A stretch of DNA of 64,000 bases from an uncultured Ruminiclostridium sp. (GTDB lineage Bacteria; Bacillota; Clostridia; Oscillospirales; Ruminococcaceae), in the NCBI GenBank assembly GCA_949878745.1, contig CATLBH010000004.1, positions 1 through 64,000 on the forward strand, written 5' to 3'. The translations under genes were made by a program, and so were the position numbers. Of the stretch, positions 1-64,000 are shown in pieces. Numbering within the stretch: the first letter of the stretch is position 1; every line of letters begins with the position of its first letter. The notes beneath the pieces are model-generated. The model searched no databases and was not told where the DNA came from. It saw only the letters and a list, made by a program, of their open reading frames with translations.

Positions 1-270
1 TTTATTTTTGCACAAGCCGTGCAGAGCCGCTCCCACGAGGAGTGTTTTGACATAAGAATTGCTTGCCGCTTGGGAGAAAGGCTTTTATCGAAGGTTGATT
101 CCCTTTTACAATGCTTTATTTTTGCACAAGCTGTGCAGAACCGCTCTCGCGGGGGTGTTTTGACATAAGAATTGCTTGCCGCTTGGGAGAAAGGCTTTTA
201 TCGAAGGTTGATTCCCTTTTACAATGCTTTATTTTTGCACGAGCCGTGCAGAACCGCTCCCGCGGGGGGC
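1..270 (+). repeat. Tandem repeat, 113-114 bp unit, about 2.4 copies
   Basis: Units start at 1, 115 and 228, each opening TTTATTTTTGCAC and containing GCTTGCCGCTTGGGAGAAAGG. The third unit is cut off after the CCGCTCCCGCGGGG segment. A related 112-bp spacing is seen at 11577/11689 in block copy 2. The first unit may continue left of the window. Confidence 0.9.
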
Positions 271-835
271 TTAAGGTGACACCAAAAGGGGGGGAGAAGG
301 TGAACAGGCTGCGCAGTGTTGGTTTTTGGTGAAAACTTGCTTGTTTTTATCGAGAATATACCGTTTCGGCGTAGCCTGTCCACCACTCTCCCCCCCTTAG
401 GTTTCACCTTAAGAATCCCTTCCTTACCCCCCCTCTGGGTGTTTTACCGTCAATATAAGTTTCGCTCTCATAAAACGCTGTTCCGATGATTGCTATTATC
501 GTATGTTATATTTTACTCTTAGGCTTTTTCTTTTATATAACTACTCCCATAAAGGCTTTTTCGTCCGTTTAAGTCGATGTCCCACCAGTTATTGCCGATG
601 ATTGCGTACCCGTGAAAAACTTTGTTTGTATCCTGCATATCAAACTCCGCAACCCATTCCATCAAGCAAAACCGTCCCTACACCAATAACTGCCCAACAG
701 CAGGGGGCGCAGCCCAAATTTTCCTAACGGAAAATTTGTCGCCGCTCCGCATTCGCTCTGCGTCGGCTCACTCCGCCTTCGGCTCCGTTCGCGGCTGCGC
801 CGCCGCCAATCTCTCCCCGCAGCCAAACCCCCCCA
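1..835 (+). repeat. Large dispersed repeat block, copy 1
   Basis: Non-coding block shared with 11567-12345 (same strand) and, inverted and partial, with 33955-34470; fragments occur near 28885-28930 and 29140-29223. In order it holds 113-114 bp tandem units (1-270), an inverted pair near 270-310 and 373-412 (AAGGTGACACC... against ...GGTTTCACCTT) that folds a variable 60-base middle, a CTGGGTGTTTTACCGTCAATA segment, and a GC-rich tail with a GGAAAATTT hairpin. The fold-back arms are conserved between copies while the middle of the loop is not. No convincing gene lies in it. It ends just beyond the 3' end of the kinase gene. Confidence 0.85.
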
Positions 836-843
836 AAATCAAA

Positions 844-2193
844 TCACCTCATAAGCACCGCGTCGCACCTGAACATATTCCCCTCTTGTACGAAGCAAGC
901 GCTCCCCCCGTATTTTTCCGCAACACTCCGTATGCTTTTCACACCGAAGCCGTGAAGTTCTTTTTCCTCTTTTGTGGTATTCAGCGCCGAATTTTCCTCA
1001 AAAACGTTTCCCGAAACGGAATTCGAAACCTCGAAAAGATACTTTTCCTCAAAGCTTTTCATGGTAATTTCCATCACCCGTTTCCCCTCGGCGCATTTTT
1101 CACAGGCCTCCACGGCGTTGTCTATCATATTCCCGAGAAGTCCGCAAATATCCACCTCGTCGATTCCCGCCAGGCTTATATCCGCGTTGCAGATAATGTC
1201 TATCCCCCTACGCTTCGCGTCGCTGAGCTTCGAGTTCAAAAGAGAGTTCACCGTATCGTTTCCCAAATCCATAAATATTTCAACGCCCGCTATCAGCTCG
1301 GCGTTTTTTTGTATAAAAGCGAAAATCTCCTCCGTTTTCCCCTCCCCGAGAAGAGTCTGTATTACTCCGTAGGAGTGCTTCATATCGTGGCGTATTCTCT
1401 TAATCTCGTCGTACTGCTTGACAGCGTTTTCGGCGTAATGCTTCCGAAACTCGTTTTGTTGGTCGCTGAGCTTTGTTTTTTCCCTCTCCTCCTTTTCCCT
1501 GTTCAGCTTTACGGTCATATTAAAGCAAATTATTATCACCGCGCAAAAACACAGCGTCACTCCGAAGCTCAAAAGAGAATCAAAACCCTTTTCCTTCCCT
1601 TTCGGAATATATTCCGACAAAATAACGGCGGCAAAGGATATTATCAGAATCCAAAGAAGAAAAAGCCACTCTTTTTTTTCGAGATTCGCTCTATCTCTGC
1701 TAAATCTCAATATAAGCTCAAAAACCGCCAAATTTATCAATTGTACCGAAGCGAAAACCGCAGGCTCCGCAAGAATGTTTTCGGCAAACAAAAGCTCCGA
1801 AGGACGGTTGAATATCAAAAGCGAAAATGTTTCCGCCGCCTTCTGGGAAATTGCTCCCGCAAATACGCACAGAAGAGAAGAAAAGGCTTTTAAATAAAGC
1901 TTTGCGGCGGTAAAAGGCAGGGATAAAAGAAAAAAGAAAACGACCGAAACCGCTTCAGTGCCCCCGAAAAAAGGAATAACGGGATCGGCGAGGGTAAGCA
2001 AAATCACGTAAAGAGCCGCTCCCGAAAGAAGCTTAAGCTTACCCGCGGTTAAATCCAAATCGGTATACTGAAATTTCAGCACAAATCGGGTAAATATTAA
2101 CGCTTGGAAAATTCTTGACAGCCAAATTAACATACACGCCAGATCGGAAACGTCAAAAAGACTAAAGGTATTTTCGGAAACGGCTTCCCACAT
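844..2193 (-). CDS. GHKL-type sensor histidine kinase (AgrC/VirS-like)
   Basis: Membrane sensor kinase of 449 residues. The first 225 residues form about six or seven hydrophobic segments, the usual sensor of peptide- or quorum-responsive kinases. After a charged coiled stretch comes the phospho-acceptor motif RHDMKHS (near residue 268), then an N box NMIDNAVEA and a G box GFGVKSIRS near the end, the GHKL ATPase layout. The ATG overlaps the end of the upstream regulator gene: its GGAGG ribosome site lies in the last codons of that gene and 4 bases separate the two, so they are translationally coupled. The signal is unknown and no AgrD-like peptide gene was seen nearby. Confidence 0.9.
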   Translation of the reverse strand: MWEAVSENTFSLFDVSDLACMLIWLSRIFQALIFTRFVLKFQYTDLDLTAGKLKLLSGAALYVILLTLADPVIPFFGGTEAVSVVFFFLLSLPFTAAKLYLKAFSSLLCVFAGAISQKAAETFSLLIFNRPSELLFAENILAEPAVFASVQLINLAVFELILRFSRDRANLEKKEWLFLLWILIISFAAVILSEYIPKGKEKGFDSLLSFGVTLCFCAVIIICFNMTVKLNREKEEREKTKLSDQQNEFRKHYAENAVKQYDEIKRIRHDMKHSYGVIQTLLGEGKTEEIFAFIQKNAELIAGVEIFMDLGNDTVNSLLNSKLSDAKRRGIDIICNADISLAGIDEVDICGLLGNMIDNAVEACEKCAEGKRVMEITMKSFEEKYLFEVSNSVSGNVFEENSALNTTKEEKELHGFGVKSIRSVAEKYGGSACFVQEGNMFRCDAVLMR

Positions 2194-2197
2194 TTTT

Positions 2198-2956
2198 TTA
2201 TCCTCCGAAATGTCTTAAATATTCGATATACGCCGCCTCCACCTCTTTTTTTCGGGATCGGCTTATTGTCACGAGGCTTCCGTCCTTCAATACCGCCGTC
2301 AGCTGTGAAAAATCTATCTTTTTTATATAGTCCATATTGGCGCCGTAGCTTTTATGAAGCCTTACAAAAAGATTGGGGTCAAGCTCGTTCATAGCTTCGT
2401 CCAGCTTTCTCCTCACCTTTATCGGCTCCTTTTCCTTTACGGTGTATTCAACATAGTTCCCCACGGTTTTCAGAAAAAGAATATTCCTTACGGGTATATA
2501 AACCTGCTCGTTATAGGGCAGATCTATGCCAATTTTTTCTATGGCAAGAAGGCGGTGAAGTAGGCGCTTTACGGTTTTTTCGATACGAGCGGAAATAAAA
2601 TCCTCCCCTTCCTTGGGGTTAAGCTTCGAAGGCGGAATCTTTGGTATGAAGTCAAAAGGCTGAAAACTGAAGCTGTCGTATACCATCGCGTCCTCGGTGG
2701 TCACAAATATAATAACTGTATTTTCGGAGATTTCCCGAAGCTTTTCGGCAACCTTAAACCCGTCCATATCCGGCATTTTTATATCGAGGAATATAACATC
2801 GAAGGGCGTTTCCCCGTGCTGCTTCAAAAATTCTTTTCCCGACGGGAACACTGAAACGGAGCACCTTACCCGACAGTTTTCCATTATTCCGGTAATTTTA
2901 TCTCTAAGCTTTTCCAGATAAACCGGACTGTCGTCGCAGACGGAAATTTTTATCAT
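2198..2956 (-). CDS. LytTR-family response regulator
   Basis: Response regulator of 252 residues, first gene of a two-gene operon with the GHKL kinase. The receiver domain (1-125) has acidic pair D8/D9 and phospho-acceptor D58 in FLDIKMPDMDG. The C-terminal part (about 150-250) is a LytTR DNA-binding domain, with EYTVKEKEPIKVRRKL and FVRLHKSYGAN as typical segments. Start ATG is preceded by AAAGGAG. The likely role is phosphorylation-dependent control of nearby or secreted-function genes; the target is not visible here. Confidence 0.93.
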   Translation of the reverse strand: MIKISVCDDSPVYLEKLRDKITGIMENCRVRCSVSVFPSGKEFLKQHGETPFDVIFLDIKMPDMDGFKVAEKLREISENTVIIFVTTEDAMVYDSFSFQPFDFIPKIPPSKLNPKEGEDFISARIEKTVKRLLHRLLAIEKIGIDLPYNEQVYIPVRNILFLKTVGNYVEYTVKEKEPIKVRRKLDEAMNELDPNLFVRLHKSYGANMDYIKKIDFSQLTAVLKDGSLVTISRSRKKEVEAAYIEYLRHFGG

Positions 2957-2991
2957 TCGGTAGGCTCCTTTCCTTTAGAACAGTTATATTT

Positions 2992-3020
2992 ATTATATAT
3001 TATAAATGTTAAAATTGCAA
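2992..3020 (-). promoter_or_regulatory. Predicted sigma-A promoter of the regulator/kinase operon
   Basis: On the minus strand TTGCAA and TATAAT are separated by exactly 17 bases, 36 bases or so upstream of the response regulator start. Confidence 0.6.
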
Positions 3021-3054
3021 GCCGTAAAATTTTTCAAGCTTTAACAGTCACTGT

Positions 3055-4308
3055 TTATTGCTCAAAAGAAAAAAATCCCGTACCTTGGTTTATTCCTATT
3101 TTCCAATACCCCCCTATTTTTTTTAGAGCAATATATCTTGTTTCGTTTCCCTCATAGCTGATCTCCCCGTCCTCGTACATTCTGCTTACATATGTAATGC
3201 AATACCGAAGCTCATCTCCCTCCGACAACTCTTTTTCGTAATACCCCTCGGGAGCGTCCTCGATTTCAAGAAGCTTCACATCGTAACACCCGCTAAGCAA
3301 ACGTCCCTCAAGCTCCAACCGAAGCAGCGTTTCGGCATAGCTTTTTCGGTGACCGTCTTTTTCCTCCTCGGTCATATTTTCCGTATCGCCGCAGTCACAG
3401 TAGGATAAGGTATAAAGCCTTTGTACGTTACATTCCCTTGTGCTTTGCGCCCAAAGCTGTATAAATTCCTCCGCGTCAAGCTCCTTATAAGGTATTCCGC
3501 GATATTCTATATCCTCATTTTCGAGAACCGAGGTGAAATTATAATTCGTTTGGAGATTCTCGGCGCCGTTTTTATCATCTATATCATCTGTGTCATCGTA
3601 ATACTTTTTATATATTTCCAAAAATTCTTCTCGGCTTATATCTCCGTAATCCCCGTCAAGACCGATATCCGTTTGATTCCAGCCTATACGGTAAAATTCC
3701 TTGAAAATCGGCTCCGGAATATCGGAATAGTAAAGGGTACCCCAAGAAAGAAGGTATTCCGTCTTATACTCCCCGTTTTCCCTTTTTACGGCTTCGATAA
3801 CGTCGCATTTCATTACTCCGCCGTTGTCATAATGAAAGGTAAAATAAGCGTATTTCTCCTTTTCGTCCTCATAGCTTTTAAGCTCAAGCGAATCCGTCCA
3901 TTTGAGCGTACCCGCCCCAAAGCTCGCGTCCAAAACCGTTTCGCCGTTTTCCCACGTTTCAAACACCGCTATACAATTCACAGCTTCACAGTAAAGAACG
4001 AGTATTTCCTCCGTTCCGTCAAAATCGATGTCGTATGCGACCGCGTCCAAGACTCTACCCCCGTTTTTTTCCGCCTCCTCAACACACCCCTTAATTTTTT
4101 CCTCAACGGACTTTTCTTTTTGAGCTTCTTCCCTTTCGGGAGCAATTGAACGGGATTCGTCGGGATAAGCAGCCGCTTTTTCGTTTGAGATCGAATTCGA
4201 AGGCGCTTCGGGGCTTTTTTCTTTTGAACAGGAGGAAAAGGCGAAGACCGCTATCGCCGCAAATGCCGATAACATTATTGCCGCAGTGGAGATTTTTTTC
4301 AGTAACAT
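3055..4308 (-). CDS. Predicted secreted lipoprotein, unknown function
   Basis: 417 residues. The N-terminus is a lipoprotein signal: two lysines, a hydrophobic core, and lipobox FSSC at about residues 24-27, so the mature protein should be lipid-anchored outside the cell. A short charged low-complexity linker follows. The body contains AVAYDIDFDGTEEILVLY, a pattern seen in secreted Clostridia proteins with VCBS/FG-GAP-like aspartate loops, and is very acidic. I do not recognise a named family. ATG has a GAGGTAA site upstream. It is a single gene with double-hairpin elements upstream. Confidence 0.75.
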   Translation of the reverse strand: MLLKKISTAAIMLSAFAAIAVFAFSSCSKEKSPEAPSNSISNEKAAAYPDESRSIAPEREEAQKEKSVEEKIKGCVEEAEKNGGRVLDAVAYDIDFDGTEEILVLYCEAVNCIAVFETWENGETVLDASFGAGTLKWTDSLELKSYEDEKEKYAYFTFHYDNGGVMKCDVIEAVKRENGEYKTEYLLSWGTLYYSDIPEPIFKEFYRIGWNQTDIGLDGDYGDISREEFLEIYKKYYDDTDDIDDKNGAENLQTNYNFTSVLENEDIEYRGIPYKELDAEEFIQLWAQSTRECNVQRLYTLSYCDCGDTENMTEEEKDGHRKSYAETLLRLELEGRLLSGCYDVKLLEIEDAPEGYYEKELSEGDELRYCITYVSRMYEDGEISYEGNETRYIALKKIGGYWKIGINQGTGFFSFEQ

Positions 4309-4341
4309 TTTATTTACCTCGCTTTTGTATTGTAAATCTTA

Positions 4342-4454
4342 TACTAATCTTTAATCATATTGTAGACAAAGTCGGAAATATGATTAAAGATTACACCCGA
4401 AACACTAATCTTTGGTCAACATTTTTTTGTCTATAATCTGACCAAAGATTAGTA
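4342..4454 (+). repeat. Double-hairpin element (DHE), copy 1
   Basis: 113-bp element bounded by TTA on both sides (4339-4341, 4455-4457). Ends TACTAATC and GATTAGTA. The first hairpin has stem TAATCTTTAATCATATT, the second CTAATCTTTGGTCA; they are joined by CACCCGAAACACTAAT. Lies between a lipoprotein gene and the hydrogenase promoter. Confidence 0.92.
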
Positions 4455-4567
4455 TTAAAAATATTATAACACGGTTTATTTTAAATTCAATTACAATTTG
4501 GTTACAGATTTTTTGATAATGCAATTTGCACAAAATTTTTAAAAAATATAAAAATTTCTCATACCCG

Positions 4568-4596
4568 TTGCATTTTTAAAAAAAATGTGATATAAT
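4568..4596 (+). promoter_or_regulatory. Predicted promoter of the sensory hydrogenase gene
   Basis: TTGCAT (4568-4573) and TATAAT (4591-4596) with a 17-base spacer. Transcription would begin near 4603, so DHE copy 2 would be part of the mRNA leader. Confidence 0.55.
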
Positions 4597-4623
4597 TGTA
4601 AATAATAGCAAAAACGGGTCTTA

Positions 4624-4734
4624 TACTAATCTTTAATCATATTGTAGACGAAGTCGGAAATATGATTAAAGATTACACCCAAAACACTAATCTTTGGTCA
4701 ACATTTTTTTCTATAATCTGACCAAAGATTAGTA
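4624..4734 (+). repeat. Double-hairpin element, copy 2 (hydrogenase leader)
   Basis: 111-bp copy bounded by TTA (4621-4623, 4735-4737). Nearly identical to copy 1; linker CACCCAAAACACTAAT. It sits between the predicted promoter and the ribosome binding site of the hydrogenase gene. Confidence 0.92.
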
Positions 4735-4793
4735 TTAAAATTCGGGATATTATTTACTTTTTATATATTTTTTATATTACGGAGGAATTAGCT

Positions 4794-6665
4794 TTGGTAC
4801 GTGTAACTGTCGACCAGAATAAGTGTATAGGCTGTAACGCCTGTATAAGAGCCTGTCCCGTGCCTTCCGCCAACAAGACGGAAAACGGTAAGGTGCAGTG
4901 CGTTTACGATGAGTGCATTCGATGCGGCGAGTGCATAAAGGCATGCCCTCACGGCGCGAGAGATTATGTTGACGATATTGACGTGCTGTTGGACCTGATG
5001 AAGGGCGGCAACGTTTCCGTCATCGTGGCTCCCGCCATCAAATCCGCCTTTGACGGAAGCTGGCGTCATGTGCTTAAATGGCTTAAAAGCAATGGCGTTC
5101 GCGAGATATACGACGGCGCTTTCGGGGCGGATATCTGCACATATATGCATATCGAATATCTCAAGTCCCACCCCGGTACAAAGATGGTGTCTCAGCCCTG
5201 CGCCGCGATAGTGAACTATGCCGAGAAGCATAAAAGCGAGCTGCTTCCGAAGCTCTCTCCCGTACAAAGTCCTCTGATGTGCGCCGCGATTTACATAAGA
5301 AAATACCTTAAAAACGACGATATTCTTATCGGGCTTACTCCCTGTCTGGCAAAGGGGGACGAGTTCGTTAATACGGAGATCATTTCCCATAACGTTACTT
5401 TCAGAAAACTGAGCGATTTCTTCAAAACGAACAAGATCGTATTCGAAAACGGCTACTGCGATTTCGAATTCAACGGCACCCGCGGCTATGACGGCGCGTT
5501 TTATCCCTTGCCCGGCGGTCTTAAGGATTGTCTCCAGGTATATCAGCCCGGTCTAAACGTTATGACCTCCGAGGGTTCTCAAAAGGTATATGAAGATCTC
5601 GACGAATATCTTAAAACCCCCACCACAAAACTGCCTGTGGTTTACGACGTGCTGTCCTGTGAATACGGGTGCAGCTCCGGTGCGGGCTCGAGAGAGAATC
5701 TGAGCACATTCAGCGCCAACGATATTATGGCCAGCGCCAAGAGATGGACGGAAAAGAACTCGCTGAAAAAGCGTCTCCATACCAATCTGTTTAAGATTCT
5801 CAAGCTGGAGGATTTCCTGAGAACCTATGAGAACCGCGCCGTCAGTATGCCTCCCACTGAGAAGGAACTGGACGAGATATTTAACAGCATGGAGAAATAT
5901 ACCGACGAGGAAAGGAACGTGAACTGTCACGCCTGCGGCTACAGCACCTGCCGTCATATGGCTTTCTCCATACATATCGGCAACAACGTTCCCGAAAACT
6001 GCGTGGTATTTGAGAAGAAAAACATCAACAGACTTAAGGAAGAGGTTGAGCTTGAACACAGTCAGCTTTCGGCTTCCGTACAAGAGATAAAGGATGAGCT
6101 TAAGACTCTTCAGGAAAAGATCGGACCCATCGCTTCCCACTCCGACGAGAATCGCGAGAAGAACGAGCTTATTGTTGATGAGATGAAGGCGCTCCAGAAG
6201 AGTATTGTGGATATTAACCGCGCGGTTGACGATATAATCGGCTCCGCCGAAAATATCAGCACCGGAATCGGCGGATACAACAAGATCCTCAAGGATATCA
6301 AGAACATTGCGGAGCAGACTAATATCTTGGCTATCAACGCTTCCATCGAGGCCGCCAACATAGGCGCGGCGGGCAAGGGCTTCGCAGTGGTTGCCGACGA
6401 GATACGCACTCTTGCAGTTCGTTCAGACGAGACCGTTAAGCGCGCCGAGGAGCACACCAAAACCATTTCCCGCAATCTGGAAAGCATCAACAGCAGCGTT
6501 GATAACATTGCCAAGCGTGTTGAGGGCACCAATGACACTGCAAACGCCACATTGCAGTCGGTTAACGAGATGAGTCAAAGCACCGCGGACATCAGCAACA
6601 GCGTTAACGACGTATTTACGGTTGTGGAGGAGATTCACGCAAGCGTTACCAGTATAACGGGCTGA
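4794..6665 (+). CDS. Sensory FeFe-hydrogenase/methyl-accepting chemotaxis fusion protein
   Basis: 623 residues. Residues 1-55 hold two 4Fe-4S motifs ([24 protein letters not shown]). Residues 75-340 form the H-cluster-type domain; the four expected cluster cysteines are present as C136 ([10 protein letters not shown]), C184 (TPCLAK), C289 and C293 ([10 protein letters not shown]). A further Fe-S domain has C378, C381, C386 and C403. Residues 430-620 form a receptor signalling domain with the conserved tip [16 protein letters not shown]. There is no membrane span, so it should be a cytosolic receptor sensing H2 or redox state and signalling to CheA; this matches the putatively chemotactic sensory hydrogenase group (C2). 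Start is TTG with GGAGG 8 bases upstream. No che or flagellar gene is in the window. Confidence 0.9.
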
Positions 6666-6669
6666 TTAA

Positions 6670-6781
6670 TACTTATCTTTGGTCAGACTATAAACAAAAA
6701 ATGTTGACCAAAGATTAGTGTTTCGAGTGTAATCTTTAATCATATTTCCGACTTCGTCTACAATATAATTAAAGATTAGTA
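6670..6781 (-). repeat. Double-hairpin element, copy 3 (inverted)
   Basis: 112-bp copy in reverse orientation to copies 1 and 2, bounded by TAA (6667-6669, 6782-6784). It starts four bases after the hydrogenase TGA stop, so the gene is bracketed by opposed copies 2 and 3. Confidence 0.92.
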
Positions 6782-6807
6782 TAACAAGTTTATTTAAAAA
6801 GTTTAAT

Positions 6808-6849
6808 AACAATAATCCCTCGGCTGAAATCGGCCGAGGGATTATTGTT
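6808..6849. terminator. Bidirectional terminator between converging genes
   Basis: Perfect 17-bp stem (AACAATAATCCCTCGGC) with 8-base loop, between the plus-strand hydrogenase gene and the minus-strand reductase gene. A/T tails on both sides suit either direction. Confidence 0.85.
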
Positions 6850-6859
6850 ATATAATGTT

Positions 6860-7480
6860 TTATCGTATAAAGTTGGTGCGTATTCCCGGTTCCCTTTCGG
6901 GGAAAGATATTCCCTTTTCTTTTCCCGCTTCAATGCATTTAAGGAGCCAGGCCACATTGTTGGCCAAGGTGCGCATGGTCTGAAGGCCTTCTTCGTCCTG
7001 TTTTACTTCTTCGGGGGTATTGCCGTGTACCTGGTTCCAGTATTGGGAGGAGACTATGGGCATACAGTTTATGGTAAAGTATTTGTTAAGCTGGTCGAAG
7101 GTGGAGGAGGCTCCGCCTCTTCGGCAGCTTACAATCGCGGCGGAGGGTTTTCCCGCAAGCTTGCCTCCGCCGGAATAAAAGACCCTGTCCATAAAGGAGG
7201 TTAAAGATCCGCCGGCGGCGGCGTAGTGAACGGGGGAGCCGAAGATAAAGCCCTGAGCGGCCTCGGCTTTTTCCAGAAACTCGGCCACTTTGTCGGCGTT
7301 GAAGCAATGTCCGGTTTTTTTGCAGGAGCCGCAGCCTATGCAGCCTTGTATCGATTTGTTACCCAGTTGGAATATTTCGGTTTCAATGTTGTTTTTTTCA
7401 AGGGTAGATTGAATTTCGGTGAGGGCGGTGTAGGTGCAGCCTTTTTCGTGGGGGCTGCCGTTTATTAGGATTACTTTCAT
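6860..7480 (-). CDS. Flavodoxin-fold NAD(P)H-dependent oxidoreductase
   Basis: 206 residues, NADPH-dependent FMN reductase/iron-sulfur flavoprotein family. The N-terminal phosphate-binding loop ILINGSPHEKGCT, the CIGCGSCKKTGHC cysteine cluster (about residues 47-59), GSPVHYAAAGGSLTSFMDRVF and the flavin-site SCRRGGA are all typical. The cysteine cluster is the kind that binds 4Fe-4S in the iron-sulfur flavoprotein subgroup, which is inference here. Cytosolic; FMN-dependent electron transfer to an unknown acceptor. AAGGAGG precedes the ATG. Monocistronic, convergent with the sensory hydrogenase gene. Confidence 0.88.
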   Translation of the reverse strand: MKVILINGSPHEKGCTYTALTEIQSTLEKNNIETEIFQLGNKSIQGCIGCGSCKKTGHCFNADKVAEFLEKAEAAQGFIFGSPVHYAAAGGSLTSFMDRVFYSGGGKLAGKPSAAIVSCRRGGASSTFDQLNKYFTINCMPIVSSQYWNQVHGNTPEEVKQDEEGLQTMRTLANNVAWLLKCIEAGKEKGISFPEREPGIRTNFIR

Positions 7481-7527
7481 TTTGGCCTCCTTGGGTTGGT
7501 TATAGTATTTTTAAGTAAAAAATAAAC

Positions 7528-7617
7528 AGGAGCGAAGCGACAAATGTCCTTTCCGCTTCCCTTTCGGACACCGAAAGGGAAGTAGGGGAGTCCGAAGGAC
7601 GTGGGCAACGCCCCCAA
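7528..7617 (-). repeat. Gene-end GC-rich hairpin element (type 1)
   Basis: Contains CGCTTCCCTTTCGG-ACA-CCGAAAGGGAAG and a GGGCAACGCCC hairpin. Member of the family also at 8122, 18139, 23151, 23482, 38876 and 54174. Inverted relative to the copy at 8122-8215, the pair enclosing a 500-bp gene-free stretch. Confidence 0.85.
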
Positions 7618-7888
7618 AAGCCACGTAATATCCGCGAACCCGCTTATAATAAAGGCTCAAGCGTTTTTATCGGTTATAAATGCGGTTGTTTTTGAATTTC
7701 TTATTTTTATATTTATGCGGCGAGGAAGGTGTTTTATTCTGTGGATTGGGGGTTGTGTGGAGAGTGAGATTTTAACGGTATTATGTCGGTTTGATTAGAC
7801 TGATGTAAAATAAGAACCATTGTGGATAACATCGTGGGGAAAAGGCTTATTGCGGCGGGGGATATTTTGCGGGGGTTGATTTTTTTAC
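7618..7888. other. Gene-free spacer
   Basis: AT-rich stretch between two repeat families; I see no supported gene, RNA or promoter in it. Confidence 0.5.
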
Positions 7889-7892
7889 TTAG

Positions 7893-8053
7893 GGAACCGC
7901 TGATTAAATCGGTGTGTGCATATTGCGCGGCAGATTTTTCGTCAGATTGTACAAATTCGACGCAGGCGGGCTAGCGCCCGTCAAGGAGAAGTTGTGCAAT
8001 CTGACGGAAAATATGCAAGCAAGATGTGCGCATCCGATTTAATCAGTGGTTCC
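7893..8053 (+). mobile_element. 161-bp palindromic MITE, copy 1
   Basis: Ends GGAACC/GGTTCC, extended as GGAACCGCTGATTAAATCGG against its near-perfect inverted partner; the whole element folds on itself around GGGCTAGCGCCC. Flanked by the 4-bp direct repeat TTAG (7889-7892, 8054-8057). No coding capacity. Identical length to the copies at 20804 and 42504. Confidence 0.92.
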
Positions 8054-8121
8054 TTAGTTTTTTTATAATCGGTAAAAACGTTTTTGTCTTTGTTTTAAGC
8101 GAGTTTGAAGGTAATACGGGG

Positions 8122-8215
8122 TTTTTGGGGGCGTTGCCCCCGTCCTCCGGACTCCCCTACTTCCCTTTCGGTGTCCGAAAGGGAAGCGGAAAGGACGATT
8201 GTCGCTTCGCTCCTT
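8122..8215 (+). repeat. Gene-end GC-rich hairpin element (type 1)
   Basis: GGGGGCGTTGCCCCC hairpin, CTTCCCTTTCGGTGTCCGAAAGGGAAG hairpin core and GTCGCTTCGCTCC tail. It sits 15 bases beyond the gyrA stop codon, in the 3' region of that gene. Confidence 0.85.
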
Positions 8216-8230
8216 CTTTTTCTTTTTTTA

Positions 8231-10861
8231 TTATTCTTCCGTTTCCTCGGAACCGCTTTCCTCTTCCGTCAACACCTCATTTTTTTCCTCTAACTCAGCC
8301 TCCCTAATATCCTCCTCGCTGGCTTCCTCCACCTGTTCCGTTTCCTGTGTATCGTCATGTTCGGTTCTGGTAAACGCCACCACCTTACTGTCCCCGTAAA
8401 GTCTCATTACCCTTACTCCGGTAGCGTATCTCCCCATTACCCTTATATCGTTGGCTCTTATTCTTATTATAACGCCGTCGGTGTTTATGAGAATAACGTC
8501 GTCGTCAGCGCCTAAGGCTCTTATACCGCAGACGAAGCCCTTTTCCTCACCAGCCTTATAGTTCAGTATTCCGAAGCCGCCCCGCTTCTGTACTCTGTAA
8601 TCGGTGACCTGACAGCGGCGACCCATACCCTTGTCGGTTACCGTGAGTATGGTCATATTTTCGTCGTAAACCTTACAGGCTCCCACTATGCTGTCTCCCT
8701 CGCGCAGCTTTATGGCTCTTACCCCGTGAGCGGTTCTTCCCATACTTCTGATGTCGGTTTCAAGGAAGTTGATAGCCATACCGTTTCTTGTGCCTATCAC
8801 CACATGGCTGTCCCCCTCGGTGAGATAGGCCGCCGCTATTTCGTCGCCCTCGTCAAGTCCCACCGCTCTTAAGCCGCCCTTTCGGAGATTTTTGTAGTCG
8901 GAAAGGGGGGTGCGCTTTATTTTACCCTGCTTGGTTATACAGATAAAGAACTTATTTTCCGCAAAATCGGCGGTTTTCATCATGGCCGCCACTCTTTCCC
9001 CCTCGGAAAGCTGTAAAATATTGACTACGTTTATTCCCCTGCTCTGCTTCCCCCCCTCTGGGATTTCGTAGCAGCGGAGCTTATACATATTTCCCATATT
9101 TGTGACAAAGAGAATATCGTCGTGGCTTGAAGCGACAAAGACGTTTTCTATAAAGTCCTCGTCTCTTTGCTTCATTCCGCTTACGCCCTTGCCCCCTCTT
9201 TTCTGGGTGTTGTATATTTCAATGGGCTGGCGCTTTATATAGCCTATGTTGGTGAAGGTGATAACGCTTTCCTCTACGGGGATAAGATCCTCTATATCCA
9301 CCTCGCCGCTTACGTCCTCTATGCTTGTGCGCCTTTCGTCGCCGTATTTTTTCTTAATTACCTCCAGCTCGTCGGAAATGATTTTAAGCACCTTTCCCTC
9401 GTCGGCAAGTATGGCCATATACTCCTTTATCCTGCCCATAAGCTCGGCCAACTCGGACTCGATTTTTTCCCGCTCCAAGCCCGTAAGCTGACCTAATCGC
9501 ATTTGTACGATAGCGTCGGCCTGTTCGGAGGAAAGCCCGATTGTGTGCTCAAAAACAATATCTTTATATTGATCGTCCATGGCGCGGTGAAGGAGGCTGG
9601 AAAGGTCCGCTTCCTTAAAGCGCACCATAAGCCTTTCCTTGCCCTCGGGAATGCTTTTGCTGGAGCGAAGGATGGACACTACCTCGTCTATGTTGTCGAT
9701 ACAGAGCATAAAGCCCTGAAGCAGATGGGCTCTTTCCTTGGCTTTTTTAAGGTCGTAATTTGTTCTGCGGCGGATAACCTCCGTCTGAAAGTCGATGTAA
9801 TTTGTGATTATTTCTTTAAGGGTGAGTATTTTGGGCTGGCCGTCCACTAAGGCGAGCAGAATAACGCCCACCGTGTCCTGAAGCTGGGTATAGTTATACA
9901 GCTTATTCAGCACCACGTTCGCGTTGGCGTCTCTTTTAAGCTCCATAACGATTTTCATACCGTTTCTGTCGCTTTCGTCGCGGAGCACGGAGATTCCCTC
10001 GATACGCTTGTCCCTCATAAGATTGCCTATGTTTTCCAAAAGTCTCGATTTATTCACCATATATGGGATCTCAGTGACCACTATTCTGGTATGAGTTTTT
10101 TCCTCGACAATTTCCGCTCTTCCTCTTAAAATGATTTTTCCTCTGCCGGTCATATAGGCGCTTCTTATTCCCGCTCTGCCCATAATTATGCCGCCGGTGG
10201 GAAAATCGGGGCCTTTTATTACGGTCATAAGCTGTTCGGGTGGAATATCCCGATCGTTTATTACCATATTTATGGCGTCGATGGCTTCTATTAAATTATG
10301 GGGGGGGATATTGGTGGCCATTCCCACGGCTATTCCGGTGCTTCCGTTTACCAGAAGATTGGGGAAGCGGCTGGGGAGCACTTTAGGCTCGGGGATTTTA
10401 TCGTCGTAGTTGGTGCCGAAATCCACGGTATCCTTATTGATATCGGACATCATTTCGCCCGCGATCTTGCTCATTCGGGCTTCGGTATAACGGTAGGCGG
10501 CGGGGGGGTCTCCGTCTATGGAGCCGAAATTTCCGTGACCGTCCACAAGGGGATAGCGAAGGCTGAAATCCTGCGCCAGTCTTACCATGGCGTCGTATAC
10601 GGAGGCGTCGCCGTGGGGGTGATATTTACCCAGAACCTCACCGACGGTGTAGGCGCACTTTCGGTAGGGGTGTTCGTAGGTATTTCCCGCTTCGTCCATG
10701 GTGTATATTATACGTCTGTGTACGGGCTTAAAACCGTCTCTTACGTCCGGCAAGGCTCTTTGCACTATTACCGACATGGAGTATTCAAGGAAGGAGTCTC
10801 TCATTTCCTTGTCGATATCCACTTGTATGAGCTTTTCTGTTGAGGTCTGCTGTTCGTCCAT
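8231..10861 (-). CDS. gyrA: DNA gyrase subunit A
   Basis: 876 residues, the breakage-reunion subunit of gyrase. The N-terminal region is strongly conserved ([26 protein letters not shown]); the catalytic tyrosine is Y125 in YRYTEAR. The C-terminal beta-pinwheel carries a GyrA-box-type segment [10 protein letters not shown] near residue 545. The tail (last 45 residues) is extremely acidic. At the quinolone pocket the residue matching E. coli Ser83 is Ala86, and Asp90 matches Asp87. Unlike the usual layout it is not next to gyrB: about 2 kb holding a YcxB-like gene, a repeat block and a small membrane gene separate them. Confidence 0.98.
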
Positions 10862-10892
10862 TATTTTTTAATTCCTTTTTTTGTGATTTTTT

Positions 10893-11504
10893 TCAAATGT
10901 TTTTATCTTCAAAGTAGGCTCTTACCCTGCTTATTTGTTCCTCGTCAAGGCATCTTTTGGGGAAGATATAGATAAGAGAGCGGTTAAGAAAGAGCAGAAA
11001 AAGCTCGTTTGTCTCCATTGAATCCAAGGTATTTGATCGGAGTTCTATTTTGGTTTTTTCGTGGGTTATTTTTTTTTCTTCGGGGATTTCCATATCCTGA
11101 TCCATAGTCATAACCCCGTTCGGGGTTACGGCAACGGTTTCGGTGTCCTCTTCGGGGAGGATTTCGGTATCTATAACTATTCTCGCGTCTTCGAATTTCG
11201 CGGAGTATTTCTCATCGCCGAAGCTTTCGAGGGTTTTGATAAGCTTTTTTCTGGCGTAGTAGGGGCGGGCCCAGGTGGAAAAGATCATGCCGAGGCCTAT
11301 CACTAAGAGTATGTAGCCGGGCATATTGCCGTAATTGCCTTCCATTATGCTGTGGACTAAGAAGTCGACTCCGATCGCGGCGGCGATGGAGTAGACTGCG
11401 GTAAAGATTATTTTGCGTTTAAGGAGGTATTTGTGTTGGAAGAGTTTATAGCCGGTTTCGATTTCGGAGAGGGTGTTGGTGTATTTTATTTCGAAGTTTT
11501 CCAT
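10893..11504 (-). CDS. YcxB-like membrane protein
   Basis: 203 residues. Two hydrophobic segments (about 30-50 and 62-80) are followed by a soluble domain. The C-terminal stretch ELFLLFLNRSLIYIFPKRC resembles the conserved end of the YcxB-like family, whose function is unknown. AAGGAA precedes the ATG. Located 31 bases upstream of gyrA on the same strand, so it may be co-transcribed with it. Confidence 0.65.
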   Translation of the reverse strand: MENFEIKYTNTLSEIETGYKLFQHKYLLKRKIIFTAVYSIAAAIGVDFLVHSIMEGNYGNMPGYILLVIGLGMIFSTWARPYYARKKLIKTLESFGDEKYSAKFEDARIVIDTEILPEEDTETVAVTPNGVMTMDQDMEIPEEKKITHEKTKIELRSNTLDSMETNELFLLFLNRSLIYIFPKRCLDEEQISRVRAYFEDKNI

Positions 11505-11566
11505 GGGGGTGGGTTCCTTTCTCTTGCGGAGGGGGGTGCTTACCGCAAGGGGGATGAATATTTTTT

Positions 11567-12345
11567 ATTAAAGGTCGATTTCCTTTTTCAATGTCTTATT
11601 TTTGCACCGGCCGTGCTGGGCTACTCCAGCAAGTGGTGGGAATAAGTAAGTTTTGCTTACCGCAAGGGTGGAGGTTTTTATCGAAAGCCGATTCCTTTTT
11701 ACAATGCTTTATTTATTACACGAGCCGTGCAGAACCGCTCCCGCGGGGGCATAAGGTGACACCGAAGGGGGGGAGAAAGTGAACAGGCTCCGCAGGTTAA
11801 TTAAATAAGCTTTAGATAAGCGTAGCACGTGTCCAATACACGGTTTTGGCGAAGCCAAAATTGCGGACAGCGTCCGCAAAGTGTGTTGGACGTACTTCTG
11901 TTTGCGTAGCAAACAGAAGTACTGCACTCCTCCCCCCCCTTAGGTTTCACCTTAAGAATCCCTTCCTTACCCCCCTCTGGGTGTTTTATTGTCAATATGC
12001 CTTTCACTCAAATAAAATGTTGTTCCGATGATTGCTGTTTTCGTATGTTTTGTTTGACTCTGGTGGTTTTATAAAACTGCTCCCAATAAAGCTTTTTCGT
12101 CCGATTTTCTTGATTACCTATCGGTTATTGCCAATGAGTGCTTACCCGTGAAATACTTTGCTTTTGTCTTGCGTATCAAACTCCGCAAACCGTTCCATCA
12201 AGCAATGCTACTCCTACACCAATAACTACCCAACAGCAGGGGGCGCAGCCCAAATTTTCCTAACGGAAAATTTGTCGCCGCTCCGCAAGCTCCGCGTCGG
12301 CTCACTCCGCATTCGCTCCGTTCGCGGCTGCGCCGCAGGTGGGTT
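11567..12345 (+). repeat. Large dispersed repeat block, copy 2
   Basis: Same order of segments as copy 1 at 1-835: a 112-bp tandem pair, GCACGAGCCGTGCAGAACCGC, AAGGTGACACC... with its inverted partner GGTTTCACCTT near 11946, CTGGGTGTTTTATTGTCAATA, and the GC-rich tail with a GGAAAATTT hairpin. The loop between the inverted arms is different from copy 1 and contains its own hairpins (GCGGACAGCGTCCGC; TACTTCTGTTTGC...GCAAACAGAAGTA). It separates gyrA from gyrB. Confidence 0.9.
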
Positions 12346-12381
12346 GGAGCGGAAACAAGTTTGGTTTTTTTGATGCCGAGT

Positions 12382-12780
12382 TCACCGATTTCCCCCTACA
12401 AAAAGTATCCCCAACGCAAATATCAAACAAACCGCGCAAGCAATCACCGCCACTACCGCGTCCGTTATCTTCCCCTTCTTAATAAATCCCGGTATATTCA
12501 ACCCGCTTACAGCCCCCAAAGACAACAGCATAAAAGGAAGCAATACGCCGATTTCGCCGAAACCGAACATAAGGGCGATGATGGAAAAGAGCCATAGGGA
12601 GACGCAGATTATCCCCGCCACCTTTCTGGGAAAAGCCAAAGGCGCCTCTTCTTCGGCGTTTTTTATAGCCTCCTCCGTCATTTTCTCCCTTCGTTCCCTT
12701 TCCTCGTCGGTTTCCTCATGAATAGGCTGCATTTCTGATAAAATTTGAATTATTTTTTCATTGGATCGTTTACTGTTCAT
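12382..12780 (-). CDS. Small predicted membrane protein, unknown function
   Basis: 132 residues from the ATG at 12780, which has AAAGGAG just upstream; an in-frame GTG 15 bases earlier overlaps that site and is unlikely to be used. Residues 1-50 are charged and soluble, then three hydrophobic segments (about 53-72, 75-92 and 104-126) with a conserved-looking NIPGFIKKGK loop. No family recognised. It lies 32 bases downstream of gyrB and is probably co-transcribed with it. Confidence 0.6.
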   Translation of the reverse strand: MNSKRSNEKIIQILSEMQPIHEETDEERERREKMTEEAIKNAEEEAPLAFPRKVAGIICVSLWLFSIIALMFGFGEIGVLLPFMLLSLGAVSGLNIPGFIKKGKITDAVVAVIACAVCLIFALGILFVGGNR

Positions 12781-12812
12781 TTTTACTCCTTTCACAGCGG
12801 AAGGATTTTAAA

Positions 12813-14798
12813 TTAAATATCCAGATTTTCCACATACCGAGCGTTGGTCTCGATAAATTCCCGTCTCGGCTCCACCTTGTCCCCCATAAGAATGGAGAAG
12901 GTAAGGTCGGCTTTTGCCGCGTCGTCAAGGGTCACGCGGAGCATTGTTCTTGTGTCGGGGTTCATTGTGGTTTCCCAAAGCTGAGAAGGATCCATTTCGC
13001 CCAAGCCTTTATAGCGCTGAACGTCCACTTTAGCGGCGCTTTCTCCCTGAAGCTCTTTTATATAACCGTCTCTTTCGTCGTCGGAATAGGCGTACCTTAC
13101 CTGCTTGCCTCTGCTCACCTTAAACAGGGGGGGCTGAGCAAGATATACGTGTCCTTCCTCCACCAAGGGGCGCATAAATCTGAAAAAGAAGGTTAAGAGA
13201 AGGGTTCTGATATGGGCTCCGTCCACGTCGGCATCGGCCATAATAACCACTCTTCCGTATCTCAGCTTTGTCAGGTCGAAATCCTCGCCGATTCCCGTAC
13301 CTAAGGCTTTTACCACGGGGATCAGCTTCTCGTTGTTATAAACCTTGTCCACTCTCGCTTTTTCCACGTTGAGCATTTTTCCCCACAGCGGAAGAATAGC
13401 CTGATAGCGGCTGTTTCTTCCCTGCTTCGCCGAACCGCCCGCCGAGTCTCCCTCGACGATGTATATCTCGGTTTTTTCTATATCCTTGTCGTAACAGTCC
13501 GCGAGCTTTCCGGGAAGTCCCGCCCCGTCTGCGGCGGATTTCCGCTTGGCTTCCATGGCCTTCTTTGCCGCGTCGCGGGCGGCCTGTCCGTTTATGGCCT
13601 TGATCACTATAGCCTGGGCGGTGTCGGGGTGTTCCTCGAAATAATAGGTGAGCTTTTCGCTCACTATCTTGTATACCGCCGGACCCACCTCGGGATTGCC
13701 CAATTTTCCCTTTGTCTGACCCTCGAATTCGCATTCGGGAAGCTTTACGGAAATAACCGCGTTTATGGCCTCTCTTATGGCTTCCCCGCTTATGGCCACA
13801 AATTCGTCTTTTTTATCCTCGTCCTTTTTGCTCTTGGTCTTCTTTTTCTTTTCGTTTTCCTTTTCCTTGTATTTTTTAACGAAATCGTTGACTACCTTGT
13901 TCAGCGCTCTTTTAAAGGCCAGCTCATGAGTGCCGCCGTCCACCGTGTGGATATTGTTGGCGAAGGAGCGGAAGGCCTCGCTGTTGAAATCGGTATTGTA
14001 CTGAAACGCCGCCTCCACCATTATGTCGTCTATGACGTCTTTTATATATATAACGTCGGGGTGGAGCCGCTCGGCTCCCCGCTTTTCCTGAAGCCAGTCT
14101 ACGTATTCCACAATTCCGCCGTCGTATTTCAGGCTTTCGCTTCTGACGTTTTCTTGGTCTCTAAGGTCGGAAATATCTATTTTGATCCCGCCGTTCAAAA
14201 AAGCCTGTTCCCTCATACGATCCAGAAGAGTATCGTAATCGTAATTTATATCGTGAAATATTTCGCCGTCTGCCTTAAATTTTACGGTGGTGCCGGTATT
14301 GTCGGTGTCGCCGATAATTTTAAGCTGTTCGGTATAATGACCTCTGTCAAAGTGCTGGAAATGTATATGCTTCCCGTCGCAGACGGTAAGCTCAAGCCAT
14401 TCGGAAAGGGCGTTCACCACGCTGGCGCCCACCCCGTGAAGTCCGCCTGAAACCTTATATCCGCCGCCGCCAAATTTTCCTCCCGCGTGAAGGATAGTAT
14501 ATACAACGGTGGCGGCGCTTATACCCTCCTTGGGGTGAATACCCGTGGGTATTCCGCGTCCGTTGTCGTTAACCTCTATTATGTTTCCGGAGAGAATCTT
14601 TATTTTTATTTCGGTACAATAGCCCGCCAAAGCTTCGTCGATGGCGTTGTCCACTATTTCATATACAAGGTGGTGAAGTCCGCCGGGGCCTGTGGAGCCG
14701 ATGTACATACCGGGGCGTTTTCTTACCGCTTCCAGCCCCTCCAGTATCTGTATGTCTTCCGCGCCGTAAGCGTGTTCTACTTTGGTTTCGTCGTTCAT
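12813..14798 (-). CDS. gyrB: DNA gyrase subunit B
   Basis: 661 residues, the ATPase subunit of gyrase. GHKL motifs NAIDEA, NDNGRGIPTG and GGLHGVGASVVNAL lie in the first 130 residues; the TOPRIM domain shows EGDSAGGSAKQGR and DADVDGAHIRTLLLTFFFR; the C-terminus has QRYKGLGEM. It is about 20 residues longer than usual because of a lysine-rich insertion (KEKENEKKKKTKSKKDEDKK) in the transducer region near residue 315. Normally gyrB follows recF/remB; here it is 15.6 kb from remB. Confidence 0.98.
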   Translation of the reverse strand: MNDETKVEHAYGAEDIQILEGLEAVRKRPGMYIGSTGPGGLHHLVYEIVDNAIDEALAGYCTEIKIKILSGNIIEVNDNGRGIPTGIHPKEGISAATVVYTILHAGGKFGGGGYKVSGGLHGVGASVVNALSEWLELTVCDGKHIHFQHFDRGHYTEQLKIIGDTDNTGTTVKFKADGEIFHDINYDYDTLLDRMREQAFLNGGIKIDISDLRDQENVRSESLKYDGGIVEYVDWLQEKRGAERLHPDVIYIKDVIDDIMVEAAFQYNTDFNSEAFRSFANNIHTVDGGTHELAFKRALNKVVNDFVKKYKEKENEKKKKTKSKKDEDKKDEFVAISGEAIREAINAVISVKLPECEFEGQTKGKLGNPEVGPAVYKIVSEKLTYYFEEHPDTAQAIVIKAINGQAARDAAKKAMEAKRKSAADGAGLPGKLADCYDKDIEKTEIYIVEGDSAGGSAKQGRNSRYQAILPLWGKMLNVEKARVDKVYNNEKLIPVVKALGTGIGEDFDLTKLRYGRVVIMADADVDGAHIRTLLLTFFFRFMRPLVEEGHVYLAQPPLFKVSRGKQVRYAYSDDERDGYIKELQGESAAKVDVQRYKGLGEMDPSQLWETTMNPDTRTMLRVTLDDAAKADLTFSILMGDKVEPRREFIETNARYVENLDI

Positions 14799-14867
14799 CT
14801 GCGGTTTCCTTTCAAGAGTTCATTGTGTGGATAGCATTATTTAAGCCCTATTATAAATAGTATATCT

Positions 14868-14896
14868 ATTATAGCATATTTTTTCTTTTTTTTCAA
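14868..14896 (-). promoter_or_regulatory. Predicted sigma-A promoter of gyrB
   Basis: Minus strand TTGAAA (14891-14896) and TATAAT (14868-14873) with 17-base spacing, about 70 bases upstream of the ATG. Confidence 0.65.
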
Positions 14897-14929
14897 GTAA
14901 AATGAACATTTATAGGACGGGTTTTAAAA

Positions 14930-15367
14930 AAAATTTTCGATTTTATATAACCTTTTTTTGGGGGAAAATTAACAAATTTATATTTTTTTTGGATTTTTTG
15001 AAACCAAAAGGGATTTTTTGCGTTATTATATAATGAGGGGAATTAATACTAATACTAATTTTTGGTCAGATTATAGACAAAAAATGTTGATCAAAGATTA
15101 GTATAATTCCTCATTGAAGGTGTACACAAAAAATCTTCGCAAAAACCATATATCGAAGTTTTTGCTTGAATTTTGTATACTTTTTAATGGGAATCAGTAG
15201 GTTTAAAGCGGGTGATATAAAGCGCTTTGATTTGGGAGCAAATTTGAAAGGCGGGGCGGTAAATAAATTCTTGTTAAACCTCCTTGTTAAGGGAAAAATA
15301 CGTATTGAACCGTGTTCAAAACCGTATTTTGTACGTTGATCAATTCAGTTAGGAACGGTGTACACCA
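14930..15367. other. Divergent intergenic region between gyrB and the sigma factor gene
   Basis: AT-rich. Holds a single-hairpin repeat (15054-15103), a long imperfect inverted repeat at 15122-15183 (GTACACAAAAAATCTTCGC against a partner ending TTTTGTATAC), a hairpin AAAATACG/CGTATTTT at 15295-15330 with an inner TGAAC-N3-GTTCA, and GGTGTACACC next to the sigma start. The last features could bind a regulator or the sigma factor itself, which is speculation. Confidence 0.5.
15054..15103 (-). repeat. Single-hairpin form of the DHE family
   Basis: 50-bp element with only the CTAATTTTTGGTC/GATCAAAGATTAG hairpin, flanked by TAA on both sides, plus an extra TAATAC copy on the left. It lacks the linker and second hairpin. 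Confidence 0.8.
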
Positions 15368-15952
15368 ATGGACGACAACAAAATAATCGAGCTATATTTC
15401 GCGAGAAACGAAAATGCGCTTAAAGAGACCGAAAACAAGTATTCCAAATACCTATTGTTCATTTCTATGAACATACTGAACAATATTGAGGACGGCTCGG
15501 AATGCGTCAACGACACCTATTTCAAGGCTTGGAACGCCATTCCCCCGGATAATCCCGTATCCTTAAAGTATTTTTTGGGCAAGATCACAAGGCGGCTTTC
15601 CATCGACAGATTACGCCGAAGATCAAGCGGGAAAAGAGCGGGGTCGGAATATGAGCTCTCTCTCGACGAGCTTATGGAATGCGTACCCAATTCCCCCGAT
15701 TTGGCAGCAAGTTCGGCGGAAAATCCGGAAAACCAGGCGGAAGAGTCGGCTCTTGCCTTGTTCATAGAAGGTTTTCTTAATGAACAAAAAGAAGAGGCAA
15801 GAGATATTTTTATTATGCGCTACTACTTTTGCGACAGTATAAAGAATATCGCGGAATGCTTAAGAATAAGCGAGGGAAAAGTTAAAAGCAGCTTGTTCCG
15901 AACAAGGGAGAGTTTAAGGAAAAGCCTTGAGAAAGAAGGGTGGATCTTGTAA
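15368..15952 (+). CDS. ECF-type RNA polymerase sigma factor
   Basis: 194 residues. Region 2 (about 10-75) has the helix CVNDTYFKAWNAIPP and SIDRLRRRS; region 4 (about 135-190) has DIFIMRYYFCDSIKNIAECLRISEGKVKSSLFRTRESLRKSL, a clear helix-turn-helix for -35 binding. The linker is longer and more acidic than usual. It should direct transcription of an extracytoplasmic-response regulon. The serpin gene follows 63 bases downstream on the same strand, so the two are probably one operon, with the serpin's cytoplasmic tail in the position normally taken by an anti-sigma factor. Confidence 0.93.
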   Translation: MDDNKIIELYFARNENALKETENKYSKYLLFISMNILNNIEDGSECVNDTYFKAWNAIPPDNPVSLKYFLGKITRRLSIDRLRRRSSGKRAGSEYELSLDELMECVPNSPDLAASSAENPENQAEESALALFIEGFLNEQKEEARDIFIMRYYFCDSIKNIAECLRISEGKVKSSLFRTRESLRKSLEKEGWIL

Positions 15953-16015
15953 AATGCTTATTTTTACGCTTATAGGCTAATAAATACAGTAATGTGAAAA
16001 GAAAGGTTGTACATT

Positions 16016-17791
16016 ATGAATAAAAATATGAACAAAGATTTGGGTAAAAGGGAAAAGGCAGTAAAATTAAGTGACGCGGTGGGAGGGTTGTCCGAAAAAA
16101 CGGTTTTGGATACCGACAGAAAAAGAGATGGGAAAAGCTCCGCAGAGGCGGAGGGGCGGAAAACCAATGGAAAAAGAACAGCCAAAATGCTTTGGATTTC
16201 CTTGGCGTCCGCTGCGGTTTGCGCGATAGCCGCAGTGGCGGTATTATTCGGAGGCGGGCTGTCTCACAGAGACAATATTGTTCCGCCGAATACGGATGAC
16301 GTTACGAAAAGCACCGATTGGGATACGGAAAACACCGCCGAATCTCCAATTGACGCAAGTACTCCCGAAATAACCGAAGAAAACACCGAAGGTACCGATC
16401 AGAAAAGCGAAGCCGATGTCACCAAAGATACCGATACTATCAAGGAAATTACCGAAACTAAAACGCAGAACTTGCCTCCGGTTAATGTGAAAAGACCCGG
16501 CTTATTGGATATGTCCCTTTATACCGACGTTTTGGCTCAGGCAAAATATCCCGACGCTGCGCCTTACCCCAACGCGGTTTATCTATACGGAGACGACTGG
16601 ATTGATATGTGGAAGATATGGTCAGACGAACGTCAGGAACGCCTTAAATATTCCGAAAAGATTGACGGCGACAAGCTTTCCCGATTTTTCGGGAAAACCG
16701 CTTCGGCCTTTCTGACAAATTCCGAAGGCGAAAATCGGATTTATTCCCCGGTAAATGTTTATGTCGCTCTTTCCATGCTGGCGGAAATCAGCGGCGGGGA
16801 ATCCAGAAAGCAGATATTGGAGCTTACGGAGGCCGATTCCATAGAAAAGCTCAGGACACAAGTTTCTTCCTTGTGGAAGCTTCTTTACAGAAACGACGGA
16901 GCGGGGGATACCGTTCTCGCCAACTCCATTTGGATAAACAAAGGCATTGAGATAAACCCCGACGCGGCCAACCGTGTGGCGGAGAAGTATTTCGCTTCGG
17001 TTTACCGCGGAGATACGGCTTCGGAGGAAACGCTCACGGCCATGAAAAAGTGGCTTAACGATCAGACGGGTGGACTTTTGGAGTACTCGGTGAACAATTT
17101 CACTTTGTCTCCCGATACCGTTATGAGCCTATGTTCTACCGTTTTGTTTCATGGGAAATGGCACAGCTCTAACGAATTTGACAAGGAGAACACCGAGATT
17201 GGAATTTTTCACGGCTTTAACGGGGACACAGAAGCCGAATTTATGAATCAGACCTATTCGGGCGATTATTTTTGGGGAGAAAATTACGGAGCAACCAAGC
17301 TGGATTTTGAAACGGACGGTCAAATGTGGTTTATTCTTCCCGACGAGGGAAAGAGCGTTGACGACGTTTTAAACTCGGGAGAATTTTCGGAGATGTTTAA
17401 GTATGATAAATGGGAGGATAATACATGGGATAAGCGTAAGGACGCGGATATTAACATTCGGCTGCCGAAATTTGACGTTTCCTCGGATATGGAATTGTCG
17501 GAGGGACTTAAAGCTTTGGGAGTAACCGATGTATTCGATTCCGAAAAAGCGGATTTTTCGCCGCTGCTTAAGGATTCGGAAGGAGTTTATTTAAATAAAG
17601 CGGAGCATGCCGCAAGGGTGGTTATAGACGAAGAGGGCTGTACCGCCGCGGCGTTTACCGCCATGGTGGGCGCAATGGGCGGACCTCCCGATTATGAGGA
17701 CGTGGATTTCGTGTTGGACAGACCGTTTATTTTTGCGATTACGGATATTAAAGGGGAAATTTTGTTTATGGGGTGCGTTTATACTGTATAA
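16016..17791 (+). CDS. Membrane-anchored serpin (serine/cysteine protease inhibitor)
   Basis: 591 residues from the ATG with GAAAGG 9 bases upstream (an upstream in-frame TTG is less likely). Residues 1-55 are cytoplasmic and charged; a membrane segment follows (about 58-80, LWISLASAAVCAIAAVAVLF); residues 85-160 are a Thr/Glu-rich linker; about 215-591 is a serpin fold. Typical segments are NRIYSPVNVYVALSMLAEISGGE, VLFHGKWHSSNEF, and the C-terminal DRPFIFAITD. The reactive-loop hinge reads DEEGCTAAAFTAM, with small residues consistent with an inhibitory serpin; the scissile bond cannot be fixed from sequence. It is expected on the outer face of the membrane, inhibiting a host or microbial protease. 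Confidence 0.92.
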   Translation: MNKNMNKDLGKREKAVKLSDAVGGLSEKTVLDTDRKRDGKSSAEAEGRKTNGKRTAKMLWISLASAAVCAIAAVAVLFGGGLSHRDNIVPPNTDDVTKSTDWDTENTAESPIDASTPEITEENTEGTDQKSEADVTKDTDTIKEITETKTQNLPPVNVKRPGLLDMSLYTDVLAQAKYPDAAPYPNAVYLYGDDWIDMWKIWSDERQERLKYSEKIDGDKLSRFFGKTASAFLTNSEGENRIYSPVNVYVALSMLAEISGGESRKQILELTEADSIEKLRTQVSSLWKLLYRNDGAGDTVLANSIWINKGIEINPDAANRVAEKYFASVYRGDTASEETLTAMKKWLNDQTGGLLEYSVNNFTLSPDTVMSLCSTVLFHGKWHSSNEFDKENTEIGIFHGFNGDTEAEFMNQTYSGDYFWGENYGATKLDFETDGQMWFILPDEGKSVDDVLNSGEFSEMFKYDKWEDNTWDKRKDADINIRLPKFDVSSDMELSEGLKALGVTDVFDSEKADFSPLLKDSEGVYLNKAEHAARVVIDEEGCTAAAFTAMVGAMGGPPDYEDVDFVLDRPFIFAITDIKGEILFMGCVYTV

Positions 17792-17805
17792 ATTATTAAA
17801 TTTTC

Positions 17806-17833
17806 AGAAGCCTTTTCGAAGGCTTCTTTTTTT
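17806..17833 (+). terminator. Rho-independent terminator of the sigma/serpin operon
   Basis: Stem AGAAGCCTT/AAGGCTTCT with TTCG-type loop and a run of T residues, 15 bases after the serpin stop. Confidence 0.9.
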
Positions 17834-17849
17834 GATATAATAACAGTAA

Positions 17850-17960
17850 TACTATTTTCAAATTAAAAAAATTGGATAATTTAGTGGATAATTTGAAAAT
17901 AGTGCTTCGGGTGTAATTTCATCTTTAAAAGGTTAGAACCTTTTTAAGATGAAATTAGTA
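17850..17960 (-). repeat. Double-hairpin element, divergent stem set (copy 12)
   Basis: Bounded by TAA (17847-17849, 17961-17963). Stems are CTATTTTCAAATTA and AATTTCATCTT...AAGATGAAATT, unrelated to the common ones, yet the ends (TACTA, ATTAGTA) and the linker (GCTTCGGGTG, the reverse complement of CACCCGAAGC) are kept. The right half of the second hairpin is duplicated directly downstream (17967-18000). Confidence 0.85.
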
Positions 17961-18004
17961 TAAAAAAAAGGTTAGAACCTTTTTAAGATGAAATTAGTAT
18001 AAAA

Positions 18005-18238
18005 ACCCGCCAAATCCGTTTCAAAATAAGAGTTGGCGGTTTTTATGCCATAAGCTTGTTTTTAACTCCGAAGCCCCGCTTGCGGCTTCTAACGTTTGTG
18101 TTTACGCGACAAGCTTATAGTCTTGTTTTTTTGTTCTCTCCTTGTGGCAGTGGGGCTTTGACCCACACCCCGCTTCCTTTTCGGTGTCCGAAAAGGAAGC
18201 GAAAAGGACATTTGCGCGGCTTCGCCGCTTTTTTTTTA
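18005..18238 (+). repeat. Composite gene-end repeat (CCCGCCA hairpin to GCGGCTTCGCCGC tail)
   Basis: A CCCGCCA/TGGCGGT hairpin, an AAGCTTGTTTTT...TCTAACGTTT segment, then the GC-rich gene-end element (18139-18235, type 2, with CTTCCTTTTCGG-TGT-CCGAAAAGGAAG and GCGGCTTCGCCGC followed by T residues). Same order at 23340-23580 and, inverted, at 23151-23375 and 54174-54510. Confidence 0.85.
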
Positions 18239-18258
18239 CAGACCCACCAAAAGTAAAT

Positions 18259-18624
18259 TTAATTTACCCCAACAATCCCCCCAATCATACCCGCGCAAAC
18301 ACACAGTCCCAATCTTCCGAAAAATCCCCCCACCGTTACCGAACCGAATATAAATCCCCCGCACAAACATAACAAAAACAACGCCATACCGCATAAAAAC
18401 CCCTGCTTAATCCCCTTTCTCCCTTTCTGCCTTCCCAAAACGAACCCCCCCACAAAACACCCAAGCGTAAGCGAAAACGCCCCAAATGCCCCGTTCGTTT
18501 CAACGGGAAGCTGAAGTATGTACATAGCAGCGGAACATAAAACAAGCGCGATTACCGAAGAAACCATTCCGATTAAAACGGAAATTCCGAAGGGTCTGTA
18601 AATATGCTGCTTTAAGTTTTTCAT
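18259..18624 (-). CDS. TIGR04086-type small membrane protein
   Basis: 121 residues with four hydrophobic segments; GFVLGRQKGRKGIKQGFLCGM is the typical central loop of the TIGR04086/YrzE-like family, whose function is unknown. AAGGAGG precedes the ATG. Single gene, transcribed away from the neighbouring ABC operon; its 3' end runs into a composite gene-end repeat. Confidence 0.75.
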   Translation of the reverse strand: MKNLKQHIYRPFGISVLIGMVSSVIALVLCSAAMYILQLPVETNGAFGAFSLTLGCFVGGFVLGRQKGRKGIKQGFLCGMALFLLCLCGGFIFGSVTVGGFFGRLGLCVCAGMIGGIVGVN

Positions 18625-18745
18625 CTTTTCCTCCTTAAAAATCTCAAATAAAACAACACCCGAAAAATAAAAAAAGATTGTCCTTTAATAATATGCCGAA
18701 CAAACCGTTTTTTGACCAAAAATCCGATATTTTTTGTAAATTCTA

Positions 18746-18774
18746 TTGACATTTACCCCGCACTGTGATACAAT
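18746..18774 (+). promoter_or_regulatory. Consensus sigma-A promoter of the two-gene ABC operon
   Basis: TTGACA (18746-18751), 17-base spacer, TACAAT (18769-18774), about 57 bases before the ABC ATPase start. Confidence 0.8.
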
Positions 18775-18830
18775 ACCATTTATAGACAACGTTTTAATTA
18801 TTTAAAACATATTTATTGAAAGGGAAAAAA

Positions 18831-19748
18831 ATGGTCAAAATAAGCAATCTCCAAAAAAGTTACGGAAGTTTTCGCGTTTTGGACGGTCTGTATATGAATA
18901 TCCCCGACGGAGAAGTCTACGGCTTTCTGGGGAAAAACGGCTGCGGAAAAACCACAACAATGAATATTCTCTGCAACGTTATCCCCAAGGACGGCGGCGA
19001 AATAATTTTGGGAAGCGGCAGGGAGGACGAAAACATAAAAGTGGGCTACCTTCCCGAAACCCCCTCTCTGTTCGGATATATGAACGGATACGAATATCTT
19101 AAATACATCGCCGCCTGCTGCAATTATAAAGACAATATAGACAAACGCGTCGACGAGGTGCTGGAGATAACGGGAATGAGAGAGGGCGCCAAGCGGCGAA
19201 TAAAGGGCTATTCAAGAGGAATGAACCAAAGACTGGGTATCGCTTCAATTATTTTTGATCACCCTCAGATATTGATTCTTGACGAACCCACCTCCGCCCT
19301 TGACCCGGAAGGACGGGCGGACGTAATGAACGTTATCCGCGTTTTGTCCGATACAGGCTGTACCATTATTTTATGCACTCATATTTTATCAGACGTGGAA
19401 AAAGCCGCGGGAAGCGTGGGAATACTTAAAAACGGAAGAATGGCGGTAGAAGGAAAAATTTCGGACATACTGAATCAATATTCAAGAAACGAAATAGAAA
19501 TAAAGCTCTATGAAACCTGCGAAAACGGCGTAAACGCCATAAAATCCCTTCAGGAGCTTCCACAGGTGGATAAAATCGACTTCTACGAAAAAACCGAAAC
19601 CTTCGTTATAAGAACAAGCGAAACGGAAGAGGTCACAAAACATCTGATCGAGTGCTTTAACCGCAATTCCATAGTTCCGAGAGAATTCAAAACGGTATCC
19701 GAGGGACTTGAACAGATATATTTAAAGGTGGTGAACGGAAATGCTTAA
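18831..19748 (+). CDS. ABC transporter ATP-binding protein
   Basis: 305 residues from the ATG at 18831 (GAAAGGG upstream; the in-frame TTG 15 bases earlier overlaps that site). Walker A GKNGCGKTT (about residue 37), signature YSRGMNQRLGIA, Walker B ILILDEPTSALDP, switch histidine in CTHILSDVEKA. The layout is that of CcmA/NatA-type exporters. The gene overlaps the downstream permease by 8 bases, so they form one transporter. Substrate unknown; a drug, peptide or sodium exporter would fit. Confidence 0.93.
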   Translation: MVKISNLQKSYGSFRVLDGLYMNIPDGEVYGFLGKNGCGKTTTMNILCNVIPKDGGEIILGSGREDENIKVGYLPETPSLFGYMNGYEYLKYIAACCNYKDNIDKRVDEVLEITGMREGAKRRIKGYSRGMNQRLGIASIIFDHPQILILDEPTSALDPEGRADVMNVIRVLSDTGCTIILCTHILSDVEKAAGSVGILKNGRMAVEGKISDILNQYSRNEIEIKLYETCENGVNAIKSLQELPQVDKIDFYEKTETFVIRTSETEEVTKHLIECFNRNSIVPREFKTVSEGLEQIYLKVVNGNA

Positions 19749-20679
19749 AACTGGAATAAAAAAAGAGCTTATGTTTTTTACCCGCTCCTTTAAAATGGGC
19801 GGAATAATTATAGCGGCCATCGCTCTCGCCATAGCTTCCCCTCTTCTGATAAAGCTTTCGGGAATGATGATAAACAGTCTGGATAATATTAACACCCCCG
19901 ATTATAAAAACGAAGTCGCCGTCAGTATCTCCCTTGAATCCCCTTCCTCCAAAGCGTTTAGAACGGAAAAAACGGTAAATATGGATCCCTCCGATCTTAT
20001 GTCGGTTTTCGGGGACGAAAATCTTGCTCCTCTGGGAATTTTAAGCGCCTTTGGCGACACCACCTCTACCCTACTTCTCATCTTTATGATAGTTACAATG
20101 TCGGGAGCGGGCGGCGAGCTTAAAAAGCGCTCTATGATAATCCCGCAAAACGCGGGACTTACCACCAAACTTTACGTGCTCCCGAAATTTCTGGTATATC
20201 CACTCGCAATAGCTATTTTCTCCTTTGTGGGAATTATCTCGGCGGGACTGGTAACCAAGCTTGTGTTTTCCGCCACCTTCGAGCTTGACATCGTGAAGCT
20301 TCTGCTGATCGCCTTAATTGCCGCGGTATACAACGCCTTTATGATAACCCTTTACTTTACCTTGGGCTTATGCACCGCCAGAGCGGGTATCGCCACGATA
20401 ATACTCTACGGCGGAAGCGCAATACTTTCGATACTGTTCGCCTCCTTCGGCGCCGATAAATTTCACCCCTTCGCCCTAAAAAACGAGGCTCAGAATATCC
20501 TGATGTCCGGCGAATCCGACATAAACAATATTATGGCCTCCGGCGAAGCGGATATGGTCAATATTTGGGGCAGCATAGGAGTAAGCCTGTTAATTATGAT
20601 ACTTTGTTATTTTATTACGGTATTTGTTATCTCGGCCAAAAAGGTGGATAACAGAGGGGGAGAGGAAATCAATCTTTGA
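19741..20679 (+). CDS. ABC transporter permease
   Basis: 312 residues with about six membrane segments: one at 20-40, a large external loop (about 45-105), four between 110 and 225, and one near the C-terminus (285-303). It is an ABC-2-type permease pairing with the ATPase whose gene it overlaps. The GGTGGTGAACGGAA stretch in the end of that gene carries its ribosome site. Confidence 0.88.
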   Translation: MLKTGIKKELMFFTRSFKMGGIIIAAIALAIASPLLIKLSGMMINSLDNINTPDYKNEVAVSISLESPSSKAFRTEKTVNMDPSDLMSVFGDENLAPLGILSAFGDTTSTLLLIFMIVTMSGAGGELKKRSMIIPQNAGLTTKLYVLPKFLVYPLAIAIFSFVGIISAGLVTKLVFSATFELDIVKLLLIALIAAVYNAFMITLYFTLGLCTARAGIATIILYGGSAILSILFASFGADKFHPFALKNEAQNILMSGESDINNIMASGEADMVNIWGSIGVSLLIMILCYFITVFVISAKKVDNRGGEEINL

Positions 20680-20736
20680 TTTTTTAACGCTTTTAATAGT
20701 GGAAAAGGACTGAAAAAAACTAAAAGTCACAGTTAA

Positions 20737-21013
20737 TACTAATCTTTAATCATATTGTAGACGAAGTCGGAAATATGATTAAAGATTATACCCGAAACAC
20801 TAAGGAACCGCTGATTAAATCGGTGTGTGTATATTGCGCGGCAGATTTTTCGTCAGATTGTACAAATTCGACGCAGGCGGGCTAGCGCCCGTCAAGGAGA
20901 AGTTGTGCAATCTGACGGAAAATATGCAAGCAAGATGCGCGCATCCGATTTAATCAGTGGTTCCCTAATCTTTGGTCAACATTTTTTGTCTATAATCTGA
21001 CCAAAGATTAGTA
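20737..21013 (+). repeat. Double-hairpin element, copy 5, split by a MITE
   Basis: Bounded by TAA (20734-20736, 21014-21016). Linker region CCCGAAACACTAA is interrupted by the MITE; joining the two parts and removing one CTAA restores a normal 112-bp element. Confidence 0.93.
20804..20964 (+). mobile_element. 161-bp palindromic MITE, copy 2, nested in a DHE
   Basis: GGAACC...GGTTCC, flanked by CTAA (20800-20803, 20965-20968), which occurs once in intact DHE copies at this place. This is a direct before/after demonstration of insertion with 4-bp duplication. Confidence 0.95.
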
Positions 21014-21090
21014 TAAAACATCTTCAATACGCTTCCCGCAAAGATGTTTTTACATTGACTTTTAGTTTTTTTACAGTCCTTTTTATATAA

Positions 21091-21202
21091 TACTAATCTT
21101 TAATCATATTGTAGACGAAGTCGGAAATATGATTAAAGATTACACCCGAAACACTAATCTTTGGTCAACATTTTTTGTCTATAATCTGACCAAAGATTAG
21201 TA
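21091..21202 (+). repeat. Double-hairpin element, copy 6
   Basis: 112-bp full copy directly abutting the methyltransferase stop codon (21203-21205). Left flank TAA; right flank is the stop triplet, TCA on the plus strand, a one-base departure from the duplication rule. Confidence 0.9.
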
Positions 21203-22078
21203 TCAAACCTTCCCCCCTCTAACCACCATTACCACCAAAACATTAGTATCCCAAACCCTCTCCCCCTTTTCGTACTTCCCTATCCTTTCATCAAACCTCT
21301 CATTCACAATCCCCTTAACAGTCTCGATCTCACCATCCAAAAAACGCTCCCCGAAAGAACGACTCACCGAATCCAGCCTTTCCAAAGCCGAATATCTGTC
21401 CGCATTTATTATATTAAAAGCAAACTCCGAAGAAAACTTAGGATCGTCCGGAGTCAAAGCAACCGTAACAAAATCGGTGCTCACATTCCCGAACCCGTGC
21501 CTTTCCATAATAACGGGCATCTCCGACTCACCCGCCGAATATTTCCCCACCCCGAATTTTTTAATGGAATCGTCATACTTTTCTACTTTTCCCCAGAATT
21601 TTTCCTCATATTCGGTTAATTCCTTATATTTTGTCCCGTCAATTCCTTTTCTTGAAGACAGCACCAAACAAACCCCGCCCTTTTTCAATACCCGAAGCTG
21701 TTCCCCGTAAAAACCTTTCGGCTCAATATGCTCGCAAACCGTATTTGAAATAACCGCGTCAAAGCTCCCCTCCGGAAAAGGCAGCGCCAAAGCGTCCCCC
21801 ACAACAAACTCAACCCCCTTTTCATACTCCCGCGCAAACCGAATCAATTCCTCGTCACGATCCACCGCAATAATCTCGCCCATCGGATACCAACGGTGAA
21901 GCGCCCCCGCCAAAGCCCCCGGCCCGCACCCTATTTCAAGAATTTTCAGCCTTTTCCCCTCCTCCAAATCAAAAGCCCTTTTCCAGCTTTCCTTAAACAT
22001 ATCGTCAAATCTCAGCTTACGGGAGAAATAAAGTGTCTTCGCTCCCTGTATGTACCTTGACCATATATTATTCGTCAT
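21203..22078 (-). CDS. Class I SAM-dependent methyltransferase
   Basis: 291 residues from the ATG at 22078, which has GAAAGGAG at good spacing; a TTG seven codons earlier overlaps that site. Motif I LEIGCGPGALAGAL (about residue 48), acidic VDRDEE after strand 2, GDALALPFPEGSFDAVISNTVCEHI (motifs II/III) place it in the UbiE/Methyltransf_11 group. The C-terminal half is less conserved and gives no substrate clue. Single gene; its stop codon touches a repeat element. Confidence 0.88.
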   Translation of the reverse strand: MTNNIWSRYIQGAKTLYFSRKLRFDDMFKESWKRAFDLEEGKRLKILEIGCGPGALAGALHRWYPMGEIIAVDRDEELIRFAREYEKGVEFVVGDALALPFPEGSFDAVISNTVCEHIEPKGFYGEQLRVLKKGGVCLVLSSRKGIDGTKYKELTEYEEKFWGKVEKYDDSIKKFGVGKYSAGESEMPVIMERHGFGNVSTDFVTVALTPDDPKFSSEFAFNIINADRYSALERLDSVSRSFGERFLDGEIETVKGIVNERFDERIGKYEKGERVWDTNVLVVMVVRGGKV

Positions 22079-22224
22079 ATCTTTAACCGCTCCTTTCAAA
22101 AACCGATTTTAAGGGATAAAATTATATTTTTAAAATATGAAAAAACAATGAACAAAAACCGAACATTATATGAAATATTTCTCCTCCCGCAACCGAAAGT
22201 TGCAAAAATTCCAATTAAAGTTGG

Positions 22225-22253
22225 TTGAACGCAAACACAATATATGATAAAAT
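22225..22253 (+). promoter_or_regulatory. Predicted promoter of the HTH-VOC fusion gene
   Basis: TTGAAC (22225-22230), 17-base spacer, TAAAAT (22248-22253). An imperfect CCAA-N6-TTGG palindrome overlaps the -35 edge and could be an autoregulatory operator. Confidence 0.55.
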
Positions 22254-22286
22254 AACATCACAACATTAAGGAAAGGAAAACCGATA

Positions 22287-23141
22287 ATGACCATAGCCGA
22301 CCAAATACAAAAGCTCCGCATACAAAAAGGCTTAACTCAGGAGCGCCTTGCGGAAATGCTCGAGGTTTCCCGTCAGTCCATCTCCAAGTGGGAATTGGGA
22401 CAAGCCGTACCCGACGTGGAAAAAATCATAAGAATGAGCGAGCTTTTTGACGTTTCCACCGACGCCATTTTGCTTAACACCCCCGAAATTCAAGAGGAAA
22501 AGAAAAATCCGCTTCACTTAGGCAGTATTTACCTTATAGTCAAGGATTTTGAAAAATCCGTGGATTTCTACGAAAAATTTCTTGACGTGAAAGTAGACAA
22601 CAGATGCCGAAGCGGGAACAAATTCGTGGAATTTTACGTTGACAACAAGTGTATTGCCTTGATGAACGAGGAAAACCTGATAGGACACAGTACCGACCTC
22701 AACAGCCCCTACAAATTTGTCCTGAACTTCTGGGTTGAAGATCTTAACGCCGAATACGAGCGGGTAAAAGTTTTAAAAATCGGAAACGTAACCGGTATAC
22801 TGGAAGCGTATCCCACCTATCACTATTTTCATCTTACCGATCCGGATAATAATGTTATTGAAATTACGGGAGGTTTTCATATGAACGAAAATATTTGTCA
22901 AAGCTGCGGAATGAATATGGGGGAAAGCGATTACGGAACCAATGCCAACGGAAGTTTTAATCGGGAATATTGTAAGTATTGCTTTGCTAACGGAGGGTTT
23001 GTAAAAAATCAAACTTTGGAGGAAAGTATAGAAAGCTGTATTCCTTTTCTTGTTCAAGACGGAACTTGTAAAACGGAAGAAGAAGCGAGAGAAATGCTGA
23101 AAAAAGAAATGCCGAAGCTGAAAAGGTGGAAAAATTTATAA
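22287..23141 (+). CDS. Three-domain fusion: Xre-type HTH, VOC/glyoxalase-like, zinc ribbon
   Basis: 284 residues. Residues 1-65 are a Cro/CI-type helix-turn-helix (LRIQKGLTQERLAEMLEVSRQSISKWELGQ). Residues about 73-200 match a glyoxalase/VOC fold (GSIYLIVKDFEKSVDFYEKFL ... YHYFHLTDPDNNVIEITGG). Residues 205-284 are a zinc-ribbon domain of the Zn_ribbon_2 type (ICQSCGMNMGESDYGTNANGS, YCKYCFANGGF), with four cysteines. Probably a small-molecule- or metal-responsive transcription factor; it may act on its own promoter. The three-way fusion is unusual; each domain alone is common. ATG follows AAGGAAAGG. Confidence 0.88.
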   Translation: MTIADQIQKLRIQKGLTQERLAEMLEVSRQSISKWELGQAVPDVEKIIRMSELFDVSTDAILLNTPEIQEEKKNPLHLGSIYLIVKDFEKSVDFYEKFLDVKVDNRCRSGNKFVEFYVDNKCIALMNEENLIGHSTDLNSPYKFVLNFWVEDLNAEYERVKVLKIGNVTGILEAYPTYHYFHLTDPDNNVIEITGGFHMNENICQSCGMNMGESDYGTNANGSFNREYCKYCFANGGFVKNQTLEESIESCIPFLVQDGTCKTEEEAREMLKKEMPKLKRWKNL

Positions 23142-23150
23142 AAAAATAAA

Positions 23151-23580
23151 AAAAGCGGCGAAGCCGCGCAATACTTTTTTCGCTTCCTTTTTGGGCTACA
23201 AAAAGGAAGTGGGGTGTGGGGCAAAGCCCCACCGCCACCGGTTAAGATCAAAAAACAAGCTTATAAGTCAGTCGCGTAAAATCAAACGTTAGAAGCCGCG
23301 AAGCGGGGCTTCGGAGTAAAAAAACAAGCTTACGGCGCAAAACCCGCCAAATCTCGTTTTGAAACGGGGTCGGCGGGTTTGTGGCTTAAGTTTTTTCTTT
23401 TTATCCCGAAGCGGCGGCTTCGCCCGCTTCTAACGTTTGTTTTTACGCGACTGATTATCGGCTTGTTTTTTGCTCTCGCCTTGCTGCGGTGGGACTTTAC
23501 CTCACACCCCGCTTCCTTTTCGGTGTCCGAAAAGGAAGCGAAAAGGACATTGCGCGGCTTCGCCGCTTTTTATTTTTTTT
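23151..23580. repeat. Inverted pair of composite gene-end repeats
   Basis: Left copy (23151-23375) is inverted to right copy (23340-23580); they share a CCCGCCA...TGGCGGG-like middle. Each has the GGACACCGAAA-type hairpin (left copy changed to TTTTTGGGCTACAAAAA) and the GCGGCGAAGCCGC hairpin. The pair fills the whole gap between two converging genes. Confidence 0.88.
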
Positions 23581-23585
23581 CAGCC

Positions 23586-25421
23586 CTATTTTTCCAGCAA
23601 AAACACCCTTCCCCTGAAATCCTCCGACAACTCGCTCCCCCATTCCTCAACAATCCTTTTCCCCTCAATAAGATCCCCTATATCCGGATTTCCCCCGTTC
23701 TCAAAAGTATGAACCACCAACAGTTCCCTGTTTTCCAGCGTCCTTAAAACCGCCTGATACCCATTGGGCTTCCCGTAGCTGTCCGCGCTGCACCTTATAA
23801 CCCGTGTAAATCCGCTTCGTATTATCTCCTTAACCTTATCGTAAAACCGAACGGCGCTTAAAGTCTCCTCCCAGTTTTCCTCGGAAATATCGAAAATATC
23901 ACCGCTGAGACAAAGTCTTCCCAAAAATCCCGCGCAAAGGCTGTACCTTATCCGATGAATATCGTCGTACCCCTTAAGCACCGCCCAGATCTGACTTTCT
24001 TCAGGCCGCACAAGCCTGTGAAGATTCGCCGCTATTATGGGAATGCACTTGCACTCATGCGCATCGGAAAAGCTTGACATAGACGACAGCTCCGTCATGG
24101 AGGGAACCAGCCTGTGCCCCCCGCTGGAACAGTTTTCTATAACCAGCTCCGGCATTTCCTCCGCAAGAATCCTCAAAAAATCCTCCGAAGCCGAAACAGT
24201 CTGTCTTAACCCCTCGCCCAAGCTCTCCGCCCCGTCGCAGCCTATTCCTATACTGTCGTTGTAATCTATCTTTAAATAACCGAATCCGTTTTCCTTAAGA
24301 ATCCCGATAACCTTCTTCTTAAGATAATCAATAACCCACTGATCCCTCATATCCCAGAATCTTCTTCCCCCGGAAGCTATCGGCGTTCCGAAACGCTTTA
24401 AAAGATGATCGGTATTATGATAGGCGCGGGAAGCCCAGCCTACGTTTTCGTACTCGAACCAAAGGCCGGGAATAAGCCCATGAGATTTTATCATATCCGC
24501 CACTTTCTTAAGGCCGTCGGGGAATATTTTTTCGCTGACATTCCAGTCGCCGATAGAACCGCTCCAATCCCTTCCCTCTTCCTTATACCAGCCGCTGTCT
24601 ATAACAAGGTATTTGACCCCGCTTCCGTCGAGCCTTTCCGCTATTTTCCGAAGCTTTTCCTCGGTGGGATCGCCCCAGGTGGTGCAGTATTCGTTGAAAA
24701 TAACAGGCATCTCCTTATCCGCCTCGGCGATACGGGGTTTTTGCGCCTTTACAAGCCTGTCGCAAACCTCCTCCAAGGATTCTCCCTCCGCTATTACGGC
24801 TTTGGGGGCAAGAAAAACCTCTCCGGGTCCCACACTTTTGCTCCAATGTCCGAAGTCGTAGTCCGCCAAACCGCCGCAAAGAGACAAAGGCTCTTCCCTC
24901 CTGAAAAGCTCTATCTGCCAGCTGGAAGAGCAGTAAAGCTGAACCCCGATAAATTTCCTTTCCCGGGTATTTTCCAGAACTATAAAAGGAAACCACTTTC
25001 TCACGGGCATCGACCCCACCTGACCGAATTTCTCAAACCGAACCGAAGCCCCGCACCAAGCCTGTTCCATATTCATATCCACAAGTCTTTGGCTGATAAG
25101 TCTCCCCTCGGCGCTCCAAAAGGAAGCCGCTCTGTGGATTATGTCGGCGTGAATATTCTTTATAGCAAAGGAGGAAAACATATCTAAAGTAACAGTTTCC
25201 GAGCCGTTGTTGGTAAATTTGGAGTAACATTCGGTAACAAAGCCTTTTTTAATATGATAACATTCTACGGTATTATCCATATACCGGAATACCGTTTTAT
25301 CGTTATCCTCGGATATTTTTTCACATTGATTAACGGAATCGCTTCCGACCATTGTCATTCCGTTGGTGAAACCGCTGTTAAAATTTGATTCGCGGGTTTT
25401 AAACTCACAATAAAATTCCAT
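23586..25421 (-). CDS. Glycoside hydrolase family 36-like alpha-galactosidase
   Basis: 611 residues without a signal peptide, so cytosolic. An N-terminal beta domain (1-230) precedes a TIM barrel with VIDSGWY, GLWFEYENV, the nucleophile aspartate in YLKIDYND (near 386) and the likely acid/base aspartate in SFSDAHE (near 453), the pattern of GH36/melibiase enzymes. It should release alpha-linked galactose from raffinose-type oligosaccharides; a related glycan is possible because the acid/base region is divergent. No sugar transporter is adjacent. Confidence 0.85.
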   Translation of the reverse strand: MEFYCEFKTRESNFNSGFTNGMTMVGSDSVNQCEKISEDNDKTVFRYMDNTVECYHIKKGFVTECYSKFTNNGSETVTLDMFSSFAIKNIHADIIHRAASFWSAEGRLISQRLVDMNMEQAWCGASVRFEKFGQVGSMPVRKWFPFIVLENTRERKFIGVQLYCSSSWQIELFRREEPLSLCGGLADYDFGHWSKSVGPGEVFLAPKAVIAEGESLEEVCDRLVKAQKPRIAEADKEMPVIFNEYCTTWGDPTEEKLRKIAERLDGSGVKYLVIDSGWYKEEGRDWSGSIGDWNVSEKIFPDGLKKVADMIKSHGLIPGLWFEYENVGWASRAYHNTDHLLKRFGTPIASGGRRFWDMRDQWVIDYLKKKVIGILKENGFGYLKIDYNDSIGIGCDGAESLGEGLRQTVSASEDFLRILAEEMPELVIENCSSGGHRLVPSMTELSSMSSFSDAHECKCIPIIAANLHRLVRPEESQIWAVLKGYDDIHRIRYSLCAGFLGRLCLSGDIFDISEENWEETLSAVRFYDKVKEIIRSGFTRVIRCSADSYGKPNGYQAVLRTLENRELLVVHTFENGGNPDIGDLIEGKRIVEEWGSELSEDFRGRVFLLEK

Positions 25422-25488
25422 ATTTTTCTCCTAAAATAAAAAAATTATTAACATCATTATATACCCAATCCAACAACAAAATAAGACC

Positions 25489-25525
25489 AAAAAGCGACAT
25501 TCCTCCCAAAAATATGTCGCTTTTT
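25489..25525. terminator. Stem-loop with flanking A/T runs
   Basis: AAAAAGCGACAT/ATGTCGCTTTTT with 13-base loop, between two divergent genes; may stop antisense or upstream read-through. Confidence 0.65.
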
Positions 25526-25698
25526 CATATTTTCACATTTTCAAAAGCCCCCTCACTGCAATTTTTCCCAATACTCCGCAAATTTTCCCAAACTCTTGAC
25601 TATCCCACTGCAAAATGCTATCCTTAAATCAAGGCGGAACCACCCCCGCCCCGCGCGCAAAAAGCAATTGTCAAAACACAAAAGGAGGCAAACCCCGA

Positions 25699-26820
25699 AT
25701 GTACACAATAACAACCGCCCTGAAAAGCCTTTACCGCAACAAATTTGTAAACCTGACGGTAATCGTTTCTCTCGCTCTGGGAATGTTATTCCCAATGCTG
25801 GTTTTCTGTATCGGAAACGCCGAGCTTAAAACCGCATGGGGCACAATACCCTACCACCACGAAAGGATGTTGGGAATGATCGGAGACTTGGGAACCGAAC
25901 ACCGCGTCGACTGCGAAAAAGCAAAGCTTGACCACCCCGAAATAGAGTTTATCAGCGAAGGAAGCTTCGTAATAGAAAACACCGCCATATTCGGGAACAA
26001 GTTCTATACAGCAGAAACGGCAGGCTATAAAGGCGACCAAAACAAAATAATCCGCTACAATATGATATACGGCGAATTTTTTACCGACGAGGAATTAAAC
26101 GGAAACGAAAAAATATGCGCCGTAACAATCTCCCTTCAAAAACAGTTAGGCTGTATGCCCGGCGACTATATAACCCTCGGAGAAACGGAAGAAAAGCTTC
26201 TTGTAAAAGGCGTATACGGCGATTACAAATACTCCCTCATCATGCCCATGGAAACCTTTATAGAAATATATTCCCCTTCCTCCACCGAATTGGCATATTT
26301 CGTTCAGTTCAAAAAAGGTATTGACCTTAACACCGAAGGAAGAGAGATCTTAACCTCCCTTACCGAGGAATACGGAATCGAAAACAAAAATTTTGTTGAT
26401 ATTGAAGAAAACGATTCTTTAAAAATCAATCTGAGAAACGCCTATTTTGCCCTTACAATAATGCTGGCCATAGCTTCCGTGGTGCTTCTCTACGCGGCGC
26501 TGAACATTTTTAATATTCTTATCAACAAATTAAACAACGATATGAAAAACTATATGGTTAAAATGCAGGTAGGCGCTTCAAAAGGAAAAATCTACGCTTT
26601 CTTGTCCGTTCAGCTTTTTGTGCTTATGCTGATATCCGTGGCCGCCGACGTGGGGATAGTAATATTTTTAAAACAATTTATCTCCGATATAGTGGTGTTC
26701 CCCTTTATTTTGGACTTAAGCTCAATAATGTTTACCGCCGCCGTAGGCTCTGTCTACGTGCTTATACTCGCCTGCGCCATGGTTAAAAGATTAAACGGAA
26801 GGAGGCTTGTGAGTAAATGA
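25699..26820 (+). CDS. FtsX/MacB-like ABC transporter permease, first subunit
   Basis: 373 residues from the ATG at 25699 with AAAGGAGG 10 bases upstream. One N-terminal membrane segment (about 17-38), a large extracytoplasmic domain, then three C-terminal segments (about 250-365), the MacB_PCD/FtsX layout. First of three overlapping genes; its stop overlaps the next start (ATGA). Such systems export peptides or confer resistance to membrane-acting antimicrobials; the substrate here is unknown. Confidence 0.88.
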   Translation: MYTITTALKSLYRNKFVNLTVIVSLALGMLFPMLVFCIGNAELKTAWGTIPYHHERMLGMIGDLGTEHRVDCEKAKLDHPEIEFISEGSFVIENTAIFGNKFYTAETAGYKGDQNKIIRYNMIYGEFFTDEELNGNEKICAVTISLQKQLGCMPGDYITLGETEEKLLVKGVYGDYKYSLIMPMETFIEIYSPSSTELAYFVQFKKGIDLNTEGREILTSLTEEYGIENKNFVDIEENDSLKINLRNAYFALTIMLAIASVVLLYAALNIFNILINKLNNDMKNYMVKMQVGASKGKIYAFLSVQLFVLMLISVAADVGIVIFLKQFISDIVVFPFILDLSSIMFTAAVGSVYVLILACAMVKRLNGRRLVSK

Positions 26821-28220
26821 GCTACTTATTCATAAACGCCCTGAAAAACATAAGAAGTCAGAAAAAATCCTATCTGTTTTTTTCGGCTCAGATTCTTATC
26901 GCCTTCGTTCTTATGCTTGTCTTTGAGAGCATTGCCTCTTCTGTAAGCAAAAGCTTATCCCACACCGAAAACAACCCCGCCTCTCACACCTATTATTTTG
27001 AAATGCGGCGGGACGATTCCGCACTTTCCTTGGAGGAAAGAAAAGAGCTTCAGGAAAAAACCGATAAATACATAAACAGGACGGACGAAATATACACGGA
27101 AGAGGATTTGACCGACGATTTTTCCTATTTTGCCGTAACCGAGGACTACGGTTTCACATACGAGGATTATCAATGGATAAAAAACCGCTTCGGCGATGAA
27201 ATTACCGTTTCCCTCTCCGCCTGCTTCAGCCGAATGGGAGTAATTATCGATCCGGAGCTTGACATGAACCGTACCGACGGAGTATTCCCCGGATTCAAAT
27301 ACATACGGGTGTTTTTTGTAACTGACGGGTATTTTACAAACAATTACCTAAACGAAGAAATAAAAAATTTCTCCTCCGAAAAAACGGCATTTCTTCCCGA
27401 CAGGTACGAGGAAATGGAAGATACCGTATTCACCAACGACGTTCAGTTGAGCGAGTTTCTTGGCTGGCTAAAAAATAAAGGCTATAAAACCGAAAATATC
27501 CTGAACATAAAAAACGAATATTCCGACCGTATGTTTTTCCAAAACTGTATGTGGTACCCCATTTATCAAGACACCACCGTGCCCTTGAAGGACTCTTTAA
27601 TACTTCCCTTCGACCTAATGGAGGATTTTAACGATTATTTTAAGGACAAAGACACAATGATCCCTTCCCTTCAAACCCTTCTGACGGTAAGCTTCGCCGG
27701 AGACGTAAACCCCAATATCATCAAAGAAATATCCGACCGCTTAGCGGAAACCCACAGCAACAAACAGCCTTTAAAAGCGCTTTATTATACCCCCTACGAA
27801 ATTTTCGAGAGTTACGCCAAGGGTCAGATTCAAATAGCGGGGCTTCTTAACTTTATCGCCTCGGCCTCCATGATAATAACGGGAGTGGGATTTATAGGCC
27901 TTATAATGGTTATTTTCAATAACCGAAAGAAAAAACTGGCGGTGGCTCTTGTTACGGGAGCAACCTATAAGGAGCTGTACATTGAAACGGTTATAGAAAT
28001 AGAAGCGGTTATTCTCTCGGGCGCGCTTTTGGGAGAACTGTTCGGAAAAATAATATTAAGTATAGTAAGCGGAAAAATAGACTTTATCCCCATATCCGAA
28101 GATACCCTAACCGCCATTTTCCTTCCCGTCATCTACGCGTCAATGGGAATTCTGATAAGCCTTACGGCGCTGTATAAGCTGTACAAAATGGAACCCAACG
28201 AAATACTTAAAAAGGAGTAA
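26817..28220 (+). CDS. FtsX/MacB-like ABC transporter permease, second subunit
   Basis: 467 residues with the same architecture: membrane segment at about 18-40, an external domain of some 300 residues rich in acidic and aromatic residues, and three membrane segments at the end (about 345-455, including GLIMVIFNNRKKKLAVALVTGAT). It overlaps the upstream permease by 4 bases and precedes the ATPase by 4, so the two permeases probably form a heterodimer. Confidence 0.88.
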   Translation: MSYLFINALKNIRSQKKSYLFFSAQILIAFVLMLVFESIASSVSKSLSHTENNPASHTYYFEMRRDDSALSLEERKELQEKTDKYINRTDEIYTEEDLTDDFSYFAVTEDYGFTYEDYQWIKNRFGDEITVSLSACFSRMGVIIDPELDMNRTDGVFPGFKYIRVFFVTDGYFTNNYLNEEIKNFSSEKTAFLPDRYEEMEDTVFTNDVQLSEFLGWLKNKGYKTENILNIKNEYSDRMFFQNCMWYPIYQDTTVPLKDSLILPFDLMEDFNDYFKDKDTMIPSLQTLLTVSFAGDVNPNIIKEISDRLAETHSNKQPLKALYYTPYEIFESYAKGQIQIAGLLNFIASASMIITGVGFIGLIMVIFNNRKKKLAVALVTGATYKELYIETVIEIEAVILSGALLGELFGKIILSIVSGKIDFIPISEDTLTAIFLPVIYASMGILISLTALYKLYKMEPNEILKKE

Positions 28221-28224
28221 GAAA

Positions 28225-28884
28225 ATGATAAATCTTAAAAATATAGAAAAGTGCTACGGCACGGGTTTAAACACCTTCAAAGCGCTGGACGAGGTAAACC
28301 TTGAAATAAAAAAGGGCGAGTTCGTGGCGGTAATAGGCGCCTCCGGCTCGGGAAAAAGCACCCTCTTAAATATAATAGGCTGTATGGATTCCCCCACCGA
28401 CGGAGAATATTACTTCGAGAACGAAAACGTACTTAAAAAAAGCTTTAAAGATCTGGCGGCCTTCAGAAACAAAAAAATCGGCTTCGTTTTTCAGGCGTTC
28501 AATTTAGCCGACGACTGCACCGCCTCGGAAAACATAGAAATGCCCTTAGGCTATGCGGGAATAAAGAAATCGGAGAGAAAAAGAAGGGTTAAAGAAATGC
28601 TGGAAAAGGTAGGCCTTTCAGATAAAGCGAAAAGCTATCCCCGCCAGCTTTCGGGAGGACAGCAGCAAAGGGTAGCGATTGCGAGAGCGCTTATAAACAA
28701 TCCCGATCTTATTTTAGCCGACGAACCCACGGGAAATCTGGATACTCATAATGCGGGGCAGATAATGGAGTTGTTTAAAAAAATACACAGCGAGTCAGAC
28801 AGAACCGTTATTATGATAACGCATAATCCGGAGTTGGCGGAACAGGCGGATAGGATAATAAAAATAACAGATGGGAGGATATAG
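28225..28884 (+). CDS. MacB/LolD-type ABC transporter ATP-binding protein
   Basis: 219 residues. Walker [10 protein letters not shown] (about 39-47), Q loop FVFQAFNL, signature LSGGQQQR, Walker [13 protein letters not shown], switch MITHNPELA. This is the compact ATPase that drives MacB/FtsX-type permeases and is encoded right after them. AAGGAG lies before the ATG. Confidence 0.95.
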
Positions 28885-29223
28885 GGGGGAAGTTTTGTTT
28901 ACCGCAAGGGAGTTAAAGTCTCTTATCGGGGTATGATTTTTAAAATGTGTTCAGAAAATTAAACTTAATTCGACCATAATTAACCCAACAACCGCTTAAT
29001 CGCCAAAAATCCATAAAAAAGTCAAAATCAAGACCGCATTTGCGTTCATTTTAGTCTTGATTTTGACTTTTTTATGGATATAATGACAAAAGCGGTTGTT
29101 GGGATTTCCTGTCATATTTGGTCATTTACACAGTTTGAAATTAAGACTCGCGGTTTCTTTTATCGTAAATCTACTTAATCGGCGTAGCCTGTCCAACACT
29201 CTCCCCCCTTAGGTTTCATCTCA
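28885..29223. other. Gene-free spacer with repeat fragments
   Basis: Contains two fragments of the 800-bp repeat block (28885-28930 with TTTACCGCAAGGG; 29140-29223 with CGGCGTAGCCTGTCCAACACT...TTAGGTTTCA) on either side of a long hairpin. No gene seen. Confidence 0.7.
28984..29103. repeat. 120-bp fold-back sequence
   Basis: Outer arms CCCAACAACCGCTT and AAGCGGTTGTTGGG; inner perfect 26-bp stem 29009-29034/29054-29079 (GTCAAAATCAAGAC core). It ends in GGG/CCC and could be another small mobile element or a strong terminator of the ABC operon. Confidence 0.8.
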
Positions 29224-29311
29224 TACCAATCCCTTTTTAAACTGACAAAATACACACAGTTTAAAAAGGGATTGCCCCCGAAACACTAATCCAACAGTTT
29301 AAAGATTAGTA
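29224..29311 (+). repeat. Double-hairpin element, second stem set (copy 11)
   Basis: Ends TACCAATC and GATTAGTA; stem AATCCCTTTTTAAACT/AGTTTAAAAAGGGATT; linker CCCCCGAAACACTAAT. Flanks TCA (left) and TAA (right). The second hairpin is eroded. Confidence 0.85.
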
Positions 29312-29364
29312 TAAATCTCCCAACACCCCCATTCCCCACATCACCATAGAACAACCCACAAAAA

Positions 29365-29400
29365 AAGGACGCCCTGACAAAAAGGCGTCCCTTATTTTAT
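29365..29400 (-). terminator. Terminator of the lipoprotein gene
   Basis: AAGGACGCC/GGCGTCCCTT stem just beyond the minus-strand lipoprotein stop, with A residues on the plus strand (T run in the transcript). Confidence 0.8.
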
Positions 29401-29418
29401 AAAAATTCTATTACAGCC

Positions 29419-30045
29419 TTAAGCCGCCTCAAACTTACCCAAAATACTCTCAGCGCTCTCCTGCGACAAAGCGGTAACAGTCACAACGCACATATACTGT
29501 CCCGCCTTCTTATAAGTCTGACACTCATAAAGCTTTACCCCATTAACATCAAGAGCGATTTTTACACAGGGAGATTCCTTCCCCGCGAAGCTTACCTTAG
29601 TCTGCTCGATACTGTCAACGGTGAACTGCGCCTCAAGCTGAGTTTTGAGATCGGACATAGAAGCGTCGATATACCCCTGCTCGTCAAGGGAAACATTTCC
29701 CGAATAATCCAGATCCTCAAAAAGCACGTTTACATTCTCGTTATCCTCGTTCATAACATACATATCGTAAACAACGCCTTTAGAAGAAAAAGCCTTATCG
29801 GTCTCTTCCTTGGAAAAATCCGCTATACCGGAAGACGTAGCCAGATCGCTGTCGGTAAAATAAGTCCAGCCATCGCCGAAATCCGCCTTTACCTTCACCA
29901 TATCGTTGGTATATACGGTACCGTCAACCTTTCCGTGAGAAAAATCTATCTTTTCAACCGGGCTTGAGCAAGCGGAGAAAAGCATTACGACAGATAAAGC
30001 TGCCGCCGCCAGAGCTGCTTTTGTGTTTTTCATATCAATGACCAT
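29419..30045 (-). CDS. Predicted secreted lipoprotein, unknown function
   Basis: 208 residues. Signal peptide with lipobox LFSAC (about residue 23-27) predicts a lipid-anchored surface protein. The mature part has no recognised domain; it contains a repeated pattern of aspartate and alternating hydrophobic residues and could be a DUF of the kind common in gut Clostridia. GAGGAAAGGA directly upstream supports the ATG at 30045; a second ATG four codons later (30033) is possible. Monocistronic. Confidence 0.75.
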   Translation of the reverse strand: MVIDMKNTKAALAAAALSVVMLFSACSSPVEKIDFSHGKVDGTVYTNDMVKVKADFGDGWTYFTDSDLATSSGIADFSKEETDKAFSSKGVVYDMYVMNEDNENVNVLFEDLDYSGNVSLDEQGYIDASMSDLKTQLEAQFTVDSIEQTKVSFAGKESPCVKIALDVNGVKLYECQTYKKAGQYMCVVTVTALSQESAESILGKFEAA

Positions 30046-30412
30046 TCCTTTCCTCTTTATGTTAATATTTTTTTCACAAAGCGTATTTTACCACTTCAAC
30101 CCGTAAATGTCAATTCCAATACCGCAAGTTTTTATCTTTTGCCCTTCAAAATCTGCAAATTTTACAATATTGCCCGACTGAATTTATTAACGATTGTGAA
30201 ATATTACTTTTTCCTTAATAAAAAGATAAACCGATAAACCTATAAAAAATCAAAAGGACGGAAAAATCCGTCCTTTTGACTTAGGAAATCTAAAATGTTA
30301 AACAAAACACCGTAACAACAGGGGGAAAACTGTTGTATTTATTAGTGTCTGAATATATTATATCACTAAAAGTATAAAATGTCAAATAAAATGTAATAAA
30401 AAAAGTTTCGCA
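30046..30412. other. Intergenic region between lipoprotein gene and remB
   Basis: AT-rich; includes the terminator at 30250-30279 and otherwise no supported feature. Confidence 0.5.
30250..30279 (-). terminator. Terminator of the dnaN-recF-remB operon
   Basis: TCAAAAGGACGG/CCGTCCTTTTGA, 12-bp stem with 6-base loop, about 135 bases after remB on its transcript. Confidence 0.75.
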
Positions 30413-30652
30413 TTAATAAATTTTTTCTCTTTTTTTTAAAGTTGCCGCGCTCACATTGGTTACATAAACGCAATTTTCGCATACTACAAAGCTTTTTGGC
30501 ATATCGAGACTGACATAATATATACCTCCGCTTTTCTGACAGCCGCTTAAATAATCGTTTACGCTTCTTACTACCGAGGTTTTTTCGATGTCGAATATTC
30601 CTATAATGTCTTTTTTATGAACGGCAACGTCGCTGCCTAATGAAATATACAT
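30413..30652 (-). CDS. remB: Extracellular matrix regulator RemB (DUF370)
   Basis: 79 residues, matching the RemB/YaaB family (MYISLGSDVAVHKKDIIGIFDIEKTSV start). In Bacillus remB lies between recF and gyrB and supports matrix gene expression; here it follows recF by about 65 bases but gyrB is displaced by 15.6 kb. GAGGCGAT precedes the ATG. It ends the origin-proximal operon. Confidence 0.9.
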   Translation of the reverse strand: MYISLGSDVAVHKKDIIGIFDIEKTSVVRSVNDYLSGCQKSGGIYYVSLDMPKSFVVCENCVYVTNVSAATLKKREKIY

Positions 30653-30716
30653 TTTATCGCCTCTTTTTTGTCGGATACTGTAAAAAAATTGATTTTTTTC
30701 TATAATTTGTTTTATC

Positions 30717-31862
30717 TTAACCCATTATTTTTTCAAACTCCCCTTTCTCAGCCTTCCACCTACAAGCCTCCTCAATCCCCCCAAAATCATTATCATTACA
30801 CCCCGTAATAAAAACCTGTGAATTCACAATATGTCTAAGTATAAACTCCCTCCTCTTCTCATCCAACTCACTCAAAACATCATCCAATATCACAACCGGC
30901 TCCTCCCCCCACTTCTCCCCGAACATTCGCGCCTGCGCCAGCCTTAAAGCCACCGCGATACTCCTTATCTGCCCCTGACTTCCGTAATCCTTTGCCCTCC
31001 TTCCGTTTATCCTGAACTCTACATCGTCCCTATGAACCCCCACCAAAGTATGCCCCACCGCAATCTCCCTGTCCAAATGCCCCTTAAGCCTTTCCAGATA
31101 AATATTATAAACCCCCTCCGTATCCGAAAGGTCAATATCCGTGTCCTTCACAATGGAGCTTATATACTCCATCTCCAACCGTTCCCCCGCCCCGTTCAAC
31201 TCTCCGTAATATTCACAGGTATATTTACACAGCATCTTAAAATATTTCAGCCTTCCGCACATAACATTAACCCCCGCCTTAGCCAGCTCCTCATTCCACA
31301 CCGAAAGCTGAATCAGCTGATCCCCGCTAACCCTCCTGTCTATTATTCCCGATAAAAAGGTATTCTTCTGCTTAAGCGCCCTCAAATACACAGCCTCTCT
31401 CTCATGATGTATTTTATTCATCATATCCGCCGTCTCGTCGGTAAGCTCTCTCCGTCTGTCGGGATTTCCTTTTACAGTATAAAGATCTTCCGGTATAAAA
31501 ACGATCGTCTTCAACTGGGGGTATAATTTCAATGCTTCCTTATACGAAACCGAGTTAATTTTCCTTACGATCTTCCCCCCGTAAACCCCGCACTCTATGA
31601 TATTTTCCTTTTCCGGATATTTATCCGAAAAAAAGGACAATTCTATCTCACACTTTGCCTTATCCTTTTCCTTCTCTTCAGGGAGCAGCTCAGAAGCCTT
31701 CGCGGTGCGAAAGCTTTTTTCAATAGCCACACAAACAGCTTCCATAAGATTGGTTTTCCCCTGAGCGTTTCTCCCGCATATTATATTAGTTTTATCCGAA
31801 AATAAAAAATCCGCTTCGGGGATATTGCGGAAATTTTTTATTTTTAAAGCCTTTATTTTCAT
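30717..31862 (-). CDS. recF: DNA replication and repair protein RecF
   Basis: 381 residues. Walker A GRNAQGKTN (about 30-38), ABC-type signature YGSQGQIRS (about 305) and Walker B VILDDVLSELD. RecF loads RecA at gaps with RecO and RecR. The ATG lies 4 bases after the S4-domain gene, which holds its AAAGGGG site, so the two are coupled in the classic dnaN-yaaA-recF order. Confidence 0.97.
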   Translation of the reverse strand: MKIKALKIKNFRNIPEADFLFSDKTNIICGRNAQGKTNLMEAVCVAIEKSFRTAKASELLPEEKEKDKAKCEIELSFFSDKYPEKENIIECGVYGGKIVRKINSVSYKEALKLYPQLKTIVFIPEDLYTVKGNPDRRRELTDETADMMNKIHHEREAVYLRALKQKNTFLSGIIDRRVSGDQLIQLSVWNEELAKAGVNVMCGRLKYFKMLCKYTCEYYGELNGAGERLEMEYISSIVKDTDIDLSDTEGVYNIYLERLKGHLDREIAVGHTLVGVHRDDVEFRINGRRAKDYGSQGQIRSIAVALRLAQARMFGEKWGEEPVVILDDVLSELDEKRREFILRHIVNSQVFITGCNDNDFGGIEEACRWKAEKGEFEKIMG

Positions 31863-31866
31863 AACA

Positions 31867-32088
31867 CTACCCCTTTACGGCGCAGACGAACACCTTTCCC
31901 TCCACCTCCACTTTTTCGCCCCCCCTAAGCTTTTTCCCCCTCATAAGGCACACCTCGCCGTCCACCTTTACCAGTCCTTCCCCGATAATAACCTTAGCCA
32001 TTCCCCCGGTCTCAACCGCCGAAGAAAGCTTAAGAAACTGCTCAAGCTTAATAAAAGGCGGTTTAACCTCGATAATTTCTTCAGTCAT
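31867..32088 (-). CDS. yaaA: S4-domain RNA-binding protein YaaA
   Basis: 73 residues from the ATG at 32088 (AAAGGA 9 bases upstream; an in-frame TTG further out is not needed). The single S4 domain shows LEQFLKLSSAVETGGMAKVIIGEGLVKVDGEVCLMRGKKL, the alpha-L RNA-binding motif. Conserved between dnaN and recF in Bacillota; thought to take part in ribosome assembly. Confidence 0.93.
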   Translation of the reverse strand: MTEEIIEVKPPFIKLEQFLKLSSAVETGGMAKVIIGEGLVKVDGEVCLMRGKKLRGGEKVEVEGKVFVCAVKG

Positions 32089-32118
32089 TAAAAATTTTCC
32101 TTTCCCGATCAATTACGA

Positions 32119-33225
32119 TTATTCTTTAGACTTAACCGGCATTACAAGATAAGTAAAATCCTCCCCCGACACGGGAACTATTTTAATCGGAGACAAAGGC
32201 GAGGTAAACTGAAGCTTAACCTCGTCGCACTCGGAATACCTTAAAGCGTCCATCATAAATCTTGCGTTAAAAGCTATTTCGATTTTATTATAAGGATAAT
32301 CTATCTTAATTTCCTCATGAATGGAACCTAAGTTGGTGCTGCATTTTACCGTAAGATTATTGTTTTCGAAAACGCACTTAACAGGGCTTTTGAATTTTTC
32401 CGTAAGAAGAAGCACACGATCAAGCGACGAAGCGAACGCCGCCGCTTTCACCACCGCCTCGGTGGTGGGCGTGAACTCGGTAAATCTGCGGAAATCTATA
32501 AAATCCCCGTCCAACACTCTTGTAAAGGTAATGTAATCGTCCCTGTTGAATCCTACCTGACTTTTATCTATAAGTACGGTCACGTCCTTTCCCGTGTCCT
32601 CGTCTGAAAGAATACGCAAAAGTTCATTTAAAACCTTAGTAGGAACAACAAAGGAAAGATCATTATACTCAACCTTTTCCATTCTCATGGCGATTCTCAC
32701 CCCGTCAACCGCCACCATACTGAACACATTGTCCTTTACCTCGAAAAGAACTCCGGTAAGAATGGGCTTAAGATCGTTTTGGGCGACGGAAAACACCGTT
32801 TGCTTAATCATGCTTTTCAGAATATTTTCCTTTATTTCAAAGCTTACCGCGAGACTCATTTCGGGAAGATTGGGGTAATTGTTTCCCGAAACCCCCACCA
32901 GCTTGAACTCAACGGTGCCGCACCTTATGGTAACCTTGGTTTCGTTCTCACAGGTAAGCTCTATCGGGAATCCCGCCGGCATTTTTTTCAGCATATCCGC
33001 CAAAAGCTTCGCGTTAAGCACCACCTCTCCCTCTTCCTCGGAGGAGATCACGGGTATCATATTTTTAATACCGCTGTCCAAGTCATATCCGGTCACGGTT
33101 ATTATATTGTTTTTAAGGTTAATTAGAATTCCCTCCAAAGCGGGAATGGAGGAATGGGACGCGGTCACCTTTGAGGCGTTGATAATAGCGTCGGATAATA
33201 AATTTCTGTCTGCGGTAAATTTCAT
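32119..33225 (-). CDS. dnaN: DNA polymerase III beta subunit (sliding clamp)
   Basis: 368 residues, three repeated clamp domains of about 120 residues. Begins MKFTADRNLLSDAI and ends YLVMPVKS, near the canonical C-terminal MPMR/L-type motif. It tethers the replicative polymerase to DNA. First gene of the dnaN-yaaA-recF-remB operon. dnaA, normally just upstream, is missing; a DUF6440 gene and a candidate origin lie there instead. Confidence 0.98.
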   Translation of the reverse strand: MKFTADRNLLSDAIINASKVTASHSSIPALEGILINLKNNIITVTGYDLDSGIKNMIPVISSEEEGEVVLNAKLLADMLKKMPAGFPIELTCENETKVTIRCGTVEFKLVGVSGNNYPNLPEMSLAVSFEIKENILKSMIKQTVFSVAQNDLKPILTGVLFEVKDNVFSMVAVDGVRIAMRMEKVEYNDLSFVVPTKVLNELLRILSDEDTGKDVTVLIDKSQVGFNRDDYITFTRVLDGDFIDFRRFTEFTPTTEAVVKAAAFASSLDRVLLLTEKFKSPVKCVFENNNLTVKCSTNLGSIHEEIKIDYPYNKIEIAFNARFMMDALRYSECDEVKLQFTSPLSPIKIVPVSGEDFTYLVMPVKSKE

Positions 33226-33360
33226 TTCGTTTTTTCCTTTCCTTTGTTTTGGATATAATTAGATATACTTATTATAATTATAAATTATCGCCTTTTCGCT
33301 TACGAAAGACATTCGATAAGTTTATTTCTTATTTTTGGGAGCAATGTCTGAAACTGCCCT

Positions 33361-33567
33361 TCAAAATCCTTTTTTATTCCTGAATTCCTTCATCTCGCCA
33401 ACCCCAAAGTGAGTAACCACCGGTTTCCCCTCCTGATCCAACAGAGGAGTAAGTCCTCCCGCCTCACTGCTTGAACGGAAAAGATAATTCACCCCCGTAA
33501 CATTATCTACCCATATTTCCATAACATTTACAATACCCTGCGAATACACTTTTATAAAGCGGTCCAT
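33361..33567 (-). CDS. DUF6440-type small protein
   Basis: 68 residues; RFIKVYSQG, EIWVDNVTGVNYLF and AGGLTPLLDQEGKPVV match the DUF6440 family of unknown function found in many Clostridia. Soluble, no signal. AGGAG lies 13 bases before the ATG. It occupies the dnaA position between dnaN and the candidate origin. Confidence 0.75.
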   Translation of the reverse strand: MDRFIKVYSQGIVNVMEIWVDNVTGVNYLFRSSSEAGGLTPLLDQEGKPVVTHFGVGEMKEFRNKKGF

Positions 33568-33589
33568 AATACTTATACTTCTCCTGTTT

Positions 33590-33900
33590 TAATTTATTAA
33601 ATTTCTCTCTAAAATTTTCAACCCGAAATTTTTCCCGCGAAAAATTTCCGAAAAAAAAAGAAAAGAAAAAATAAAATTTCTTTTTTTATTATAGGGGCTG
33701 TGGAAACTGTGGAAACCCCCACTAAATTTTTTCCCTCAGCGGTTTTCCGAACTGTTGATTCTCTGTTGAAAATTTCTCAAAAAGTTAAAAGTTTTTTTCT
33801 TTTAACTTTTCAACACACACTTGTTGAGGGAATGTTGAAAACTCTGTGGAAAATGTTGATAACTTTCAAAACCCGGTTAAAATTTTAAATAAGTGAAAGA
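33590..33900. other. Candidate chromosomal replication origin (oriC)
   Basis: AT-rich stretch with DnaA-box-like 9-mers on the plus strand: adjacent TGTGGAAAC copies (33699-33707, 33708-33716), TGTTGAAAA (33764-33772, 33833-33841), and adjacent TGTGGAAAA and TGTTGATAA (33845-33853, 33854-33862). Only 33845 fits TGTGNAWAA fully. A hairpin AAAAGTTAAAAG/CTTTTAACTTTT lies in the middle. Genes are mostly minus to its left and plus to its right, and dnaN-recF is adjacent. Confidence 0.5.
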
Positions 33901-33954
33901 AAATAACCAAAAATTACCTTCAAACCCACAACAACATTAAAATCAAAAGAACCA

Positions 33955-34470
33955 CATATCGACACAAAAACGCCCGAAAGAACAATAAACAATAAAAGAA
34001 ACAACCCAAGGGTAAAAAACCAACATACGATAATAGCACTCATAGAACTACCATTTTATTCGAGCGAAACCCATACCGACACAAAAAACGTTCGGAAGGA
34101 GATAATAAAAGAAACATCCTAAAAGTAAAACACAACATACAAAAATAGCAATCATCGAAACAACATCTTATGAGAGAGAAACCTATATTGACAATAAAAC
34201 GCCCAGAGGGGGGTAAGGAAGGGATTCTTAAGGTGAAACCTAAGGGGGAGAGAGTGGGGGACAGGCTACGCCGATTAGTATATTTACGATAAAAGAAACC
34301 GCTTAATAAAAGCAAATCAACATTGAGTAGCCTGTTCACCATCTCCCCTCCTTTGGTTTCACCTTAATCCCCTCGCGGGAGCGGTCCTGCACGGCCCGTG
34401 CATTAAATAAAGCATTGTAAAAAGGAATCGACTTTCGATAAAAACTTTTCCCCCATTTTAAAAAAACCTT
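33955..34470 (-). repeat. Large dispersed repeat block, copy 3 (inverted, partial)
   Basis: Reverse of the blocks at 1 and 11567. The segment around GTTTTATTGTCAATA is present as three degenerate tandem units (about 33955, 34073, 34186; period near 115). Then AAGGTGAAACC ... GGTTTCACCTT arms around a variable loop, and GCGGTCCTGCACGGCCCGTGC. Confidence 0.85.
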
Positions 34471-34472
34471 AC

Positions 34473-34715
34473 CGTTCGGGGATTCCCCCGAAGGAAAACA
34501 ACTTCTTATCAAAACAGGGGACGCCCTCTATTGCAGGGCGTCCCCTCTTTTAAAACGCCCCCCTGGGGCGTTTTAAAATTCACCCCTTGCGGAGCGCCGC
34601 TAAGCGTAGGGTATTTCGCTCTCTGCGGAGGGCTACCAAAGGGCGTTGCCTTTTGGAAACCCACCACCCTTTGAAGAAGGGTAAGAGACTGGTGCGGAGC
34701 ACCAGTCTCGGGACG
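34473..34715 (+). repeat. Multi-hairpin element, copy 1
   Basis: Five hairpins in series: TTCGGGG/CCCCGAA; AGGGGACGCCCT/AGGGCGTCCCCT (34516-34546); TTTTAAAACGCCCC/GGGGCGTTTTAAAA; a TCTGCGGAGGG segment; CCAAAGGGC/GCCTTTTGG; then GAGACTGGTGC/GCACCAGTCTC. Shares loops and linkers (CTATTGC, TTCACCCCTTGCGGAGCGCC) with 56523-56712, but with different stems. Confidence 0.88.
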
Positions 34716-34794
34716 GAAACTTTAGACTACTATAATTGTTAAGCTTATTCGTAAAAAAAACATTACATTTTTATGCCGTAAAGCCGATTTTTAA

Positions 34795-35136
34795 TCAAGA
34801 CTGAACCTCATCATGCACAGTCCTATTCTCCGCAATAGAAGACCTGAGCACCCTCAATCTCGTTCTGTCGCTTCCCGTCTCGATAAGCACCGTATCCTCC
34901 TTAACGGAAAGCACGCGCCCGATAATTCCACCCGTGGTAACCACCTCGTCCGCTACCTGAAGATTATCCAACATCTCCTTCATTTTCTTAGATCTCTTCT
35001 TTTCGGGACGTATAAGAAGAAAATAAAAAATAACCACCATAAGCAAAATGGGCAGCAAAGTAGTGAGCAAAGTCACAACTGTGTTCCCCCCCGCTTCCGC
35101 CGCGGAAGGCGTTTCAACCAATAATCTGAACAGCAT
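34795..35136 (-). CDS. yajC: Preprotein translocase subunit YajC
   Basis: 113 residues. One N-terminal membrane segment (about 22-42, LLPILLMVVIFYFLLIRPEKKR) and the conserved KKMKEMLDNLQVADEVVTTGGIIGRV. Accessory subunit of the Sec translocase. AAGAAAGGAAAA precedes the ATG. No secD/secF next to it in this window. Confidence 0.95.
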   Translation of the reverse strand: MLFRLLVETPSAAEAGGNTVVTLLTTLLPILLMVVIFYFLLIRPEKKRSKKMKEMLDNLQVADEVVTTGGIIGRVLSVKEDTVLIETGSDRTRLRVLRSSIAENRTVHDEVQS

Positions 35137-35270
35137 TGTATTTTCCTTTCTTTTGTAAAATTATTTTGTAAAATTTGCAGCGTTTTCTTAATATTATACA
35201 GCTAAAAACCGCAAAAAGCAAGTGAAATTTTAATGATTTTATGAAATAATACGAAATAATGCAAATTTAC

Positions 35271-35299
35271 TTGACGAATCAAAAAAAATGCAGTAAAAT
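35271..35299 (+). promoter_or_regulatory. Predicted promoter of rpe
   Basis: TTGACG (35271-35276), 17-base spacer, TAAAAT (35294-35299). Confidence 0.7.
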
Positions 35300-35348
35300 A
35301 ATATCGTATACCCATAAGGGTAAGTAAAAAATAAAGAAGGAAAAACAA

Positions 35349-35999
35349 TTGGAAATTAAAGTAAGCGCTTCACTTTTGGGCGCTGACCTCTCCGCCCTGG
35401 GAGCCGAAGCGGTAAGAGCTAAAAACAGCGGCGCCGATTGGATACATTACGACGTAATGGACGGAAAATTTGTTGAGAATATTTCCTTTGGCTCAGAAAT
35501 ACAAAAAGCCATCGGAAAAAAAGACAAGTTCTTTATTGACACTCACCTTATGGTGAGCCGACCCGATAAACAGCTTGACTTTTTCATCAAAAGCGGCTCA
35601 AACCTGATAACCTTCCACATAGAAAGCGAAAGCGACGCGGATCACACTATAAATATACTTCACCGCGCCGGCATCGCCGCGGGCATAGCATTAAAGCCCT
35701 CAACCCCCGTGGAATACGTTTATCCGTTTCTGGAAAAGCTTGAGCTTGTTTTGGTTATGACCGTCGAACCGGGTTACGGAGGACAAGGTTTTCTTAATTA
35801 CACCCTTCCCAAAATAAAGCAAATAAGAGAAAAAGCCGAAGAACTTCGGCCTTCCCTTATGATAGAGGTTGACGGCGGCATAAACGGAGAAACCGCTCAT
35901 CTTGTGAAAGAAGCGGGAGCCGACGTTTTAGTCAGCGGAAGCTATCTTTTCGGATCCGAGAATATGCGGGAAGCTGTACAGAAATTGAAAAACGGCTGA
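35349..35999 (+). CDS. rpe: Ribulose-phosphate 3-epimerase
   Basis: 216 residues, TIM-barrel enzyme that interconverts ribulose 5-phosphate and xylulose 5-phosphate in the pentose phosphate pathway. ISASLLGAD-like start, DVMDGKFV, DTHLMV, TVEPGYGGQGF, EVDGGI and SGSYLF are the conserved metal- and phosphate-binding motifs. The start is TTG, with AAGGA 7 bases upstream. Single gene. Confidence 0.96.
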   Translation: MEIKVSASLLGADLSALGAEAVRAKNSGADWIHYDVMDGKFVENISFGSEIQKAIGKKDKFFIDTHLMVSRPDKQLDFFIKSGSNLITFHIESESDADHTINILHRAGIAAGIALKPSTPVEYVYPFLEKLELVLVMTVEPGYGGQGFLNYTLPKIKQIREKAEELRPSLMIEVDGGINGETAHLVKEAGADVLVSGSYLFGSENMREAVQKLKNG

Positions 36000-36025
36000 T
36001 TTTACGAAAAAAAATCAAAATAAAA

Positions 36026-36613
36026 TCAAAAAACTCTTCCCGCCTTTTCCGCCCCGTGCTCTTCGGCGATAACCCTGTAATGCTCCTCGGTAAAAGCCGC
36101 CGTAAGCTCGTCGCGGCACACCTCCCCGAATTCCTTAAGAATTCCGTAAAGCTTGTTATAGCACACGTTTATGGGGATCAGCGCGAGACGGTAATCCGAG
36201 CCGTCGGAAAAAAGCTTTGAGTGAAACCCCGCCCCCTCGTTTTCCGCTTTTTTAAGACAGCGGCAGGCGAAGCCCAGATCCTTTTCGCTGTACGGCCTGA
36301 ATATTATGGGGGACACTTGACAGCCGCTGTCCAGAAGTTTTTTCCCCTGGCGCTCCAACGCGCTTACATAAAGCATACAGCCTCCGTCGGTGCGCTTAAA
36401 GGCTTCCACAAACAAACGGCGTTCGCTGTTTAAAAGCCTTGCCGCCATTGCCGCACCTTCCGGCTTATCGGAGGATTTGAGAAGCCTTCCCAACGTCTGT
36501 CGGCATCGGCTGCCCTGTTCCGAAAAGGATTCGTAGCAAAGGCGGTTTTCATTCATATCTTCCGGAGTAAGAGTGAGTTTAAGTGTGGTTTTGGAGAGAA
36601 TATCTATTTTCAT
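36026..36613 (-). CDS. MecA-like ClpC adaptor protein
   Basis: 195 residues from the ATG at 36613 (AAAGGA 8 bases upstream). The start MKIDILSKTTLKLTLTPEDM resembles the MecA N-terminal substrate-binding domain, and IIFRPYSEKDLGFACRCLKK...LYGILKEFGEV resembles the C-terminal ClpC-binding domain. MecA-type proteins deliver substrates to ClpCP. Cysteine content is high for the family. Similarity is moderate; the call is from pattern, not alignment. Confidence 0.6.
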   Translation of the reverse strand: MKIDILSKTTLKLTLTPEDMNENRLCYESFSEQGSRCRQTLGRLLKSSDKPEGAAMAARLLNSERRLFVEAFKRTDGGCMLYVSALERQGKKLLDSGCQVSPIIFRPYSEKDLGFACRCLKKAENEGAGFHSKLFSDGSDYRLALIPINVCYNKLYGILKEFGEVCRDELTAAFTEEHYRVIAEEHGAEKAGRVF

Positions 36614-36790
36614 TATATGGTTCCTTTCCAAAATGTATCTGTAATCTGTAAATAATATATTCAGAAACGGTAAAATAAAACGGATTTAAAATAAAATTTT
36701 TACGCGCCTATTTGTGTTTATTTTCATATATTTCCGTATTATTCGAAAAATAAGTAAATAAACTTTTAATAGGTACAATAAAGAGGTAAT

Positions 36791-38167
36791 ATGTCAAATT
36801 CCGAAAAAACTTTCGCCGTAAAAAACGGCGAGGATATAAAAATAGCGGGAGACGGAAAGAGAGTTCTTTTCGGCAGGAAATACCGCTCGATTTACGGAGA
36901 TCAGCTTGTGTGTCTCTGCGCTCTTCTGATAATGGCTGTATGGCGCTGGGGATTAAGGGCCTTGGTTATCTGCGGCGTGGGCGTCGCGGTAAGTATTGCC
37001 GCCGACTGGCTTTTCTGTAAAATGACCGGAAAAACCTATAATCCGAGAGATCTTTCAACCGTTGTCAGCGGAATGTGTCTCGGTCTTATGATGCCCGCCG
37101 TGATAGGCTACGGCTATATTGTTTTCGGCGCCGCTCTCGCTATGGGCATTAAGCACATTTTCGGCGGAAAGAACAATTACGTTTTCAATCCCGCCTGCGT
37201 AAGCTATGCCTTTTTGTCAGTCTGCTGGCCGTCACAGGTGCTTATGTTCCCTAAAATAGGCGAAAACATTCCGGTATTTGCCTCTTATGAGGGAACATTG
37301 TCGTCGGGTCTCGAAAGCTATCTGGTAAGATTGGGAACTGCCCAGGAAATGTCGGTTACCGACATTTTTCTCGGAAACTTTATCGGAGCCATAGGCACCA
37401 CTCACGTGCTTATACTTATAGTATGCGGTATCTGCCTTATGTGCAGGCGTTCCCTTTCCCCAACGGTAACCTTGGTGACCTTTGCGGTTTTTACCGCCGG
37501 AACGTTTATTTTTCCCATGTACGATAATGTCAGCGCTTCCATAGTTATCGAGCTTATCTGCGGTAATATTTTATTCGGACTGATTTTTCTTGCCAACGAC
37601 CCACAGACGCTTCCTCATTCCTTTTTGGGAAAAATATACTACGGTATGGTAATGGGAATACTGATGGTATTTTTCAGACACCTAACCTCTGCGGAAGCCA
37701 GCTTCGTATACGTTCTTCTTATAGCCAACGCGGTATCTCTTCATATAGACCTTTTCGCGGACAGAACCATAGTTGTGATAAAGCACACCTTCAAATGGCT
37801 TAAAAACAGCTCGGGAAGCTTTGAAAGGGTAAGAAAGGAAGCTCAAAGCGGAGAAAGAAAATCCCTCGGAGACACCCAGGAAATTATTGTTCCTCTTTTG
37901 AATTACAATATGCCGGCGGTGGACAACAAGATTATAAAGGCTTCAAAAAAACCCCCGAAAATAGTCAGGGACGAACACAACCGTCCGATACGAAAGGAAA
38001 ACGTAAAAGAAAGCTTTTTAATGACCTTGAGAAAAGGTATGAAAATCGGCAGATCCGTCTTCATTACAAAAGCGGTAAATGAAAATAAAGTAAAAAAATT
38101 AAACAACAGACCCATTAGACAGCCCAAAAAGAACGATAACAACAAAACGGGAAACAAGGATAATTGA
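36791..38167 (+). CDS. RnfD/NqrB-like membrane protein with basic C-terminal tail
   Basis: 458 residues. Residues 35-335 hold about nine membrane segments matching RnfD: RDLSTVVSGMCLGLMMP, GGKNNYVFNPACVSYAFLS, FLGNFIGAIGTTH and LANDPQTLPHSFLGKIYYG. The region that should carry the SGAT motif for covalent FMN reads LGTAQEMSVTD, so that flavin site seems lost. The last 130 residues are a lysine/arginine-rich cytoplasmic tail absent from normal RnfD. It opens a D-E-A cluster with no rnfB, rnfC or rnfG. Confidence 0.85.
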   Translation: MSNSEKTFAVKNGEDIKIAGDGKRVLFGRKYRSIYGDQLVCLCALLIMAVWRWGLRALVICGVGVAVSIAADWLFCKMTGKTYNPRDLSTVVSGMCLGLMMPAVIGYGYIVFGAALAMGIKHIFGGKNNYVFNPACVSYAFLSVCWPSQVLMFPKIGENIPVFASYEGTLSSGLESYLVRLGTAQEMSVTDIFLGNFIGAIGTTHVLILIVCGICLMCRRSLSPTVTLVTFAVFTAGTFIFPMYDNVSASIVIELICGNILFGLIFLANDPQTLPHSFLGKIYYGMVMGILMVFFRHLTSAEASFVYVLLIANAVSLHIDLFADRTIVVIKHTFKWLKNSSGSFERVRKEAQSGERKSLGDTQEIIVPLLNYNMPAVDNKIIKASKKPPKIVRDEHNRPIRKENVKESFLMTLRKGMKIGRSVFITKAVNENKVKKLNNRPIRQPKKNDNNKTGNKDN

Positions 38168-38222
38168 TAAAAAACGTTAGTATCTATATTATTATATAAA
38201 AAATATAAAAAGGAAGTATCCG

Positions 38223-38861
38223 ATGGAACATAATATGTCCGGAAAAGTAAAGCTATTCGACGGAATCATAAGGCAAAATATGGTTTTGATGAGCGGCCTT
38301 TTTGCCGGCCCCGTAATAGGAGCGGCCACAAATCTAATAAATTCCCTTGTGATAGCCTTGGCTTTCACTCTCATAACAATGGTTACAGCGGGGATTTGCC
38401 GTCTGCTGCCCAAAAAATTTGCCTTTGCGGTAAGAATAGTGCTTTACGCCCTTATCGCGTCGGCGGTATATATTCCCGTAATCCTGCTGGCAGAGCTTAT
38501 TTTCGGATCAGACGCGGTAAACTCCGTTTCTCTTTACTTAGCTATTTTGGTAACCAATCCTTTGATAATGGCCAAAACCGAAAGCCGCTTTTTTCTCCGT
38601 TCGGTGCCTATGATGTTCAAGGATATGGCGGGGTTTGTGATAGGCTTTGATATGTCTTGTATTCTTGTGGGAGCGCTGAGAGATATTCTTTCCGACAATA
38701 TGCTATTAAATACCATAATTCCTTTGCCTTTTCAAATGTCGGCCATGGAAAGCGTTTACGGGGGATTTATTTTGGTGGGAATATTGGCGGGACTTTTTCG
38801 ATTTGTTTACAGAAGAGCGTTAAGGAGAAAAAATCATTTGATCTCGGAGCGTAAAAATTAA
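38223..38861 (+). CDS. RnfE/NqrD-like membrane protein lacking cluster cysteines
   Basis: 212 residues with six membrane segments. SLYLAILVTNPLIMAKTESRFF, MAGFVIGFDMSCILVGALRDIL fit the RnfE/RnfA family. The two half-motifs that normally supply 2Fe-2S cysteines are replaced: GLCP reads GLFAGP and the NC of the second half-repeat reads NP. AAGGAAG precedes the ATG; 55 bases separate it from the RnfD-like gene. Confidence 0.82.
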   Translation: MEHNMSGKVKLFDGIIRQNMVLMSGLFAGPVIGAATNLINSLVIALAFTLITMVTAGICRLLPKKFAFAVRIVLYALIASAVYIPVILLAELIFGSDAVNSVSLYLAILVTNPLIMAKTESRFFLRSVPMMFKDMAGFVIGFDMSCILVGALRDILSDNMLLNTIIPLPFQMSAMESVYGGFILVGILAGLFRFVYRRALRRKNHLISERKN

Positions 38862-38875
38862 GAAAAAAAGAAAAA

Positions 38876-38976
38876 GGAAAAAAGGAGCGAAGCGACGTCC
38901 TGTCCTTTCCGCTTCCCTTTCGGACACCGAAATGGAAGTAGGGGGGTCCGAAGGACGGGGGCAACGCCCCCAAATG
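38876..38976 (-). repeat. Gene-end GC-rich hairpin element (type 1)
   Basis: Lies 15 bases after the RnfE-like stop: GGAGCGAAGCGAC, CGCTTCCCTTTCGGACACCG, GGGGGCAACGCCCCC. One stem base is mismatched (AAATGG). Confidence 0.85.
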
Positions 38977-39081
38977 CACTAACCTATATTTTCAGTAAAC
39001 GTCTTAAAATCAAAAATTAAGCGCTTTTATCCGTCGGATTTCCGTAAAAAAACTTAAAAAGGAAAAAGGAACATAAAATAA

Positions 39082-39669
39082 ATGGAAACAATCTTTTCAA
39101 GATTTTTAGCCGCCGCGCTTCTGGGCATCTTCATAGAAAACGCCGCCTTCGAACGGGCGCTTGGCGTGAACGTACTTCTGTACGCCGCGAGAAAAAGAGA
39201 AAATCTTATAGGTATATTCGTGGGAGTGATTTACGTAACCACAATTTCCTCCGCCCTGACTTGTCTTACCGACAGGTATTTTTCGGCTTGGGAGTACTAT
39301 AATATACTGATGCCCTTTATTTACATTTTTATAGTTTCGGCGGTTTATATCCTTACTCTTATGGCGGTATGGCGTTTTTTCCCGAACATTCTCAAAAGGG
39401 TAAAAAAGTACGTTCACCTGTCGGTGTTCAACTGCGCGGTTTTGGGCGCCCTTTTCATTCAAAGCAGAATAGGCGGAACCTTCGCCAGTTATATCGGTTA
39501 CGGTTTGGGCACGGGTCTCGGTTTCCTTCTGGCGGGCTATTTGCTTTACGCCGCCGAAGACAGACTGAATTCCGAAAGCGTTCCCGAATCCTTTAGGGGT
39601 ATGCCTATAACTATGATTTATATAGGGGTAATTTCCTTGGCGTTAAGCGCTTTCTGGGGCAAGCATTAG
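39082..39669 (+). CDS. RnfA/NqrE-like membrane protein
   Basis: 195 residues, six membrane segments. The second half keeps VFNCAVLGALF, GLGTGLGFLLAGYLLYAAEDRL and the end VISLALSAFWG, the RnfA pattern. In the first half the CPFLG cysteine is missing (FIENAAFERALGVNVLL). RnfA and RnfE normally share one 2Fe-2S cluster; with three of four ligands gone it cannot form in the usual way. Third gene of the D-E-A set. Confidence 0.82.
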   Translation: METIFSRFLAAALLGIFIENAAFERALGVNVLLYAARKRENLIGIFVGVIYVTTISSALTCLTDRYFSAWEYYNILMPFIYIFIVSAVYILTLMAVWRFFPNILKRVKKYVHLSVFNCAVLGALFIQSRIGGTFASYIGYGLGTGLGFLLAGYLLYAAEDRLNSESVPESFRGMPITMIYIGVISLALSAFWGKH

Positions 39670-39710
39670 AAATTAACTTTAACTGTGATAGTTTGAAAAA
39701 GTAATTTTGA

Positions 39711-39880
39711 TTTAAAATCTGTCCACATAGGAATAGGCAAGCGTCTTTTCGGCATATTTTACCGATGACCGCGTTAAAATTTCTTGACTTTCCGCCGGTA
39801 AGTCTGCGAAATTTTTGCCTTGTTCCCGACAAAATCTGCTCAAAAATCCACGCACCATTCCTATGTGGACAGGTTTTAAA
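39711..39880. mobile_element. 170-bp element with 24-bp inverted ends
   Basis: Ends 39711-39734 and 39857-39880 are inverted copies with one mismatch (CTGTCCACATAGGAAT core). The inner part matches a degenerate stretch at about 45775-45890 (ATTTTGTTGATGACAAGGCAAAAAT). No coding capacity; target duplication not clear. Confidence 0.8.
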
Positions 39881-39923
39881 TTTTTGAGTGAAAAAGCCTT
39901 TTTATATAAAGGAGATCTGTAAT

Positions 39924-41126
39924 ATGAAACACAATAAATCCATCAAAATAAAAAGAAGCAAAAACAGACTTTACAAGAAGAAAAAATCCGGGGCGAAGGT
40001 GGCGGCCGAAACCGTTATTTTTGTTCTTATCGCGGGAGCGCTTGTTTTTGTTGGATATTCTGCCGCCGGGCCGCTGATAGAGCTTTGGTCGGGGGGAACA
40101 GAAACTCAGATCGAAGGCTGGACTCCCACCCCGCCGCCGGAATTATCCGAAGAAGGTTCGGATACCGTAACGGAGGGAGAAGTAACCACAGAGCCTATTA
40201 CTACCCAAGAGGAAATATCCGGAGAAATCGGAGCTTTTATAATGTCCGAAAGCGACATAGCAAGTCCCGCCGCACTGAACAACGCCATAGAAAAAGCGAA
40301 AGATTCGGGATTTTTACAGGTATTAGTTCCCTTAAAAAACAAAGAAGGAAATCTTCTTTATAAAAGCAATATCAGCTATATAAAAGACACCGACATTATA
40401 ACGGGGACTATGCCCGCCGGACAGATAGCCTCTCTTATAAAATCCAACAGTCTTGTGCCCAAGGCCTTGATATCCGCTCTTATGGACAACAACTCTCCCT
40501 CGTACGTGGAGGGGGCGGGCTACCGTTTCGCGGACGACAGCTATTTCTGGCTTGACGCGGCGGCGGCCAACGGAGGAAAAAGATGGCTTGACCCATTTCT
40601 TGACGGAACAAAAAAATACCTTTCCGATTTGTCAAGAGAACTTAAATCCTCGGGCTTTGAGGAAGTTATTCTTTCTCAGCTTCGCTTCCCCGATTTTACG
40701 ACCTACGATCAGACAATACTGGACAACAGAAGCTTTACCGATGACAGGTACAAGGCGCTTTCTTCCGTTTACATTGCTTCCTATAACGCTTCGGAAAAGA
40801 AAAGCTCCGTATCGGTGGATTTAAAAGACGTGCTTTCCGGTTACGGTCAGAGCTTTTCGGGAACAGCCGAGATATTGAACGATAAGACCTTTACGGGGAC
40901 AGTATATCTTTTTACCGCTCCCTCGGAGTATGAAAACCGCCTTGAGGTGGGGGAAAACAAGTTTATAGGTCTTTCACCTAACGTTTACGAAAAAGCGGAA
41001 ACGCTTATAGGGAAGGCTATGGAGTATATAGGAACGAATGTTTCCGTTTCGGTGGTTATTGATGACGAAGGGCTTAGCGAAGAGGAGGTTGAGGAGTGTT
41101 ATAAAAGAATTGGGATAGGAGGTTGA
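39924..41126 (+). CDS. Membrane-anchored extracytoplasmic protein, unknown function
   Basis: 400 residues from the ATG at 39924, with GGAG 9 bases upstream. A basic N-terminus, one membrane segment (about 28-50), a Thr/Glu/Pro linker (60-105), then a folded domain of about 290 residues starting AFIMSESDIASPAALNNAIEKAKDSGFLQVLVPLKN. The alternating strands and DLSRELKSSGFEEVILSQLRFPDF recall TIM-barrel putative glycoside hydrolases (DUF4015-like), but the catalytic residues are not clear to me. It follows the Rnf-like D-E-A genes and may be part of that unit. Confidence 0.6.
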   Translation: MKHNKSIKIKRSKNRLYKKKKSGAKVAAETVIFVLIAGALVFVGYSAAGPLIELWSGGTETQIEGWTPTPPPELSEEGSDTVTEGEVTTEPITTQEEISGEIGAFIMSESDIASPAALNNAIEKAKDSGFLQVLVPLKNKEGNLLYKSNISYIKDTDIITGTMPAGQIASLIKSNSLVPKALISALMDNNSPSYVEGAGYRFADDSYFWLDAAAANGGKRWLDPFLDGTKKYLSDLSRELKSSGFEEVILSQLRFPDFTTYDQTILDNRSFTDDRYKALSSVYIASYNASEKKSSVSVDLKDVLSGYGQSFSGTAEILNDKTFTGTVYLFTAPSEYENRLEVGENKFIGLSPNVYEKAETLIGKAMEYIGTNVSVSVVIDDEGLSEEEVEECYKRIGIGG

Positions 41127-41395
41127 TAAAAGTTTGTTTTAAAGGTTGTATTTTATATGTTGTTTTTAATAAATATGAAGTTTCCATATAAGAAAAGGTG
41201 TAATTTTATATAAAAATATATGGTGAATTTAGATTATCTCATTAAAAGTTCTTATATGTCGGTATAGCCCGTATTCCGGGCTTTCCCGGCATTTTAGATA
41301 TGGGGAGAAGTTCTTATGTATCCTCATAACCTCTTAGAAACTGTTCCAATAGGTGTGTCATTCCAACAGTCTAAAAAACTAAATGAGGTGCAGCA
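41127..41395. other. Intergenic leader of the flavoprotein gene
   Basis: AT-rich with a small GC hairpin GCCCGTATTCCGGGC (41268-41282) and a short inverted pair TTAGAAACTGTTCCAAT / ATTCCAACAGTCTAAA (41334-41377) that resembles the end of the stretch at 45762. No riboswitch class recognised. Confidence 0.5.
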
Positions 41396-42421
41396 ATGTA
41401 TGACGTTATAGTTGTAGGCGCAGGAGCTACCGGGTGTACTGCGGCAAAAACGCTGTCAGAAAATGGATATAATGTTTTGCAGATAGAGAAATTCAAAATG
41501 CCCCGATATAAATCCTGTTCGGGGCAGCTGATAAAAAAGACTGTCGATTTGGTGCAGGAATATTTCGGCGCGGCGGTTCCGGCTTCGGTGATGTGTACTC
41601 CCACTGAAAACAGGGGAATGATCTTTACAAACGACAAAGGGAAAGTGTTCAGATTTGAACAGCCGGGATTGAATGTATGGCGCAGTTCTTTTGATAATTG
41701 GCTTGCCATGAAAGCGTCAGAATGTGGCGTTGAAGTCCGGGATTGCACCACCGTACTTTTGTGTGAGGAAAATAACGGAATAGTAAACGTGACGCTTCGC
41801 GGGGAGAAAACCTATACTGAAACAGCAAAATTTGTTATTGACTGTGAGGGTGTTGTCGGGAGATTGAAACGAAAAATACTTAACAATACACCGCAATACA
41901 TAACGACTTTTCAGACATATAATCAAGGCAGCATAGATTTAGATTATCATTACTTCTATGCCTATTTACAGCCGGAACTATCGGAATATGACGCATGGTT
42001 TAATGTGAAGGACAATCTTCTTGTGCTGGGGGTATCGGTAAAGGATAATGAAAAGATAGGTGTTTATCACCAGCGTTTTCTTGACTACATGAAAGAACAT
42101 TATAATTTGCACATTGATAAACAGACGAAAGCGGATAAATGGCTAATGCCGCATATTCTCCCCGGCTGCAATATTGACTATGGTGTTGGACGGGTGTTGT
42201 TTGCGGGTGAGATCGCAGGATTTCTTAACCCTATGGGCGAGGGGATTTCTGCCGGAATGGAAAGCGGCTATTGTGTAGCACAAGCGGTCATGCACCATTT
42301 TGACAATGTAGAAATGATATATTCTGACTATAAAGAAAGGGTGGAGCCGTTGCATAGCTATATGAAAAGGCAATGGAGCTTTGTTGCTAAAATAACAGAC
42401 GCATTTAGCGATATGAAATGA
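41396..42421 (+). CDS. FAD-dependent oxidoreductase, geranylgeranyl-reductase-like
   Basis: 341 residues. N-terminal dinucleotide fold DVIVVGAGATGCTAAKTL, substrate-side segment MPRYKSCSGQLI, and a second FAD motif GRVLFAGEIAGFLNPMGEGISAGMESG, all typical of the geranylgeranyl reductase family of flavoproteins. Reduces an unknown lipid or aromatic substrate. GAGGTG precedes the ATG. It stands alone, followed by a terminator. Confidence 0.88.
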   Translation: MYDVIVVGAGATGCTAAKTLSENGYNVLQIEKFKMPRYKSCSGQLIKKTVDLVQEYFGAAVPASVMCTPTENRGMIFTNDKGKVFRFEQPGLNVWRSSFDNWLAMKASECGVEVRDCTTVLLCEENNGIVNVTLRGEKTYTETAKFVIDCEGVVGRLKRKILNNTPQYITTFQTYNQGSIDLDYHYFYAYLQPELSEYDAWFNVKDNLLVLGVSVKDNEKIGVYHQRFLDYMKEHYNLHIDKQTKADKWLMPHILPGCNIDYGVGRVLFAGEIAGFLNPMGEGISAGMESGYCVAQAVMHHFDNVEMIYSDYKERVEPLHSYMKRQWSFVAKITDAFSDMK

Positions 42422-42423
42422 AA

Positions 42424-42471
42424 AGAGCCGGAACGCGGCAGCTATCAGACAGCCACCGCGTCCCGGTTTTC
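42424..42471 (+). terminator. Terminator of the flavoprotein gene
   Basis: GAGCCGGAACGCGGC... and ...CCGCGTCCCGG with a TTTTCT tail immediately after the stop codon; stem imperfect. Confidence 0.7.
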
Positions 42472-42503
42472 TCATTGGTGCAGAGATTGGCTTGTTATAC
42501 TAA

Positions 42504-42664
42504 GGAACCACTGATTAAATCGGATGCGCACATCTTGCTTGCATATTTTCCGTCAGATTGCACAACTTCTCCTTGACGGGCGCTAGCCCGCCTGCGTCGA
42601 ATTTGTACAATCTGACGAAAAATCTGCCGCGCAATATGCACACACCGATTTAATCAGCGGTTCC
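42504..42664 (-). mobile_element. 161-bp palindromic MITE, copy 3
   Basis: Reverse orientation to copies 1 and 2; flanked by CTAA (42500-42503, 42665-42668). It sits in the left edge of a single-hairpin DHE-type repeat. Confidence 0.93.
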
Positions 42665-42668
42665 CTAA

Positions 42669-42718
42669 TACTAATCTTTGGTCAGATTATAGAAAAAAAT
42701 GTTGACCAAAAATTAGTA
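42669..42718 (-). repeat. Single-hairpin form of the DHE family
   Basis: 50 bp, CTAATCTTTGGTC stem, flanked by TAA (42666-42668, 42719-42721). Confidence 0.82.
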
Positions 42719-42763
42719 TAAAACGCCGACACCGCGCCCCCAACAATTTCCACAATTTTCTCA

Positions 42764-42792
42764 TTGACTTTCCCTTAATTGGCTGTTATAAT
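42764..42792 (+). promoter_or_regulatory. Predicted promoter of the CAP-domain lipoprotein gene
   Basis: TTGACT (42764-42769), 17-base spacer, TATAAT (42787-42792). Confidence 0.75.
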
Positions 42793-42859
42793 ATAAATAT
42801 AAAAAAACGACAAAATCCGAGACATTTAAGAAAATTCTATATATACGGTGATACATATT

Positions 42860-43834
42860 ATGCTTGGAAAAAACATTAAACTCCTTATCCTGCCGCTATT
42901 CCTGTCGGCCGCATTATGTCTGTCCGCGTGCAGCGCGCCTTCCGAAGCTGTCGGAGAGGATTTAAACACCCCTCTTCTCGGCGCCGAAGACCCTTCCGAA
43001 AAAAGCGAAGACAGTATGAAATCGGAACCCGAAAATGCCTCCGAAGAAAAAGAAGAAACCGCCGACGCGGAGGAAACAACAACCGAAGAAAGAGAAAATG
43101 ATCCCCAAAGTGAAGAAACCCAACGGTCTTTCGAAAACACACCCGAATCTTCCGAATCCGTTTCGGAACACGCCTCCGCTCCCCCTTCGACTACGACTCA
43201 GCCCCCTCAAACCTCGGCGGCAACGGAAGCCGTAACCGCTCCCCCCGTTTCCGTGACGGAAAACACATTGCCTCCGGCCACAGAACCTTTGCCTACGGAG
43301 ACTGTGGCGACCGAAACCGTTTCGGATCCTGTTTCCGAACCTGTTTCGGAACCCGTTTCCGAACCCGTAACCGAAGCGCCCTCCGACTCCGCTTTAACTG
43401 GAGGAAGATACGACCAGCGTTACTGTACCGAAAAGGAAAAGGAATTTGCGGACAGAGTGTTTGAGCTTACAAACGCGGAAAGAGCCAAAAACGGACTTCC
43501 CGCTTTTGAAAAAATGGACATTCTGAAAACCGTGGCGCTTACAAGAGCATGGGAGCTTACGGTGGAATACCGCGCGGATCATACCCGCCCCGACGGCACC
43601 ACCTGTACGGGAGCCTTTAACGAAAACGGTATAATTTACGGCGGCTGGGGCGAAAATATAGCCGCGGGACAGGATTCCCCCGAAAGCGTTGTGAACGCGT
43701 GGATGAACAGTCCTTCCCACCGCGCCGCAATCTTAAGCAATGATTACACCTATATGGGCGTTGGCTATTATTACATAAAGGATGATTATCAAAGCTACTA
43801 TCATTTCTGGACTCAGGAATTCTATCATTATTAA
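42860..43834 (+). CDS. CAP (SCP/PR-1) domain lipoprotein
   Basis: 324 residues from ATG 42860; a GTG at 42848 is an alternative, and neither has a clear ribosome site. Lipoprotein signal with lipobox LSAC (about 22-25). Residues 30-185 are a disordered Glu/Ser/Thr/Pro linker with VSEPVSEPVSEPV repeats. Residues 195-324 form a CAP domain: FELTNAERAKNGLPAF, TRAWELTVEYRADHTRPDG, GENIAAG, VVNAWMNSPSHRAAIL, GVGYYYI. Surface-exposed; bacterial CAP proteins have no firmly established activity. A second CAP gene follows. Confidence 0.88.
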   Translation: MLGKNIKLLILPLFLSAALCLSACSAPSEAVGEDLNTPLLGAEDPSEKSEDSMKSEPENASEEKEETADAEETTTEERENDPQSEETQRSFENTPESSESVSEHASAPPSTTTQPPQTSAATEAVTAPPVSVTENTLPPATEPLPTETVATETVSDPVSEPVSEPVSEPVTEAPSDSALTGGRYDQRYCTEKEKEFADRVFELTNAERAKNGLPAFEKMDILKTVALTRAWELTVEYRADHTRPDGTTCTGAFNENGIIYGGWGENIAAGQDSPESVVNAWMNSPSHRAAILSNDYTYMGVGYYYIKDDYQSYYHFWTQEFYHY

Positions 43835-44016
43835 AAGTTAAAAAATCGGTCTTTGCGGAAGGTTGGCTGTTTTCCGCCAAGGCTTGAAAAAAATCGCCTG
43901 TTTTACGAGAGAACATTTAATTTAATTTAATTTGATTTGATTAAAACAGGTTGGGACATTCCGAGATAACAAGGGTATGCTTTTCCCTTGTGTTTTGACA
44001 AAAGAAAGGTCGTAAA

Positions 44017-45630
44017 ATGGCTGAATTGCTGAAGGTTTTAAAATTTTTGTGTATAAGTGCGTTTAAAGCTCTTAACCGTATCAGGTATAAGGGCTTATAC
44101 GCTTTTTTAAGCGGTGTTATGATTTTCTCCGTCTGCTTTGCGGGAAAAGGCGAGGTACACGGCGCGTTTGACGGCGAAACACGTTTGGCCGCCATATCCG
44201 CCGCCGTAGCGAATAATCTTTCTCCTCTTTCCTCTTATTTTTCGGGAGCAAATAAAACCGCGTCTCAAAGGGTACCCTATGAGAGTTACCCGAAAAAAGC
44301 TTCGTCGCTTAACGGGGATACCGCGGTTTATAACGTTTCCGAAACCTACGGTGCCGTGGAAGCAAACAGCCCGTATAACGCGGAAACTGCCTTGATTTCC
44401 CCCGACGAAGGCGATTCACAAGCCAATGATTTGGGAGCACTAACCGAAACCGCACCCCAACAAGATTCCGAACCCGTATACGACAGCGAAATCGACGGCG
44501 GCCAAGACGGCATAAGTGCCCCCGAAAAAGAAGAAAAAGAAGAAACCGCGGAAGAATCCGACGAAAGATGGACGGAAACAAAAACAAGCGGAATCAAATA
44601 TATAAACACAGACAAAATTTACAGCCGCGCCGATGCCCTTGAAGGCTCCGAAAAAATAAAGCTCTACCGATTAAACGATGCCGTCAGAATCGCCGCCATA
44701 ACCGACACCCATTATTACAAAATCGAAAGCGGCGAATTTATACACGAGGACTATATAAGCGAAGAAGAAACTCCGAAATGGGTCGAAGCCCACGCCGAAG
44801 GGGTAATGTATATAAACAAAGACGGCGTCTATAGCCGTGAGGAAGCCGTTGAAGGTTCGGTAAAAATAAACCGTTATTCATTTAACGAAAAGGTATCGGT
44901 TACCGCTCTGACGGACACTCACTATTATAAAACCGAAAGCGGCGAGTTTATACACGAGGACTATTTAAGCGCCGAGGAAACCCCGAAATGGATCGAAACC
45001 CCTGCCGAGGGGGTAATGTACGTAAGAAGCGGCGGCATATACAGCCGAAAGGAAGCGGTGCAAGGCTCCGAAAAGGTAAAGCGCTACGATCTGAACGATA
45101 CCGTCAACATAGAAGCTCAAACCGATACGGGCTATTTCAGATTGGACAGCGGCGAGTTTATCCACTCGGATTATCTCAGCCCGACGAAAACGACGGACTA
45201 CCCCCTGAGCGACCTATACGGTCAAAGAGCCCAAACCGATTGGGAACGTGACCTTGCGAATCAGGTGTTTGAGGTCGTGAACGCCGTAAGAGCCGATTAC
45301 GGGTTAAACCCCCTCAGACAATTGGACAACCTTACCGCCGCCGCAACGGAAAGAGCGTGGGAAGCCACCTTCAAAACCTCCCACACCCGCCCCGACGGCA
45401 CCAAGTGCTTTACCGTACTGGACAAGTACGGACTCTCAAACCCTTCCTCCAAAGCGGAAAATATTGCCAAATGGTACCCCACGGCACAAAAGGTCGTGGA
45501 TTGCTGGATGAACGATTACGCCCACAGAGTCAATATTTTGGGGGATTTTGAGTATATGGGAGTGGGCTGTTATTATATCGAGGGAGATTATTACGGCTAT
45601 TACTGGACGCAGATATTTTATACGCCCTAA
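44017..45630 (+). CDS. Secreted protein with three SH3-like repeats and a CAP domain
   Basis: 537 residues. An N-terminal hydrophobic segment (about 28-45) serves as signal or anchor. A disordered region runs to 185. Three tandem repeats of about 70 residues (186-255, 256-324, 325-393) share the pattern YSRxEAxxGSxKIxRY...TDTxYYKxESGEFIHxDYLS, resembling bacterial SH3 cell-wall-binding repeats. A CAP domain (about 406-537) has VNAVRADYGLNPL, SHTRPDG, AENIAKWYP, VDCWMNDYAHRVNIL. AAAGG precedes the ATG. Likely wall-bound. Its TAA stop coincides with the target duplication of an inserted repeat. Confidence 0.88.
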   Translation: MAELLKVLKFLCISAFKALNRIRYKGLYAFLSGVMIFSVCFAGKGEVHGAFDGETRLAAISAAVANNLSPLSSYFSGANKTASQRVPYESYPKKASSLNGDTAVYNVSETYGAVEANSPYNAETALISPDEGDSQANDLGALTETAPQQDSEPVYDSEIDGGQDGISAPEKEEKEETAEESDERWTETKTSGIKYINTDKIYSRADALEGSEKIKLYRLNDAVRIAAITDTHYYKIESGEFIHEDYISEEETPKWVEAHAEGVMYINKDGVYSREEAVEGSVKINRYSFNEKVSVTALTDTHYYKTESGEFIHEDYLSAEETPKWIETPAEGVMYVRSGGIYSRKEAVQGSEKVKRYDLNDTVNIEAQTDTGYFRLDSGEFIHSDYLSPTKTTDYPLSDLYGQRAQTDWERDLANQVFEVVNAVRADYGLNPLRQLDNLTAAATERAWEATFKTSHTRPDGTKCFTVLDKYGLSNPSSKAENIAKWYPTAQKVVDCWMNDYAHRVNILGDFEYMGVGCYYIEGDYYGYYWTQIFYTP

Positions 45631-45722
45631 TACCAATCCCTTTTTAAACTAACAAAATACACACAGTTTAAAAAGGGATTGCACCCAAAGCACTAATCCA
45701 ACAGTTTTAAAAGGGATTAGTA
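45631..45722 (+). repeat. Double-hairpin element, second stem set (copy 10)
   Basis: 92 bp, ends TACCAATC/GATTAGTA, stem AATCCCTTTTTAAACT, linker CACCCAAAGCACTAAT, flanked by TAA. The left TAA (45628-45630) is the stop codon of the CAP gene. Confidence 0.92.
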
Positions 45723-45761
45723 TAAGATGTAGGTAACCAATGGTTTCTTGTTTGACGTATT

Positions 45762-45900
45762 TTTAGAAACTGTTCCAATAGGAATGGTGTGCGGATTTTC
45801 GAGCAAATTTTGTTGATGACAAGGCAAAAATCCGCAGGTGGGCAGCTTACGCGATAAGCCCGTCAAGGATTTTTAATGCAGCATTGCATATCAAATGAAA
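45762..45900. repeat. Degenerate relative of the 170-bp inverted-end element
   Basis: TAGGAATGGTG...GGATTTTCGAGCAAATTTTGTTG...ACAAGGCAAAAAT matches the reverse of 39760-39866; the other end is lost. Confidence 0.65.
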
Positions 45901-45967
45901 ATTATGTGAAAAGGCGGAATTTCCTTTAAAAAAGGCGGTTCCGCCCAATTTTGTAACCTATTTCCCA

Positions 45968-45996
45968 TTGCAATTTCAAAAAAATTGGTGTATAAT
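45968..45996 (+). promoter_or_regulatory. Predicted promoter of the activase gene
   Basis: TTGCAA (45968-45973), 17-base spacer, TATAAT (45991-45996), about 53 bases before the start codon. Confidence 0.7.
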
Positions 45997-46048
45997 ATAT
46001 TCTGTCGGGCGAAAAGCCCGCCTGCTTCAAAAGAAAGGAAATAAAAGT

Positions 46049-49000
46049 ATGTTCCATATAGGACTTGACGTCGGTTCAACGACGGTTAAGATAGTTATCC
46101 TTGACGAAAACGGAAAAACCGTACATAAAAAATATCAAAGACATTATTCGGACATCAAAAAAACCTTAGCGGAAGTGCTGTCCGAAGGCATAGACAAGAT
46201 CGGCGAAAACTTAGCCACCGTGGCTGTGACGGGAAGCGGCGGAATAAACGTGGCCAAATGGCTTGACATACCCTTTGTTCAGGAGGTCACCGCCGGGGCG
46301 GTAGCCATTGAAAAGCTTATTCCCCAAACCGACGTGGCTATCGAACTGGGCGGCGAGGACGCGAAAATCACCTATCTTAAGGGCGGCATAGAACAGCGTA
46401 TGAACGGCACCTGCGCGGGCGGTACCGGCGCCTTCATCGATCAGATGGCGGCTTTGCTGAATACCGACATAACGGGACTTAACGAGCTGGCGAAAAAAGC
46501 GGAAACCATTTACCCCATCGCCTCCCGCTGCGGCGTATTCGCCAAATCCGACATTCAGCCCCTTCTGAACGACGGCGCGAAAAAAAGCGACGTGGCAGCT
46601 TCGGTGTTCCAGTCGGTGGTGAATCAGACCATAAGCGGCTTGGCCTGCGGAAAGCCCATAAGGGGAAAGGTCGCCTTTCTGGGCGGGCCGCTCCATTATC
46701 TTTCCGAGCTGAGAAAGCGTTTTATTGTAACCCTTAACCTTAAAGACGACGAAATAATCTTTCCCGAGGACGCCAATCTGTTTGTGGCTACAGGCGCTGC
46801 GCTGTCGGACAGCAGAGGGGAGGTTGAAACCCCCGCCCTCAGAAAAAAAATAGAAGGTCTGTCAGGCGTACAAACCCACGAGGTGGAAAGACTTTCCCCC
46901 CTCTTTAAAGACGAAGAGGAAAAACAAACCTTTTTGGACAGACACGCCAAAGCGATTATACCCACCGCCGACTTTGGCTCTCACAAGGGAAAGTGCTACC
47001 TGGGAATAGACGCGGGCTCCACGACGACAAAGGCCGCTCTAATAAACGAAAACGACGAAATTCTCTATTCCTATTACAATAACAATATGGGCGATCCCCT
47101 GAAATCGGTAATCGGTATATTAAAGGAAATATATTCCCTTTTGCCGAAAGAGGCTTACATAGCTAAAGTGACCGCCACGGGCTACGGGGAACACCTTATA
47201 AAAGCGGCGCTCAAGGCGGACTTCGGCGAGATAGAGACTATGGCTCATTACAAGGCGGCGGAGCATATGCTGCCCGGCGTGGAGTTTATTCTCGATATCG
47301 GCGGACAGGATATGAAGTGCATAAGGGTAAAAGACGGGGAGATTCAGAGTATTCTCCTTAACGAGGCCTGCTCCAGCGGCTGCGGAAGCTTTATAGAAAA
47401 TTTCGCCGTGGCTTTGGGAATGACCAGCGCGGAATTCGCCCAACTGGGGCTTACCGCCGAGCACCCCGTGGATTTGGGCTCCCGCTGTACCGTGTTTATG
47501 AACAGCCGCGTAAAACAAGCGCAGAAGGAGGGAGCGAGCGTTGCGGATATTTCCGCGGGCTTAAGCTACTCAGTAGTGAAAAACGCCCTGTTTAAGGTAA
47601 TAAAAATACGCGATCCCAAGGATATGGGAGAAAAGATAATAGTACAGGGCGGCACCTTTATGAACAACTCGGTGCTGAGAGCCTTTGAACTTACCTGCGG
47701 AAGAGAGGCGGTAAGACCCGACAAGGCAGGACTTATGGGCGCCTACGGAAGCGCCCTTATCGCCAAGGCGAGAGACGACGGAAAAGGCTCTGCTATAGCC
47801 ACTCTCGATAAGCTGGAGGCATTTACCATAACGAAATCCACCGCCCGCTGCGGACGGTGCAGCAACAACTGTCTTTTAACCATAAGCAAATTCGGCGACG
47901 GCACAAGGTTTATCACCAACAACCGCTGTGAAAGGGGCGCGGGCTTGGGCACCAAAAAGTCCGAGCTGCCCAATCTCTTCGATTATAAATACAAGCTTCT
48001 GTTCGACAGAAAATCTCTTTCCGCCGAGGAAGCGAAAAGGGGCGTGGTGGGGCTTCCCAGAGTGTTGGGAATGTACGAAAACTACCCCTTCTGGCACACG
48101 TTTTTTACCGAGCTTGGCTATAAAGTCCTTTTGTCCCCCGATTCCGGCCGCGACATATACGAAATGGGAATGGAGACTATGCCCAGCGAATCCGTCTGCT
48201 ACCCCGCCAAGCTGTCTCACGGCCATATCGAGTGGCTGATACAAAACGGGGCTGAGATCATTTTCTACCCTTCCCTCCCCTACGAAATGGACTGCGGCGG
48301 AAAGGGCGACAATCATTACAACTGTCCCGTTGTGGCCACCTACGGAGAGGTGATAAAAAACTCCATTCCCGAGCTGAGAGAACATAAGGTCAGCTTTATG
48401 AATCCCTTCCTCCCCATTTACGATAAGGAGCGTATGGCGGAAAGGCTTGTTGAAGAGCTTTCGCCCTTGGGAATAAAGGGAGACGAAATCGGAGCCGCAT
48501 TGGCGGCGGCTTATAAAGAGGACGGGAATTTCAAAAACAAAATGCGGGCAAAGGGCGAGGAGGTTTTGGCTCTCCTTGAAAAAACCGGACAAAAAGGAAT
48601 AGTTTTGGCGGGAAGACCCTATCATATCGACCCGGAAATAAATCACGGCATACCCGAAATGGTGAACGGCTACGGCTTCGCGGTGCTCACCGAGGACAGC
48701 GTGGCTCATTTGGGCATAGACAAGCTGGCGCGTCCCATAAGAGTGGTGGATCAGTGGATGTATCACAACAGGCTGTACAACGCCGCCGCCGTGGTGGGTG
48801 AAAGGGATTATCTGGAACTTGTGCAGCTTAACAGCTTCGGCTGCGGCCTTGACGCGGTCACCACCGATCAGGTTCAGGAGATAATGCAGGGTTACGGCAG
48901 ACTGTACACTGTGCTCAAAATAGACGAGGTAAACAACTTGGGTGCGGCGCGAATACGCCTGCGTTCCCTCATCTCCGTTTCCGAGGAACGACAGAGAGAC

Positions 49001-50326
49001 GGATATCACAGCGATTCAAAATACGACGGCTATCACCGCCAGCCCTATTTCACCAAGGAAAGCAAAAAGACCCATACCATTTTAGCCCCCCAGATGGCTC
49101 CCATTCACTTTGATCTTTTGGAACAGGCCTTCAGGTATTCGGGCTACAATATGGTTATTCTTAAAGATTATACAAAGGATATTGTTGACAAGGGCTTAAA
49201 GTACGTTAACAACGACGCCTGCTATCCCACCATACTGACGGTAGGCTCGCTTATGTCTGCTCTGGACAGCGGAAAATACGACCTGGACAACACCTCGGTG
49301 CTGATTACCCAGACGGGCGGTGCCTGCCGCGCCACAAATTACGTGGGAATGATAAAAAAAGCCCTTAAGGAAGGCGGCTATCCCCAGATTCCCATTATCT
49401 CGGTGAATATGGTGGGCATGGAAAAGAACCCCGGATTTAAATACACCCCCTCTCTTATAGTAAGGGCAATGCTGGCCTTGGTGTACGGCGATACCTTAAG
49501 CCGCTGCCTGTACCGTGTGAGACCTTACGAGATCGAGAAGGGCAGCGCCAACAGACTTTACCAACAGTGGAACGAAAAACTCAAAAAGTCCCTTAAAAGC
49601 TTAAGCATAAGCGAATATAAGAAAAATATAGCCGCCATTGTAAAGGATTTCAACGAGCTTCCCACTCTCGACACCGAAAAGCCGAGAGTCGGCATAGTGG
49701 GCGAAATTCTGGTAAAATATCACCCCGTAGCGAACAATTTCGTGGTGGATCTTGTGGAATCAGAAGGAGCCGAAGCGGTAGTGCCCGATCTTATGGGCTT
49801 TATCTACTTTATAATGGATCACGCCAACACCAGAAGGGAGCTTCTCACCGTCTCCAATTCCCGTTACTTCTTTATGAACAAGCTTATAGGGTTTTTGGAG
49901 CACCTGCAAAAGCCCTATCTTGAAGCGGTAAAGGATACCAAATTCGGAAGCCCCATGAGAATTTCCGAAATGAGAAAATTGGTGGACGGCATTGTCTCCA
50001 CAGGCAACATAGCGGGAGAAGGCTGGTTTCTTACCGCCGAAATGGTGGAGCTTATGCACGGCGGCGTAAACAATATAATCTGTATGCAGCCCTTCGCCTG
50101 CCTCCCCAATCACGTTACGGGAAAAGGCGTTATAGGAGAACTGAGAAGAAGAAACCCACTTTCCAACATCGTAGCCGTGGACTACGACCCCGGCGCATCG
50201 GAGGTTAACCAAATCAACCGCATAAAGCTTATGCTTTCCCACGCGGTGAGAAACGGAAACAGCGGTGATAAGGAAGAGATAAAGATTGAGGTTAAGGATA
50301 AATATTCGAAGCTTATAAACGCGTAG
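46049..50326 (+). CDS. Acyl-CoA dehydratase activase-related fusion (two activase units plus DUF2229/HgdB-like)
   Basis: 1425 residues from the ATG with AAAGGAAA upstream. Two ASKHA-type ATPase units ([12 protein letters not shown] at 3; [13 protein letters not shown] near 315), each with the cysteine that binds the bridging 4Fe-4S cluster ([22 protein letters not shown]). Then a cysteine cluster [12 protein letters not shown], a DUF2229 region ([27 protein letters not shown]) and a C-terminal HgdB-like part. Homologous activases drive ATP-dependent one-electron reduction of 2-hydroxyacyl-CoA dehydratases. The single-chain form is widespread in Clostridia; its substrate is not established. 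No acyl-CoA gene is nearby. Confidence 0.92.
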
Positions 50327-50352
50327 TGTGTAAAAGGCGGTGAATCTACGTC

Positions 50353-50671
50353 CGAAGTAAATATCAATATTAAAGTTGACGCGGCGTTAAAACAGGAAGC
50401 GGAAGCGCTGTTCAGCGATTTTGGCTTGAATATGTCATCGGCGATATCTATGTTTTTGCGCTCGGCGGTCAATAACGACGGAATCCCCTTTGAAATAAAG
50501 CGGCCTGTCCCCAACGAGGAAACCAAAGCCGCTTTAGACGAATACGAGGAAATGAAGAGCGATTTTGTCAAATATAAGCGATATTCCTCATTTGACGAAG
50601 CTTTGGACGAGGTGTTTCAAGTGAATATTGCGGATTTCGTGAGTGCCATATCGAACCTGACCGGCTTTTGA
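50353..50671 (+). pseudogene. DinJ/RelB-like antitoxin without a standard start codon
   Basis: The reading frame encodes SEVNINIKVDAALKQEAEAL, then SDFGLNMSSAISMFLRSAVNNDGIPFE, the DinJ-type ribbon-helix-helix antitoxin. Where the start should be stands ACG (50353-50355) behind AAAGGCGG; no ATG, GTG or TTG lies between it and the upstream in-frame stop. Start at ACG or an internal TTG (50426) is conceivable, the latter removing the DNA-binding part. The C-terminus runs into toxin sequence in another frame, ending at 50671. Confidence 0.75.
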
Positions 50672-50742
50672 TTTATCGCGTGGAAAAAGACGAGATCGAA
50701 TTGTTTTTATACAGAACGGGAACACATTCCGATCTGTTTTAA
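50617..50742 (+). pseudogene. YafQ/RelE-type toxin remnant
   Basis: The frame ending at 50742 reads EYCGFRECHIEPDRLLIYRV then EKDEIELFLYRTGTHSDLF, the C-terminal 40 residues of YafQ-family mRNA interferases including the active-site-proximal HSDLF end. The first half of the toxin gene is missing, replaced by the end of the antitoxin frame, so an internal deletion joined the two. Confidence 0.85.
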
Positions 50743-50783
50743 AGAAAAAATACGATTCACCCCATAGAAGAAAGGACAAAAAA

Positions 50784-51728
50784 ATGGCAGAAGTCAGATT
50801 CAGCACGTCAAACGACAGCAAACCCGAAGGCAAAAAATACGGAAAATTCGTTATTATTGCGATTGTGATATTTTTGCTGATAGTGGTGCTTTTCAACTCA
50901 TTCAGTATAGTAAACGAGGGCTATATCGGCGTAAAATACCGCTTCGGCGCCATAACGAGAGCGGATATGACCGCGGGACTCAATATGCACATTCCCTTTA
51001 TCGAGGAAATAGTTCAGGTGGACACGAGGGAACAGGTTTACGCCGTCACCACCGACGCCTACACCAGCGACACCCAGTCGGTGCAGTCGCTTCAGCTTAA
51101 GCTTAATTACTGCTACGACGGCACAAAGCTCAGCAACATTATAAGAAACATAGGAATCGCCAATGTGGAAACAAAGCTTCTGGTGCCCAACGTGCAGAAG
51201 ATAGCCAAGGACGCCATAGGAAAGGTCAAAGCGGAACAATTGGTACAATCCCGCGCCGACGTTACCGCCGAAATACAGAATTCCCTGACGGAAATACTCA
51301 GTGAGTACGGAGTGGTAGTTACCGCCTTCGCCATTGAAAACCTAAATTTCGACAGCGCCTTCGAGGAATCAATTCAAGCAAAGGTAATAGCCGAACAGGA
51401 TGCTCTCAAAATGGAAAACAAAACCAAGGCCATAGCCGAAGAGGGAAAACAAACCGTAATCGCCGCCCAAGCCGAGGCGGATTCCAAAAAGATAGCCGCC
51501 GAAGCGGAAGCGGAAGCCATAAGACTTATTCAGGAGCAGCTGGCCAATTCCCCCAACTACACCGACTATCTTAAGGTTGAGCGCTGGAACGGCGTCCTTC
51601 CCCAGGTGGTAAGCGACGGAGCGAATCCTTTTGTGGCTCTCGGCTCATCCAATACATCCTCCGGTAATTCCTCCGGCGGAGCTGTCCCAAGAAATACTGC
51701 CCCTGCGGTTCCAGAAACGGCTGAATAA
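50784..51728 (+). CDS. SPFH/prohibitin-family membrane protein
   Basis: 314 residues. One N-terminal membrane segment (about 20-42, VIIAIVIFLLIVVLFNSF), a SPFH/band-7 domain (45-235, with VNEGYIGVKYRFG, VDTREQVYAV, TAFAIENLNFD), and an Ala/Glu-rich coiled coil (AEQDALKMENKTKAIAEEGK). The end is Ser/Pro rich. A membrane scaffold or HflK-like protein, by family. AGAAAGGAC precedes the ATG. Upstream of pcrA by 32 bases. Confidence 0.93.
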   Translation: MAEVRFSTSNDSKPEGKKYGKFVIIAIVIFLLIVVLFNSFSIVNEGYIGVKYRFGAITRADMTAGLNMHIPFIEEIVQVDTREQVYAVTTDAYTSDTQSVQSLQLKLNYCYDGTKLSNIIRNIGIANVETKLLVPNVQKIAKDAIGKVKAEQLVQSRADVTAEIQNSLTEILSEYGVVVTAFAIENLNFDSAFEESIQAKVIAEQDALKMENKTKAIAEEGKQTVIAAQAEADSKKIAAEAEAEAIRLIQEQLANSPNYTDYLKVERWNGVLPQVVSDGANPFVALGSSNTSSGNSSGGAVPRNTAPAVPETAE

Positions 51729-51760
51729 ACGACAAAAAGAACAGGATAAAAAACAATAAT

Positions 51761-54133
51761 ATGAATAATTTTACTCAAGTAAAAAAGCAGTGTATAGACA
51801 GATTTTTTTCGAGAACCAATCCCAGACAGCGCGAGGCGATTTATCGCCTGAACGGCGCCGTTCTCATCATTGCGGGAGCGGGAAGCGGAAAGACCACCGT
51901 TTTGTGCAATCGCATAGCCAATATGCTGTTGTTCGGCAAAAGCTTCCACACTGAATTTGAGCGGGACTTTTCATCGGAGGACGAAGCCTTTCTTTTAAGC
52001 TACGCCGACGGAAAAGAGGAAAACACCCCCGAAAACACCGCCCGCCTTTCAACGCTGCTGGGCTTTGAACGCGCCGCGCCGTGGCGCATAATGGCGGTCA
52101 CCTTTACCAATAAGGCGGCGGGCGAGCTTCGCGAAAGACTGGAGCGTATGAACGCGGGAGGAAAAGACGTTTTTGCGGGAACATTTCACTCCGCCTGTGT
52201 AAAAATGCTGAGAAGGGGCATTGAGGAGCTGGGCTATAAAAGCTCCTTCACTATCTATGACACCGACGACAGTCTGAGGGTCATAAAAGAAGTGATGAAA
52301 TACCTGAACATCTCCGACAAGGCCTTCAGCCCCAAGGAGTTTCAAAGCAAAATAAGCCGCGCCAAGGACAAGCTTATTACCCCCGAACGCTTTTCCGTGT
52401 TCGGCGAGGGGGGAAAGCCCGATTTCAAGCTGGAAAAAGCCCGCGATATCTACACCGAATACCAAAAGCGCCTTAAGTCCGCCAACGCGCTTGACTTCGA
52501 CGATATTATCATGAAAACGGTGGAGCTGCTGGAAAAAAGTCCCTCCGTGCTTGAGCGGTGGCAAAACAGCTTTGATTACATAATGGTGGACGAGTATCAG
52601 GACACCAATATGGCCCAGTACAAGCTGATTTCCCTTTTGGCGGCAGGCAGCGGGAATCTTTGCGTGGTGGGCGACGAGGACCAGAGTATTTACCGATTCA
52701 GAGGGGCCACAATAGAAAATATTCTCAGCTTCGAAAAGGAGTTTCAAGCCAAGGTTATTAAGCTGGAGCAAAATTACCGCTCCACCGAAACAATCCTCAA
52801 CGCCGCCAACGCGGTTATCTGCAACAATACCCAAAGAAAAGGAAAAAATCTATGGAGCGATCTGGGCGAGGGGGAAAAGATAACCCTCCGAACCCTGCAC
52901 ACCGAAACCGAGGAAGCCAACTTTGTGTCGGAAAAAATACTGGAGCTGAAAAAGGACGGAAGCAGCTTTAACGACAACGCCGTTTTATACCGCACCAACG
53001 CCCAATCCCGAAACATAGAGCTTTCTCTCTCCAAAAACGGAATACCCTACCGCATTATAGGCGGCACCAAGTTTTATGAGCGGAAGGAAATAAAAGACAT
53101 AATCGCCTATTTGAGCGTTATCAACAATCCTGCCGACAACCTGAGACTGAACCGAATAATAAACGAACCGAAACGAGGAATAGGCGACGCCACCCAGGCG
53201 GAAATTTACCGAATAGCCGACGGCCTCGGCATAACGCCCATAGAGGTAATGGAGCGCTCCGCCGAATTCGTTACCATCGAAAAGAAAAGCAAGGTGCTTG
53301 AACCGCTGGGAAGAATGTTCCGCGAGCTCAGCGAAAACGAAGACAGGGATCTGGACGGAATAATCGACGACGTTCTGGCCGAAACCGGCTACGAGTCCAT
53401 GCTCCTGACCCAAGGGGACGAGGGCGCGGCAAGGCTCGAAAACATCAAGGAGCTTAAATCCGGCGCAATCGCCTTTATGGAAGAAAACGAGGAGCACAGC
53501 CTTTCCGATTATCTGGAAAACCTCGCCCTTATAACCGACCTTGACAGCTATGAAGCGGGGGAGGACCGAGTGGTGCTGATGACCATGCACGGCGCGAAGG
53601 GGCTGGAATTCGAAAACGTTTTCATTGTGGGCGCGGAGGAAAACATTTTCCCCTCCTACCGTTCCCAGCTGGACAGCAGCGAGATAGAAGAAGAACGCCG
53701 TCTCGCTTACGTGGCCATAACGAGAGCGAAAAAAAGGCTCTTTATTTCCAACGCGAAGCAAAGGCTTCTGTTCGGCTCCACACAGAGAAACAAGCTTTCA
53801 AGATTTGTGGGCGAAATCCCTTCGGAGTACCTTGAAGTCAACGACAGTACGCTTGCCGCGGATACGGAAGCCCCCAGAACGCGCAGACCGCAGAAAATCG
53901 GATATTTACAGCAGGAGGCCCGCCACGCTCAGGTGGAAAAAATGGCAGCGCGAATCGCTTCGGCTCATGCCGAAAGCTTTTCGGCGGGAGACAGGATACA
54001 TCACAGGGTGTTCGGAGACGGAACGGTGATTACCGCGAAGCCTATGGGGAACGATACTCTTTTGGAAATAGCGTTTGATACCGTGGGGACTAAAAAGATT
54101 ATGGCGAATTTCGCCAAGGCGGAAAAAATATAA
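51761..54133 (+). CDS. pcrA: ATP-dependent DNA helicase PcrA/UvrD
   Basis: 790 residues. SF1A motifs in order: GAGSGKTT (Walker A, about 47), AVTFTNKAAGELRER (Ia), VDEYQDTN (II), GDEDQSIYRFRGA (III), LEQNYRST (IV), MTMHGAKGLEFENVF (V), YVAITRAKKRLF (VI). The extreme C-terminus has the RNA-polymerase-binding-like fold (GDRIHHRVFGDGTV). It unwinds DNA 3'-5' in repair and replication restart. It carries an extra 40-residue acidic insertion after motif I (about 70-100). Confidence 0.95.
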   Translation: MNNFTQVKKQCIDRFFSRTNPRQREAIYRLNGAVLIIAGAGSGKTTVLCNRIANMLLFGKSFHTEFERDFSSEDEAFLLSYADGKEENTPENTARLSTLLGFERAAPWRIMAVTFTNKAAGELRERLERMNAGGKDVFAGTFHSACVKMLRRGIEELGYKSSFTIYDTDDSLRVIKEVMKYLNISDKAFSPKEFQSKISRAKDKLITPERFSVFGEGGKPDFKLEKARDIYTEYQKRLKSANALDFDDIIMKTVELLEKSPSVLERWQNSFDYIMVDEYQDTNMAQYKLISLLAAGSGNLCVVGDEDQSIYRFRGATIENILSFEKEFQAKVIKLEQNYRSTETILNAANAVICNNTQRKGKNLWSDLGEGEKITLRTLHTETEEANFVSEKILELKKDGSSFNDNAVLYRTNAQSRNIELSLSKNGIPYRIIGGTKFYERKEIKDIIAYLSVINNPADNLRLNRIINEPKRGIGDATQAEIYRIADGLGITPIEVMERSAEFVTIEKKSKVLEPLGRMFRELSENEDRDLDGIIDDVLAETGYESMLLTQGDEGAARLENIKELKSGAIAFMEENEEHSLSDYLENLALITDLDSYEAGEDRVVLMTMHGAKGLEFENVFIVGAEENIFPSYRSQLDSSEIEEERRLAYVAITRAKKRLFISNAKQRLLFGSTQRNKLSRFVGEIPSEYLEVNDSTLAADTEAPRTRRPQKIGYLQQEARHAQVEKMAARIASAHAESFSAGDRIHHRVFGDGTVITAKPMGNDTLLEIAFDTVGTKKIMANFAKAEKI

Positions 54134-54173
54134 GCAGTTAAAGGCAAAAAAGCAAAAAAAAGAAAAAAACAAA

Positions 54174-54510
54174 AAAGGCGGCGAAGCCGCCCGATGTCCT
54201 TTTCGCTTCCTTTTCGGACACCGAAAAGGAAGTGGGGTGTGGGGCAAAGCCCCACCGCCACCGCTTAATACTAATCTTTGGTCAAGATATAGACAAATAA
54301 TATGGAGGACCAAAGATTAGTGCTTTGGGTGCAATCTTTAATCAAGTCTACGACTTGATTAAAGATTGGTATAAGATCAAAAAACACCCCTATAAGCCCG
54401 ACGCGTAAAAACCAACGTTAGAAGCGGGCGAAGCCGCCGCTTCGGGACAAAAAGAAAAAACTTAAGCCACAACCCGCCAACCCCGTCTTAAAACGAGATT
54501 TGGCGGGTTT
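54174..54510 (-). repeat. Composite gene-end repeat, inverted, with an inserted DHE
   Basis: Gene-end element (54174-54263) with GGCGGCGAAGCCGCC, CTTCCTTTTCGGACACCGAA and GGGGCAAAGCCCC, then the AACGTTAGAAGC segment and the CCCGCCAA...TTGGCGGG hairpin at 54474-54507. Compared with 23151-23375 the DHE at 54269-54371 is an extra insertion. Confidence 0.88.
54269..54371 (-). repeat. Double-hairpin element, copy 8, inserted in a composite repeat
   Basis: Flanked by TAA (54266-54268, 54372-54374). Removing it and one TAA gives CTTAAGATCAAAAAAC, as in the intact composite copy at 23241. Linker GTGCTTTGGGTG. Confidence 0.93.
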
Positions 54511-54531
54511 AATCCTGTAAGCATGAAATTA

Positions 54532-54581
54532 TACTAATCTTTGGTCAACATTTTTCTCTATAATCTGACCAAAGATTAGTA
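54532..54581 (+). repeat. Single-hairpin form of the DHE family
   Basis: 50 bp, CTAATCTTTGGTCAACATT stem, flanked by TTA (54529-54531, 54582-54584), plus an extra GTATTA on the right. Confidence 0.82.
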
Positions 54582-54607
54582 TTAGTATTATTTGCCAAAA
54601 AATCCCC

Positions 54608-54636
54608 TTGACACCATTGCATAAAAAAGATATAAT
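54608..54636 (+). promoter_or_regulatory. Consensus promoter of the toxin-antitoxin operon
   Basis: TTGACA (54608-54613), 17-base spacer, TATAAT (54631-54636), 45 bases before the antitoxin start. Confidence 0.85.
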
Positions 54637-54681
54637 ATAATCAGAATTATACTATCACCGTAAAATTTAAGGAGGTACACC

Positions 54682-54969
54682 ATGAACATTCGCCCATCCG
54701 CGGCAATCCGCCAAAACTACAACGAAATCGCCGACCTTTGCAGAAAAACGTCCGAGCCCGTCTTTCTCACAAAAAACGGCGAAGGCGACTTAGTCGTAAT
54801 GGATATCGAATCCTTTGAAAGAAGAGAAAAAATGCTGAAGCTCCGAGAAGAGCTGCTTGCGGTGGAAGAAGATCGGGCGGCGGGGGTCAAAGGGTACACC
54901 GTCAGGGAAGTCGCTTCTATGATGAGAAAAATTATCAAGGAGACTCAAGAAAATGAATCCTCCGAATAA
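54682..54969 (+). CDS. Phd/YefM-family antitoxin
   Basis: 95 residues. MNIRPSAAIRQNYNEIADLCRKTSEPVFLTKNGEGDLVVMDIESFE is the Phd/YefM DNA-binding N-terminus; the charged C-terminal half would wrap the toxin. AAGGAGG before the ATG. Its end overlaps the toxin gene by 17 bases, which is usual for autoregulated pairs; the complex should repress the promoter just upstream. Confidence 0.88.
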   Translation: MNIRPSAAIRQNYNEIADLCRKTSEPVFLTKNGEGDLVVMDIESFERREKMLKLREELLAVEEDRAAGVKGYTVREVASMMRKIIKETQENESSE

Positions 54970-55279
54970 ATATAACGTCATAGTATCCGAAACAGCCACA
55001 AAAATGCTTCTGGAACACGCCGCCTTTTTGGCGGCTGTCAACCCCAAAGCAGCCGAAAAACTTACGGTTGCATTTGAAACCGCCGCCGAATCCTTGGAGG
55101 AAACACCCCAAAGGTGCCCTTGGCTTAAACGAGACGAGCTCCCTACAAAAAAATATAAATTTTTATTGTTTGAAAAAAGATATATGTTGATTTTTCAAAT
55201 TTGTGATATGAATATTTATGTAGATTACGCACTCGACTGCCGCCAAGACTACAACTGGCTCACAAGCAGCTTTCAGTGA
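54953..55279 (+). CDS. RelE/ParE-family toxin
   Basis: 108 residues of the RelE/ParE superfamily: VIVSETATKMLLEHAAFLA, then QRCPWLKRDELPTKKYKFLLFEKRYMLIFQICDMNIYVDYALDCRQDY, the short beta-sheet core. The C-terminal DCRQDY resembles ParE more than the ribosome-dependent RelE nucleases, so gyrase or mRNA could be the target. AAGGAG precedes the ATG inside the antitoxin gene. Confidence 0.85.
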   Translation: MNPPNKYNVIVSETATKMLLEHAAFLAAVNPKAAEKLTVAFETAAESLEETPQRCPWLKRDELPTKKYKFLLFEKRYMLIFQICDMNIYVDYALDCRQDYNWLTSSFQ

Positions 55280-55701
55280 AGCGCCCCGTAAGTGATCCAT
55301 TCCGGCAAAATCCCGTTATTGTAAAGGGAAATAACAAGATAAATTATCCCCCCAACCACCGATATCACCGTACCCGCCAGCGCCAGACCTCTGTACCGTT
55401 TCCCCTGTACGAATCCGATTACGGAAGCCAACACTCCTATCGGGTGAAGTATCATGGATATGGTGAACATCCCCACTATGGCGCATACAAATCCCAGCAC
55501 CGTCAGAAGATCGGATACTCCAAGCGGCGGCTTGGGTCTTGCCGGCATCATATAAACGGGCTGCACGGGAGGCGCCGAGGGAACGTTTACGTTGGAAACG
55601 GGAGGCTCCGGCTGTCCCGGGTTAAAGCTTTCACAGCGGCAGTTGAAACAGAAAACGTTCCCGTCATTGTTTTCCGCGCCGCAGTTTTTACAGTATTTCA
55701 T
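55273..55701 (-). CDS. Zinc-ribbon membrane protein with DUF4190-like domain
   Basis: 142 residues. N-terminal zinc ribbon YCKNCGAENNDGNVFCFNC, a Pro-rich linker, then two or three membrane segments (about 64-85, 88-100, 106-128), in a DUF4190-like arrangement. Function unknown. Its 3' end overlaps the toxin gene 3' end by 7 bases, convergent. Confidence 0.78.
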   Translation of the reverse strand: MKYCKNCGAENNDGNVFCFNCRCESFNPGQPEPPVSNVNVPSAPPVQPVYMMPARPKPPLGVSDLLTVLGFVCAIVGMFTISMILHPIGVLASVIGFVQGKRYRGLALAGTVISVVGGIIYLVISLYNNGILPEWITYGALH

Positions 55702-55728
55702 ATTTTGATCCGCCTTTCATTTAAATTA

Positions 55729-56472
55729 CTAAACAAGAATAACCCATCTTATAGCCCCTATTATAAGGAGATGAATCGGGTAGAATATATAAAATATCCA
55801 TTTATGCACGGGCTTGTCGCTTCCCTTTCGGCCATTATAAAAAAGTACGAGTATAACGGGGGCAAGAATTACGCCCAACTGAAACCAATCTCTTGAAAAA
55901 TCCATCATTGTGAACAGGAAAAACACGGTGGGAATAAGATAGCTTAAAGTAAAGGCCGTCCACTTTGCTTTAGGCTTATCCTTAAAAATATGGAGGAAAA
56001 GACAAGCCAACACATTCATAAACGCCCAGTCACCAATAAAAGAGAGTACACAAAGTAATATTATAAGTATTATCCTCAGCGGAAGCGGAATTTTTTTGAA
56101 ATCCCAGACTCTTATTGCGATAAGACCCAGAAAAAGCGTAAAAATAACGCTTTGATACGGCAGAAGGTTAAACTGCCCGTCAATAAAAACAACGGGCAAA
56201 CACCCGAACTCGAAAAACACAAAGGGCGCCCATGATATCAAAGTGAAAATCAAAAGCCTGTTCTGATATTTGGTCACGCTGCGGGTATGCTCGTACCCCT
56301 CGGCAACAAAGAACGCCATTATTCCGGCCGTGATCCTTCCTATAAGGTGCATAAACCCGCCTAAAAGGGGGTTGGCCTCGTCCACGAAGGCCCAGGCTAT
56401 GTGGTCGATCAGCATTGCAATTACGGCTATATATTTAAGCTGATTTCTGTTGAGAATTTTTAAATTTTCCAT
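55729..56472 (-). CDS. TraX-family membrane protein
   Basis: 247 residues, about eight membrane segments. LKYIAVIAMLIDHIAWAF, GRITAGIMAFFVAEGYEHTRS and FYIFYPIHLLIIGAIRW are TraX-family motifs (the F-plasmid pilin acetylase family). In Clostridia chromosomes the role is unknown; an acyl transfer to a surface molecule is possible. GAGGT precedes the ATG. No conjugation gene is nearby. Confidence 0.88.
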   Translation of the reverse strand: MENLKILNRNQLKYIAVIAMLIDHIAWAFVDEANPLLGGFMHLIGRITAGIMAFFVAEGYEHTRSVTKYQNRLLIFTLISWAPFVFFEFGCLPVVFIDGQFNLLPYQSVIFTLFLGLIAIRVWDFKKIPLPLRIILIILLCVLSFIGDWAFMNVLACLFLHIFKDKPKAKWTAFTLSYLIPTVFFLFTMMDFSRDWFQLGVILAPVILVLFYNGRKGSDKPVHKWIFYIFYPIHLLIIGAIRWVILV

Positions 56473-56522
56473 TTTTACCTCTTTTTTGGGGGCAAATAGT
56501 CGGGATCAATGCGCGGGCTTTA

Positions 56523-56760
56523 CCGTTCGGGGATAACCCCGAAGGGAAGCTCGTGCTTGTCGTAACAGGGGAAGCCCTCTCTTGCAGGGCTTCCCCTCTT
56601 GAAAAACAGTCCGCCGGACTGTTTTTCAATTCACCCCTTGCGGAGCGCCCTTCGGCGTAAAGAGAATTTCGCCCTCTGCGGAGGGCGACCAAAGGGACTT
56701 TGTCCCTTTGGAAACCCTACTTCCTTTTTGGATCCCAAAAAGGAAGCGAAAAAAGAATTG
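56523..56760 (+). repeat. Multi-hairpin element, copy 2, ending in a gene-end hairpin
   Basis: TTCGGGG/CCCCGAA; AGGGGAAGCCCT/AGGGCTTCCCCT (56567-56597); TTGAAAAACAGTCC/GGACTGTTTTTCAA; GCCCTCTGCGGAGGGC; CCAAAGGGA/TCCCTTTGG; then CTTCCTTTTTGG/CCAAAAAGGAAG. Linkers match 34473-34715. Confidence 0.88.
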
Positions 56761-56797
56761 ATGGTTTTTTAGCGCTTTTTTTATTATATATACAACC

Positions 56798-57670
56798 TCA
56801 ATAAAAAACAAACACCGCCGACAGCGCGAACCACTCTCTGAACCAATAAGAGGGAACCATATACCAAGGAGTAGCCGCGCACACGGAGGTAGTTTCAATA
56901 CCCGCTTTTTCCGCCATAAGGCTGGCGCGGTACAAATGAAACCCGTCGGTGACCAATACGATTTCTTTCGCTTCAATTCCCATCTCCGAAAGAAGCTCCA
57001 CGGAAAAAGCGATGTTTTCCTCCGTGCTTTCCGAGCCGTCCTCGATAAGTATCCTGTCCTCGCTTATCCCCATTTCCACAAGAGCGTCTTTCATGACCTT
57101 TGCTTCCGAAACAGGCTCGTCCTCGCCCTGTCCCCCCGCCGTCACGCATATCAAATCCTCGTTCTCCGCAAGATAACCGTACGCCGCTTCAATGCGGCGC
57201 CTTAACATAAGAGAGGGCTTCCCGCTTTTTTCCACCCTGCACCCCAACACGATAACCGCGTCGGGCTGTTTGGGCGCGTTGTATATTTCTTTTATCATAA
57301 GAGAAGAAAGAATTACCGCGTAAACGCAAAGCAGCCCTATAACCGAGCCGAAGGACACAATAAATACCTTTCCCGCTTTTTTCTTCCATAAGTAAGAAAG
57401 GAATTTTTTAACCTGCCCGAAAAACACGGTAATAAAGAGCAGAGCCAAGGACATAAACAGTCCGAAGAAAGCCCCTATATTGGTTATCCCCCTCGGCATC
57501 TGCCCCGCGAATATAAGAACGGCCGCCGCTCCCAAAAGAGCCAAAATTATCCGAAGCGCCGCCGCAAGGATTTTTTTCGTTTCTTTTATTTTCTTTTCCT
57601 CCGTTTTGTGGGAATTTTCCCCTCCGGTATTACTTTTCTTCCGTAAATATTCTCCAATATCCCGCAACAT
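56798..57670 (-). CDS. YdcF/SanA-like DUF218 membrane protein
   Basis: 290 residues. Three hydrophobic segments in the first 125 residues, then a DUF218 domain: PDAVIVLGCRVEKSGKPSLMLRRR, VTAGGQGEDEPVSEA, ESTEENIAFSVELL, LVTDGFHLYRASLMAE. The family includes envelope-integrity proteins SanA and ElyC; exact activity is unknown. It overlaps the end of pgsA by 41 bases, so it is in that operon. The ribosome site is weak. Confidence 0.85.
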   Translation of the reverse strand: MLRDIGEYLRKKSNTGGENSHKTEEKKIKETKKILAAALRIILALLGAAAVLIFAGQMPRGITNIGAFFGLFMSLALLFITVFFGQVKKFLSYLWKKKAGKVFIVSFGSVIGLLCVYAVILSSLMIKEIYNAPKQPDAVIVLGCRVEKSGKPSLMLRRRIEAAYGYLAENEDLICVTAGGQGEDEPVSEAKVMKDALVEMGISEDRILIEDGSESTEENIAFSVELLSEMGIEAKEIVLVTDGFHLYRASLMAEKAGIETTSVCAATPWYMVPSYWFREWFALSAVFVFY

Positions 57671-58205
57671 AAATCACGCCGCTTATTATGGTCAGCAAAG
57701 TGCTTATAACCATAAGCACGTCGGAAACCGTACCCACGGGAAAACCTTCGTCCAATATCACGATATTCTCCGTAAAAATGTGCATGGCCGTTATAATAGA
57801 GACGGACACCATGGTGACGGCGGTTTTGACCTTTCCCCAAGGACCCGCGGCTATAACGGTGTGTTCCTTTCCGCCCGCCGCGGCCAATCTTAAGGCGGAT
57901 ACCATAAATTCTCTCGCTATTATTATTATAACCAAAAAAGAATAAGTCCATTTTAGCTCAACCATACAAATCAGAGCGGAGGACACCAGAACTTTATCCG
58001 CGAGAGGATCCAAAAATTTACCCAAATTGGTGACAAGACCCCTTTTTCTCGCTATCTTCCCGTCTATCATATCGGTGACGGAGGCGGCTATAAAAATGAT
58101 CAGAGCCCAAAGATAGTTAAAGGGTATATCGGTAACTATCATAAATACCACATAAAACGGTACGGCAAAAGCTCTCGCTATCGTAAGCTTATTTGGGAGG
58201 TTCAC
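57630..58205 (-). CDS. pgsA: CDP-diacylglycerol--glycerol-3-phosphate 3-phosphatidyltransferase
   Basis: 191 residues with about five membrane segments. The CDP-alcohol phosphotransferase motif is complete: DMIDGKIARKRGLVTNLGKF followed by LDPLADK. It makes phosphatidylglycerol phosphate for anionic lipid synthesis. Start is GTG with AAAAGGAG 9 bases upstream. It follows rimO by 36 bases, a common Bacillota order. Confidence 0.95.
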   Translation of the reverse strand: MNLPNKLTIARAFAVPFYVVFMIVTDIPFNYLWALIIFIAASVTDMIDGKIARKRGLVTNLGKFLDPLADKVLVSSALICMVELKWTYSFLVIIIIAREFMVSALRLAAAGGKEHTVIAAGPWGKVKTAVTMVSVSIITAMHIFTENIVILDEGFPVGTVSDVLMVISTLLTIISGVIYVAGYWRIFTEEK

Positions 58206-58241
58206 GTCAGATTCTCCTTTTTCACAGTCATTGCCCGACGG

Positions 58242-59567
58242 CTATATTTTCTTTCCGATAAGATTGTTTTCCACGGAGTCGGTGATTTCAACATTGACAA
58301 ATTCGCCCGTTTTAAGTCCCTTGCCTTTAAAATAGATCATTCCGTCGATTTCCGGAGCCAGCATATAATTTCTTCCGAAATACATCTCGAAATAGCGGTC
58401 ATAGCCCTCCACCACCGTTTCGTAAACCTTTCCGATCAGCTCCGCACAGCGGTGAGACACCCGCATTTCCTGCTGCTCGTTTATAATCTCGGCGCGGTGC
58501 TCCTTTTCCGATTTGGGCATTTGGTTGGGCATCTCGGCGGCGGGGGTTCCATCCTCTTCGGAATAGGCGAAACAGCCCAGATGTTCAAAATTAACGCTGT
58601 TGACAAATTCCGCCAGCTCGGTAAACTTTTCCTCCGTCTCTCCCGGAAAGCCCGTTATCAAGGTGGTGCGCAGCACTATGTCGGGCATCTTGTTCCTGAG
58701 CTTGGCGAATAAATCCCAAAGGCTCTGCTCGTCTCCCGAACGGTTCATTGCCCTTAAAATATCGCGGTTACAGTGTTGAATCGGGACGTCGATATAGTGA
58801 AGAATCTTTTCCTGTCTCACCATGGTGTCTATCAGCTCGTCGGTTATTCTTTCGGGATAACAGTACAAAAGCCTTATCCACTTAATGCCCTCGATTTCGC
58901 ATATCCTGTCAAGCAGCTCAGGAAGCTTAAGCTCTCCGTAAATGTCCAGCCCGTAGCGGGTAGTGTCCTGAGCTATCACAACCAGTTCCTTTACCCCAAG
59001 GGCGGCCAGCTTTTTCACTTCCTCCAGTATGTTTTCCATAGGACGGCTTCTGAATCCGCCTCTTATATAAGGTATGGCACAGTAGGAGCAGCGGTTATCA
59101 CAGCCGTCGGCGATTCTCAGATAAGCGTAGTGAGGCATAGTGGACAAAAGTCTGTCCCCCTCAAGATTATATTCACCAAGTGGACTGTTCATTATAACTC
59201 TTTTATCCGCCAGTACCTTGTTTATCGCTTTGACGATATCTCCGTTGCGGCCCAAGCCTATCACGCCGTCTATTTCCGGGAATTCCTCATCCATTTGACG
59301 AGGATAGCGCTGAGCCAGACAGCCGGTTACTATTATCTTTTTATTTATGCCGTCCGCCTTGCGGTTTATGGCTTCCATTATCTCTTCAATGGCTTCCTCT
59401 TTGGCGGACTGAATAAAACCGCAGGTATTTATTACCACAACGTCGGCAAGCCCCGCCTCCTCCACCAACTTAAACCCCGCCTTATGTATCTTGTCCATCA
59501 TTATTTCGGCGTCGCACTGATTTTTGGGGCAGCCTAAGGAAACCATTCCCACTTTTATTTCTTTCAT
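58242..59567 (-). CDS. rimO: Ribosomal protein S12 methylthiotransferase
   Basis: 441 residues. N-terminal MTTase domain with SLGCPKNQCDAE, NTCGF and TGCLAQRY cysteines; radical SAM motif CDNRCSYCAIP (about 157-167); GFPGETEE; TRAM-like C-terminal domain. It adds a methylthio group to an aspartate of ribosomal protein S12. Operon rimO-pgsA-ydcF. Confidence 0.96.
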   Translation of the reverse strand: MKEIKVGMVSLGCPKNQCDAEIMMDKIHKAGFKLVEEAGLADVVVINTCGFIQSAKEEAIEEIMEAINRKADGINKKIIVTGCLAQRYPRQMDEEFPEIDGVIGLGRNGDIVKAINKVLADKRVIMNSPLGEYNLEGDRLLSTMPHYAYLRIADGCDNRCSYCAIPYIRGGFRSRPMENILEEVKKLAALGVKELVVIAQDTTRYGLDIYGELKLPELLDRICEIEGIKWIRLLYCYPERITDELIDTMVRQEKILHYIDVPIQHCNRDILRAMNRSGDEQSLWDLFAKLRNKMPDIVLRTTLITGFPGETEEKFTELAEFVNSVNFEHLGCFAYSEEDGTPAAEMPNQMPKSEKEHRAEIINEQQEMRVSHRCAELIGKVYETVVEGYDRYFEMYFGRNYMLAPEIDGMIYFKGKGLKTGEFVNVEITDSVENNLIGKKI

Positions 59568-59650
59568 TTTCTCACGTTTCTTTCCTGTATTGATTTATTG
59601 CATTGTAACACAAACACGGTATTATGTCAAGTTCCGTTAGAACGCAGCTT

Positions 59651-59683
59651 AAAAAAGCTGTCGGAATTGCGAAGCAATTCCGA
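59651..59683 (-). terminator. Terminator after recX
   Basis: On the minus strand TCGGAATTGC-TTC-GCAATTCCGA then CAGCTTTTTT, beginning 3 bases past the recX stop codon. Confidence 0.85.
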
Positions 59684-59685
59684 GG

Positions 59686-60204
59686 TTATAACTCGTCTTC
59701 TTCCTCTTCCGCCTGACGGCGGAGCACCGTCAGCACGGCTTCCTTAATCTCGGAAAAACCGTAACCCCTTCTTGCGAGAGCGGCGGCGGTACGGCGGCGG
59801 TCGTCCTTGTCCTGTATCCGATCGGAATATTTTTTTTCGATAAGGGCGACAAGCTGATCCGAATAATCCTCTTTTTCGTATTCCGACAAGGCTTCCTCCG
59901 CGTCAAGATCGCTTACCCCTTTTCGCCTCATTTCGCTTTTGGCGCGGCAGGCTCCGTATTTTTTCCCCTTAATCAGCGACGAAGCCAGCTTTCTGGCGTA
60001 TTCCTCATCATTCAGAAAGCCGTAATTTTTCATATCCTCTATCACCCGCTCGGCGGTGTCGTTTGAGTAATTGTTAAGGAGCTTTTCCTTAAGCGCCTTT
60101 GAGGAATAGTCGCGGCTTCCTAAAAGGTACATGGCTCTTTTTCTGGCGCGGCTGTATTCGGAGCTGTACTCCAGCTCCGTTTCATCTTCGTTGAATAAAC
60201 TCAT
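59686..60204 (-). CDS. recX: Regulatory protein RecX
   Basis: 172 residues, three-helix tandem repeats of the RecX family: ARKRAMYLLGSRDYSSKALKEKL, YGFLNDEEYARKLASSLIKGK, ARRGYGFSEIKEAV. It modulates RecA filaments. Located 17 bases after recA on the same transcript. The end is very acidic (EEEEDEL). Confidence 0.93.
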   Translation of the reverse strand: MSLFNEDETELEYSSEYSRARKRAMYLLGSRDYSSKALKEKLLNNYSNDTAERVIEDMKNYGFLNDEEYARKLASSLIKGKKYGACRAKSEMRRKGVSDLDAEEALSEYEKEDYSDQLVALIEKKYSDRIQDKDDRRRTAAALARRGYGFSEIKEAVLTVLRRQAEEEEDEL

Positions 60205-60221
60205 TTTAACTCAGTCTCCGT

Positions 60222-61502
60222 TTAGTCCCCGTCTATTTCGTCAATGGAAAATTCCTCAAAATCCTCTTCGGCCTCGATCACCACCGTTTTTTTGGATTTT
60301 TTGGGAGAAGCCTTCGACCCGCTCTTTTTAGCCGGAGCTTCCTCGGTCTCGGGAGCAGCGGAATTGTCGGAAGCGTCGGGCGACTGTGCCTCTCCGTCGG
60401 CGGGAGGAGCCTCGCCGGTCTCTCCCATATCGTCGTCTCCGCCGCTGAGAAGGGTTTTGAACAAAGCGTCCGCCTGATCTCTTATTTTAACCTCCACCTC
60501 GGCGCGTATATCATCGTTTTCGGTGAGCCACTTTTTTACGCTTTCGCGCCCCTGTCCTATTTTCATATCGTTGTAGCTGAACCATGAGCCGGATTTTTTG
60601 ATAATTTTCAATTCGACTCCCATATCTATGATTTCGCCCATTTTGCTTATTCCCTGACCGTAAATCATATCGAATTCACAGGATTTAAAGGGCGGGGCCA
60701 CTTTGTTTTTCACAACCTTGCATTTGGTGCGGGAGCCTATGATCTTGTCCCCGTCCTTTATCGGCTCGCCCCTTCTTACCTCGATTCTGACCGAGGCGTA
60801 GAACTTAAGGGCGCGTCCTCCGGGGGTGGTTTCGGGGTTTCCGTAAATTACGCCTATTTTTTCGCGTATCTGGTTTATGAATATGGCCACCGTGTCGGAT
60901 TTGGAAATAACGGCGGTGAGCTTTCTCATGGCGGCGGACATAAGCCTTGCCTGTACTCCCACAAAGCTGTCGCCCATTTCCCCGTCTATTTCCGCCTTAG
61001 TTACCATTGCGGCTACCGAATCCAACACTATGATGTCGATGGCGCCGGAGCGTACAAGGGCTTCGATTATCTCAAGAGCCTGTTCGCCCGTGTCGGGCTG
61101 GGACACGATAAGCTGATCCACGTCTACCCCCAATTGTCTCGCGTAAATGGGGTCGAGAGCGTGTTCCACGTCAATAAACGCGGCCGTGCCGCCTTTTTTT
61201 TGCGCTTCGGCCACGGCGTGAAGCGAAACGGTGGTTTTACCGCCCGATTCGGGGCCGTAAATCTCCACTATTCTTCCCTTAGGGAGCCCGCCTATTCCCA
61301 AGGCCAGGTCAAGCCCCAGCGAACCCGTAGACACGGCCTCGACGTTGAGCTTTGCCTTCTGATTGCCCATTATCATAACGGAGCCTTCGCCGAAGGTTTT
61401 GACTATGTAGGCTATGGCCGAATCCAATGCCTTCTTCTTTTCCTCGGGCGTGTTGGCTTTTACAAATACTTTTTTGGGGGTATTGGAGGATGATTTTGCC
61501 AT
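60222..61502 (-). CDS. recA: Recombinase RecA
   Basis: 426 residues from the ATG at 61502 with AAAGGA upstream; a longer in-frame ATG (61544) lacks a site. Walker [10 protein letters not shown] (about 75), [16 protein letters not shown] (Walker B), L1 [15 protein letters not shown]2 [18 protein letters not shown]. The tail beyond residue 345 is long (about 80 residues), first acidic and Ser/Ala-rich, then lysine-rich ([14 protein letters not shown]), then acidic. It carries out strand exchange and SOS activation; no LexA box was identified upstream. Confidence 0.97.
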
Positions 61503-61643
61503 TGAAATGTTCCTTTCATATTTAAATATTTTTGGGGGAGCCAACGCTCCCGAATCAAACGCGGTATATTATTCGGTTAAAACCGTGATTATCAGTTAAG
61601 TTAAGATAAGCTAAGATAAGATAAGCTAAAAACGGAATCGGTA
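61503..61643. other. recA upstream region
   Basis: AT-rich, with a short TAAGATAAGCTAAGATAAGA tandem stretch at about 61600-61625; no clear LexA operator seen. Confidence 0.4.
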
Positions 61644-62519
61644 TTACACCGCCGTCGGGGAAAGCTTTCCGAAAACCACTCTGCCCAGTTTATTATAATC
61701 CTTTATTATCCCACAGCAAAAGCCTTCCTTTTCCATCAAGCTTTTTACCGCCTCCGCCTGACCGTCTCCCGTCTCAACTATAAATTCGCCCTTTTCCGAA
61801 AGGCGCTCCTTCCATATGCCGAAGATTACGCGATAAAAGTCGAGTCCGTCCGAACCGCCGAACAAGGCGATTTCCGGCTCGTGCCTGACTTCCTTCTGAA
61901 GCGTCTCCATCTCGCGGGCGGTGAGATAGGGAGGATTGGCTGTAATAATGTCGCATTTTTCGGGAAGCCTGTCCAGAAGCTCCCTGTCTGGTTCAATAAC
62001 GTTCCCGAGAAAAGCGGTGACCTTATCCTCTGTTTCGTTAAGGATAATGTTTTCGTTAAAATATTCCAGAGCCTTTTCGCTTATATCGATCCCGCAGCAG
62101 ACGGCGCCTGTTGTTTTCGCCAGGGCTATGGGAATACAGCCGCTTCCAGTACAAAGGTCTATTACCGTCCCGACGCGGGAATCGGTCTCCGCTATTTCCT
62201 TAAGCCCGGAAACGGCTTTTTCCGCCAGAAGCTCGGTTTCGGGCCGCGGAATAAGAACGCCCTCTCCCACATGAAAGGTGAAGCCGTAAAAATCCCATTC
62301 CCCGAGTATATATTGAAGAGGCTCGCCTTTTGTCCGCCGCATGGCCGCGTTTATCGCCTTTTCCGCCTTTTGCGGATTGATTTCGCCGTCGGGGGCAAGA
62401 ATAAGGCGGTCAAGCTTCAAGACCCATTTCATTATCTGGTCTGTTTCAAAAACGGCGGAGGGATTGCCGCTTTGCTCCAGAATCGTACGGAGCTTTTTTT
62501 TAAGCATTAAGCTTACCAT
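61644..62519 (-). CDS. prmC: Peptide chain release factor N5-glutamine methyltransferase
   Basis: 291 residues. Helical N-terminal domain, SAM motif DLCTGSGCIPIALA, and the catalytic NPPY in ITANPPYLT. It methylates the GGQ glutamine of release factors. The start ATG at 62519 overlaps the stop of the DUF1385 gene by 7 bases and uses GAGGGGCGGG in that gene; ATG 62507 is an alternative. Confidence 0.94.
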   Translation of the reverse strand: MVSLMLKKKLRTILEQSGNPSAVFETDQIMKWVLKLDRLILAPDGEINPQKAEKAINAAMRRTKGEPLQYILGEWDFYGFTFHVGEGVLIPRPETELLAEKAVSGLKEIAETDSRVGTVIDLCTGSGCIPIALAKTTGAVCCGIDISEKALEYFNENIILNETEDKVTAFLGNVIEPDRELLDRLPEKCDIITANPPYLTAREMETLQKEVRHEPEIALFGGSDGLDFYRVIFGIWKERLSEKGEFIVETGDGQAEAVKSLMEKEGFCCGIIKDYNKLGRVVFGKLSPTAV

Positions 62520-63508
62520 TTATCTTCCCGCCCCTCTTCGCCTTTTTCGGGAAGCACGGGAGTAATGGCGGCAATGGCGCATTCTATCTGCCCCTCGTTC
62601 GGCTCCCTTGTGGTAAGCCTCTGAAGAGCAAGCCCGGGCGCGGAGATTATTCTCGTAAATATATTGTCATACCTTCCCGCCAGCTTTATCAGTTCATAAC
62701 TTATTCCCACCACCGGCGGAAGGAGCAGTATCTTGCACGCCGCCCTCATCAGATCGGCAACAAATTTTCCCACGCCGAACCATATAACAAACTGTTCGCT
62801 GTTTACGGGAACCAAAGTGGTTACCAGAATGCTTATTGCCAGCACCAGAAATATAAAGCTGGTGCCGCAGCGGGGGTGAAAACGTATGTGTTTTTTCACG
62901 TTTTCCACCGTCAGCTCTTCTCCCGCTTCATAAGCGGCTATGGTTTTATGCTCCGCTCCGTGATATTCGTATGTTCGGCGGATATCCTTTATAAGCGTCG
63001 TCAGCCAAAGGTAAAGGATATAGATGAGTATCTTGATGACCCCCTCGAAAAGCGAACGGAACGGGGAGATATCCCTGCCGCCGAAAAGCGCCTGAACCCA
63101 CGTGAAAAGCCATGTGGGCAAGAATATAAACAAAAGCACCGCCAGTCCCACTCCAAAAACGGCTCCCACTGCGGAAACCACGGATATTATGCTTTTTCCG
63201 AAGGTTTTTTCCAGCCATTTTTCAAATTTCGACGGCTCTTCGTCCTCCATATAACCCGATTTTTCCATGGATTTGTTCATGTATTTCATGCCTTCCTTAA
63301 GCTGTATGACAAAATTGAATATTCCCCTCAAAAAAGGAATCTTTTGATACAGCTTCCTTTCGGGAATATCCTCGCACTCCGTCTCTATTTCACCGTTTTT
63401 GTTCCGCACGGCCATAGCGACTTTTTTGGTTCCTTTCATCATAATGCCTTCTATCAGCGCTTGTCCCCCGATAATGGTGCGAAGTACTGGTTTTTCTCTT
63501 TTTGACAT
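62513..63508 (-). CDS. DUF1385 membrane protein (YqhQ-like)
   Basis: 331 residues. IIGGQALIEGIMMKGTKK at the N-terminus, four or five membrane segments, EYHGAEHKTIAAYEAG and HPRCGTSFIFLVL in the middle, typical of the DUF1385 family. Possible metal ligands H, E and C are conserved in the last two motifs. Function unknown. Co-transcribed with prmC, as in many Bacillota. Confidence 0.9.
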   Translation of the reverse strand: MSKREKPVLRTIIGGQALIEGIMMKGTKKVAMAVRNKNGEIETECEDIPERKLYQKIPFLRGIFNFVIQLKEGMKYMNKSMEKSGYMEDEEPSKFEKWLEKTFGKSIISVVSAVGAVFGVGLAVLLFIFLPTWLFTWVQALFGGRDISPFRSLFEGVIKILIYILYLWLTTLIKDIRRTYEYHGAEHKTIAAYEAGEELTVENVKKHIRFHPRCGTSFIFLVLAISILVTTLVPVNSEQFVIWFGVGKFVADLMRAACKILLLPPVVGISYELIKLAGRYDNIFTRIISAPGLALQRLTTREPNEGQIECAIAAITPVLPEKGEEGREDKW

Positions 63509-63558
63509 TTTTTATAACCGTTCCTTTCCTGATTAGGAAGTGTTTTTAAAGATTTAAG

Positions 63559-64000
63559 TTATTTTGTCCCCTCGTCAGCTTTTTTCTGTATGGTGGGCAA
63601 GGTGATTATAACGGTGGTTCCCTCCCCAAGCTCACTTTCTATTTCCAGCTTTCCCGAATGAAGCCCCACCAGCTCGTCGGCCACCGCGAGGCCGATTCCC
63701 GACCCTCTTACGGTGTTGTTGGCCTTGTAAAACCGATTCTTTACCTTGGGAAGATCCTCCGCGCTGATTCCGCAGCCGTTGTCCGCCACCCTTATTTCCA
63801 CGGAATTTTCTTTAAGAACGGCTTCTACGTTCACAACACCGTCGTTTCCCGTATACTTCACCGCGTTGTCGATTATATTGAGAAACACCTGTTTCAGCCT
63901 GTTCTTGTCCCCGAAGATCATCGCCACGCCCTCGGGCTCGTGATAGTTTATAATGGTGCCGTTTTTTGCGGCTCTTTGAGTATATATAAGAACCGCGTCC
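63559..64000 (-). CDS. Sensor histidine kinase, C-terminal part (cut by window edge)
   Basis: The frame continues past 64000; visible are 146 residues of a HATPase_c domain: N box FLNIIDNAVKYTG, G1 box VADNGCGISAEDLP, F box NRFYKA, G2 box GSGIGLAVADELV. The conserved order fits a PhoR-type kinase. The sensor and phospho-acceptor parts lie outside the window. Terminates 51 bases upstream of the DUF1385 gene. Confidence 0.9.
   Translation of the reverse strand, partial: DAVLIYTQRAAKNGTIINYHEPEGVAMIFGDKNRLKQVFLNIIDNAVKYTGNDGVVNVEAVLKENSVEIRVADNGCGISAEDLPKVKNRFYKANNTVRGSGIGLAVADELVGLHSGKLEIESELGEGTTVIITLPTIQKKADEGTK

What the first reader, a model, noticed from the sequence alone, without database searches (positions are those of the whole stretch)
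4342..54581. Double-hairpin repeat family with a conserved linker but exchangeable stems
Nine two-hairpin copies (4342, 4624, 6670, 17850, 20737, 21091, 29224, 45631, 54269) and three single-hairpin copies (15054, 42669, 54532). All share TACTAAT/ATTAGTA-type ends and, in the two-hairpin form, linker CACCCRAARCACTAAT. Three stem sets, unrelated in sequence but each self-complementary, occur around the same linker. That suggests selection for structure plus a recognised linker, or modular exchange of hairpins. I know of no described family with this layout.
Basis: partly seen in the sequence, partly recalled or inferred. Interest (0 to 1): 0.85.

Follow-up and report, generated by a model that had tools for sequence, protein, structure and literature searches.

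The report
Double-hairpin mobile DNA element family
The repeats are copies of a tiny jumping DNA element of one bacterial genus: each is two hairpins joined by a nearly constant ten-base linker, and the paired hairpin arms have changed in step many times, probably through DNA copying and not because an RNA fold is needed.

Summary
The linker occurs 168 times in the host genome (reversed-pattern control 1). A covariance model finds the element in 8 of 60 sampled congeners, and in 1 of 85 sampled genera of the order.

The copies behave as non-autonomous transposons (MITE type): ends TACYAAT...ATTAGTA, a 3-bp TNA target duplication (97 of 109 readable own copies, shuffled mean 52.5, maximum 70) and empty sites with a single TNA. 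Single-hairpin copies have the same ends.

Stem sets are mostly diverged lineages; hybrids exist but are few (one clear full hybrid among 109 own copies). Arms change on both sides in 21 of 30 pairs, while the linker is kept in 97 of 100 two-hairpin candidates picked without it.

The pairing looks DNA-level: in hairpin 1, G.T and A.C mismatches are equally common (36, 37), orientation to genes is even (22/22), 12 of 29 pair changes are transversions and a few loops are inverted. Template-switch homogenisation of arms fits best; selection on a DNA fold is not excluded.

No transposase with these ends was recognised in 83% of the host genome. New variant of a known kind.

The parts
4342..4454 (+). 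double-hairpin element, stem class A; flanks TTA / TTA
4624..4734 (+). double-hairpin element, class A; flanks TTA / TTA
6670..6781 (-). double-hairpin element, class A; flanks TTA / TTA
15053..15103 (.). single-hairpin element (hairpin 2 of class A); flanks TAA / TAA
17850..17960 (-). double-hairpin element, class C; flanks TTA / TTA
20737..21013 (+). double-hairpin element, class A, split by an insert of another repeat family at about 20804-20964; flanks TAA / TAA
21091..21202 (+). double-hairpin element, class A; flanks TAA / TCA (do not agree)
29224..29311 (+). double-hairpin element, class B with a right end like class A; flanks TCA / TAA (do not agree)
42669..42718 (.). single-hairpin element (hairpin 2 of class A); flanks TAA / TAA
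45631..45722 (+). double-hairpin element, class B; flanks TAA / TAA
54269..54371 (-). double-hairpin element, variant of class A; flanks TTA / TTA; paralogous empty site at 23183-23304
54532..54581 (.). single-hairpin element (hairpin 2 of class A); flanks TTA / TTA

Best explanation
A family of miniature non-autonomous DNA transposons, about 50 bp with one hairpin and 78-125 bp with two. Shown: ends TACYAAT...ATTAGTA; insertion duplicates a 3-bp TNA target; single-hairpin copies have the same ends; hairpin arms co-vary while the linker is kept. Inferred: a DDE transposase of the TNA-duplicating sort (IS5 family, IS1031-like or a relative) binds the ends and inserts the element, mostly seen between genes; that enzyme is not identified. 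Inferred: the long DNA palindromes undergo template switching during replication, which copies one arm onto the other and now and then flips the loop, so each lineage drifts to a new but self-complementary stem. Inferred: the two outer ends of a class stay alike because one transposase must use both. The linker lies outside the palindromes and escapes this turnover; that it is kept suggests a use in mobilisation (protein site or hinge between hairpins), the least certain step.
For: Target triplets agree in 97 of 109 own copies (shuffled mean 52.5, maximum 70). Empty sites with one TNA, paralogous and one orthologous (G016 against G001). Single-hairpin copies with both ends: 20 own, 1 G001. G.T and A.C mismatches in hairpin 1: 36 and 37; one-sided changes within classes 20 and 22. 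Orientation to co-directional genes 22 same, 22 opposite; 79 of 80 placed copies between open frames. Two-sided changes: 92 pairing against 4 not pairing, about 8 two-sided expected; 12 of 29 distinct pair changes are transversions. Inverted loops: 3 against 102 forward in class B, the three being two or three events; one three-letter loop in a variant of class A. IS1031 group: TNA with a 3-bp repeat (PMC12016507, passage).
Against: No transposase with these ends recognised in 2.21 of 2.67 Mb. The IS1031-like transposase of the host is not found in repeat-bearing G016, G008, G050, G065, G071. 12 of 109 own copies have unequal triplets; in G001, G016 and the G008/G052/G050 set agreement (13 of 16, 24 of 27, 15 of 16) is no higher than the best of 5000 shuffles, because most triplets are TTA. 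Some paralogous empty sites of the 54269 copy read TCT or TCA, not TTA. Loop inversion missed by a strict automatic scan (0 in 145). Hairpin 2 at fixed arm length shows A.C 93 and G.T 43, where loop letters are mixed in. The linker's use is a guess.
Confidence: 0.6

Rival explanations
1. Structure-recognising transposition: the enzyme reads the folded strand (hairpins plus linker) and not the stem letters, so selection keeps the fold while stems drift.
For: 21 of 30 pairs with changes on both sides; linker kept with new stems in G008; one G016 copy has three hairpins with two linkers; no sequence-specific partner enzyme found.
Against: A 3-bp duplication is not expected of known single-strand (Y1) systems (recalled). 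Class B, the most numerous class, has only a short hairpin 2; single-hairpin copies carry the same ends and duplications. The outer ends co-vary beyond shuffles (score 0.261 against 0.117), which points to sequence reading too.
Confidence: 0.2
2. Structured RNA (terminator, processing site or small RNA) kept for the host, spread by an unrelated mobile process.
For: Strong covariation; mostly between genes.
Against: Orientation 22/22; G.T not favoured over A.C in hairpin 1; many transversion pair changes; no Rfam match at gathering score in the window; not found outside one genus of 85 sampled.
Confidence: 0.06
3. REP/REPIN-like repeats moved by a Y1 (RAYT-type) transposase.
For: Palindromic units, single, paired or tripled; REP dimers can join different stems with kept spacers (PMC3733652, passages).
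Against: 3-bp target duplication. Y1 genes: 12 of 31 congeners, none in copy-rich G001 and G016 (86% and 76% complete), and present in several genomes without the element. Ends are not GTAG or CGTC.
Confidence: 0.06
4. Modular exchange of hairpins by recombination at the linker is the main source of the stem sets.
For: L046 15856 joins hairpin 1 of class B to hairpin 2 of class A, with unequal target triplets; further partial or foreign hybrids by eye.
Against: One clear full hybrid in 109 own copies (the script's mixed labels B/C, A/C, A/D, D/C are loose matching, not hybrids). Classes align along their length and several share the loop letters TTTGTCTATA, so they are diverged relatives.
Confidence: 0.05

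Closest known systems
MITEs of IS5-family elements, IS1031 subgroup (and eukaryotic PIF/Harbinger-type MITEs)
   Same: Short, non-coding, inverted ends, 3-bp duplication of TNA (IS1031: PMC12016507, passage; TWA in PIF/Harbinger and C|TNA|G in NuwaII: PMC4482050, passages).
   Different: Ends TACYAAT match no IS found here; two hairpins with a kept linker; stems turn over.
REP dimers, BIMEs and REPINs
   Same: Palindromic units found singly, in pairs or more; some dimers join different stems, and some spacers are conserved (PMC3733652, passages).
   Different: TNA duplication; no GTAG or CGTC tag; presence does not follow Y1 genes.
Other double-hairpin or structured mobile repeats of bacteria (Efa-1, Pae-1, bcr1)
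   Same: Double hairpin predicted for Efa-1 and Pae-1; bcr1 listed with a conserved structure (PMC2267715, passages).
   Different: No comparison of sequences was made here; stem turnover around a fixed linker is not mentioned in the passages seen.
Template-switch homogenised hairpins
   Same: Compensatory changes in one step and inverted loops are named footprints (PMC8794818, passages; PMC8604942, start of abstract in the listing).
   Different: Those deal with rRNA hairpins and yeast genes; here a mobile element.

Membership tests
MITE (non-autonomous DNA transposon) | Terminal inverted repeats | tested here: met
   TACYAAT...ATTAGTA at both ends; 7-8 letters common to the classes
MITE (non-autonomous DNA transposon) | Target-site duplication and empty sites | tested here: met
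   97 of 109 equal triplets; empty sites
MITE (non-autonomous DNA transposon) | Many copies, short, no gene | tested here: met
   168 linker matches; 78-125 bp doubles
MITE (non-autonomous DNA transposon) | A partner element with the same ends | tested here: inconclusive
   none recognised in 83% of the host genome, open frames judged by eye; draft genomes
IS1031-derived MITE | 3-bp TNA duplication | tested here: met
   signature from PMC12016507
IS1031-derived MITE | Ends shared with an IS1031 element | tested here: not met
   the IS1031-like element of the host ends in TAAGAACCTGTACCAATA; transposase does not follow the repeat
REP/REPIN | Linked Y1 transposase | tested here: not met
   no Y1 in G001 and G016; incomplete genomes
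IS630/Tc1-type MITE | 2-bp TA duplication | tested here: not met
   three letters are duplicated, middle one variable
Structured RNA | G.U tolerated over A.C on the transcribed strand | tested here: not met
   36 and 37 in hairpin 1
Structured RNA | Covariation of paired positions | tested here: met
   also expected of DNA palindromes under template switching. Number of further pair types is not beyond shuffles (42; 44 of 500 reach it)

The most novel reading that the evidence does not exclude
A transposition system that reads folded DNA: two hairpins of free sequence held apart by a constant ten-base linker, inserted with a TNA duplication by an enzyme not yet known. It would be read by shape plus linker, somewhat as integron attC sites are read by shape (recalled), but insert like a DDE transposon.
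Probability: 0.15. Interest if true: 0.8.

Novelty: new variant of a known kind. Interest (0 to 1): 0.45.

Why it matters
It gives a many-copy natural record of how DNA palindromes change: many stem variants whose arms changed in step around a kept linker. It bears on whether covariation always proves RNA selection: here strong covariation comes with equal G.T and A.C mismatches in hairpin 1 and even orientation. Covariance models alone could label such a MITE a structured RNA. The missing partner transposase and the kept linker are testable loose ends.

Tried and rejected
Partner enzyme: family searches in the own genome and/or relatives for PF01609, PF13359, PF13340, PF13586, PF05598, PF01797, and end pairs around genes. 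Nothing recognised with TACYAAT ends. Other transposase families were not searched. The host's IS1031-like element holds TACCAAT inside its end, the letters with which class B begins; I treat it as coincidence. In G001 a copy lies directly beside the start of an IS5-type gene (L167); another piece of such a gene (L170) shows no such ends, so I draw no link.

Linker in viral contigs: 0. The single matches in G019 and G022 show no hairpins and look like chance. Phage, plasmid and E. coli collections were not searched.

Empty sites against G001: most alignable blocks are 65-85% identical, so few intergenic sites compare; the list (178 places, output cut in the middle) was read only in part. A first count of linker-free picks (59, 16, 21) counted some elements twice and was replaced.

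Papers: searches listed no description of this family that I recognised; only open-licence papers are held and listings were mostly not opened, so this is weak evidence of absence.
Full report
What is there. The linker CACCCRAARCACTAAT (up to 1 mismatch) occurs 168 times in the host genome against 1 for the reversed pattern, 151 times in congener G001, 121 in G016, 4 in G008, 1 each in G019 and G022, and in none of the other 35 genomes of that sample of 41. By contig number and length, G001 and G016 look like the Oscillospiraceae MAGs JAAVIF01 and JAAVIG01. The nine doubles and three singles of the window are recovered by a covariance model made from 20 varied copies, four of them window copies.

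Anatomy. A double copy reads: TNA, TACYAAT, stem 1, loop, stem 1', ATTR, CACCCRAARC, ACTAAT (or ACTATT), stem 2, loop, stem 2', ATTAGTA (or AATAGTA), TNA. Single copies carry one hairpin between the same ends. One G016 copy has three hairpins and two linkers (L083, linkers at 11817 and 11855 on the minus strand). Of 80 own copies that could be placed among open frames of 100 codons or more, 79 lie between them; copies with no frame on one side were dropped and not counted.

It moves. The middle letters of the two TNA triplets agree in 97 of 109 own copies with both ends readable (184 linker places by a loose pattern; shuffled mean 52.5, maximum 70). In G001 it is 13 of 16, in G016 24 of 27, in G008/G052/G050 15 of 16, none of these above the highest shuffle, since most triplets are TTA. 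An earlier subset gave 60 of 70 against 31.2. In the window 10 of 12 agree; 21091 and 29224 do not. Joined flanks find empty sites with a single TNA: the 54269 copy against paralogous repeats at window 23183-23304 and in L024 (other paralogues read TCT or TCA there); L020 18040 against L025 10167 (TCA); L019 11581 against copies of another repeat; L089 3788 against L102 3313; L054 9149 against L042 3116; and L102 4246 (G016) against L063 2066 (G001) (TAA). One copy sits inside another (L053). This is how a transposon with a 3-bp staggered cut at TNA behaves.

Stems and linker. Among 145 distinct full-length copies of several genomes there are 28 different 8-nt stem starts. On the 20-sequence alignment 96.9% of 548 cells pair (73.5% in shuffles; at most 48.5% when slid by 1-3 columns); 21 of 30 pairs have changes on both sides (16.0 in shuffles), 132 cells have such changes (39.1); the number of further pair types, 42, is reached by 44 of 500 shuffles. 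The alignment was made by sequence, but the structure was read from its first row, so the slid control leans towards it. The outer ends co-vary less (78.6% paired, score 0.261 against 0.117; two of the five measures are reached by more than a third of shuffles). My first searches used the linker, so I also picked elements by ends, equal triplets and a stem: 74 of 77 two-hairpin candidates in the own genome, 8 of 8 in G001 and 15 of 15 in G016 hold it within 2 mismatches of 13 letters; single-hairpin elements numbered 20, 1 and 0. Worn copies without clean ends are outside this test. G008 had 4 linker-pattern matches but 37 model matches: in the 14 copies read, the core CACCCNAARCACT is kept and mainly the next letters, which belong to stem 2, differ.

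Exchange is a side effect. Hairpin 1 and hairpin 2 classes go together. Reading the list (its labels are loose for classes C and D), I find one clear full hybrid in 109 own copies, L046 15856, with unequal triplets (TCA/TTA). Partial hybrids by eye: window 29224, L020 8646, L052 166; in other genomes L150 5320, L154 3983 and L284. The classes align along their length and several share loop letters: diverged relatives with some recombination.

DNA level, not RNA. In hairpin 1 of 131 distinct doubles, 92.5% of 1703 cells are Watson-Crick (65% with shuffled partners); G.T and A.C mismatches are 36 and 37. In an aligned-arm count the figures are 19 and 12 (hairpin 1, 160 copies) and 9 and 4 (hairpin 2, 158 copies), and among one-sided changes in four class comparisons 20 and 22. 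Hairpin 2 at fixed arm length gives 43 and 93, but there class B adds loop letters. RNA selection should favour G.U on one strand; no clear excess appears. In the class comparisons 92 cells changed on both sides to another Watson-Crick pair and 4 changed without pairing, where about 8 two-sided changes are expected; 12 of 29 distinct pair changes are transversions, which cannot pass through G.U. Copies share inherited changes, so cells are not independent events. Orientation to co-directional neighbours is 22 same, 22 opposite.

Loop inversions. In class B 102 loops run forward and 3 are reversed (L036 15689, L054 9149, L256 7265; the last two share a flank and may be one event); two further script hits, L053 6572 and L071 16549, are not inversions of the copy's own loop. 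L038 5714 has the reverse complement of the three-letter loop of the 54269 copy. A strict automatic scan found none in 145 copies. Compensatory changes in one step and inverted loops are footprints of template switching (PMC8794818, passages); arm homogenisation and spacer inversion are stated at the start of the abstract of PMC8604942. I take this as the likeliest cause of stem turnover; the inversions are few.

Which enzyme. TNA with a 3-bp repeat is given for the IS1031 group (PMC12016507, passage). The host has an IS1031-like element with an open transposase gene on the window's contig (C4, 92.6 kb) with other ends. Its protein finds nothing at E 0.001 in repeat-bearing G016, G008, G050, G065, G071, weak matches in G001 and G052, and one in G005, which lacks the repeat. 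Y1 genes occur in 12 of 31 congeners, not in G001 or G016. None of 27 end pairs in 2.21 Mb of the host encloses a transposase that I recognise by eye. The partner is unknown.

Spread. The model matches 8 of 60 genomes of the genus at E up to 0.001 (62 candidates scored per genome, so copy numbers of the rich genomes are lower bounds) and 2 of 147 genomes of the order at E up to 0.0001, both of this genus, out of 85 genera (strict filters).

Verdict. A MITE-type family whose two-hairpin layout, kept linker and concerted stem turnover are unusual: a new variant of a known kind.

Noticed in passing
window 7889-8062, 20801-20973, 42499-42668: A second repeat family of about 160-170 nt (ends GGAACCGCTGATTA / TAATCAGTGGTTCC) flanked by CTAA or TTAG, probably a 4-bp duplication; it splits the 20737 copy, and a shorter form carries double-hairpin inserts elsewhere.
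   Followed up: partly
window 7497-8230, 18127-18212, 23124-23580, 38853-38977, 54147-54271: A third repeat family with CTTCCYTTTCGG...CCGAAARGGAAG, partly as large inverted pairs (85% arms at 7512-7680 / 8062-8230).
   Followed up: no
window 1-751, 11563-12287, 34105-34445: Further repeats of 113-221 nt, some in tandem (113-nt step near 39-264).
   Followed up: no
window 43311-43386: Short tandem CCGAACCCGTTTCC-like repeat of 12-nt step, perhaps coding.
   Followed up: no
L019 18442, L037 18619, L041 1773, L046 16185, L054 9080: Five of six places with TTTAACACACGATGTG are followed at once by a double-hairpin element, of differing subclass and right flank: a repeated target or recombination between copies.
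   Followed up: no
G016 contig ends, e.g. C10:1-112, C16:3-114: Many G016 contigs begin or end within an element copy, so the repeat breaks assemblies and copy numbers are underestimated.
   Followed up: no
L230 10431-11489: Two class B copies in opposite orientation with equal target triplets flank one gene (40-nt inverted ends), a possible composite unit.
   Followed up: no
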